Origin: Spirochaetota bacterium
GTDB taxonomy: Bacteria; Spirochaetota; Spirochaetia; CADAEX01
DNA: 33,034 nt
NCBI GenBank assembly: GCA_009786125.1
Contig: WQTU01000124.1
Location: 1-33,034 of the forward strand
Reading direction: 5' to 3'
Part shown: piece by piece, positions 1 through 33,034 of the stretch
Numbering within the stretch: position 1 is the stretch's first letter
Layout: the number at the start of each line of letters is the position of its first letter
Notes under the pieces: model-generated
Databases searched by the model: none
What the model saw: only the letters and a program-made list of their open reading frames with translations
What the model was told of the DNA's origin: nothing
Position numbers and translations under genes: made by a program

Positions 1-5
1 CATTC

Positions 6-38
6 GGATGCCCTCCTTCAGGCATCCTTATTTTAATT
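6..38 (+). terminator. Rho-independent terminator of an upstream gene
   Basis: A 7-bp perfect stem (GGATGCC at 6-12, GGCATCC at 21-27) with an 8-nt loop is followed by the T-rich run TTATTTTAATTT. It would end a plus-strand transcript entering from left of the window, so metG probably starts a new transcription unit. Confidence 0.75.
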
Positions 39-40
39 TG

Positions 41-107
41 GGTAACATTTTCTAAATGAGGCATTTACTCTTTTCGGTAACATTTTTCATGAGGCAATGC
101 GTTTACT
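41..107. repeat. Imperfect direct repeat upstream of the metG promoter
   Basis: Two roughly 30-nt units, 41-70 and 76-107, both begin GGTAACATTTT, carry ATGAGGCA in the middle and end TTTACT. The second unit runs into the -35 box of metG. The position suggests a regulatory duplication, but I recognise no known binding site. Confidence 0.5.
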
Positions 108-135
108 TGACATTAAAAAAGCAGGAACATATAGT
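107..135 (+). promoter_or_regulatory. Sigma-70 promoter of metG (near-leaderless)
   Basis: TTGACA at 107-112, a 17-bp spacer and TATAGT at 130-135 form a near-consensus promoter. The expected start of transcription, 6-8 nt past the -10 box, is about 142-143. The metG ATG is at 144, so the predicted mRNA has almost no leader. No Shine-Dalgarno lies at a usable distance. Confidence 0.75.
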
Positions 136-143
136 AAACTATT

Positions 144-2306
144 ATGAAAAAAAGACTTATCACATCTGCACTGCCTTATGTAAATAATATTCCCCATTTA
201 GGCAACCTCATACAAGTTTTGTCTGCCGATGTCTTCGCACGATTTTGCAGATTAAAAGGCTATGAGACCATGTATATCTGCGGTACAGACGAATATGGAA
301 CAGCCACAGAAACAAAAGCTCTTGAAGAAGGGATTACCCCAAAAGAGCTCTGCGATAAATTTTATGTTATCCATAGAGATATTTATGAATGGTTTAATAT
401 TTCATTTAATAAATTTGGAAGAACTTCTACTGATGAACACACAAAAATTACTCAGGGACTCTTTAAAGGGCTTGATAAAAACAACTATATTTGCGAAAAA
501 ACCATTGAACAGCTTTATTGTACAAAGTGCCAGCGTTTTCTTGCAGACAGATATGTGCGGGGCATCTGCCCGCACTGCGAATACGAAGGCGCCCGCGGCG
601 ACCAGTGCGAACATTGCGGCAAGCTGCTTGACCCAACAGAGCTTGTAAAACCGCGCTGCGGAGTTTGTGATTCAGAGCCTGTTGTAAAATCAACAAAGCA
701 CCTCTATGTAAATCTTCCTGCTATTGTGCCAATCCTGGAGCAGTGGATCAATAAAAGATCAGCCGAAGGATTTTGGGCAAAAAACGCCCTGCAGATGACA
801 AAAAGCTGGATGAGGGATGGGTTAAAAGAAAGAGGAATTACCCGTGACCTAAAGTGGGGTATACCTGTTCCCAAAGAAGGCTTTGAAGATAAAGTATTTT
901 ATGTGTGGTTCGATGCGCCAATTGGTTATATTTCCATTACAGCAACACTTACAAAAGAGTGGGAAAAGTGGTGGAAGGACCCCGACAATGTAGAGCTGTA
1001 TCAGTTTATCGGAAAAGATAATATCCCTTTTCATACAGTAATTTTTCCATCTACTCTCCTCGGTTCCGGCGAAAAATGGACAACACTCTTTCACATGTCA
1101 TCAACAGAGTACCTAAATTACGAGAGCGGCAAATTTTCAAAAAGCAAGGGCATAGGAATCTTTGGAACAGATTGCAAAGACTCAGGAATCGCCGCAGATA
1201 TCTGGAGATTCTATATATTTTATAACAGACCTGAAAAGTCTGACTATCTTTTTACCTGGAAAGATTTTCAGGAAAAAGTTAATTCAGAACTCATAGGCAA
1301 TTTTGGGAACCTTATAAACAGAACTTTAACATTTGCCCAAAGATTTTATAACAGCGAAGTAATCGAGGGTGATGCCGGCTCTGTTTTCTGGAGCGATGTT
1401 AGAACATACGAAGAAAAAATTACAGCCCATTTGGACAGGGCAGAACTTAAAGATGCGTACCATGTAATTTTCGAACTCTCTGCTTATGGCAACAAAATTT
1501 TTCAGGATTCCGAGCCGTGGAAAATGAAAAACGAAGACCCGGAAAAAGCGCACAGGCTTATTTCCGACCTTGTTTATCTGGTACGGGACCTTGCGCTTCT
1601 TGTCCAGCCCTATACCCCGTTTACTTCGGAAAAGATTCTTTCCTTTATTGATTCAAAAGATTTTACCTGGGATAAACTTGGCAAGCCTAAGGGGGGAATA
1701 AAAAAAGTTAGCCCGGAGATTCTTTTTACAAAACTCGAAGATGACTTAATTAACAATTTAAGAGAAAAATTTAAGGGAAGCCAGAAAGAAAGAGACGAAG
1801 AAAAAGCTTTAGAAAATACCGGGGAGAAAGTATTTCCCGAAACAGTAGATTTAAGGGTTGCAAAAATAAAAGAAATAAAAAGACACCCCGAAGCGGAAAA
1901 GCTTTATATCGAAATTCTTGATATGGGTAACGGCGAAGAGAGACAAATTGTTTCCGGTCTTGTCCCGCACTATAAAGAAGAAGAGCTTCTTGGGCAAAAT
2001 ATTATAGTTGTATGCAACTTAAAGCCTGCTAAACTGCGCGGCGTTGAAAGCAATGGTATGCTTCTTGCAGCAGAAGACGACAAAACCGTAGAAGTTCTTT
2101 TTGCGCCTGATGCATCTCCAGGAGACAGGGTTGTTCTGTCCGGCTGCAAAGTGCCGGAACAAGAGATGAAAAAAATTACTATCGATAAGTTTTTTGAAAC
2201 AAAACTGGAAGTAAGAGATAATATTGTTTATTGCGGCTCTGCATCTCTTGTATGCGGAAGCAGTATAATTAAAACTGAAAAAGTTGCAAAAGGAAAGGTT
2301 AGCTAG
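144..2306 (+). CDS. metG: Methionyl-tRNA synthetase with C-terminal tRNA-binding domain
   Basis: Cytoplasmic class I enzyme charging tRNA-Met with methionine. The HIGH-type motif is HLGN (18-21) and the KMSKS-type loop is KFSKS (330-334). Four CxxC pairs (C126/129, C142/145, C155/158, C172/175) form the two-zinc-knuckle insertion of the MetG1 type. The anticodon-binding helical domain follows, then an EMAP/Trbp111-like OB fold at about 575-680 (VDLRVAKI, HPEAEKLY, SNGMLLAA), which usually mediates dimerisation and tRNA binding. About 45 residues of uncharacterised tail lie beyond the OB fold. The start is fixed by the family-typical opening MKKRLITSALPYVNN. The TAG stop (2304-2306) lies inside the terminal inverted repeat of hairpin repeat A, so the last residues and the stop may have been set by that insertion. 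Confidence 0.97.
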   Translation: MKKRLITSALPYVNNIPHLGNLIQVLSADVFARFCRLKGYETMYICGTDEYGTATETKALEEGITPKELCDKFYVIHRDIYEWFNISFNKFGRTSTDEHTKITQGLFKGLDKNNYICEKTIEQLYCTKCQRFLADRYVRGICPHCEYEGARGDQCEHCGKLLDPTELVKPRCGVCDSEPVVKSTKHLYVNLPAIVPILEQWINKRSAEGFWAKNALQMTKSWMRDGLKERGITRDLKWGIPVPKEGFEDKVFYVWFDAPIGYISITATLTKEWEKWWKDPDNVELYQFIGKDNIPFHTVIFPSTLLGSGEKWTTLFHMSSTEYLNYESGKFSKSKGIGIFGTDCKDSGIAADIWRFYIFYNRPEKSDYLFTWKDFQEKVNSELIGNFGNLINRTLTFAQRFYNSEVIEGDAGSVFWSDVRTYEEKITAHLDRAELKDAYHVIFELSAYGNKIFQDSEPWKMKNEDPEKAHRLISDLVYLVRDLALLVQPYTPFTSEKILSFIDSKDFTWDKLGKPKGGIKKVSPEILFTKLEDDLINNLREKFKGSQKERDEEKALENTGEKVFPETVDLRVAKIKEIKRHPEAEKLYIEILDMGNGEERQIVSGLVPHYKEEELLGQNIIVVCNLKPAKLRGVESNGMLLAAEDDKTVEVLFAPDASPGDRVVLSGCKVPEQEMKKITIDKFFETKLEVRDNIVYCGSASLVCGSSIIKTEKVAKGKVS

Positions 2307-2465
2307 GGAATCGCTGATTTATTCAATCGAGAATAAATTGCGCAGCATTCCGAACTTGTTCGGGGCTACATTACCTTATTTCCGAATGAAGCGAGTGTAG
2401 CGGGCGTGCTTGCACGCACATTACCGAGCGAATGAGGAAACGCAGCTTTGCTGCGGTATCCCTAG
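2303..2465 (+). repeat. Modular hairpin repeat, copy A (MITE-like, 163 bp)
   Basis: Bounded by the 7-bp inverted repeat CTAGGGA (2303-2309) and TCCCTAG (2459-2465). Inside are four stem-loops in a row: ATTTATTC/GAATAAAT (2317-2338, loop AATCGA), CGAAC/GTTCG (2351-2362), GCGTGC/GCACGC (2404-2417) and CGCAGC/GCTGCG (2441-2455). The segment is about 90% identical by eye to 28315-28471. It encodes no protein and looks non-autonomous. It fills nearly the whole gap between metG and the next gene. Confidence 0.8.
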
Positions 2466-2503
2466 AAAATAGTTAAAATGAATATTTTACTTGAGATCGG
2501 AAA

Positions 2504-3517
2504 ATGAACAATTCTTTTTTAGGCGTAGCCATGGAACCTATAGATGCAAAAAAACTTTCTGAAATTTCCGAATCAGAGCCCGGGGATTCATTTCTTCAAA
2601 CTTTATTCTGGACCAGCTTAAAATCTAATTTTGGCTGGAAGCCTCTTTACTTTTTACTTGATGAGCAGCCTCTTGTTGTACTTGTAAGAAAAATTGGAAG
2701 AAGTTTTTCTATTGTTTATGTGCCTTATGCTCCTTCGGAAAAATATCAGGATAAACTGGAAGAAATATCTCGTTGTCTTAAAGAGTATCTTCCGCGAGGC
2801 TCTCTTTTTATACGTTATGACCTGCCTTGGAGAAACGGCAGCAAGCCTTCTTCTTTATTCAAGAAAGCGGAAGATATACAGCCTGCATCAACAGTAATAA
2901 TTGATATTACCAAAAATAAAGATGTCATCTTGTCTGAAATGAAGAGCAAGACAAGGTATAATATAAAGCTTGCGGAAAAAAAAGGCGTTTCTGTAAAAAA
3001 ATATTCTATTGAAATGCTTGGCGAATGGTACGAGATTTACCGTGAAACATCTGTGCGGGATAAAATAGCTCTTCATTCTTTGAAGTATTATAAAACACTG
3101 TTTGAGCTGGCGCAAGAAAAAGAGTTTGGGGTTGATATAAGGTTATATATGGCAGAAGACGAAGGGAAAAATATTGCCGGAATCGTTACTTGCTTTTATA
3201 ACAAAAAAGCGACTTATCTGTATGGAGCGTCAAGTAATATTGCGAGGGAAAAAATGCCTGCGTATGCTCTGCAATGGAAAGCAATCTGCGATGCAATAGA
3301 TGAAGGCTGTGTTGAGTACGATATGTTTGGTATACCGCCGGACGATAATCCTTCGCATCCCATGCACGGGCTTTACAGGTTTAAGACAGGCTTTGGGGGG
3401 GCGATTGTTCATCGCCCCGGCTGTTATGATTTTTTGCTTAACAAATTTGCATATAAGTTTTACACTATCGCAGAAATTGCAAGAAATTACTATTTTAAAA
3501 AAATCAGAAAGAGATGA
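2504..3517 (+). CDS. FemAB-family peptidoglycan cross-bridge aminoacyltransferase
   Basis: 337-residue member of the FemA/FemB/FemX family, which uses aminoacyl-tRNA to add residues to the peptide of lipid II on the cytoplasmic side. The family hallmark KSKTRYNIKLAEKKG is at 147-161. The C-terminal GNAT-like half ends in the characteristic stretch YDMFGIP with YRFKTGFGG (about 266-297), and the early FLQTLFW also fits. No coiled-coil arm typical of staphylococcal FemA is apparent, so it is closer to the short FemX type. The ATG at 2504 has only a weak GGA upstream; an alternative M10 has no better signal. It heads a tight plus-strand run with the next two genes. The amino acid transferred cannot be read from sequence. 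Confidence 0.85.
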   Translation: MNNSFLGVAMEPIDAKKLSEISESEPGDSFLQTLFWTSLKSNFGWKPLYFLLDEQPLVVLVRKIGRSFSIVYVPYAPSEKYQDKLEEISRCLKEYLPRGSLFIRYDLPWRNGSKPSSLFKKAEDIQPASTVIIDITKNKDVILSEMKSKTRYNIKLAEKKGVSVKKYSIEMLGEWYEIYRETSVRDKIALHSLKYYKTLFELAQEKEFGVDIRLYMAEDEGKNIAGIVTCFYNKKATYLYGASSNIAREKMPAYALQWKAICDAIDEGCVEYDMFGIPPDDNPSHPMHGLYRFKTGFGGAIVHRPGCYDFLLNKFAYKFYTIAEIARNYYFKKIRKR

Positions 3518-3529
3518 CAGGGGGGATGC

Positions 3530-4501
3530 GTGCTTAGTCAAAATTATAAAACGATTGCGATTGTTGTTTTTGTGGTGTCGCTAATTCTGGGAATGATACA
3601 TGCCAGCAACATAGATGTAGCCAGTATACTTGGTATGGGAGGCAGCGAAGAAAGCGAAACTGATGCAGGTAACGATGCGTCGGCAGCTGGTTCTTGTGTC
3701 ATGACAGAAACCATCAGCGAAATCCTTATGCAGTTTTATGAAGAACACCAGCTGCGCGGCGGTATCTCTATTGCTGTTTCGCGCAACGAAAGGCTTGTTT
3801 TTGCCGGCTCTGTTGGTTATGCAGACAGTAATCATACTGTAAGGCTGTTGCCGGAACACAGAATGAGAATAGGCTCTCTTTCGGAAACAATAACCGTAAT
3901 AGCAGCAATGAAACTACTGGAAGAAGGGAAACTTAGCCTGGATGATTTGGTTTTTGAAAGAAATAATGTTTTTGATAATGAAAGCAATATTAGAATAATT
4001 GAGAGAAAAAGCGGAATGACTTATGAAGAATTTGTAAGAGAAAATATTCTCAAACCTTCGGGCATAGATGGGATGAGGTTTTGTGCAAATTTTTCCGGGT
4101 CTGATGAAGCTGAATATATTACTTCTGGCAGAGCTCCGGCCGGAACAGGCGTTTCGCCCGGATGGGTTGCAAATCCCATCGAGTTATTGAAAATATTGGT
4201 TCGTATAGATGGTTTTTCAAATGTAAAAGATATTTTAAGCAGAGAGACAATAAATATTATGACTAATCCTAATGCATTTGGCTGGCGCCTTGCACAGGCA
4301 GGCAGCAGTTGGTTTCACACAGTTAATTTGGCCGGGACTTCATCTGTAATGGGAAGAAGTTCAAATGGTTTCAATTGGGTAATACTAATTAATTACAGCC
4401 CGCGTACTTTTGCACGAGCGGATTTTAATCGCGGCATGGATGATCTGTTTTGGCAAATACATAGAGCAGTCAGAGAATGGCCAGCAGGAACTGAATTATA
4501 G
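3530..4501 (+). CDS. Membrane-anchored beta-lactamase-fold protein, probably catalytically dead
   Basis: 323 residues with an N-terminal membrane anchor (about 7-25), a linker, then a class C beta-lactamase/serine-hydrolase fold. Two characteristic stretches are SGMTYEEFVRENILKPSGI and GTSSVMGR...GFNWVILIN. The motif that should be SxxK reads S116-L-S-E119, so the general-base lysine is replaced by glutamate. The segment that normally holds HTSGL and the YxN tyrosine is shortened and reads NESN, and the HTG/KTG strand reads HTV. All three active-site elements are therefore altered, suggesting a pseudoenzyme that binds rather than cuts murein peptides. The start is GTG with a strong AGGGGGG 5-10 nt upstream. 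It begins 12 nt after the FemAB gene, implying shared transcription and a cell-wall role. Confidence 0.8.
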   Translation: MLSQNYKTIAIVVFVVSLILGMIHASNIDVASILGMGGSEESETDAGNDASAAGSCVMTETISEILMQFYEEHQLRGGISIAVSRNERLVFAGSVGYADSNHTVRLLPEHRMRIGSLSETITVIAAMKLLEEGKLSLDDLVFERNNVFDNESNIRIIERKSGMTYEEFVRENILKPSGIDGMRFCANFSGSDEAEYITSGRAPAGTGVSPGWVANPIELLKILVRIDGFSNVKDILSRETINIMTNPNAFGWRLAQAGSSWFHTVNLAGTSSVMGRSSNGFNWVILINYSPRTFARADFNRGMDDLFWQIHRAVREWPAGTEL

Positions 4502-4511
4502 GAAATGGAGA

Positions 4512-5195
4512 ATGAACAAAACAATTCAAAGCGGACTATTAATAACTTTTGTATTTATATTCTTTTCTTGCGCCAGCGCAGGCAGGGCAATGGCTCCCGA
4601 GGCTTCATTAGCGTCGTTTGATGCTAATGAAACTTCTTTATCGAGGACAAGAGCATCGGGAAACATAGCTGATAGCCGAATGGTTGCATATACAGTAACT
4701 TTGGGATTATCTGTCAGAGATATGGAAGAAACAAGAGCAAGGCTTAGCGAGCAGGTAAGGAAAAATAATGGATTCATTATATGGGTAACGGAGAATAGCG
4801 TAACAGCGCGAATACCGGCGAAAAGTATGGATAATTACTTGCAGAACGCAAGAACACTTGGAAGAATAGACAGAGAAACAAAAACAGGGACAGATATTAC
4901 AGATCAATATCGCGACAATGTTATAAGACTGGAAAGTCTTAGAAATGTACGCGAAAGATATCTGGCATTACTTGAAAGAGCAAATTCCGTGAGTGATATT
5001 TTGAGCATAGAAAGAGAGCTTGAGCGAGTAAATACAGAAATTGAAATAATGGAAGGAAGAATCAGGCATGCAGAATTAAGTGTAGCATATTCACACATAA
5101 CTGTAAGATTTAGAGAGCGGGCAAGACCAGGTCCTGTTGGCTGGGTATTCTATGGATTGTATCAAGGAATAAAGTGGCTTTTTGTCTGGAATTAG
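4512..5195 (+). CDS. DUF4349-type lipoprotein
   Basis: 227 residues from an ATG preceded by GGAG. The N-terminus MNKTIQSGLLITFVFIFFSC is a lipoprotein signal with a relaxed, spirochaete-like lipobox (FFSC, lipidated C20). The body matches the DUF4349 pattern: a beta strand region YTVTLGLSVRDMEETRARL, then FIIWVTENSVTARIPAKSMD, a long charged coiled coil (about 130-190: RNVRERYLALLERANSVSDILSIERELERV in segments), and a closing strand SVAYSHITVRF. A hydrophobic C-terminal segment (WVFYGLYQGIKWLFVW) could be a second membrane contact. The function of the family is unknown. An upstream in-frame ATG at 4410 overlaps the previous gene and was rejected because the signal peptide fixes the start. 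It follows the beta-lactamase-fold gene by 10 nt, so it likely belongs to the same envelope operon. Confidence 0.8.
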   Translation: MNKTIQSGLLITFVFIFFSCASAGRAMAPEASLASFDANETSLSRTRASGNIADSRMVAYTVTLGLSVRDMEETRARLSEQVRKNNGFIIWVTENSVTARIPAKSMDNYLQNARTLGRIDRETKTGTDITDQYRDNVIRLESLRNVRERYLALLERANSVSDILSIERELERVNTEIEIMEGRIRHAELSVAYSHITVRFRERARPGPVGWVFYGLYQGIKWLFVWN

Positions 5196-5212
5196 ATCTA
5201 TTATAAATAAAC

Positions 5213-6106
5213 ATGGAATATATACCGGCAAAAAGTATTGTGCTCAGACCTAAAAACCACGGTTGGTTTGGAACTGATTATAATATGAATATCTACAGAG
5301 GCTGTTCTCATGGCTGCATTTATTGCGATAGCAGAAGCCTTTGTTATCAAATAGAAGATTTTGACAGGGTTAGAGCTAAACAGGATGCCTTGCGCATTAT
5401 AAGAGATGATCTCTTAAAAAAGCGAAAACCAGGAGTAGTTGCTACAGGCGCGATGAGTGATCCATACAATCCGCGTGAAAAAGAACTAAAACTTACAAGA
5501 AACGCCCTTGAATTATTAAACGCTTATCGCTTTGGGGTTGCCATTGCCACAAAAAGCGCACTGGTTGCCAGAGATGTAAATATATTGAAAGACATACAGG
5601 AAAAAGCGCCGGTACTTGTAAAAATAACCATAACAACGGCTGACGATAATCTTGGTAAGATAATTGAGCCAAATGCCTCTTTGCCAAGCGAGCGTTTTGA
5701 TGTGTTAAAAACATTAAGCGAAAGTGGAGTATATGCAGGTGTTTTAATGATGCCAATACTGCCTTTTATTGAAGATACAGAGGAAAATATTATAAATATT
5801 GTGCGCAAAGCAAAAGAGAATGGAGCTCGCTTTATATATCCTGCTTTTGGAATGACTTTACGAGCAGGAAACCGGGAGTATTTTTATGAAAAACTGGATT
5901 TGCATTTTCCGGGACTCAAGGAAAAGTATATTAAGAAATATCATGATCGCTATAATTGCACATCGCCCAAGGCAAAAAAACTCTGGAGTATTTTTGCAGA
6001 AGAGTGCAACAGGCTTGAATTGCGTTATCAAATGAAAAATATAGTTGCTGATTATAAGCGCGGATATGCTGCCAGGCAGTTAAATTTGTTTGAGACTAAC
6101 GCTTAG
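5213..6106 (+). CDS. Radical SAM protein of the SPL/photolyase-like family
   Basis: 297-residue radical SAM protein with the [4Fe-4S] motif C31-SHG-C35-IY-C38 directly after NMNIYRGC. This is typical of the spore-photoproduct-lyase-related group (often annotated SplB-like or Rv2578c-like). GAMSDPYNPREKELKLTR and the later VLMMPILPFIEDTEENI are further family landmarks. The substrate is unknown for this group; DNA repair activity is only a name by homology. The start codon has no Shine-Dalgarno. A TATAAA box at 5202-5207 lies 5 nt before the ATG, so a near-leaderless start is possible, although the -35 is poor and read-through from the preceding gene (17 nt away) is equally plausible. It ends 9 nt from the convergent fluC. 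Confidence 0.85.
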   Translation: MEYIPAKSIVLRPKNHGWFGTDYNMNIYRGCSHGCIYCDSRSLCYQIEDFDRVRAKQDALRIIRDDLLKKRKPGVVATGAMSDPYNPREKELKLTRNALELLNAYRFGVAIATKSALVARDVNILKDIQEKAPVLVKITITTADDNLGKIIEPNASLPSERFDVLKTLSESGVYAGVLMMPILPFIEDTEENIINIVRKAKENGARFIYPAFGMTLRAGNREYFYEKLDLHFPGLKEKYIKKYHDRYNCTSPKAKKLWSIFAEECNRLELRYQMKNIVADYKRGYAARQLNLFETNA

Positions 6107-6115
6107 AATAAGCTG

Positions 6116-6490
6116 TCATATTCGCTGCATTATTAAGAGCCCGCCAAATGTTGCTGCGACACAAATAAAAACGCTTCCCAGAATATAAAGAGCCGAACCA
6201 ATATAATGCCCCTGCTGAAGCAATGCTAAAGTCTCGCTGCTGAATGCAGAAAAAGTGCTAAATCCGCCGCAAAAACCTACTGTCCAGAATAGTCTTGTTT
6301 GCGGAGATAATATTTGCTTGTGGTCTGCAAGTCCGATTATTAAACCAACAGCAAAGCAGGCGATTATGTTCACGATAAAAGTTCCAAATGGAAAATAGTG
6401 CTTGTGCAGCGCAGAAATCCATCTGCCAAGCCCAAATCTTAGGACTCCGCCTAATCCGCTGCCAAAAAATACTACTAAAATTTCTTTCAC
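6116..6490 (-). CDS. fluC: Fluoride ion channel FluC (CrcB)
   Basis: 124-residue, four-helix inner-membrane fluoride exporter of the dual-topology Fluc family, which acts as a homodimer when single. Diagnostic stretches are GGVLRFGLGRW near the N-terminus, FGTFIVNIIACFAVGL in TM2, and GFCGGFSTFSAFSSE in TM3, which carries the central Na+ site and pore phenylalanines. The GTG at 6490 gives the usual family length. An ATG at 6541 would add 17 unlikely hydrophilic residues, and the reading frame runs back to 6622 without support. No good Shine-Dalgarno precedes the GTG: an AGGAG lies about 20 nt upstream, and a TAAAAT box lies 8 nt upstream. I could not recognise a fluoride riboswitch in the leader. 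Confidence 0.92.
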   Translation of the reverse strand: MKEILVVFFGSGLGGVLRFGLGRWISALHKHYFPFGTFIVNIIACFAVGLIIGLADHKQILSPQTRLFWTVGFCGGFSTFSAFSSETLALLQQGHYIGSALYILGSVFICVAATFGGLLIMQRI

Positions 6491-6559
6491 TTTTATATAT
6501 TTTATCGTAGTTTCTCCTGAATGACTATGTGCTGCTTGCATATCTCTATAATTTTTTGC

Positions 6560-6594
6560 TTGACAAGTATGTAAAAGTATGTAAAAGTATGTAT
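6560..6594 (+). promoter_or_regulatory. Promoter/iteron operator of the toxin-antitoxin operon
   Basis: TTGACA at 6560-6565 is a perfect -35. Overlapping it are three head-to-tail copies of the 10-bp unit AAGTATGTAA (6565-6574, 6575-6584, and 6585-6594 with last base T). The -10 is probably one of the TATGTA/TATATT boxes in the third copy. Exact helical-turn spacing puts identical bases on one DNA face, as expected for cooperative binding of a ribbon-helix-helix antitoxin. Confidence 0.55.
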
Positions 6595-6615
6595 ATTGTA
6601 TGAAGGGGGTAGCAA

Positions 6616-6861
6616 ATGTCACTATTGCAAGTTAGGGATTTTCCGCAAGATATTTATGACCAAATAGCTTATGAAGCCAAGAGGCAAAACAGAACCATTG
6701 CTCAACAGACTATTGTGCTGGTAAAAAAGGGGCTTGGCGAAGAAATATCAGACCAGGAAAGTAAACGTCTACTTTTAAAAAAAGTCAGAGAAAGACACAT
6801 TCCTGAACATGTAAAGGAAATAGATTTTGTAAAACTAATCCGCGAGGACAGAGACAGATGA
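6616..6861 (+). CDS. Ribbon-helix-helix antitoxin (VapB/FitA-like)
   Basis: 81-residue antitoxin. The N-terminus MSLLQVRDFPQDIYDQIAYE followed by AKRQNRTIAQQ fits an Arc/MetJ-type ribbon-helix-helix domain of the FitA kind, which binds operator DNA as a dimer. The charged C-terminal half (about 45-81) would wrap the PIN toxin. AAGGGGG lies 8 nt before the ATG. Its TGA stop overlaps the toxin start (ATGA), so translation is coupled, as in classic type II modules. The promoter carries three 10-bp iterons that are the natural site for autoregulation. Confidence 0.85.
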   Translation: MSLLQVRDFPQDIYDQIAYEAKRQNRTIAQQTIVLVKKGLGEEISDQESKRLLLKKVRERHIPEHVKEIDFVKLIREDRDR

Positions 6862-7256
6862 TAGCAGTGATTGATGCTTCAGGAGCAATGACAATGTTAT
6901 TGCATTCAAAAAAAGCTGAAGCTTATGAAGATGTTTTTCAAAAATCCTCGCTGATTTTGGCGCCTGATTTATACGTCTCTGAATTGACAAATGCTTTCTG
7001 GAAGTATTATAAAGCCAAAATCCTAACCACAGACGAATGTCTGGAATTCATTCGAGATGGCATAGCTTATGTGAGCAAATTCATTGACTGTAAAGAAATT
7101 TGGCAGGAAGCTTTTTCTGAAGGGGTAAAAAATAACCATTCTATTTATGATATGCTTTACATGGTAACTGCCAGAAGAAATAATGGGGTATTGATAACCA
7201 ATGACTCAACCCTGGCAGATATATGCAAAAAAAATCATGTGCAAATCTGCCACTAA
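6858..7256 (+). CDS. PIN-domain ribonuclease toxin (VapC-like)
   Basis: 132-residue single-domain PIN protein. The acidic residues expected to bind Mg2+ in the RNase active site are all visible: D6 (AVIDASG), E42 (SELTNAFW), D98 (SIYDMLY) and D116 (LITND). The toxin therefore looks intact. VapC-family enzymes generally cleave tRNA or rRNA at specific sites; the target here cannot be predicted. It overlaps the antitoxin gene by 4 nt. The pair sits between fluC and clpS as a compact insert with no recognisable mobility genes. Confidence 0.9.
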   Translation: MIAVIDASGAMTMLLHSKKAEAYEDVFQKSSLILAPDLYVSELTNAFWKYYKAKILTTDECLEFIRDGIAYVSKFIDCKEIWQEAFSEGVKNNHSIYDMLYMVTARRNNGVLITNDSTLADICKKNHVQICH

Positions 7257-7517
7257 TGTATAGTCAATTCCCGCAGTTTTCATAAAAAATGCCCAAGCCG
7301 GGAATCCACCTCATCAGTATTAACAGAAAAAAAAAGTAACAAAAGTATTGTTGTGGATATTTAATATTGGAGTTATATTATTATGTAAGCGCTGATTAAA
7401 TTTGACTCTAATCATCGCTTACATATTTTTTCTCGTTTTCTTGTAGAAAACTGCGAAAAAAGAATAATAAGGAATGCTGCTTTATTCTCGATTGAATAAA
7501 GCAGCGAATAGTAATAT
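7257..7517. other. Intergenic region before clpS
   Basis: 261 nt with no gene. It holds an ATTCCCG/CGGGAAT inverted repeat with a long loop (7267-7305), an A-rich stretch, and from 7383 onward a rearranged copy of the hairpin repeat. TTGTAG (7441-7446) and TAATAA (7465-7470) with an 18-bp spacer could be the clpS promoter, but this is weak. Confidence 0.5.
7383..7505 (-). repeat. Modular hairpin repeat, copy C (internally deleted)
   Basis: In the opposite orientation to copy B. It contains hairpin H6 (ATGTAAGCG 7383-7391 with CGCTTACAT 7416-7424, plus inner GATTA/TAATC), whose loop AATTTGACTC is shared with copy B. Next is TTTTTTCTCG and a GTTTTC/GAAAAC hairpin. It jumps directly to H1, here a perfect 12-bp stem GCTGCTTTATTC/GAATAAAGCAGC (7476-7505) with loop TCGATT. 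The modules between, present in B, are missing. H6 followed by ATTTTTTCT (7425-7433) would also end the toxin-antitoxin transcript. Confidence 0.7.
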
Positions 7518-7823
7518 ATGTCAGAGAAAACATTCAGTAATATAGAAGAAAATGTTAAGGATGAGATAAAAGAACCAGGTAAATTTGCAATTGTGTTGCA
7601 TAATGACCATTATACAACAATGGATTTTGTCGTAACCATATTAAAAGAGGTGTTTCGCAAAACACCGGCAGAAGCTAATAAATTGATGCTCGATGTTCAT
7701 CAAAATGGGCGGAGCAAGGTGGCAGTTTATCCTTATGATATAGCTGCTACAAAGGTGTGTCAAGTTGAAAACCGTTCGTCGCAGGCTGGTTTTCCTCTTA
7801 GGTGTACAATGGAGAGAGAATAA
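7518..7823 (+). CDS. clpS: ATP-dependent Clp protease adaptor ClpS
   Basis: 101-residue N-recognin that delivers proteins with N-terminal Leu, Phe, Trp or Tyr to ClpA. The core VLHNDHYTTMDFVVTIL corresponds to the canonical LxNDDxTPMDFVV substrate-binding helix. The C-terminus AATKVCQVENRSSQAGFPLRCTME is the classic ClpA-docking end (shown here in part). The start has no Shine-Dalgarno; instead a perfect 12-bp hairpin ends 12 nt before the ATG. Its stop overlaps the clpA start (TAATG). It is the first gene of clpS-clpA-aat. Confidence 0.93.
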   Translation: MSEKTFSNIEENVKDEIKEPGKFAIVLHNDHYTTMDFVVTILKEVFRKTPAEANKLMLDVHQNGRSKVAVYPYDIAATKVCQVENRSSQAGFPLRCTMERE

Positions 7824-10147
7824 TGAGGATAAATGAGGAAGTTCAGGTAATATTGAATGCTGCGTATGATGAGGCGCTTTCGCGAAAGCATGAATTTTTT
7901 ACTCCGGAGCATATAATTTACACGTCGCTTTTTTTTAACGGACCTGTTGCTATTTTTAATAAGTGCGGAATTGACCCGGAGAGTCTGAAAAAAGAAGTCT
8001 TGAGATATATTGACAAGGAAATCCCTACGTCCGAAAAAAGGGACCCTATTCAGACAATCGGGCTGCAAAGAATTATTGACAGGGCTATTATGCACAGCGG
8101 GCACGCTGCCAAGGAAGATATAACTTTTGCAGATATTCTTGTTTCTATATTTGAACAAAAAGAGTGTTATGCCTCGTATTATATGCGAAAACTTGGGCTT
8201 ACAAAAATTGGGCTTTTAAGGGTCATTTCTCATGAGCTTGAAGAGAGCTTTAGGGGTGGTGTTGCGGAAAAGGATGCGGCAAAAAAAACTGATGCCGATG
8301 ACCAGGCAGCGGGCGGCAAAAAAAGCAAAGAAAAAACTTTTCTTGATAGATTTACAAAAGAACTTACGCTTGAGGCAAAGAATGGAAAACTCGAGCCTCT
8401 TATAGGCAGGACTGATATTCTTGAAAGAATTCTGCAAGTTCTTTGCAGAAGAATGAAAAATAATCCAATTCTTGTGGGAGAGCCGGGTGTAGGGAAAACA
8501 GCAATGGCAGAAGGAATCGCCGCAATGATTGCCGAGAAAAAAGTCCCGCGTTTTCTTGAAGATTATTCGATTTATCAGATTGATATGGGAACTATTGTCG
8601 CAGGGACAAAATATCGAGGTGATTTTGAAGAAAGGCTAAAAAGGGTATTGGGCGAAATTGAGGCTAAGGAAAAAGCTATTATTTTTATCGACGAGATACA
8701 TACGATAATTGGTGCCGGGTCTGTGTCCGGCGGCGCGCTGGATGCTTCTAATTTGTTAAAGCCTGTTCTTGCTTCTGGTGTGGTGCGCTGCATTGGGTCA
8801 ACTACTTTTGATGAATACAAAAAAATATTTGAAAAAGATAAAGCGCTTTCCAGGAGATTCCAGAAAATTGAGATTCCTGAAACTTCAATAGAAGAAACAG
8901 AGCAAATTTTAAATGGATTAAAGGCAAGATATGAGTCTTACCATAATGTTAAGTATAGTGATTGTGCAATTAAGGCTGCTGTAAATCTTTCTTCGTTATA
9001 TATAAACGACAGACATTTGCCGGACAAGGCTATAGATGTAATTGACGAAGCAGGAGCTTATGTTAAAATGACGAAGTTTAAGAGCAGTGAAGCTGTTGTT
9101 GCTGCAGAAGAGTCTGTTACAGAAGAGCATGTTGCAGCAGAGGAGCCGATTGCAATAGAAGAAAAAGTAATAGAAAAAATTGTTGCAGGAATCGCAAGAA
9201 TTCCAGCGGCAACTATAGTGGTTTCAGAAAAAGCAAAGCTGCATGAACTTGAGCAAAAAATAAAAGAAGTTCTTTTTGGTCAGAACAGCGCGGTATACGA
9301 AGTAACGCAAGCAGTAAAGCGTTCCAGGGCAGGCTTCAGGGAGCCCAATAAACCTGTGGCATCGTTTTTGTTTGTGGGACCTACAGGTGTGGGAAAAACA
9401 GAACTTTCCAAACAGCTTGCTGCCACTCTTGGTATATCTTTTTTAAGATTTGATATGAGCGAATATCAGGAAAAACATACTGTTGCGCGCCTTATAGGCG
9501 CTCCGCCGGGTTATGTCGGATACGAAGAAGGCGGGCTTTTAACCGATGCTATTATAAAAACCCCCCATGCAGTGCTTCTCCTGGATGAAATAGAAAAAGC
9601 GCACAAGGATATTTATAATATACTGCTTCAGGTAATGGATTATGCAACGCTAACGGATAATAACGGGCGAAAAGCTGATTTTAGAAATATTGTTCTTATA
9701 ATGACATCTAACGCAGGAGCCGGAGATATTGGAAAGCCGCTGATAGGATTCGGGGAGCTCAGGATTGGCGAGAGCGCTTTGTCAAAGGCTGTAGAACAAG
9801 TATTTTCTCCTGAATTCCGGAACAGGCTAGACAGAATAATTGTATTTAATAATCTCGATATTGAAAATGCAAAAAATATAGTAAGAAAAGAAATTGCTGC
9901 TTTTAAAACTCAGCTGGAAGCGAAAAATATAAGAGCAGAGTTTACGGAAAATCTTGTAACTTTTATTGCCGAAAATGGCTTCTCAAGAGAGTTTGGCGCC
10001 AGAAACATATCCAGAATATTCAGAGAAAAGGTGAAAGATCTTTTTGTAGACAGGGTTATTTTTGGAGACCTTGAAGCAGGGGGAGACGTTGTTGTTGACC
10101 TGCAGGATGATTCGGTTGTTTTAAAAGTGCCTGAATTTTTGGTATGA
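7823..10147 (+). CDS. clpA: ATP-dependent Clp protease ATP-binding subunit ClpA
   Basis: 774-residue AAA+ unfoldase. It has an N-terminal double Clp-N domain (about 1-140), a charged linker, D1 with Walker A GEPGVGKT (219-226) and Walker B IIFIDE (286-291), and D2 with Walker A GPTGVGKT (519-526) and Walker B VLLLDE (584-589). The tripeptide IGF (641-643) is the loop that plugs into ClpP. No ClpB/ClpC-type middle coiled coil is present, supporting ClpA. Unusual is an Ala/Glu/Val-rich insertion of about 30 residues at 421-451 between D1 and D2, low in complexity. The ATG at 7823 has GGAG 9 nt upstream; an in-frame ATG at 7802 lies inside clpS and lacks support. It overlaps aat by 4 nt (ATGA). 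Confidence 0.95.
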   Translation: MRINEEVQVILNAAYDEALSRKHEFFTPEHIIYTSLFFNGPVAIFNKCGIDPESLKKEVLRYIDKEIPTSEKRDPIQTIGLQRIIDRAIMHSGHAAKEDITFADILVSIFEQKECYASYYMRKLGLTKIGLLRVISHELEESFRGGVAEKDAAKKTDADDQAAGGKKSKEKTFLDRFTKELTLEAKNGKLEPLIGRTDILERILQVLCRRMKNNPILVGEPGVGKTAMAEGIAAMIAEKKVPRFLEDYSIYQIDMGTIVAGTKYRGDFEERLKRVLGEIEAKEKAIIFIDEIHTIIGAGSVSGGALDASNLLKPVLASGVVRCIGSTTFDEYKKIFEKDKALSRRFQKIEIPETSIEETEQILNGLKARYESYHNVKYSDCAIKAAVNLSSLYINDRHLPDKAIDVIDEAGAYVKMTKFKSSEAVVAAEESVTEEHVAAEEPIAIEEKVIEKIVAGIARIPAATIVVSEKAKLHELEQKIKEVLFGQNSAVYEVTQAVKRSRAGFREPNKPVASFLFVGPTGVGKTELSKQLAATLGISFLRFDMSEYQEKHTVARLIGAPPGYVGYEEGGLLTDAIIKTPHAVLLLDEIEKAHKDIYNILLQVMDYATLTDNNGRKADFRNIVLIMTSNAGAGDIGKPLIGFGELRIGESALSKAVEQVFSPEFRNRLDRIIVFNNLDIENAKNIVRKEIAAFKTQLEAKNIRAEFTENLVTFIAENGFSREFGARNISRIFREKVKDLFVDRVIFGDLEAGGDVVVDLQDDSVVLKVPEFLV

Positions 10148-10824
10148 AGAATAGATTTCCCTGGTTTGATGAATCTGATTTTTTTGAATTTCCTCCTTTG
10201 GATAGAGCGCGTCCAGACGGGCTTCTTGCAGTTGGCGGAAACCTGTCGCCTGGTATGCTTTTGTCTGCATATAAGCAGGGGATATTTCCATGGTTTAGCG
10301 AAGGAGAACCTGTCTTGTGGTGGTCGCCGAATCCCAGGTTTGTACTTTTTCCGGAGAAACTTCATGTTCCGGGAAGCCTTAAAAAAGATTTAAAAAAGAA
10401 TTTATTCAATGTCTCTTTTAATACAAGGTTTGATGAAATAATAGAAGAGTGCCGCATCGCTCCAAGACCCGGGCAGGCAGGTACATGGATAACAAAAGAG
10501 CTAAAAAAAGCTTATATTAAACTTTTTGAACTCGGTTATATATCCTGCGCTGCCATAACAGCGCCGGGTTCTTGCGAGCTTGAGGCAGGAATATATGGGG
10601 TTAAAATAGGTAAATGTTTTTTCGGCGAATCTATGTTTACTAAAGTAAGTAACGCATCAAAGTATGGTTTTGTAAAGTTTGTATCATGGCTGAAGCAAGA
10701 GGGTGTTGTTATTATAGATTGCCAGACAAAGACTGGTCACCTTGGAAGATTTGGAGCAGAGATGATTCCGCGAGAGCAATTTGCAGATATGGTTAAAAAA
10801 TATGTATTGGAAAAAGAAGGTTAA
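10144..10824 (+). CDS. aat: Leucyl/phenylalanyl-tRNA--protein transferase
   Basis: 226-residue cytoplasmic enzyme that adds Leu or Phe from aminoacyl-tRNA to N-terminal Arg or Lys, creating ClpS degrons. Family landmarks are LLAVGGNLSP (27-36), GIFPWF (46-51), WWSPNPR (59-65), GESMF (161-165), NASK (170-173) and IDCQTKTGHLGRFGAEMIPR (191-210, catalytic D192 and Q194 region). One departure is the usual HSVEVW...GGLYGV stretch, which here reads SCAAITAPGSCELEAGIYGV (134-153). The conserved SVE is lost and the strand remodelled, so substrate choice may differ. It starts within the clpA stop (ATGA) and ends 1 nt before the next gene, making a four-gene coupled operon. Confidence 0.94.
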   Translation: MKNRFPWFDESDFFEFPPLDRARPDGLLAVGGNLSPGMLLSAYKQGIFPWFSEGEPVLWWSPNPRFVLFPEKLHVPGSLKKDLKKNLFNVSFNTRFDEIIEECRIAPRPGQAGTWITKELKKAYIKLFELGYISCAAITAPGSCELEAGIYGVKIGKCFFGESMFTKVSNASKYGFVKFVSWLKQEGVVIIDCQTKTGHLGRFGAEMIPREQFADMVKKYVLEKEG

Positions 10825-10825
10825 A

Positions 10826-13750
10826 ATGAAAAAAATATTAACAAAAAAGAGTTTGCTTGTGTTTTTATTACTTGCGTTATTTGTATCAAAAAACCTATTC
10901 GCAGAAATTCCTGCTGTTGGTGCAGGGTATGATGTTCCTGCCGCAGAGCGAACACAGCTCTTTAAAAGTTTAGACGATGTTATTCCAACAGACCCTTCTA
11001 TTTTAATTGTACAGCTGGATAATAAATTTACTTATTACATAAAAGAAAACCGCAGGCCCGAGAACAGGATTATTTTAAGGCTTGTTGTTAATGCAGGCTC
11101 GATTCTTGAAGATGATAATCAGCGAGGGCTTGCTCATATGCTAGAACACATGGCATTTAGGGGAACAACAAATTTTCCCGGTAATTCCATTGCTAATGTT
11201 CTTGAAAGAGAAGGTATACAATTCGGACCTGATTTGAATGCATATGTGACATTTGACCGCACTGTATATATGCTTGATATTCCTGCGGACAGAGAAGACC
11301 TTCTCGATACAGCGTTACTTATTATGTTTGACTGGGCTTCTGGAATCTTGAACGAGATTGAGGAGATGGAAACAGAACGTCTGGTTGTAATCGAAGAGTG
11401 GCGGAGGAGCAGAGGCGCGCGGCAAAGAATTGGGGAAATACAGCGAGAATATATTTTTAGCGGATCGAGATATGCTGAGAGAGCGCCGATTGGAACGCTG
11501 GAAGTTCTTGAAAATTTTGAACGCCAGGACCTTGTATCTTTTTTTGAGGATTGGTACAGACCTGACCTTATGGCGCTGATTATTGTAGGTGATGTTGATA
11601 AAAACATTGTTGATGGAAAAGTAAGAGAACTATTTTCGCAGCTTTATCTGCCAGAGAACAGAAGAGAAAGACCTGAATTCCCTGTGCCTGCAAGAACTTC
11701 GGATATAGTATCAATTGTTACAGACCCGGAAGCTGTTTCTGCAGAGATTAGGCTGCTCTATCTTCTTGATAATCCGGGTCAGAGCACTGTAAGAGATTAC
11801 AGGAACTCCATTATATCTTCTTTATATATATCGATGCTTAATAGCAGGTACAGAGAAAGAGCGCAAGGAAGTAACCCGCCGTTTGCAAGCGCCTCTGCGG
11901 GAATGGGAAGACTTGTTCGTACCAAGTCCGGCTTTATGCTAACATGCATAGCAGATCCCAGAGATATTACAGGTGGCTTTACTGCGCTTGTCGAAGAATT
12001 TGTGAGGCTTAAACAGCATGGTTTTACAGAAAGCGAATTTGAAAGAGCAAAGGAGAGCCACATAAGATTTTTCCGGAATCTTTATCTTGAAGCAGCTAAC
12101 ACACATTCCGGCACACTTGCTTCGGAATATACCAGACACTTTCTTGAAGGAGAATTTGTGCCCGGTATTAAAAAAGAATATTACTTAACAATGGCGCTTA
12201 TTCACGGCATTGCCTTAGATGAAATTAATGCTTTGTCGGATTATTTTGTTAGGGATAGAGGCGTTACTATTTTAATAAGCGCTCCAGAGGGCTCGGAAGT
12301 CAGCGATACAGAAGCAGACAGAAATATGATTCTGGAAATTTTTCATGCGGTTTTTGCAGAAAAACTGGAACCTTTTGTGGATGACATTTATGATGGGGAC
12401 TTGGTTGCCAATATGCCTTCTCCTGGAAAAGCTGTTCTGGTTGATAGCGATGATGAGCGGGGAATTTTTTATTACAGGCTTTCAAACGGGGCAAGGCTTG
12501 TTATTAAGCAGACAGATTTTCGAAACGATCAGGTGCTGTTTTCTGCATTTAGCCGGGGAGGAACTTCTCTTGCATCAGATGATGAATGGGTCTCTGCAAA
12601 TTTTGCATCTGCGGTTGTCTCAGGCGGCAGGCTGGGTAATCTTACAAGAGTGCAGCTTGATAAATATCTTAAAGGAAAAGTTCTAAGCGTATCTCCGACT
12701 ATTTCCAACACAGCAGAAGGGTTTTCCGGCAGCTCTTCCATAAAAGATCTGGAAACGCTTTTTCAGCTTGTGTATCTCTATTTTACAGGAATAGAAAAAG
12801 ATAAAAATGCTTTTGACTCATATATATCGAGACTTAGTATTCGTTTGAGAAATCAGGAGAGATCTCCGCGTGTTGTGTTTAGCCGCAGGTATTCGGAAAT
12901 TCTTGCTGACGGAAATTTCCGCGGGCTTCGGTTTGACAGCTCTTCTGTTGAAAAAATAGACCTCGATAAAGCTTATGCTTTTTTCAGAAAAAGATTTTCA
13001 AATCCCGGGGACTTTACATTTATTTTTACCGGAGCTGCTGGACCAGACATTATAGTTCCTCTTGCAGAAAAATATCTTGCTTTTCTTCCGGCAAATGCAA
13101 GGCTGTGCCCAAGGTGCGGACGAATTATTACAACTGCTGAAAGAGAAAATATGTGGAGAGACAATGGATTAAGATATCCAAAAGGCAATATCACAGAAAG
13201 AATCTACATGGGCAAAGAAGAAAGGGTAACGATAGCTGTGGTTTTTAAGGGAGATTTTGAGTGGAGCAGGGAAAATGTTCTTCTGCTTAGAGCTCTTACA
13301 GAAACAGCTCACATAAGGCTTAGAAATGTTATACGCGAAGATGAAGGCGGAACATACAGTATTAATGTTTATCCTGTTATTACAAGAATACCTTTTCCGC
13401 AATATCAGATAGTAGTGTTTTTTGAGGCTTCTCTGGAAAGGGCAGAGGAATTAAAAGAACTTGCTCTTAATGAGATTGCTGCCCTTTCCCATGAGATTCC
13501 GGAAGGAATCCTGATGAAGTTTCAAAACTCTTCGATACTTGGTTTTCAAAGGCAATTAAGGGAAAACAGTTTCTGGCTCTCTGTAATCAGAGACAGCGAA
13601 TTCCACAATACCTGCCTTGGCTGGCTTGATGAACATATAGCGATGATTGAGAGCATCACGGAAGAAGATATAATGAGAGCAGCCGCACTCTATTTCAATA
13701 TGGAAAGCGTGATAAGCCTGATGATGTTCCCCGAGGCTTCTGCCGAGTGA
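10826..13750 (+). CDS. Secreted M16 (insulinase/pitrilysin-like) zinc peptidase
   Basis: 974 residues. The signal peptide 1-26 (MKKILTKKSLLVFLLLALFV..., ending LFA) sends it to the periplasm or outer membrane. The inverted zinc motif H104-M-L-E107-H108 and the distal ligand E184, 76 residues later (ETERLVVIEEW), make the N-terminal M16 domain catalytically complete. Two or three further M16C-type domains follow, giving the full clamshell length. Around residues 755-775 an extra piece contains CPRCGR, a lone CxxC that the family does not normally have. The ATG at 10826 is chosen for its AGAAGG and the signal peptide; the frame is open back to 10781 inside aat. A strong terminator lies at 13835. 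Likely clears peptides or signal peptides. Confidence 0.92.
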   Translation: MKKILTKKSLLVFLLLALFVSKNLFAEIPAVGAGYDVPAAERTQLFKSLDDVIPTDPSILIVQLDNKFTYYIKENRRPENRIILRLVVNAGSILEDDNQRGLAHMLEHMAFRGTTNFPGNSIANVLEREGIQFGPDLNAYVTFDRTVYMLDIPADREDLLDTALLIMFDWASGILNEIEEMETERLVVIEEWRRSRGARQRIGEIQREYIFSGSRYAERAPIGTLEVLENFERQDLVSFFEDWYRPDLMALIIVGDVDKNIVDGKVRELFSQLYLPENRRERPEFPVPARTSDIVSIVTDPEAVSAEIRLLYLLDNPGQSTVRDYRNSIISSLYISMLNSRYRERAQGSNPPFASASAGMGRLVRTKSGFMLTCIADPRDITGGFTALVEEFVRLKQHGFTESEFERAKESHIRFFRNLYLEAANTHSGTLASEYTRHFLEGEFVPGIKKEYYLTMALIHGIALDEINALSDYFVRDRGVTILISAPEGSEVSDTEADRNMILEIFHAVFAEKLEPFVDDIYDGDLVANMPSPGKAVLVDSDDERGIFYYRLSNGARLVIKQTDFRNDQVLFSAFSRGGTSLASDDEWVSANFASAVVSGGRLGNLTRVQLDKYLKGKVLSVSPTISNTAEGFSGSSSIKDLETLFQLVYLYFTGIEKDKNAFDSYISRLSIRLRNQERSPRVVFSRRYSEILADGNFRGLRFDSSSVEKIDLDKAYAFFRKRFSNPGDFTFIFTGAAGPDIIVPLAEKYLAFLPANARLCPRCGRIITTAERENMWRDNGLRYPKGNITERIYMGKEERVTIAVVFKGDFEWSRENVLLLRALTETAHIRLRNVIREDEGGTYSINVYPVITRIPFPQYQIVVFFEASLERAEELKELALNEIAALSHEIPEGILMKFQNSSILGFQRQLRENSFWLSVIRDSEFHNTCLGWLDEHIAMIESITEEDIMRAAALYFNMESVISLMMFPEASAE

Positions 13751-13834
13751 TTCGACATGAACTTCTCCCGAATTTATGGACATCAGTTTAAGCCACAAAA
13801 TTATTTGTTAATGCTATTGGTATAGCATATTGTT

Positions 13835-13876
13835 AAAGGACATGTAATTCTGGAATTTCATGTCCTTTATTTTTTA
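13835..13876 (+). terminator. Terminator after the M16 peptidase gene
   Basis: A 10-bp perfect stem AAAGGACATG (13835-13844) and CATGTCCTTT (13859-13868) with a 14-nt loop is followed by ATTTTTTA. It ends the clpS-clpA-aat-M16 unit. A second small hairpin (ATGCTAT/ATAGCAT, 13811-13828) sits just before it. Confidence 0.85.
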
Positions 13877-13922
13877 TAAAATAATTCTATATAATATAAG
13901 TAGTCGATCCTTACGAATTACT

Positions 13923-14300
<378 letters not shown>

Positions 14301-14369
14301 TCATAAAAATTGATTTCCGTGTATTTCCTTATCAATACTAAAAAATTCAGCGCCAGTTACAGCATAATT

Positions 14370-14404
14370 AAAAAAGGTTAGCGCATAAGATATACGCTAA
14401 CCTT
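14370..14404 (-). terminator. Terminator of the tRNA-Lys/tRNA-Glu unit
   Basis: On the minus strand, AAGGTTAGCG and CGCTAACCTT (14395-14404 and 14374-14383) form a perfect 10-bp stem with an 11-nt loop, followed by a T run. It lies just after tRNA-Glu. Confidence 0.9.
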
Positions 14405-14414
14405 CATAAAGTAG

Positions 14415-14486
14415 CATCTCCTAGGGGAGTCGAACCCCTGCTGGCGGGATGAAAACCCGCTGTCCTGACCACTAGACGAAGGAGAC
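14415..14486 (-). tRNA. tRNA-Glu (anticodon TTC)
   Basis: A full cloverleaf can be drawn. The acceptor GTCTCCT pairs with AGGAGAT. The anticodon stem GCGGG/CCCGC carries loop TTTTCAT, anticodon TTC. The T-arm AGGGG-TTCGACT-CCCCT is canonical, and the discriminator is G. CCA is not encoded. It lies 37 nt after tRNA-Lys and is probably co-transcribed with it. Confidence 0.95.
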
Positions 14487-14497
14487 ATATAAAACGA

Positions 14498-14521
14498 CAA
14501 TGCTTAAAAAATCAAGCATTG
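14498..14521 (-). other. Hairpin between the two tRNAs
   Basis: CAATGCTT (14498-14505) and AAGCATTG (14514-14521) form a perfect 8-bp stem. On the minus strand it is followed only by TCGTTTTA, so it is more likely a processing structure than a full terminator. Confidence 0.5.
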
Positions 14522-14523
14522 TT

Positions 14524-14596
14524 TGAGCCGCGATGGGTTCGAACCATCGACCCGCGCCTTAAAAGAGCGCTGCTCTACCTGCTGAGCTAGCGGCCC
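14524..14596 (-). tRNA. tRNA-Lys (anticodon TTT)
   Basis: The acceptor GGGCCGC pairs with GCGGCTC (one G-T). The D-arm is GCTCAGCAGGTAGAGC. The anticodon stem GCGCT/GGCGC holds loop CTTTTAA with anticodon TTT. The T-arm is GATGG-TTCGAAC-CCATC and the discriminator is A. CCA is not encoded. Confidence 0.96.
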
Positions 14597-14631
14597 ACTT
14601 CGTTTGTTCGTGCAAACGCGTGAACTTGTGT

Positions 14632-14660
14632 AATTTAGCAGTATTTTCCAAATTTGTCAA
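14632..14660 (-). promoter_or_regulatory. Promoter of the tRNA unit
   Basis: On the minus strand TTGACA (14660-14655), a 17-bp spacer and TAAATT (14637-14632) precede tRNA-Lys by about 35 nt. The predicted start is near 14625. This gives the tRNAs transcription independent of mtaB. Confidence 0.75.
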
Positions 14661-14690
14661 TAATTAATTAAAACTTTTTTGTAAAAAAAC

Positions 14691-16130
14691 TCAAACAAGC
14701 GAAATAAATTCCGCATCAAAGCAATTTCCTTCACCAGCCCTATGATTTTTCACCAAACATCTGGCAATCAAACCCTTAAGCTCTGCGCCGGCAGGCGCAC
14801 CCCCAACAATAAGCTTCAAATAATTACTGGAAAGCGCTTTCCACATTTCCCCCGCCTTATCGCCAGCCCCCTCAAGCAGAGCCTCAACCACTTGCCCCTC
14901 CCAACCCAGCGCATATTTCGCAAAAAGTTCATCCGAAAGCTTCCTAAGCGCCTCTGCACGCTCGCGCGAAACCCTTTCGGGAACCACATTCTTCATTTTG
15001 CTTGCCGCAGTTCCCGGCCGCTTCGAAAATGGAAAAACATGCAAATACGCCAGCGCCAATTGTTCCGCAAGGCTGATGGTTTCCATAAAATCCTTCTCTG
15101 TTTCCCCTGGAAAGCCTGTGATTACATCAGCACAAATCAGAGGATTTTTAGCCCCGGATCGCAAAATCTCCACTGCTTCGATCACCCTCGCCCGCGAATA
15201 GCGGCGCCCCATTGCCTCAAGAACAGAGTCTGCGCCCGACTGCACCGGCAGATGAAAATGCCCGCACACTCTTTCGCTGCCAATAATATTGAGATACCTC
15301 TTGCTGATATTGTCCGGCTCAATCGAAGAAAAACGCACCCGGATCTTTTCCGTTGCGCCGAGAATCTCCTCGGTTAGCGTTACCAAGTCAAGCTTTCCGG
15401 ACTGATACGCGGAAATATTAACTCCTGTAAGCACGACCTCCCTGTATCCTGCGGCTTCAAGGCTTTTAATATTCGATATTACACTGATGTGTTCCAGGCT
15501 CCGGGACTTTCCCCGCGCAAAAGGCACTCTGCAATAGGCGCAGAAGTTATCGCAGCCATCCTGTATTTTTAGAAAAGCTCTTGAGTGGAACGTGTACTCG
15601 CTCTTGATTGTATAAAAACTGTTCTCAGCGGAACTCGAAGCGCTGCTTTCGTCCGCAACAGCTTCTTTTAAATAATTTATAAAATCTGCGCTAACAAAGT
15701 TTTTGTCAAATATGGAGTCCGGAAGCTTTAGAAGCAGCTCTTTTCTGTCCTGCGGCACTACAGCGAGATTATCTGCAAGTTTGCTTATCTCGTCCCTTTC
15801 GAGCTGTGCATAGCAGCCTGTTACAATAACAGCAGCGCCGGGAAAGCTGCGGGCGATTTTTCTTATAATCCTTCGGGCTTTTTGCTCGCTTTTTGATGTA
15901 ACTGTGCAGGTATTTACTATATATATATCTGCGACACGGACGTCGCGCTCGGCGCCCGGGGCTTCCGGCTCTGCGTCATCGCTTGGAAATTCCAGCGAAA
16001 CAATCTCTGCGCCGAGCGAAGAAAATGAGTCTGCAATAGCTTCGCTTTCAAACTGATTAAGCTTGCAACCAAGGGTTAAAAACGCAGCTTTTAACCGGAG
16101 GTTACCTCGCAGCTTTATTTCTGAAGACAT
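14691..16130 (-). CDS. mtaB: tRNA methylthiotransferase MtaB
   Basis: 479-residue radical SAM methylthiotransferase of the MiaB/RimO group. It makes 2-methylthio-N6-threonylcarbamoyladenosine at tRNA position 37 for ANN-reading tRNAs. The N-terminal UPF0004 cluster cysteines are C22 (TLGCKLNQFESEA, the MtaB signature), C75 (VNTCTVT) and C106 (VTGCYAQ). The radical SAM cluster is C193-DNF-C197-AY-C200. The rest of the TIM barrel (ADVITGFPGETEKDF) and a TRAM-like C-terminal domain are present. Two Ser/Ala/Glu-rich insertions (about 49-64 and 157-170) lengthen it slightly. The first 13 residues (MSSEIKLRGNLRL) precede the usual start and are encoded by a short repeat that recurs upstream at 16172-16197, so the annotated ATG may be an extension. 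It follows the TPR gene by 75 nt. Confidence 0.93.
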   Translation of the reverse strand: MSSEIKLRGNLRLKAAFLTLGCKLNQFESEAIADSFSSLGAEIVSLEFPSDDAEPEAPGAERDVRVADIYIVNTCTVTSKSEQKARRIIRKIARSFPGAAVIVTGCYAQLERDEISKLADNLAVVPQDRKELLLKLPDSIFDKNFVSADFINYLKEAVADESSASSSAENSFYTIKSEYTFHSRAFLKIQDGCDNFCAYCRVPFARGKSRSLEHISVISNIKSLEAAGYREVVLTGVNISAYQSGKLDLVTLTEEILGATEKIRVRFSSIEPDNISKRYLNIIGSERVCGHFHLPVQSGADSVLEAMGRRYSRARVIEAVEILRSGAKNPLICADVITGFPGETEKDFMETISLAEQLALAYLHVFPFSKRPGTAASKMKNVVPERVSRERAEALRKLSDELFAKYALGWEGQVVEALLEGAGDKAGEMWKALSSNYLKLIVGGAPAGAELKGLIARCLVKNHRAGEGNCFDAEFISLV

Positions 16131-16197
16131 CTTTGTTCCACGAATTTATGCGAGGCAGCCGGATACACTTCGTTAACCTCGCAGCTTTATGTCTGGA
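16083..16197. repeat. Short direct repeats at the mtaB 5' end
   Basis: CCTCGCAGCTTTAT(T/G)TCTG occurs at 16105-16122 and 16177-16194, and CGCAGCTTT also at 16083-16091. The spacing between the two long copies is 72 bp. They lie across the mtaB start and the gap to the TPR gene. Confidence 0.5.
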
Positions 16198-16205
16198 TTC
16201 ACAGC

Positions 16206-16829
16206 CTACGATGCAGAGAGCCTCGGCAATACTCTTTCTCTTCCTCTTAAAGCCTCGGCATGAGCCGGATTAAGCTGTAAAGCTCTGTCATACGCTTCAA
16301 GCGCAAATCTAAAATCGCCTGCTCTTTCCCTTGCATAACCAAGTCTTGCCCACCATCTTGTATTATTCGGAGAAAGGTGAAGAGCTGTTGTGAGCGCAAT
16401 ATCTGCATTGTTAAACTCTCCCAGCCTTATATATATTTCGCCTACTAAATAATAGGTAACCGCAACTCTGGGACCAGATTCAACAAGCGAAAAAAATAAT
16501 TCAAAATATCTAAGAGCTTCTCTGTTATTTCCAAGATGAAAATGAGCTTCTCCCAGGTTTTGTATAACTCTGCTGTCGTACCTTGAGATTCTTAATGCAG
16601 CAAGACCATAGTCTATTGCCTCCTGATACCTGCCAAGACTTACAAGGCTCCAGCCAAGAACTACAAACGAATCGAGGTTTCTGGGCATTGTCTCAAGCTC
16701 TGCACGGCATATTCGAACAGCTTCTTCAAATCTGCCCTCACGGAACATTTGAAGGGCATCGGGTCTCTCCTGTGAAAAAACAGGAACGCATATTGTAAAT
16801 ATCAGTATAATAAATAGAACTTTTTTCAT
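16206..16829 (-). CDS. Exported TPR-repeat protein
   Basis: 207 residues. A signal peptide (MKKVLFIILIFTICVPVFS, cleavage likely before Q20) is followed by about four to five tetratricopeptide repeats, seen as recurring W/Y-A-G-Y-A-A-P patterns. Examples are GRFEEAVRICRAELETMPRN, GRYQEAIDYGLAALRISRYD, GNNREALRYFELFFSL, GEFNNADIALTTALHLSPNN and GDFRFALEAYDRALQLNPAH. It is likely a periplasmic scaffold; no enzymatic domain is present. It starts 12 nt after the bactofilin stop, so the two are co-transcribed and may act together in envelope organisation. The exact partner is unknown. Confidence 0.85.
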   Translation of the reverse strand: MKKVLFIILIFTICVPVFSQERPDALQMFREGRFEEAVRICRAELETMPRNLDSFVVLGWSLVSLGRYQEAIDYGLAALRISRYDSRVIQNLGEAHFHLGNNREALRYFELFFSLVESGPRVAVTYYLVGEIYIRLGEFNNADIALTTALHLSPNNTRWWARLGYARERAGDFRFALEAYDRALQLNPAHAEALRGRERVLPRLSAS

Positions 16830-16841
16830 AAAATCTCTCCG

Positions 16842-17195
16842 CTACTTTCTTTCCATGGTACAAATGCCATTAAAAATAGCGCCATTTTCCATTACAATGG
16901 CGGGGCTTGTTATGTCGCCGGTTACCTGCGAAGTAGAAAAGAGCTCAACCCGCTTGCATGAATTGATATTTCCATCGACTGTGCCTTTTACGGACACAAG
17001 GTTTGCATCGATTTGAGCTTTTACTTCTGCATTTTTTCCTACGTAAAAATCACTCATGGATTTAATTGTTCCGGTAAATTTACCCTTTACCATAAGCGGT
17101 TTATTAAAAGTAAGGTCTCCGGTAAAATCAATATCTTCGGATAAAACAGTGTCGATAGCAGCTTCTTCGACATTTTTTATGTTTACTTCTGCCAT
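16842..17195 (-). CDS. Bactofilin
   Basis: 117-residue polymer-forming cytoskeletal protein (DUF583/bactofilin). The core is a right-handed beta-helix built from short repeats with alternating hydrophobic residues: IDFTGDLTFNKPLMVKGKF, then TGTIKSMSDFYVGKNAEV, and KAQIDANLVSVKGTVDGNI. These assemble into filaments at the inner membrane that position envelope or motility machinery. The ATG at 17195 is chosen because GGGAG lies 7-11 nt upstream; the frame stays open to 17216. The leader contains a fragment of the hairpin repeat followed by a T run. A promoter is visible at 17296-17324. The TPR gene follows at once. Confidence 0.92.
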   Translation of the reverse strand: MAEVNIKNVEEAAIDTVLSEDIDFTGDLTFNKPLMVKGKFTGTIKSMSDFYVGKNAEVKAQIDANLVSVKGTVDGNINSCKRVELFSTSQVTGDITSPAIVMENGAIFNGICTMERK

Positions 17196-17229
17196 AATTA
17201 CTCCCATAAAAAACAAAACATTAAAAACC

Positions 17230-17270
17230 TGCTGATTTATTCAGCCGAGAATTGCGAAGCATCAGCAATA
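17230..17270 (+). repeat. Modular hairpin repeat, copy D (degenerate fragment)
   Basis: GCTGATTTATTCAGCCGAGAA followed by TTGCGAAGCAT matches the H1 end of copies A and B with a deletion in the right arm. On the minus strand it lies in the bactofilin leader. There GCTGA/TCAGC followed by GGTTTTT could act as a weak intrinsic terminator or attenuator. Confidence 0.5.
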
Positions 17271-17295
17271 CATTAAAAATAGTTTTGTTTTTTAT

Positions 17296-17324
17296 ATCGT
17301 ACTTAACCTTGTTATTACTGTCAA
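17296..17324 (-). promoter_or_regulatory. Promoter of bactofilin-TPR(-mtaB)
   Basis: Minus strand TTGACA (17324-17319), 17-bp spacer, TACGAT (17301-17296). The predicted transcript starts near 17289 and has a leader of about 95 nt that includes repeat copy D. Confidence 0.7.
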
Positions 17325-17413
17325 GAATGCACGAGTTTTTTCTTTTTCCGGAACCACAATATCTCGCACTATTGCACAGCGACGCTAAGTTTTTTTGATG
17401 GCGGCAATGAGGA

Positions 17414-17451
17414 GGTAATGTAGCCCCGAACAAGTTCGGGGCTACATTACC
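17414..17451 (-). repeat. Perfect 18-bp inverted repeat after the FGE lipoprotein gene (repeat copy E)
   Basis: GGTAATGTAGCCCCGAAC (17414-17431) and its exact complement (17434-17451) are separated by only AA. The right arm matches the GTTCGGGGCTACATTACC segment of copy A. It lies 8 nt past the stop of the minus-strand gene and may act as its terminator, although no long T run follows. Confidence 0.75.
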
Positions 17452-17459
17452 TTAGAATC

Positions 17460-19208
17460 CTAATTTGCAAGGCGCATAATACGGAGGCCAACGTGGTTTA
17501 ACCTGGCATACTGATACCAGGTGGGCCGATATTCAAAATTCGCCCAAGTCGCTGGTCTGAACCATGACCCGCCGCTTAGTCGATTCCGATAATTATCAAA
17601 AGAATCATGATCATTGTGCCACTCATATACGTTCCCGTGTATATCGTATAAGCCCCACGCATTAGGCGCCCTTGTCCCTACCTGGCGTGTTCTGCCGCCG
17701 CTGTTTTCCAATGTCCACGCAATTTCGGCTATTGCCGCCAAATCCCCCGCTGTTAATCCTATCGGCGGACCGACTGGAGGAGTAGGAATTACAAAGCCAT
17801 TTATCCCGTTATGGAAACGTGCTGTCGCTCCGGCACGTCCTGCAAATTCCCACTGCGCGCTTGTTGGCAGTCTGTATCCGTTACCAGGCACTATTGTTAC
17901 TGCTCTCCAGCGGTCAAAGTCTTCGCCTCTGGCTGTCGGCACTAGCCCCCACTGGTTAGTGTTTGTTGTAGGCGCACCGCCTCCTATTGGAACTATCGAG
18001 TACACAGGCGTGCGCCCACGCTGATAGCTTAACCTGTTCGCAAACACTATCGCATCAAACCAGCTTACCATTTCAACAGGAAAGTTTGCTGTTGCGAGAC
18101 CTGCTACATACGTTGCTCTTGTGCCGCCTGCCCTATGAGCACTTGGCGTTGCGCTTATGTTATTGCTGTTTCCGGTCATTACATCCTGCCACTGGTGCTG
18201 AGTTATCTGGTGCCTGCTTATGTAAAAGGGTACATTGCCGTGGGGAATTCTTACCATAACTATTGGAAGCGGTACCGCAACATCGGCAGTTGCAGATATA
18301 GCATTGTTAAATGTTGATATTGCTCTAACTGTTAAGCTGGCGGCAGTTTCATTAGCAGCTACAGTTAAAAGACCGCTTGCGTTATTAATGCTGGTGCCAG
18401 CCGCCTTGGCGCCTGTAACTGTCCATGTTACGTCTTGCGGCGGGTTGTTATCCCCAGCCACAGTTGCGGTAAAAGTTTGGTTTCCGCCCCTGTTCACAGC
18501 AGCGGTAGAAGGGTTTATGGTTACGCCGGTTACGGTTGGCTGCGGAACTGTAACAACGGCAGTTCCGCTTATTGTTGTATCAAGCATTGACGTAGCCCTA
18601 ACTGTTAAGCTGACGGCAGTTTCATTAGCAGCTACGGTTAAAAGGCCGCTTGCGTTATTAATGATTGTTCCAGCCACCCCGCTTTCAACTGCCCAGGTTA
18701 CGTCTTGCTGCGGGTTGTTTGCTCCGTCAACTTGTGCTGTAAAGGTTTGGCTTCCGCCTCTGTTCACTGTAGCGGTAGAAGGGTTTACGGTTACGCCGGT
18801 TACGGTTGGCATTTGGGCTGGGTCGTCTATAACAGTAACTGTTGCCGTCCCGTATCTTGCAGGAGTATGTATCGATGCAGCCCGCACAGTAAGTGTTCCT
18901 GCAGTTTCGTCCTCATGCACGAAAAGGACGCCTATGCCGGAAAGGGTAGTTTCTTCGTGGCTGTGTCCTTCTAACGTCCATGTAACTCCCTGCGGCGGAT
19001 TACCTGTTCCATGTACAATGGCTGTAAATTCCTTTGATGTGCCAACTAATACATATGATTTGCCGGTTACAATAACGCCTGTTACTAGCGTAGTGGTCAT
19101 CAGATCGTAATGATCGCTAGGACCTGCCGGGTTAGCGCAGGCAGCTATAAGCGCGATTATTGCAGCAATTGCTACCAGACCCAAAAAGCATTTTGCCTTG
19201 TTTTTCAT
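17460..19208 (-). CDS. Surface lipoprotein with Ig-like repeats and FGE/SUMF1-fold C-terminus
   Basis: 582 residues. The lipoprotein signal ends at LIAAC24. Three bacterial Ig-like (BIG2-type) domains follow at about 40-128, 134-223 and 224-313. The last two are near duplicates (VTGVTxNPSTAxVNRGG, QTFTA, NNASGLLTVAANETA). The C-terminal 265 residues form a formylglycine-generating-enzyme-type C-lectin fold: PVEMVSWFDAIVFANRL, GYRLPTSAQWEFAGRAG, WGLYDIHGNVYEW and the terminal GGSW...HVGLRIMRLAN. The catalytic cysteines of true FGE are absent, so a binding or adhesin role is more likely than sulfatase activation. The segment after GGSW (FRPATWANFEYRPTWYQYAR) is rich in aromatic residues where relatives usually have Asn. 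AAGGAG precedes the ATG. The gene appears GC-richer than its neighbours. Confidence 0.88.
   Translation of the reverse strand: MKNKAKCFLGLVAIAAIIALIAACANPAGPSDHYDLMTTTLVTGVIVTGKSYVLVGTSKEFTAIVHGTGNPPQGVTWTLEGHSHEETTLSGIGVLFVHEDETAGTLTVRAASIHTPARYGTATVTVIDDPAQMPTVTGVTVNPSTATVNRGGSQTFTAQVDGANNPQQDVTWAVESGVAGTIINNASGLLTVAANETAVSLTVRATSMLDTTISGTAVVTVPQPTVTGVTINPSTAAVNRGGNQTFTATVAGDNNPPQDVTWTVTGAKAAGTSINNASGLLTVAANETAASLTVRAISTFNNAISATADVAVPLPIVMVRIPHGNVPFYISRHQITQHQWQDVMTGNSNNISATPSAHRAGGTRATYVAGLATANFPVEMVSWFDAIVFANRLSYQRGRTPVYSIVPIGGGAPTTNTNQWGLVPTARGEDFDRWRAVTIVPGNGYRLPTSAQWEFAGRAGATARFHNGINGFVIPTPPVGPPIGLTAGDLAAIAEIAWTLENSGGRTRQVGTRAPNAWGLYDIHGNVYEWHNDHDSFDNYRNRLSGGSWFRPATWANFEYRPTWYQYARLNHVGLRIMRLAN
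18270..18809 (-). repeat. Tandem 270-bp coding repeat (two Ig-like domains)
   Basis: The DNA for the second and third Ig-like domains is highly similar with a period of 270-273 bp. For example, CTAACTGTTAAGCTG occurs at 18325 and 18598, and GGTTACGCCGGTTACGGTTG recurs with the same spacing. This is a recent internal duplication that could expand or contract by recombination. Confidence 0.8.
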
Positions 19209-19287
19209 TTTTTGCTCCTTGTTTGTTTATGCAAAAGCCAGTTACTACGCCGTTTTTGCAGGTGTTTACTTGGGAACGTAACCCCGA

Positions 19288-19304
19288 GCCGCCGAACAGG
19301 CGGC
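19288..19304. other. GC-rich hairpin in the lipoprotein leader
   Basis: GCCGCC (19288-19293) and GGCGGC (19299-19304) with loop GAACA. It lies between the remnant lipoprotein frame and the FGE-fold lipoprotein, in the probable leader of the latter. Confidence 0.5.
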
Positions 19305-19321
19305 GCAGCGTTAACCATTTG

Positions 19322-19350
19322 TGCTTATTGTGCTATTTCTGCCTTGTCAA
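19322..19350 (-). promoter_or_regulatory. Possible promoter of the FGE-fold lipoprotein
   Basis: Minus strand TTGACA (19350-19345), 17-bp spacer, TAAGCA (19327-19322). The -10 is weak. The -35 overlaps the stop codon of the lipoprotein remnant. Confidence 0.4.
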
Positions 19351-19519
19351 AACATTTTCTCCACCAGGTGATCCCATGTGCCGTAAAAGACAGAGCGAGC
19401 CGTGTTATTGTCAGCATCACGAAAATATGGATGCAGATTTGTACCTCCGGTATCACAAGCGCTAAATATGAAAATTAAGGCAATTCCAATCAATAAAATA
19501 TAGCTTGTTTGTTTGTCAT
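19347..19519 (-). pseudogene. Frameshifted small lipoprotein remnant
   Basis: AAGGAG precedes ATG at 19519, but the frame stops after nine codons (MTNKQAIFY, then TGA). One base shift within TATTTTATTG restores LIGIALIFIFSAC, a typical lipoprotein signal ending in a lipobox cysteine, followed by DTGGTNLHPYFRDADNN and VFYGTWDHLVEKMF, then a stop. The good ribosome site and signal peptide argue that this was once a real lipoprotein gene of which only about 57 codons remain. The length of 173 nt is one short of whole codons, as a single deletion would give. A sequencing error in the T-rich run is the alternative. Confidence 0.55.
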
Positions 19520-19703
19520 ACAGTACTCCTTAGCAGAATGTATTTTTGTCCACTTCCTTATTATACCATTACAATTTTATAAAATAAAATATTTTTTTCC
19601 AGTTTTTTCCCCAACCTTTTCCCTAATATCACACACGCTCGGAAAATGCTAATATTATTTTGAACCCATCAGTATGGCATTATGAAGAATTTTTCCCTCT
19701 ACA

Positions 19704-19731
19704 TTGAAACTTTATAAAAAATGGCTAATAC
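19704..19731 (+). promoter_or_regulatory. Possible promoter of pta
   Basis: TTGAAA (19704-19709), 16-bp spacer and TAATAC (19726-19731). The resulting leader of about 110 nt would contain repeat copy F. Confidence 0.4.
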
Positions 19732-19740
19732 TAAGGTAAA

Positions 19741-19816
19741 TAAGGTAAAGTAGCCCCGAACAAGTTCGGGATGCTTCGCGAATTTATTCTCGATTGAATA
19801 AATCAGCGGCTCCTAA
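19741..19816 (-). repeat. Modular hairpin repeat, copy F
   Basis: Contains the H2 hairpin CCCGAAC/GTTCGGG (19755-19770) and the H1 hairpin ATTTATTC/GAATAAAT (19782-19803) with loop TCGATT, then ATCAGCGG. In reverse orientation it matches the first half of copy A. It sits in the probable pta leader, ending about 25 nt before the Shine-Dalgarno. Confidence 0.75.
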
Positions 19817-19849
19817 GGTGTCAATTTGTATATAAATAAGGAGAACGAT

Positions 19850-20845
19850 ATGGGTTTTATTGAAAGAATGAAGACAGAAGCCAGGGCAAAAATGCTTAAG
19901 CTGGTTCTTCCGGAAGGAAAAGATACAAGAATTATCAGCGCTGCCAAAATTCTTATTGATGAAAATCTTGTTTCTGAAGTTGCGCTTGTCGGCGATGAAG
20001 ATGTAATAAAAAAGAGCGCAGATGAAGCAGGCGTAAAGCTTGCGGACAGAATTGTTATTGTTAACCCGCTAAAATCGCCAAAGCTTGATGATTACGCAAA
20101 AGAATACTTTGAGCTTAGAAAAAGCAAGGGGATTACGCTGGATCAGGCTGCGGAAGAAATTAAGGATGTTCTTCATTGGGGTGCAATGATGGTACGCAAA
20201 GGCGACTCGAATGCTATGGTTGCAGGCGCGGAAAACTCAACGGGCGCTGTTGCTTCTGCATCGCTTAAGGTTATAAAAACTGCTGATGGCGTAAAAAACG
20301 CATCTTCCTGTTTTGTTATGGATAAGCCGGGTTCTGAGTGGGGATACCAGGGCAGTATGATATTTTCTGACTGCGGTTTTATAATCGACCCAACTGCAGA
20401 GCAGCTTGCAGATATTGTTATTGCGGCGGCAGATTCATGCAGATGCTTTTTGCTTACTGAGCCAAAAATCGCTATGCTTTCTTTCTCGACAAAAGGTTCT
20501 GCTTCCCACGAAACTGTTGACAGGGTTACAGAGGCTCTGGAAATTGTAAAAAAATCTCATCCGCAGCTTGAGATTGACGGCGAACTCCAGCTTGATGCTG
20601 CGGTTGTTGCGGGTGTTGGGCAGAAAAAAGCTCCGGGATCGGCTGTTGCAGGGTATGCAAATACTCTTATATTTCCGAACCTTAATGCAGGAAATATTGG
20701 CTACAAACTTACGCAGAGATTTGGCGGCTTTGATGCTTATGGTCCGATTTTTCAGGGTTTTGCAAAGCCGGTTAGCGATCTTTCGAGGGGCTGCAACATA
20801 AATGATGTTGTGAATATCTCGCTTGCGACTATAAACAAGAAATAA
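19850..20845 (+). CDS. pta: Phosphate acetyltransferase
   Basis: 331-residue cytoplasmic enzyme converting acetyl-CoA and phosphate to acetyl phosphate and CoA, the step before acetate kinase in acetate-forming fermentation. The short Pta type without N-terminal regulatory domains is evident from length. Landmarks are LVLPEGKDTRI, MVAGAENSTGAV, MLSFSTKGSA, DGELQLDAAVV and the C-terminal GYANTLIFPNLNAGNIGYKL with QRFGGFDAYGPIFQGFAKPV and DLSRGC. The ATG at 19850 is used because AAGGAG lies 6 nt upstream; the frame is open to 19826. It stands alone between a repeat and a row of hairpins. Confidence 0.96.
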   Translation: MGFIERMKTEARAKMLKLVLPEGKDTRIISAAKILIDENLVSEVALVGDEDVIKKSADEAGVKLADRIVIVNPLKSPKLDDYAKEYFELRKSKGITLDQAAEEIKDVLHWGAMMVRKGDSNAMVAGAENSTGAVASASLKVIKTADGVKNASSCFVMDKPGSEWGYQGSMIFSDCGFIIDPTAEQLADIVIAAADSCRCFLLTEPKIAMLSFSTKGSASHETVDRVTEALEIVKKSHPQLEIDGELQLDAAVVAGVGQKKAPGSAVAGYANTLIFPNLNAGNIGYKLTQRFGGFDAYGPIFQGFAKPVSDLSRGCNINDVVNISLATINKK

Positions 20846-20853
20846 TTGTTCTT

Positions 20854-20976
20854 GCTGCAGCCGGCTGGCTTGCAGCTGTATTGTGTATTATACAATACGC
20901 TGATGTTAATATTTGTCTCTGCTTAAGCAGAGGCTTGCGCTTTGCGAGGCGTCTTTTAGCCGAGTTAAAGCGCAAG
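20854..20976 (+). other. Row of four hairpins downstream of pta
   Basis: In order: GCTGC-A-GCC/GGC-TT-GCAGC (20854-20876), GTATTGT/ACAATAC (20878-20898), the palindrome CTCTGCTTAAGCAGAG (20917-20932), and CTTGCGCTTT/AAAGCGCAAG (20934-20943 with 20967-20976). None is followed by a long T run. GCGCTTT recurs at 21003-21009 and could compete for pairing with AAAGCGC. I see no open frame. The first hairpin may help end pta. Confidence 0.55.
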
Positions 20977-21029
20977 ACGATGCATCAGGAAATAGAAATT
21001 ACGCGCTTTGAGATTTAATAAATTTAGTC

Positions 21030-21060
21030 TTGACAGATACCCTCAATTACCCTTTAAATA
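21030..21060 (+). promoter_or_regulatory. Promoter of dapB-dapA (near-leaderless)
   Basis: TTGACA at 21030-21035 with a 17-bp spacer to TTTAAA (21053-21058), or 18-19 bp to TTAAAT/TAAATA. Transcription should begin at about 21065-21067, and the dapB ATG is at 21068. No Shine-Dalgarno precedes that ATG. Confidence 0.65.
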
Positions 21061-21067
21061 AATATAT

Positions 21068-21808
21068 ATGAAAGTATTATTAGTTGGTTATGGATTTATG
21101 GGAAAGGAAATTGAAAAAATCCTTCTTTCCCGCGGGCATACTGTTGAAACAGCAGACCCGGTTACAGCGGCAAAATATAAAGAAATTACTCCTGCTATTC
21201 TCGAAACAGCAGATGTTGTAATTGATTTTTCTGCACCTTCGGCTGTAGAAAAAAACTGCGATGTTTATGTAAAAGGCAAAACTCCTGTAGTAATGGGCAC
21301 GACCGGCTGGGAAAACATTCGGGAACAGGTTGCAAAAAAGGTTGAAGCAGCCGGAATTGGGTTTATATGGGGCTCAAATTATTCTGTGGGCGCTAATTTG
21401 TTTATCAATTTTGTTGGAAAAGCTACTGCGCTAGTAAATAATTTTCCTGAATACGATGTTTTGCTCCATGAATTTCATCATAAGAGAAAAAAGGATTCTC
21501 CTTCGGGAACAGCTATCTGGGCAGCAGAGGAAATAATCAAAAACTCAAGCCAAAAAACCAAAATAGTTACAGAAAGGCTGGACCGCCAAATCGCGGCAGA
21601 TGAGCTGCATGTTTCTTCAACAAGAGGCGGGGATATTCCTGGCACTCACACTGTTATGTATGATTCTTTTGCAGATACTATTGAGATTACGCACAAGGCA
21701 AGGAACAGAAATGGATTCGCTCTTGGAGCTGTTTTGGCTTCGGAGTGGATAATAAATAAAAAAGGTTTTATTAAAGTAGAAGACTTTTTTAAAGAATTAT
21801 TAAAATAA
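21068..21808 (+). CDS. dapB: 4-hydroxy-tetrahydrodipicolinate reductase
   Basis: 246-residue cytoplasmic NAD(P)H-dependent reductase of the diaminopimelate/lysine pathway. The nucleotide-binding motif is GYGFMG (7-12). VIDFSAPSAV (51-60) and GTTGW (77-81) follow. The catalytic segment is HEFHHKRKKDSPSGTA (134-149) with the expected His pair, Lys and the PSGTA loop. The protein is slightly shorter than E. coli DapB, as in other short bacterial forms. There is no Shine-Dalgarno, and the promoter geometry predicts a nearly leaderless mRNA. dapA follows 9 nt later with its own AAGGA site, so the two are co-transcribed. Confidence 0.95.
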   Translation: MKVLLVGYGFMGKEIEKILLSRGHTVETADPVTAAKYKEITPAILETADVVIDFSAPSAVEKNCDVYVKGKTPVVMGTTGWENIREQVAKKVEAAGIGFIWGSNYSVGANLFINFVGKATALVNNFPEYDVLLHEFHHKRKKDSPSGTAIWAAEEIIKNSSQKTKIVTERLDRQIAADELHVSSTRGGDIPGTHTVMYDSFADTIEITHKARNRNGFALGAVLASEWIINKKGFIKVEDFFKELLK

Positions 21809-21817
21809 GGATTTTTT

Positions 21818-22693
21818 ATGAAATTTAAAGGTGTTTATACTGCACTCGTTACTCCATTTAATAATGATGGATCAGTTGATTTTGGAGCTTTTAAGGATCT
21901 TATTGAGTTCCAGATAAAAGAAGGAATTACCGGAGTTCTTCCGATGGGAACCACAGGCGAAAGCCCTACATTAAGCCACGAAGAACATGTACAAATAATT
22001 GAAATGACTGTAAAGCAGGTTGCAGGAAGAGTAACTGTGCTTGCAGGTACCGGATCAAACAGCACAGAAGAAGCAATAAAATTAACAAAACGCGCAAAGG
22101 AATGCGGCGCAAATGCTTCTCTGCAGGTTGCTCCTTACTATAACAAGCCGACTCAGGAAGGATTTTACAGACATTTTATGGCAATTGCAGAAGCTGTTGA
22201 TTTGCCGATGATGCTCTACAATATTCCGGGAAGATCGGGCAAAAATATAGAAAACAGCACAACCATAAGGCTTGCAAAGCACCCAAACATTTGCGCTACC
22301 AAAGAAGCGAGCGGAAGCATTGCGCAGATTATGGATCTTATTGCGGAAAAGCCGGACAACTTTGATGTTCTTGTGGGAGATGACCAGCTTGGGTATCCTG
22401 TAATTGCTCTTGGCGGAACAGGCATTGTTTCTGTTGCCGGCAATCTTATTCCAAGGCAGATGATGGAGCTTGCAAACACAGCTCTTGAGGGCAACTTTGC
22501 AAAAGCAAGAGAACTTCACTATAAGCTTCTTCCGTTTTTTAAAGCAGAATTTATTGATACAAACCCGATTCCAATTAAGTACATGATGTCTTTAAAGAAA
22601 ATGATAAAAGAAAACTACAGGCTTCCAATGTGCGAACTTGGCGAAAAAGAAAAAGCCAGCGTAAAAGCAACGCTCGAAAAAATGGGGCTTTAA
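21818..22693 (+). CDS. dapA: 4-hydroxy-tetrahydrodipicolinate synthase
   Basis: 291-residue TIM-barrel aldolase condensing pyruvate with aspartate semialdehyde, the step before DapB. The Schiff-base lysine is K162 (CATKEASGS), the catalytic tyrosine is Y134 (YNIPGRSG), and the substrate loop GTTGE is at 44-48. AYYN-type Y107-Y108 is also present. Length and motifs are complete. AAGGA precedes the ATG. A hairpin terminator shared with the convergent padR lies 30 nt past the stop. Confidence 0.96.
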   Translation: MKFKGVYTALVTPFNNDGSVDFGAFKDLIEFQIKEGITGVLPMGTTGESPTLSHEEHVQIIEMTVKQVAGRVTVLAGTGSNSTEEAIKLTKRAKECGANASLQVAPYYNKPTQEGFYRHFMAIAEAVDLPMMLYNIPGRSGKNIENSTTIRLAKHPNICATKEASGSIAQIMDLIAEKPDNFDVLVGDDQLGYPVIALGGTGIVSVAGNLIPRQMMELANTALEGNFAKARELHYKLLPFFKAEFIDTNPIPIKYMMSLKKMIKENYRLPMCELGEKEKASVKATLEKMGL

Positions 22694-22722
22694 CCGAAGG
22701 GTAATCCCGAAGGTTGTTAGTA

Positions 22723-22760
22723 AAAGAGTATTACGTGCTTGCACATAATACTCTTTATTA
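22723..22760. terminator. Bidirectional terminator between dapA and padR
   Basis: AAAGAGTATTA (22723-22733) and TAATACTCTTT (22746-22756) form an 11-bp stem whose loop contains a further GTGC/GCAC hairpin. The right side is T-rich (TTTATTACATT). The padR stop lies at its edge, so it serves both convergent genes. Confidence 0.75.
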
Positions 22761-23063
22761 CATTACCTCACGGGATAACTCTTTTATGCGGTTTTTTGCT
22801 TCTTCAAGAATCTTCTCGCCTTCTCTGGTTATCGTGTAGTATTTTCTTATTTTGCCGTTTTCTATCTTACTTTCGACATTCAACAACCCCATTTTTTTAA
22901 GATTGTGTAAAATCGGATATAGTGTTCCTGCGCTTATGTTGTATCCGTGATGCTTTAATTCATCAATCATCCAAGATCCATAAAGCGGCTCTTTTTTTGC
23001 GTGGTATAATATATGCACATGGATAAACCCTAAAAAAAGCTTTCGCAAAATAGACTCTTGCAT
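22758..23063 (-). CDS. PadR-family transcriptional regulator
   Basis: 101-residue winged-helix repressor of the short PadR-s2 type. The core is ILYHAKKEPLYGSWMIDELK (in the usual xxLLxxGPxYGYEI position), then YNISAGTLYPILHNLKKMGL, the PadR hallmark, and a wing ending RKYYTITREGEKILEEA. The ATG at 23063 has AAGGAG 8 nt upstream; the frame is open to 23150 but crosses the operator. It is divergent from the transporter, with a perfect 31-bp palindrome between them, so it most likely represses itself and the transporter. The inducing ligand is unknown, although molybdate, sulfate or a related oxyanion would be the natural guess. Confidence 0.9.
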   Translation of the reverse strand: MQESILRKLFLGFIHVHILYHAKKEPLYGSWMIDELKHHGYNISAGTLYPILHNLKKMGLLNVESKIENGKIRKYYTITREGEKILEEAKNRIKELSREVM

Positions 23064-23083
23064 AAGATTTCTCCTTATGGCAT

Positions 23084-23114
23084 AATAACAATATCGTATA
23101 TCGATATTGTTATT
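23084..23114. promoter_or_regulatory. PadR operator (perfect 13-bp inverted repeat)
   Basis: AATAACAATATCG (23084-23096) and its exact complement (23102-23114) are separated by TATAT. It lies in the 98-bp divergent space between padR and the transporter and overlaps the transporter's -35 box. Confidence 0.75.
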
Positions 23115-23136
23115 CGATTTTATTATCTCATATATC
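23107..23136 (+). promoter_or_regulatory. Promoter of the MOT1-type transporter
   Basis: TTGTTA (23107-23112), 18-bp spacer, TATATC (23131-23136). The -35 is inside the right operator arm, so repressor binding would block it. Confidence 0.5.
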
Positions 23137-23161
23137 CATAATAAATTCAAGGAGATTCACA

Positions 23162-24292
23162 ATGAAGAACAGTAAAAATGCGTTTGATCGCCTGGAATGG
23201 GCAGGAGCATTTGGGGATTTAGGTACATTACTACCCTTTGTAATAGGCTATATTGCCATTTTAGGATTGAACCCGTTTGGAGTGCTTGTTTCTTTTGGTA
23301 TATTTTTAATTGCATCAGGCTTATTCTATAAGACGCCCATACCTGTCCAGCCCATGAAAGCACTGGGCGGCGCTGCTATTGCTCAAGCATCTGTAATTAC
23401 CCCAGGCATGGTTTGGGGAGCCGGGCTTTTTACAGGCGTTTTTTGGATAGTGCTCGGGCTTTCTGGAGCGCTTAAATTTGTATCAAAGATAGCTTCAAAA
23501 CCCGTTATCCGCGGCATTGTACTCGGACTTGGCATTTCCTTTATCATTAAGGGGACTGGCTTTATGCGAGAGGATTTGTTAATTGGTTTTATAGCTTTAT
23601 TGCTTACTTTTTTACTGCTCTCAAACAAGCGTATCCCTGCCATGTTCGTGTTGGTTATATTTGGTGTAGCTGCGACTATTATTCGAAATCCCGCTATTAT
23701 GCAGGAATTTTCAGCAATAAGACCTGGTTTTTATATACCGCCATTTGCTTTGAGAGAACTAACTTTACAAGACTTGACAAGCGGTATCTTGATTTTAGCG
23801 CTTGCGCAAATCCCTCTAACTTTGGGTAATGCAGTTATTGCAACTACAGCTGAAAATAACCGCCTGTTTCCTGAGCGCCCTGTAACAGAAAAGAAATTAG
23901 CTACAACAACAGGTCTTATGAATATTGTTTCGCCTTTTTTGGGCGGCGTACCTATGTGTCATGGTGCAGGGGGGATATTGGCTCACAACCGCTTTGGCGC
24001 TCGTACAGGAGGAGCTGTTATTATTATTGGCACAATTCTTCTCGTATTGGGACTATTTTTCAGCGATTCTGTTTTGTTGCTGCTCTCCATGATTCCCGCA
24101 AGCGTATTGGGTGTAATTCTTTTTTTTGCTGGACTGGAACTGGCAATGGCTGCACGGGATGTAGGACCGGAGAAAAATGATTTTTATATCCTGATAATAG
24201 CTGCCGGCTTCTCGATTTGGAATGTTGGTATTGGGTTTTTGGCAGGCTTAATTGCACAAGAAATGATTAAGCGCAATATCTTTAAATTTTAG
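23162..24292 (+). CDS. Molybdate/sulfate transporter of the MOT1 family
   Basis: 376-residue polytopic membrane protein with about 10-11 helices. Signature stretches of the MFS_MOT1 (SulP-related) group are EWAGAFGDLGTLLPFVIGY (12-30), TPIPVQPMKALGG (58-70) and the second-half repeat GGVPMCHGAGG with FGARTGG. The two halves carry the inverted-repeat motifs that form the anion site. Plant MOT1 carries molybdate; bacterial members are usually annotated as molybdate or sulfate permeases, and substrate is not decided by sequence. AAGGAG lies 8 nt before the ATG. It is divergent from padR and ends in a strong terminator. Confidence 0.9.
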   Translation: MKNSKNAFDRLEWAGAFGDLGTLLPFVIGYIAILGLNPFGVLVSFGIFLIASGLFYKTPIPVQPMKALGGAAIAQASVITPGMVWGAGLFTGVFWIVLGLSGALKFVSKIASKPVIRGIVLGLGISFIIKGTGFMREDLLIGFIALLLTFLLLSNKRIPAMFVLVIFGVAATIIRNPAIMQEFSAIRPGFYIPPFALRELTLQDLTSGILILALAQIPLTLGNAVIATTAENNRLFPERPVTEKKLATTTGLMNIVSPFLGGVPMCHGAGGILAHNRFGARTGGAVIIIGTILLVLGLFFSDSVLLLLSMIPASVLGVILFFAGLELAMAARDVGPEKNDFYILIIAAGFSIWNVGIGFLAGLIAQEMIKRNIFKF

Positions 24293-24357
24293 GCCGAAAT
24301 TCGAGTTTTCAAGATAAAATACGTATAGCCATGTCAGGCAATCTAAGCGTCTATGAT

Positions 24358-24400
24358 AAAAGTCAAGCACTTTTTATTAAAAATGTTTGACTTTTTTGTT
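24358..24400 (+). terminator. Terminator of the MOT1-type transporter
   Basis: AAAAGTCAAGCA (24358-24369) and TGTTTGACTTTT (24384-24395) pair over 12 bp with one G-T, followed by TTGTTTCCC. The 122 nt from here to the next gene contain nothing I can identify. Confidence 0.85.
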
Positions 24401-24522
24401 TCCCCAAAAAGTTTTTATACTGAGCCATTTTTGCCTGATGCGTATCTTCTCTATTATATCACACCTCTTGAGGGTTGTTGAACAAGCCTCTTGCTCTTTT
24501 AATGTTGATTGGCAAGATGGGC

Positions 24523-25425
24523 TTAACGGGGAGCTAACGGCCTAATGCCGCTAGTGTTGAATGCCACCGAAAAATTGCCGGTATGCCCCCTTGAGCGAGG
24601 GGCAACTGTTAGTGTAACCGTATCGTTTCTATTGGCCTGGAACTGTTGCTGTCTACTCCATGCCATATCCACATTCGAAAAAATCATTGTTCCATCGGAG
24701 TAATGGGCACTAATAACTGCATCAACCATTGTTCTATTCGCATCCCAATCATAGAGCCAAACGTGATACCTTGTACCTTGCACAACAGGAAAAGTGAAAC
24801 TCCGTGATTGAACGCTGGAAGTAAAATTGCTGCTAGCAAACTGGTTAGCACTCAGTCTTATACCACGTCCAGAACCACCAGATGGCCAAGTAGTGCTTGT
24901 TCCTGGTGTTTCCTCATCAGTTTCCCCAAAAGCCGACATAGCAAGAATGAGGCCATAAAGAAAAACAGCCACAGCTTCATTTCTTAATGCCAATGAAATT
25001 CCAAAATTCATTCTAGGAGTTTCATAAAAGGTGACACCAACATATGGAGTAATTTTCCCATGTGTCCAGGAAAACGGAAGTCCCAACTGCATTAATAAAC
25101 CAGAAGATGTGGTTCTAGGCCCATCTCGATACGAACTATATCTAATGTTTCTATATCCTAATCTACCGGATATTCCTATTACGTTAGTAAAATAATATTC
25201 AGAACTAAGTCCAATGGTATATACAAATGAACGTGCTGGGTTTTCCATTAAAAAACCAATATTCCCAAATGCCAAAAGATTAAATGTACCTTCACTCCTG
25301 TATCCCATAGCTAATTCATATGTGTTTGATTCAGTATCAATATTTGTACCCAATGTTGTTTCAAGTGAAGCACAGCCAGTAATAGATATAAAAATAAATA
25401 TCATCGAGAGATATGGATATTGCAA
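24523..25425 (-). CDS. Lipoprotein with predicted beta-barrel and C-terminal beta-sandwich domain
   Basis: About 300 residues, function unknown. The signal MIFIFISITGC gives a lipobox cysteine at 18. Residues 25-165 alternate strands with aromatic ends (YELAMGYRSEG, FVYTIGLSSEYYF, ISGRLGYRNIRY, KITPYVGVTFYETPRMNFG), like a small outer-membrane barrel. After a Ser/Thr/Gly linker, residues about 187-300 resemble a prepeptidase C-terminal-like sandwich (SRSFTFPVVQGTRYHVWLYD, DTVTLTVAP). The start is doubtful. The first codon of the frame with a start-like triplet is TTG at 25425, without a Shine-Dalgarno, and ATG at 25404 leaves too short a signal. The AAGGGG at 25453-25448 is spaced for an ATC codon at 25437. 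It follows the next lipoprotein gene by 33 nt. Confidence 0.65.
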   Translation of the reverse strand: MQYPYLSMIFIFISITGCASLETTLGTNIDTESNTYELAMGYRSEGTFNLLAFGNIGFLMENPARSFVYTIGLSSEYYFTNVIGISGRLGYRNIRYSSYRDGPRTTSSGLLMQLGLPFSWTHGKITPYVGVTFYETPRMNFGISLALRNEAVAVFLYGLILAMSAFGETDEETPGTSTTWPSGGSGRGIRLSANQFASSNFTSSVQSRSFTFPVVQGTRYHVWLYDWDANRTMVDAVISAHYSDGTMIFSNVDMAWSRQQQFQANRNDTVTLTVAPRSRGHTGNFSVAFNTSGIRPLAPR

Positions 25426-25458
25426 TAATTTTCTGATTGGAACTTCACCCCTTACTTA

Positions 25459-25833
25459 TTAATTATTCCATATCGTATAGCTTATTGAAACAAGCTGAAA
25501 AGAACCGCTATTTGTTGATGTTCTAACCAATATTCCGTTTACGTATATATTGGCTGTCAAACTTCCGGTTGTGGAATTTCCAGCCCGTACATGGGCATGA
25601 AAAGAACGATGGCGATCTATTGTTACGGTGAATGTTTTGCTCCATGGAAGAGCAAAACCAGTAAGTGTATCCGTCGCACCGGTAAAATTTTGATAAGTGA
25701 TATTAGCACTAGGAACTGTTCCAGTTACTTCATACTTTATTTCTACAGTAATTGGAGAAGACCCACAACCTGCTACAATAAATAATGAGAAAACAATTAA
25801 TATCAATATCCAATAGTTTTTATGGAGGTTCAT
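25459..25833 (-). CDS. Small lipoprotein, MmpS-like fold
   Basis: 124 residues. The signal MNLHKNYWILILIVFSLFIV ends in a lipobox AGC (C23). The mature part has a beta-sandwich pattern like the MmpS family and related bacterial lipoproteins: YEVTGTVPSANITYQNFTGA, then FALPWSKTFTVTI, and GSLTANIYVNGILV. In mycobacteria MmpS proteins are accessory to lipid exporters, but no exporter is adjacent here, so only the fold is suggested. The ATG lies 8 nt after an extended -10 box (TGGTATAAT), predicting a leaderless mRNA, with GAACCTCC rather than a Shine-Dalgarno around the start. The following lipoprotein gene is probably co-transcribed. Confidence 0.7.
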   Translation of the reverse strand: MNLHKNYWILILIVFSLFIVAGCGSSPITVEIKYEVTGTVPSANITYQNFTGATDTLTGFALPWSKTFTVTIDRHRSFHAHVRAGNSTTGSLTANIYVNGILVRTSTNSGSFQLVSISYTIWNN

Positions 25834-25840
25834 ATCTATA

Positions 25841-25849
25841 ATTATACCA
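25841..25849 (-). promoter_or_regulatory. Extended -10 promoter of the lipoprotein pair
   Basis: TGGTATAAT on the minus strand, a perfect extended -10 element. The -10 ends 7 nt before the ATG at 25833, so transcription should start at or within a base of the start codon. No good -35 is visible, as is usual for extended -10 promoters. Confidence 0.65.
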
Positions 25850-25974
25850 CAAAATAAGAAAAAACAACATAATTTAATCTTTATTTTATAAATTTACTTA
25901 GAATATGATTTTTTTATACACCCAAATTTATTATATAATGCTTTAGTTGTATAAAATATGAAGTTGGTGCAGCT

Positions 25975-26895
25975 TTATATTGTGTAAATACATCCGCTAA
26001 TTCTTTCAAAAAGCGAAACTATTTGGGAAATCTCAAGCGCTTCGGCTCTTATGGTTGGCGGGATATTTTCCTGGCGCAAAATATTTGTAATTGTCTCGGT
26101 GCTGGCTACTATTTTAAGGTTGTTTAATATTGTTTTTCTTCTTGCCTGAAAAATAGTTCTAAGAAATCGCGAAAATAGTTTTCTGTCTTTGATTCCAGCA
26201 TACTTATTATGCGGAGTCATGGATATAAGCGAAGAAGTTACATCCGGCACAGGGAAAAATGCCCCGCCTTTTATATCTGCTTCGATTTTTATGTTACACG
26301 CAATTTGGCACAAAATAGAAAAAGAAGAATAGTCTTTTGTTCCAGGTTTTGCAGCTATTCTTTGCGCTGCCTCTTTTTGTACTGTAAAAACCATTTTCTC
26401 AGGCACGCTGTTTTCTTCGATAAGAGCTGCGATAATTAAAGAAGCAGAGTTATATGGCAAGTTTCCAAATATTCTGTCTGGCATCCCGGCAGCTTCTTTA
26501 TGTTTTTTCCATGTTTTTATGAAATCGCCTTCGATTACCTCAATTTTGCTGACAAAAAGATTTTTTAAAATTTTTATAAATCCCTTATCAATTTCAAAAA
26601 CAAATAATTTACCTTCTTTCCCATGTTCGTGGCAGAGCGCCTCCATTTTTTCAAGAATAAGAGCTGTCATGTTGCCCAAGCCGGGACCTATTTCCCAAAT
26701 ATTCACCCCTGCACTCCTTCGCGACATCCCTGTTGCTTGCGCAGGGACTGCTGACCCCGGATCTATATCAATGACAGACAAAATATGCTCCCGCACATCT
26801 TTTGATATAAGAAAATTTTGCCCGAACTTTTTTTGCAGAGCAAGACCGTGTGTCGATAGAATATCCTGTATACTTTTCGGAGAATTGTAATTCAT
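25975..26895 (-). CDS. rsmA: 16S rRNA dimethyladenosine transferase RsmA (KsgA)
   Basis: 306-residue SAM-dependent enzyme that dimethylates two adjacent adenines in helix 45 of 16S rRNA during 30S maturation. KKFGQNFL (22-29) is the N-terminal family motif, IWEIGPGLGNMT (66-77) is SAM motif I, VFEID follows, and NLPYN (145-149) is the catalytic loop. The C-terminal small domain ends in FLRTIFQARRKTILNNL. A 17-residue insertion (about 48-64, AVPAQATGMSRRSAGVN) precedes motif I and is not usual. The ATG overlaps the comEC stop (ATGA), so translation is coupled. The 141 nt after its stop are AT-rich with no clear terminator. Confidence 0.95.
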   Translation of the reverse strand: MNYNSPKSIQDILSTHGLALQKKFGQNFLISKDVREHILSVIDIDPGSAVPAQATGMSRRSAGVNIWEIGPGLGNMTALILEKMEALCHEHGKEGKLFVFEIDKGFIKILKNLFVSKIEVIEGDFIKTWKKHKEAAGMPDRIFGNLPYNSASLIIAALIEENSVPEKMVFTVQKEAAQRIAAKPGTKDYSSFSILCQIACNIKIEADIKGGAFFPVPDVTSSLISMTPHNKYAGIKDRKLFSRFLRTIFQARRKTILNNLKIVASTETITNILRQENIPPTIRAEALEISQIVSLFERISGCIYTI

Positions 26896-28256
26896 CTAAA
26901 CCTTTTAAAAAAATCTAATATTTTGAACCTATCATTTTTTACATAAGGGAACATTGTTAAGAATATAACAAAAATGTTAATAATAATTAATACTAAAACA
27001 GTGCCGGAATCTGTTTTATAACCGGGAAATTGTGCGAAAAAATCAGCAAAAAAGTGAATTAGCCAGGAGACGGCTCTTATTAAAAACGAGACAGGCAAAA
27101 CTGCAATATCTGTAAATAGAACAAGTATAACTCCGGGAAAAGCTATCAGCATAAATACCGTAATAAGAAAAGATATAATAATAGAAGCAATGATGCCCGA
27201 AAAATATATTTCGCCGAAAAAAGCAGCAGACAAAATCCACGATGGAAGCTGCGCAGCCATAGTAAAGCCAAACTGGCCTGCAAAAAATGGCGGAAAAAAC
27301 CTGAGAAAAATTCGATAAAAATAGGGGGTGTAAAATATTATGCCCGCCATTGCCAGAAACGAATATTTAAAAGAGAGGTCCCCTGCTTCGTCCGGTGATA
27401 TTAAAATAGTTATTGCATAACTAAGAACAAAGAGCTTGGGAAGGTCAACGAGCCTGCCTGTCATTTTTGCGCAAGTGGTAAGCGAGAAAAAAACAAATGA
27501 GCGCAAAAGCGGCGAAGACATACCTGCAAAAAGCGCAAAGAAAAAATTAAACAAAAGAGCAGCGACCAGCGCTTTTTTCCTGCCCGCAAATTTCTGGAAC
27601 AAAAAGAGCACAAACATCGTTACCACGCCCAGGTGCATTCCCGAAAGCGCAAGCACATGGGCGCACCCGGACTTTCTTATTTTTTCTGCAAGCAATGGGT
27701 GCAAATCTATTCTGTTGCCGGTAAGCAAAGCAGTTACAAGCCCATCGTCGCTTGAGTCTATTTTTGCTATTGCTTCGAATACCGGCTTTGCTATTTTTTT
27801 TCTGTAATAAGTTTGCTCAGATTCTTTAAGCAAAACTACTCTGCGGCAATTTATTAATGGCAGAGATTTAAAATAAAGTTTTTTAAGATGGTCGTACTCT
27901 TCTTCAAAACGGGGGTTAATTACTTCGACGACAGAGCCTCTGTATAAATATTCTCCTCTTGTAATTATTTTTACTGCTCCTTTTGCAGATGCTGTTATAT
28001 TCGTGTTTGAAGTGGCGGAATCTACTCTAATGGTATAAAGAAATCTTCCATTTCTTAGGGGCGTTGAATCCGACAGCAATGTTCCCTGTATGGATACAAT
28101 ACTTTCTGCCGGGAAGGGAAGCTGGGGAAGCGGGTTTCTAAGCAGCGGTAGAAGCATGGTAAAAAGCAAAGCAACCAATACCATTATTAGCAGATCTGCA
28201 TAGTATCTTCTGATTGCTTCGTCGCTTTTCTCTAAAAGCATATTCCTGAATAACAT
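26892..28256 (-). CDS. comEC: ComEC/Rec2-family DNA-uptake channel
   Basis: 454-residue polytopic inner-membrane protein. An N-terminal pair of helices encloses an OB-like soluble part (IVSIQGTLLSDSTPLRNGRF). The competence domain core follows: GLVTALLTGNRI, CAHVLALSGMHLGVVTMFVL and GMSSPLLRSFVFFSL. The C-terminal metallo-beta-lactamase nuclease domain of full-length ComEC is absent. Short ComECs occur in many bacteria, so this need not be a truncation. It would carry single-stranded DNA across the inner membrane if a competence apparatus exists; none is in this window. No Shine-Dalgarno precedes ATG 28256; an alternative ATG at 28241 has AGGA. It overlaps rsmA by 4 nt. Confidence 0.88.
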   Translation of the reverse strand: MLFRNMLLEKSDEAIRRYYADLLIMVLVALLFTMLLPLLRNPLPQLPFPAESIVSIQGTLLSDSTPLRNGRFLYTIRVDSATSNTNITASAKGAVKIITRGEYLYRGSVVEVINPRFEEEYDHLKKLYFKSLPLINCRRVVLLKESEQTYYRKKIAKPVFEAIAKIDSSDDGLVTALLTGNRIDLHPLLAEKIRKSGCAHVLALSGMHLGVVTMFVLFLFQKFAGRKKALVAALLFNFFFALFAGMSSPLLRSFVFFSLTTCAKMTGRLVDLPKLFVLSYAITILISPDEAGDLSFKYSFLAMAGIIFYTPYFYRIFLRFFPPFFAGQFGFTMAAQLPSWILSAAFFGEIYFSGIIASIIISFLITVFMLIAFPGVILVLFTDIAVLPVSFLIRAVSWLIHFFADFFAQFPGYKTDSGTVLVLIIINIFVIFLTMFPYVKNDRFKILDFFKRFR

Positions 28257-28314
28257 GTTGTATTAAGAAACTGCTTTTTTGAAAATTTGATTCAAAATTT
28301 ATGAAAAAAAATAC

Positions 28315-28605
28315 CTAGGGAACCGCTGATTTATTCAATCGAGAATAAATTGTGCAGCATTCCGAACAAGCTCGGAGCTACTTTCCCTTATTTCCGAATG
28401 AAGCGAGTGTAGCGGGCGTGCTTGCACGCACATTACCGAGCGAATAAGGAAACGCAGCTTTGCTGCGGTATCATTTTTTCGTAGCCGGTGTTTTTTCGAC
28501 CGAGCGCGGCACGCTTCGCAGTGCTGCAGTTTTCTGCAAGAAAACGAGAAAAAATGCGGAAGCACTGAATAGAGTCAAATTTAATCAGTGCTTCCCTCGC
28601 TCAAA
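28315..28605 (+). repeat. Modular hairpin repeat, copy B (longest form)
   Basis: Starts with CTAGGGA (28315-28321) and follows copy A closely to 28471 (H1-H4). It then continues with a GTTTTC/GAAAAC hairpin (H5, about 28530-28545) and the 11-bp H6 hairpin GGAAGCACTGA/TCAGTGCTTCC (28558-28595). The loop of H6, read on the minus strand, contains AAATTTGACTC, as in copy C. It appears to have cut off a nitroreductase gene whose 5' end remains at 28621-28707. The gap 28257-28314 before it holds nothing recognised. Confidence 0.75.
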
Positions 28606-28620
28606 GGCACACAGAGATTT

Positions 28621-28707
28621 TCATTTTAAATCATTTATGTGCCTTTTGCCTATAAATGACTTAATTGAGCGCCTGTCTTTTATTGCAGAATAAAAATCCT
28701 TAGCCAT
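28621..28707 (-). pseudogene. Nitroreductase-family gene stub
   Basis: Minus-strand ATG at 28707 with GGAGG about 9 nt upstream opens a 28-codon frame, MAKDFYSAIKDRRSIKSFIG plus KRHINDLK, then stops. The segment FYSAIKDRRSI is the typical N-terminal helix of FMN-dependent nitroreductases, which are about 180-220 residues long. The rest is missing, and repeat copy B begins within 20 nt. The stub is the last reading frame of the sulfur operon, 30 nt after the second transporter half. The short length limits certainty, but the ribosome site and spacing support a real former gene. Confidence 0.5.
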
Positions 28708-28736
28708 TCAAATTGCCTCCATTTATTTTCATAGAT

Positions 28737-29267
28737 TCACATACCTTTTTTTTCCAAGAACCTCATCAGAAAAACAACACCTATAACAAACAGGGGCATT
28801 ATTATTAAACCGGAAATCCCTGTGATATCAGGAATGCCAATTCTTCCAAAGTCAGCCCAACTAAGAACAGTATTATATAAAAATTCATAGCTGTGGCTAA
28901 ATAACATTCCTCCTACAATCATACCAATTATAGTAAAAATGGCATGGAACCTACCTTCGCCTAACGCTCCAAGGGATGTGCCGGGGCATAATCCGGTCAA
29001 AACCCATCCTATCCCAAATAACGAACCGCCTATTAAGATTGCCCCCACGTTCATCGGTCTGTGGTTAAGACTAATGACTCCAAAATGGCTAAAAATCGTA
29101 ATCCCTATCATTCCAACTGCGATAGCGGTTAGCATAAACTTCAAGACTGTAAAATCTTTGAACAAAAGCATACCTACTTGTTTTTCAAAACGTACCAAGC
29201 CGCCTTTTTGCAGTAGCACACCAAAAAATATACCTGTCACCAGTCCAAGAATATGTTCAATACTCAT
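28737..29267 (-). CDS. YeeE/YedE (TsuA-like) sulfur transporter, C-terminal half
   Basis: 176 residues, about five membrane helices. The conserved motif GLCPGTSLGALGEGR carries the cysteine that in TsuA-type thiosulfate transporters relays the substrate through the channel. The preceding helix GAILIGGSLFGIGWVLTG is also typical. Alone it covers only the second half of the roughly 350-residue TsuA. The first half is encoded by the overlapping upstream gene, so the two probably assemble as a heteromer. Its ATG overlaps the upstream stop (ATGA). The likely cargo is thiosulfate or another reduced sulfur species; homologues also carry selenium compounds. Confidence 0.85.
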   Translation of the reverse strand: MSIEHILGLVTGIFFGVLLQKGGLVRFEKQVGMLLFKDFTVLKFMLTAIAVGMIGITIFSHFGVISLNHRPMNVGAILIGGSLFGIGWVLTGLCPGTSLGALGEGRFHAIFTIIGMIVGGMLFSHSYEFLYNTVLSWADFGRIGIPDITGISGLIIMPLFVIGVVFLMRFLEKKGM

Positions 29268-29797
29268 TTGCCGCTTCCTCCCTCTTTATAAATGATGCGC
29301 GCTACTAAAATTCCCACAGCGAAAAACAAAAACATCGCTATAAACGAACTAGCCGTAAGCTGCATCAATCCGCTGATGCCATGTCCACTGGGGCAGCCAT
29401 CTGCCAATCTGGCGCCGTATATGGCTATAACCCCTCCCAAAAAAGCAAATAATCCGCGCTTTACGATAGAGCTTCCAAATCGCTCACGCCATATAGGCGG
29501 GACAAATTCAATTTTGAAAGTACGGCTTAACATTGATGATATAAACGCACCGATGGCTATGCCTATAACCAGCATAAATTGCCAGTCAATTCTTATGCCT
29601 ATGAGATTATAAAGAGTTGACCCATAAACTGCCTCCGGGGCAAAAATCCGTTCAATAAAACCGGCAGCTCTAACAAAAGAAGTCGATGTTCCGATAAAAA
29701 GCGTTCTTTCTAACAGCCAAGTAGTTGCCAGTGCCGAAACAACAGCCAAAACGCCTAGTAGCGCACCTAAAACATATACTTTCTTGATTTTTTTCAA
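29264..29797 (-). CDS. YeeE/YedE (TsuA-like) sulfur transporter, N-terminal half
   Basis: 177 residues from a TTG at 29797. The first ATG of the frame (29815) lies on the ribosome site itself: GGAGGT begins inside the ATGGAGGTG sequence and is spaced 10 nt from the TTG, so TTG is preferred. The protein then begins KKIKKVYVLGALLGV. About five helices; the motif ARLADGCPSGHGISGLMQL is the first-half cysteine/histidine signature of the family, matching the LCPGT motif in the partner. It follows pirin by about 70 nt and overlaps the second half, giving 1:1 coupled expression. Confidence 0.82.
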   Translation of the reverse strand: MKKIKKVYVLGALLGVLAVVSALATTWLLERTLFIGTSTSFVRAAGFIERIFAPEAVYGSTLYNLIGIRIDWQFMLVIGIAIGAFISSMLSRTFKIEFVPPIWRERFGSSIVKRGLFAFLGGVIAIYGARLADGCPSGHGISGLMQLTASSFIAMFLFFAVGILVARIIYKEGGSGK

Positions 29798-29869
29798 AAT
29801 GATATACACCTCCATGTATAATTTTTTTAACTCTTATAATAAAGCCGAAACACAAAGCTGGACTGTGTT

Positions 29870-30709
29870 TTAGCGCTGCTTGATGAATGTTCCTTGGTTT
29901 AGCTCGTTGAATGCGTGTTGAAGTTCTTCCTGCGTATTCATAACGATTGGGCCGCCCCACGCAATTGGTTCTTTTAGGGGTTTCCCGGCGAGCAGTATAA
30001 GACGCACGCCTGACTCTGACGCGTGTATGCGTATTGCATCTCCCTCTGTGAAGATTGCAACAGAATGTTTTTCAACCGGTGTGCGTTTTTCACCGAAGGC
30101 TGCGGTTCCTTCAAGAATGTACACAAATGTGTTTTGCTCATTTGGAATAGGTATATGATATTCTGATTCCGGGCTTATGCTTACATCCATCATGGTTGCT
30201 TTTACGTATTTGGGACTAACGCCTCGCTCCCCTAAAAACTCCCCGGAAATCAATTTGACTTTACCGCACTCAATATCAATTTCTTTTACCATGTCCGGCG
30301 TAATTGGGAAATACTCAGGTGCAGCCATCTTATGCTTCTGCGGTAAATTAAGCCAAAATTGGAGCCCATTCAGTCTTTTTGTTTCCTTTGGCATTTCTTC
30401 ATGCAAAATGCCGCTCCCTGCGGTCATCCATTGCAAATCTCCGTCCAATAGAGTATCACTGTTACCGAGGCTGTCTTTATGGTCAACTCTGCCTTCCAAC
30501 AGATAGGTGATGGTTTCAATCCCCCTGTGAGGATGCATGGGAAAGCCTTTGATGTAATCTTCCGGCTTGTCTGACCCGAATGCGTCAAACATTAAAAACG
30601 GGTCAACATCATTAACGTCATCGTGCCCGAGTACACGAATCAGCTTAACTCCTGCGCCGTCAGTTGTCGGTTGACCTTTTACAATTCTTTTGACTTCTCG
30701 TATTTTCAT
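29870..30709 (-). CDS. Pirin-family bicupin protein
   Basis: 279 residues, cytoplasmic. The N-terminal cupin has the metal-binding set H59-P-H61 (GFPMHPHRGIETITY), H103 and E105 (SGILHEEMP), corresponding to the iron ligands of human pirin and the quercetinase YhhW. The second cupin (GTAAFGEKRTPVEKHSVAIF) lacks these ligands, as usual. Its C-terminus GGPIVMNTQEELQHAFNELN is the family tail. Activities in the family include quercetin 2,3-dioxygenation and redox sensing; the function here is undecided. It lies 29 nt after the CstB-like gene, so it belongs to the sulfur operon, where an iron or redox role would fit. Confidence 0.92.
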   Translation of the reverse strand: MKIREVKRIVKGQPTTDGAGVKLIRVLGHDDVNDVDPFLMFDAFGSDKPEDYIKGFPMHPHRGIETITYLLEGRVDHKDSLGNSDTLLDGDLQWMTAGSGILHEEMPKETKRLNGLQFWLNLPQKHKMAAPEYFPITPDMVKEIDIECGKVKLISGEFLGERGVSPKYVKATMMDVSISPESEYHIPIPNEQNTFVYILEGTAAFGEKRTPVEKHSVAIFTEGDAIRIHASESGVRLILLAGKPLKEPIAWGGPIVMNTQEELQHAFNELNQGTFIKQR

Positions 30710-30738
30710 AGTTTCACTCCTGTTTAGCTTCTTTCAAT

Positions 30739-32121
30739 TCACCGACAGCTTTCTATCCACGCATCCATTCCGCCGGAGAGTATTTTCAAATCTCTATACT
30801 CTTGTGCCCCCAGCAAACTTGCAGCAATACCGGCACGGAATCCACTTTTGCAGATAACGATAGATTCTTTGGCTAAAGTTCCTGGGTCGAAATCTTTTTC
30901 TAAAATATTGTTAAGCGGTAAGTTGATTGCGCTATCTATTTTTACTTCCGCAAACTCTTTCGGGCTGCGCACATCAATCAAAGTAGGCGGAGTATCTTCA
31001 GCAAGAAATTCCTTCAGCTCTGACACCGAGATGTGCGGAAGGCGCTGTGTTTTTAATCCTTTCCTAAGCCATGTGTCAAGACCACCTTTAAGCCAGCCTT
31101 TTACCATGTCGTATCCTATGCGCTGCAATTCTAATCGCATTTCCTCAAAACTTTTGTCATGCGGTAGAATCAAGATAAGAGGCGTATTGGGCGGAACCGC
31201 GGTACCTATCCAGTTTAGCATAGCACTATTTGAAGCATCAACATGGATACTACCCGGAATAAACGCCGCACTGAAAGAAAGTGCGTCCCGCAAGTCAAGC
31301 AGAACTGTGCCTGATTTGCGCAACTCGTCTGCTTGGTCTGCGGCAAGTGCGTACTTAGAAACATCCTCATTGTTGTCGGTAACGGCAACTTTGCCTAAGT
31401 TTCCACGGATTATGCCGGAAAAACTTTGGGGGCGCATCGGCAGATTTGACTGAACGGCCTGCTTAAAATCCGTAAAATCACTGTATCCAAGCATAGGATT
31501 GGCCAGCCGCTCGTAACCAAGTGTAGAGTAAGGTTTTGCGCTCATTCCTTGACCGCATAAAGAACCCTGACCGTGTCCGGGATATACCTCAAGGTAATCC
31601 GGCAGTTCGCCTAAAACTTTATATAAGCTGTTGTAGAGGTTTTTTATTTGCTCATCCAAAATTTCTTTGCCGGGTAAATCCGGTCTGCCTACATCCCCTA
31701 CAAACAGTAAATCGCCTGTTAAAATCATTTCGGGCTTTCCTGAACGAGCCAAATCGGATATTAGGAGCGAAACGGAATCCGGCGTATGTCCGGGCGTATA
31801 CAGTATACGGACATGCGCTTTGCCGAATGTAAACTCGTCACCGTTTTTTAGCTTCTTCGCTTCATACTCTACAGGAGCGTTTTCATGTATATAAATATCC
31901 GCGTTGGTCGCTGCTTTAAGCTGCTGAGAGCCGCTTATGTGATCTGCGTGTACATGAGTATCAAAGATATGAGTAATACGCATTCCGTTTTTATCTGCGA
32001 TATGAAGATAAATATCGGTATCCCGGCGTGGGTCAACAATCATCATAACACCAGCTACAGGACAGCCAACCACATATGAAAAACAGCCGAGTCCAGGGGT
32101 GTTTATCTGTTCAAAATACAT
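30739..32121 (-). CDS. CstB-like persulfide dioxygenase-rhodanese fusion
   Basis: 460 residues in three parts. The first (1-240) is a metallo-beta-lactamase-type persulfide dioxygenase: H56-V-H58-A-D60-H61, H112 (TPGHTPDS), D137 (TGD) and H183 (YPGHG), with C189 in GSLCGQGMSAKPYST. The second (about 255-355) is a rhodanese fold whose active cysteine is missing (LILILPHDKSFEEM). The third (365-460) is an active-type rhodanese with C424 in the loop CKSGFR. This order matches Staphylococcus CstB, which oxidises low-molecular-weight persulfides and yields thiosulfate. ATG 32121 has AAGGAGGT 11 nt upstream; the 15-residue extension to 32166 is rejected. The dioxygenase step needs O2, notable if the host is an anaerobe. 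Confidence 0.9.
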   Translation of the reverse strand: MYFEQINTPGLGCFSYVVGCPVAGVMMIVDPRRDTDIYLHIADKNGMRITHIFDTHVHADHISGSQQLKAATNADIYIHENAPVEYEAKKLKNGDEFTFGKAHVRILYTPGHTPDSVSLLISDLARSGKPEMILTGDLLFVGDVGRPDLPGKEILDEQIKNLYNSLYKVLGELPDYLEVYPGHGQGSLCGQGMSAKPYSTLGYERLANPMLGYSDFTDFKQAVQSNLPMRPQSFSGIIRGNLGKVAVTDNNEDVSKYALAADQADELRKSGTVLLDLRDALSFSAAFIPGSIHVDASNSAMLNWIGTAVPPNTPLILILPHDKSFEEMRLELQRIGYDMVKGWLKGGLDTWLRKGLKTQRLPHISVSELKEFLAEDTPPTLIDVRSPKEFAEVKIDSAINLPLNNILEKDFDPGTLAKESIVICKSGFRAGIAASLLGAQEYRDLKILSGGMDAWIESCR

Positions 32122-32149
32122 ACCGTAGGTATACCTCCTTCCTGTAAGT

Positions 32150-32191
32150 AAGCATAGGCAGCTCATGATTTTTTCCGGGCTGCTTATGCTT
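32150..32191 (-). other. Hairpin between the QueD-like and CstB-like genes
   Basis: AAGCATA-G-GCAGC (32150-32162) pairs with GCTGC-T-TATGCTT (32179-32191), with a 16-nt loop. No T run follows on the minus strand. It may separate transcript segments or adjust the downstream level. Confidence 0.5.
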
Positions 32192-32199
32192 AAAAGCTG

Positions 32200-32694
32200 T
32201 TATGCAAACGTCATTGAAGCAGCGTTAATTGGCGAAGAACGCATCTCTATTTTCTTGATTGGCATTTTGTCTTTAAGAAGCTCATAAAAAATCTCACAAA
32301 GATTTTCACAAGTAGATACTTTCTTTGTTACAACAATTCTGTATTCCGGGTATGACCAAGCAAGAGGATGGTCTATTTTTTTTAATGGAACACAGTGTTT
32401 GGGATCGTTTATGATGCCTTCTTTTTTATATACCTCAAGAACTGCATCAAGCAGAGGGTCGCCTTCCTGAAAGAGTGTTGCATGGTGGAAATTATCAACA
32501 ACCTCCCATGCCATTTTCATGGCGTCTTTGCAGGAATGTGCAAATCCTGTTGCCGGGTCAATTTCGTTCTCAAGCTCGATAGTTAAAAAACCAGAGTGAC
32601 CATGAAGGTGCTTTGCCTCTCTTTCCCAGTTCATAAACCTGTGTGCATACTGGAAAGAATCCACTTTTACAATCGATGTTGCTTTGTTCGACAT
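32200..32694 (-). CDS. 6-pyruvoyl-tetrahydropterin synthase/QueD-like protein
   Basis: 164 residues of the T-fold PTPS/QueD family. The zinc histidines are visible as H18 (YAHRF), H31 and H33 (HLHGHSG). The strand GFLTIELENEIDPATGF follows. Departures from QueD are clear. The catalytic Cys normally between the first His and HGH is absent (FMNWEREAKHL). The usual PTxENL reads STCENLC. A roughly 25-residue insertion (KKEGIINDPKHCVPLKKIDH) lies before the last strands. The family makes queuosine or pterin precursors, but the changed residues and sulfur neighbours make the reaction uncertain. GGAGG lies 9 nt before the ATG. It is the first gene of the operon, behind a 41-bp inverted repeat. Confidence 0.8.
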   Translation of the reverse strand: MSNKATSIVKVDSFQYAHRFMNWEREAKHLHGHSGFLTIELENEIDPATGFAHSCKDAMKMAWEVVDNFHHATLFQEGDPLLDAVLEVYKKEGIINDPKHCVPLKKIDHPLAWSYPEYRIVVTKKVSTCENLCEIFYELLKDKMPIKKIEMRSSPINAASMTFA

Positions 32695-32743
32695 AATATG
32701 TCCTCCTAATATAATTTAGAGTATAAAATACCCTATTAAGCTT

Positions 32744-32772
32744 AATGTAATAGATTACTATATAGGTGTCAA
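32744..32772 (-). promoter_or_regulatory. Promoter of the sulfur operon
   Basis: Minus-strand TTGACA (32772-32767), 17-bp spacer, TACATT (32749-32744). The predicted start is near 32737, about 43 nt before the first ATG. The -35 sits in the loop of the inverted repeat and the spacer is one of its arms. Confidence 0.7.
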
Positions 32773-32790
32773 TACTATATAGTAATCTAT
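32750..32790. promoter_or_regulatory. 41-bp inverted-repeat operator of the sulfur operon
   Basis: ATAGATTACTATATAG (32750-32765) and its exact complement (32775-32790) flank a 9-nt centre. Each arm includes the palindromic core ACTATATAG (32757-32765 and 32774-32782), 17 bp apart. The sequence does not look like a standard 19-bp Fur box. A dimeric repressor bound here would cover both -35 and spacer. Confidence 0.65.
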
Positions 32791-32909
32791 ATCAGCAAAA
32801 AATTTTACCCTAAAAAGCTAATTAACAAGAGAAACTATCACAATAAAAACATATTTCATTTTCCTTCTATTGATATAAGTTGCATATAAGAATAAGCTAG
32901 TAATTGAAA

Positions 32910-33034
32910 ATGGAACGCAATACTGTCCAGCGAAAAATCATATTTAACTCATTGATGATGCTTAATACGCATCCTACCATAGAAGAAATATATACAGAAA
33001 TTCAAAAAGAACACCAATCAATAAGCAAAACCAC
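32910..33034 (+). CDS. Fur/PerR-family regulator (partial, runs off the window)
   Basis: The first 41 residues, MERNTVQRKIIFNSLMMLNT and HPTIEEIYTEIQKEHQSISKT, match the N-terminal winged helix of Fur-family repressors (RxTxQRxxIL, HPTxEEIY, ISxxTVYR). The metal-sensing C-terminus lies outside the window, so Fur, PerR and Zur cannot be separated. No Shine-Dalgarno precedes the ATG. A possible TTGATA -35 lies near 32868, but the -10 is poor. It is divergent from the sulfur operon with 215 nt between, and is the nearest candidate regulator for the 41-bp operator. Confidence 0.85.
   Translation, partial: MERNTVQRKIIFNSLMMLNTHPTIEEIYTEIQKEHQSISKT

Follow-up and report, generated by a model that had tools for sequence, protein, structure and literature searches.

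The window analysed here, a stretch of 33,034 nucleotides from a Spirochaetota bacterium (contig WQTU01000124.1, assembly GCA_009786125.1), carries genes for methionyl-tRNA synthetase (metG, ORF 144-2306), clpS, a bactofilin-family protein and phosphate acetyltransferase, and six sites with related, hairpin-forming repeat sequence. Copy A (2307-2461, forward) consists of a left end (∼2307-2380) and a B-family module (∼2381-2460), and has lost its right palindrome. It lies between a left target duplication CTAG (2303-2306) and an equal CTAG on the right (2462-2465), and the TAG at 2304-2306 is the metG stop codon. The word CTAGGGA, which the initial annotation took for the terminal inverted repeat (TIR) of this copy, is in fact the 4-bp duplication followed by GGA, with which the true TIR, GGAATCGCTGATT, begins. 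A full-length copy of a ∼128-bp class lies in reverse orientation at 7385-7511, with its right palindrome at 7385-7422, a linker hairpin at 7423-7469 and its left palindrome at 7470-7511; its forward-strand flanks are TTAT (7381-7384), a decayed target duplication, and TAAT (7512-7515). A 277-bp copy, the longest of the window (28319-28595, forward), combines a left end, a B-family module, the linker with an extra insert, and a right palindrome (28558-28595), and is flanked by the left target duplication CTAG (28315-28318) and by CTCG (28596-28599), the duplication with one change. Among the window copies both ends are kept only in these last two. The left-end derivatives are copy A, a decayed remnant upstream of the bactofilin-family gene (17226-17263, forward), and a fragment upstream of the phosphate acetyltransferase gene (19736-19813, reverse) with TAAG flanks at 19732-19735 and 19814-19817. 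The remaining site is a lone 40-bp palindrome without a TIR (17413-17452, no strand assigned), grown from the small hairpin H2 (AGGTAATGTAGCCCCGAAC-AA-GTTCGGGGCTACATTACCT).

Three further features of the window were observed. The clpS start codon, at 7518, stands 6 bp past the repeat copy, which parts clpS from the GGAG seen where the site is empty; an AAGGA within the element, with a hairpin after it, might act as a new ribosome site. Just upstream of metG, positions 1-117 hold another repeat, of which at least six more copies exist, several of them at contig ends. The ORF at 17460-19208 (reverse) contains FGE-sulfatase and Ig-like (Big_2) domains as well as two internal tandem repeats of ∼273 bp.

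Intact copies of the family, mostly 127-163 bp long, begin and finish with the TIR GGAANCRCTGATT. In the ∼128-bp class the left end is a ∼42-bp palindrome starting GGAACCGCTGATTTATTC-AATCGA-GAATAAATCAGC, the linker folds as TTTTTTCG..GTTTTC..GAAAAC..GAGAAAAAA, and the right end is the 38-bp palindrome GGAAGCACTGATTAGAGTCAAATTTAATCAGTGCTTCC. A class of 154-163 bp has an H1 and an H2 hairpin (CCCGAACTTGTTCGGG) in place of the left palindrome. For the 128-mer, folding gives three hairpins with an energy of -51.2 kcal/mol, versus -20.8 for shuffles (z -8.9). Each element end is a palindrome by itself, 38-42 bp long with co-varying arms, and it is uncommon for such an element to be put together from two small palindromes. 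Changes paired on both sides occur at 7 of the 16 pairs in the right palindrome and 2 of the 12 in the left, where the most variable position shows A-T, C-G, T-A and G-C. Almost all of these changes are Watson-Crick, and the rarity of G-U intermediates suggests that one DNA arm has been corrected by the other, rather than that selection acted on RNA.

Other hairpins are associated with the family. The module formed by hairpins H3 and H4 belongs to a second dispersed repeat, TTATTTCCGAATGAAGCGAGAGTCGCGGGC-[hairpin]-ACATGACCGAGCGAATGAGGAAAC, found alone in 16 match clusters and within 12 copies of the present family. The proposal that the same stem-loops build all copies stands in that all six sites hold related sequence, but not for H3/H4. 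A further palindrome, AAGAACCTAC..GTAGGTTCTT, sits within the right end of some copies. The H2 loop downstream of the left end reads TT in 27 of 30 cases, AA in two and otherwise in one, so that frequent inversion of this hairpin was rejected; the apparent flip is mostly a matter of reading direction, and the AA at 19741 results from reading the opposite strand. On nine contigs of the same assembly the second dispersed family was seen with a GCGAG..CGAGCGAATGAGGAAAC hairpin, after which AAAGGGT and CCCTTTATT often come, an arrangement that resembles part of a terminator.

The TIR GGAANCRCTGATT is bordered on its outer side by a 4-bp direct repeat with the consensus YTAR. Perfect 4-bp duplications flank 25 of the 67 copies with defined boundaries and none reach 5 bp, while with shuffled flank partners the count averaged 5.7 and never exceeded 14 over 10,000 rounds. 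The commonest flank words are TTAG (23), CTAA (21), CTAG (20) and TTAA (6). Eighteen of the 25 perfect cases are words that are not self-complementary, such as TTAG/TTAG, CTAA/CTAA and CTAT/CTAT, and are therefore duplications and not extensions of the palindrome; one pair is inverted. By an approximate test with mechanically called ORFs of at least 80 codons, the duplication falls exactly at an ORF stop in 10 of 36 bounded copies, as it does at metG, against a background of 9.7% for YTAR sites in intergenic DNA (P = 0.0017). This bias, the strong hairpins and the paired changes in both arms could be read as signs that the copies persist chiefly as RNA elements, either terminators or stabilisers of mRNA 3' ends, with their spread incidental. 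We consider this improbable: the rarity of G-U intermediates suggests arm correction in DNA, one copy lies a few bp ahead of the clpS start codon, and the stop-codon bias is itself expected from harmless insertion, because YTAR holds a stop codon that is regenerated on insertion and the gene is left intact. Rfam covariance models found nothing at gathering score in the window besides two tRNAs, and no match at E up to 1 in three family copies.

We counted 98 loci within 672 kb of the 2.42-Mb genome, many of the fetched stretches having been picked for matches, and only 13 loci in 400 kb of the largest contigs. The density is therefore uneven and the true total uncertain, and the family is present at about a hundred places in the genome. 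Searched against its own genome, copy A gave at least 44 matches with 40 of 186 candidates scored, and the copy at 7383-7505 gave 74. The TIR occurs 182 times genome-wide against 7 in a reversed control, and TAR-flanked ends (at most one mismatch) 125 times against none. Thus the dispersed family of at least six loci that had been proposed is real and extends well beyond the window, while the TIR, the module membership and the H2 flip needed correction. The fold of the 128-bp unit (z = -8.9) and the perfect direct duplications at 25 copies show that the family is not a product of chance. No protein-coding content was found in the copies read, and the elements are mostly 27-280 bp overall. Many contigs start or stop within a copy, and the assembly therefore probably breaks at them.

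Comparison with three congeners (G001, G002 and G003) revealed empty sites, as judged from raw flanks, multiple alignments being poor across the gap. The element is absent after metG in all three and before clpS in the two that were read (G001 and G002). Before clpS these two read G/AGAGTTATATTATTAAT with ATG close behind; the corresponding window sequence is GGAGTTATATTATTAT-[127 bp]-TAATATATG. Downstream of metG the spacer of G002 is short, about 50 bp. In G001 and G003 an unrelated, GC-rich insert of about 190-280 bp occupies the place of copy A between metG and the next gene, and this position has the look of a hot spot for insertion.

The distribution of the family is patchy. TAR-flanked ends with at most one mismatch number 125 in this genome, 0 or 1 in each of the three congeners, and 0-3 in almost all other Spirochaetia sampled. 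High counts of YTAR-flanked ends, again with at most one mismatch, were found in Treponema Pcl387_bin87 (155), Spirochaetaceae Cf509_bin4 (135) and a Synergistaceae genome (214), against 0 in the reversed control; from their isolate names the first two are taken to be termite-gut samples. Elements in Pcl387_bin87 (L152, L198) share the left palindrome core GATTTATTCAATCGAGAATA and the same order of three hairpins. The sporadic presence, with absence from congeners, suggests horizontal arrival or a lineage-specific expansion. An exact scan of named genomes for the 38-bp palindrome returned no match, and searched phage records gave only weak 48-bp matches, but the degenerate end pattern TARGGAANCRCTGATTAAAT matched at least 118 stretches in named genomes. 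These include MITEs of ∼27-350 bp with YTAR flanks in Ruminococcus, Lachnospiraceae, Synergistaceae, Gallionella, Methylobacter, Selenomonas, Treponema and others.

The same TIR also bounds eight complete ISs of 1179-1263 bp in viral contigs. Seven have perfect YTAR duplications, and the eighth (L321) has one change, CTAA/CTAG. The transposases of the other seven score 214-359 bits on the NCBIfam model NF033581 (IS5_4; cut-off 140), the first 60 residues of the L321 transposase are identical to those of one of these (L300), and both of the proteins searched with Pfam contain DUF772 and DDE_Tnp_1. These ISs come from outside the genus, and their match to the MITEs is confined to the ends. In a MITE-rich Ruminococcus genome the 3' part of such a transposase gene is followed by the same TIR and a YTAR word, and the gene was not found in most other MITE-rich assemblies tested. 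Three spaced end pairs were dropped, their flanks being unmatched and their ORFs unlike transposases by look. No intact IS5-type transposase was found in the own assembly, in which the sole IS5-type sequence is a broken remnant at C111:473-688. A Pfam search of this genome with DDE_Tnp_1 and DUF772 returned only this remnant and ISAs1-type fragments; those on C33, C70 and C129, and more weakly that on C100, read like ISAs1-family transposases, truncated or at contig ends. The C111 remnant lies ∼1 kb from a MITE copy, and its visible end, GGAACCTCAAAAAAC, is unlike the MITE ends.

We regard it as very probable, from ends and flanks, that the repeats are an IS5-group MITE family moved by an IS5_4-type DDE transposase that recognises their ends. 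The partner's class appears well supported, and the partner itself is presumed from elements elsewhere. Mobilisation by some other transposase family with 4-bp duplications, for instance an IS1182-like or an unknown DDE enzyme, seems quite unlikely, even though the genome's one DUF772 remnant is too damaged for classification and no intact partner is present: all eight complete ISs with these ends have YTAR flanks, the seven scanned proteins are IS5_4 by a wide margin, and YTAR is the target duplication reported for E. coli IS5 (PMC10359306). The IS5-group reading agrees with the proposal that a non-autonomous element is moved in trans, which is supported by the TIRs, the duplications, the empty sites and the full ISs with the same ends. 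The search for a transposase with matching ends was successful elsewhere, and in this genome led only to the broken remnant.

The other half of the original interpretation, that the repeats are REP-like, is not supported. REP/BIME sequences, which are associated with RAYT transposases, are intergenic hairpins in modular combinations, and the many intergenic, modular hairpin copies seen here resemble them. Spread by a REP-associated tyrosine (Y1) transposase is nevertheless hardly credible, as no Y1_Tnp match in the genome passes the cut-off (best E 0.079) and the family has TIRs and direct 4-bp duplications, both of which REP/RAYT systems to our knowledge lack; the duplications by themselves largely refute this alternative. 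Correia/NEMIS, RUP and ERIC elements are 100-160 bp long, intergenic, hairpin-forming and presumed to be moved in trans. They have TA duplications and other end sequences, unlike the 4-bp YTAR duplications and GGAANCRCTGATT ends found here. From E. coli IS5 and the IS5_4 group, whose YTAR duplication and DUF772 plus DDE_Tnp_1 transposase recur in the full elements with matching ends, the repeats differ in encoding nothing, in their size of mostly 27-280 bp and in the lack of an intact IS5 copy in the assembly. Also related in kind are BrickBuilt and MITE464/MITEPgRS of Porphyromonas gingivalis, non-coding MITEs whose ends also match IS5-family ISs (PMC4596501). Those ends are of GAGACC or ACGTCA type and their duplications vary (PMC4596501), whereas here the ends are GGAANCRCTGATT, with a uniform 4-bp YTAR duplication, and either end is palindromic over its full length. 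As the initial annotation suspected, no named family with this build was found in the literature searched, and to that extent the family is new; its kind, IS5-derived MITEs, is known.

In the mechanism that we propose, an autonomous IS of ∼1.2 kb would produce a DDE transposase of the NCBIfam IS5_4 kind (DUF772 plus DDE_Tnp_1), which, judging from the matching ends and duplications, would recognise the ends GGAANCRCTGATT(A/T)A and mobilise the element. Joining of the element to a staggered cut at YTAR would leave the 4-bp direct duplication. The basic unit would be the three hairpins, that is the ∼42-bp left palindrome, the linker hairpin and the 38-bp right palindrome, and diversity could have arisen by loss of one end, capture of the H3/H4 repeat family and insertion of a further small palindrome. 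The autonomous partner, not intact in the assembly, may have been lost or have been resident only briefly, or its sequence may have collapsed during assembly.

Even smaller units may be involved. Lone palindromes of 27-44 bp carry YTAR flanks, below the size of 50-1000 bp that is usual for MITEs (PMC4596501). With TTAA or CTAG flanks on such units a duplication and an extended palindrome look alike, but three have direct flanks that are not self-complementary: C101:1565-1606 (42 bp, TTAG/TTAG), L203 (44 bp, CTAT/CTAT) and L208 (27 bp, TTAG/TTAG). On the strength of these duplications we tentatively suggest, as a possibility short of an even chance, that the mobile unit is a palindrome of 27-44 bp in which two IS5-type ends face each other, and that the 128-bp element is a miniature composite transposon of two such units and a linker, able to gain other repeats likewise. 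The lone units may themselves be mobile, or they may be deletion products.

The family probably accounts for many contig breaks in genomes of this type, and several gut bacteria have heavy MITE loads. Apart from its series of small substrates and its shared ends, the family is an ordinary type of repeat. The ends make one IS5-group sequence and the YTAR rule common to MITEs of Spirochaetota, Synergistota, Firmicutes and Proteobacteria, and the lone palindromes offer a natural series of shrinking substrates, down to 27 bp, that bears on how little DNA an IS5 transposase needs.
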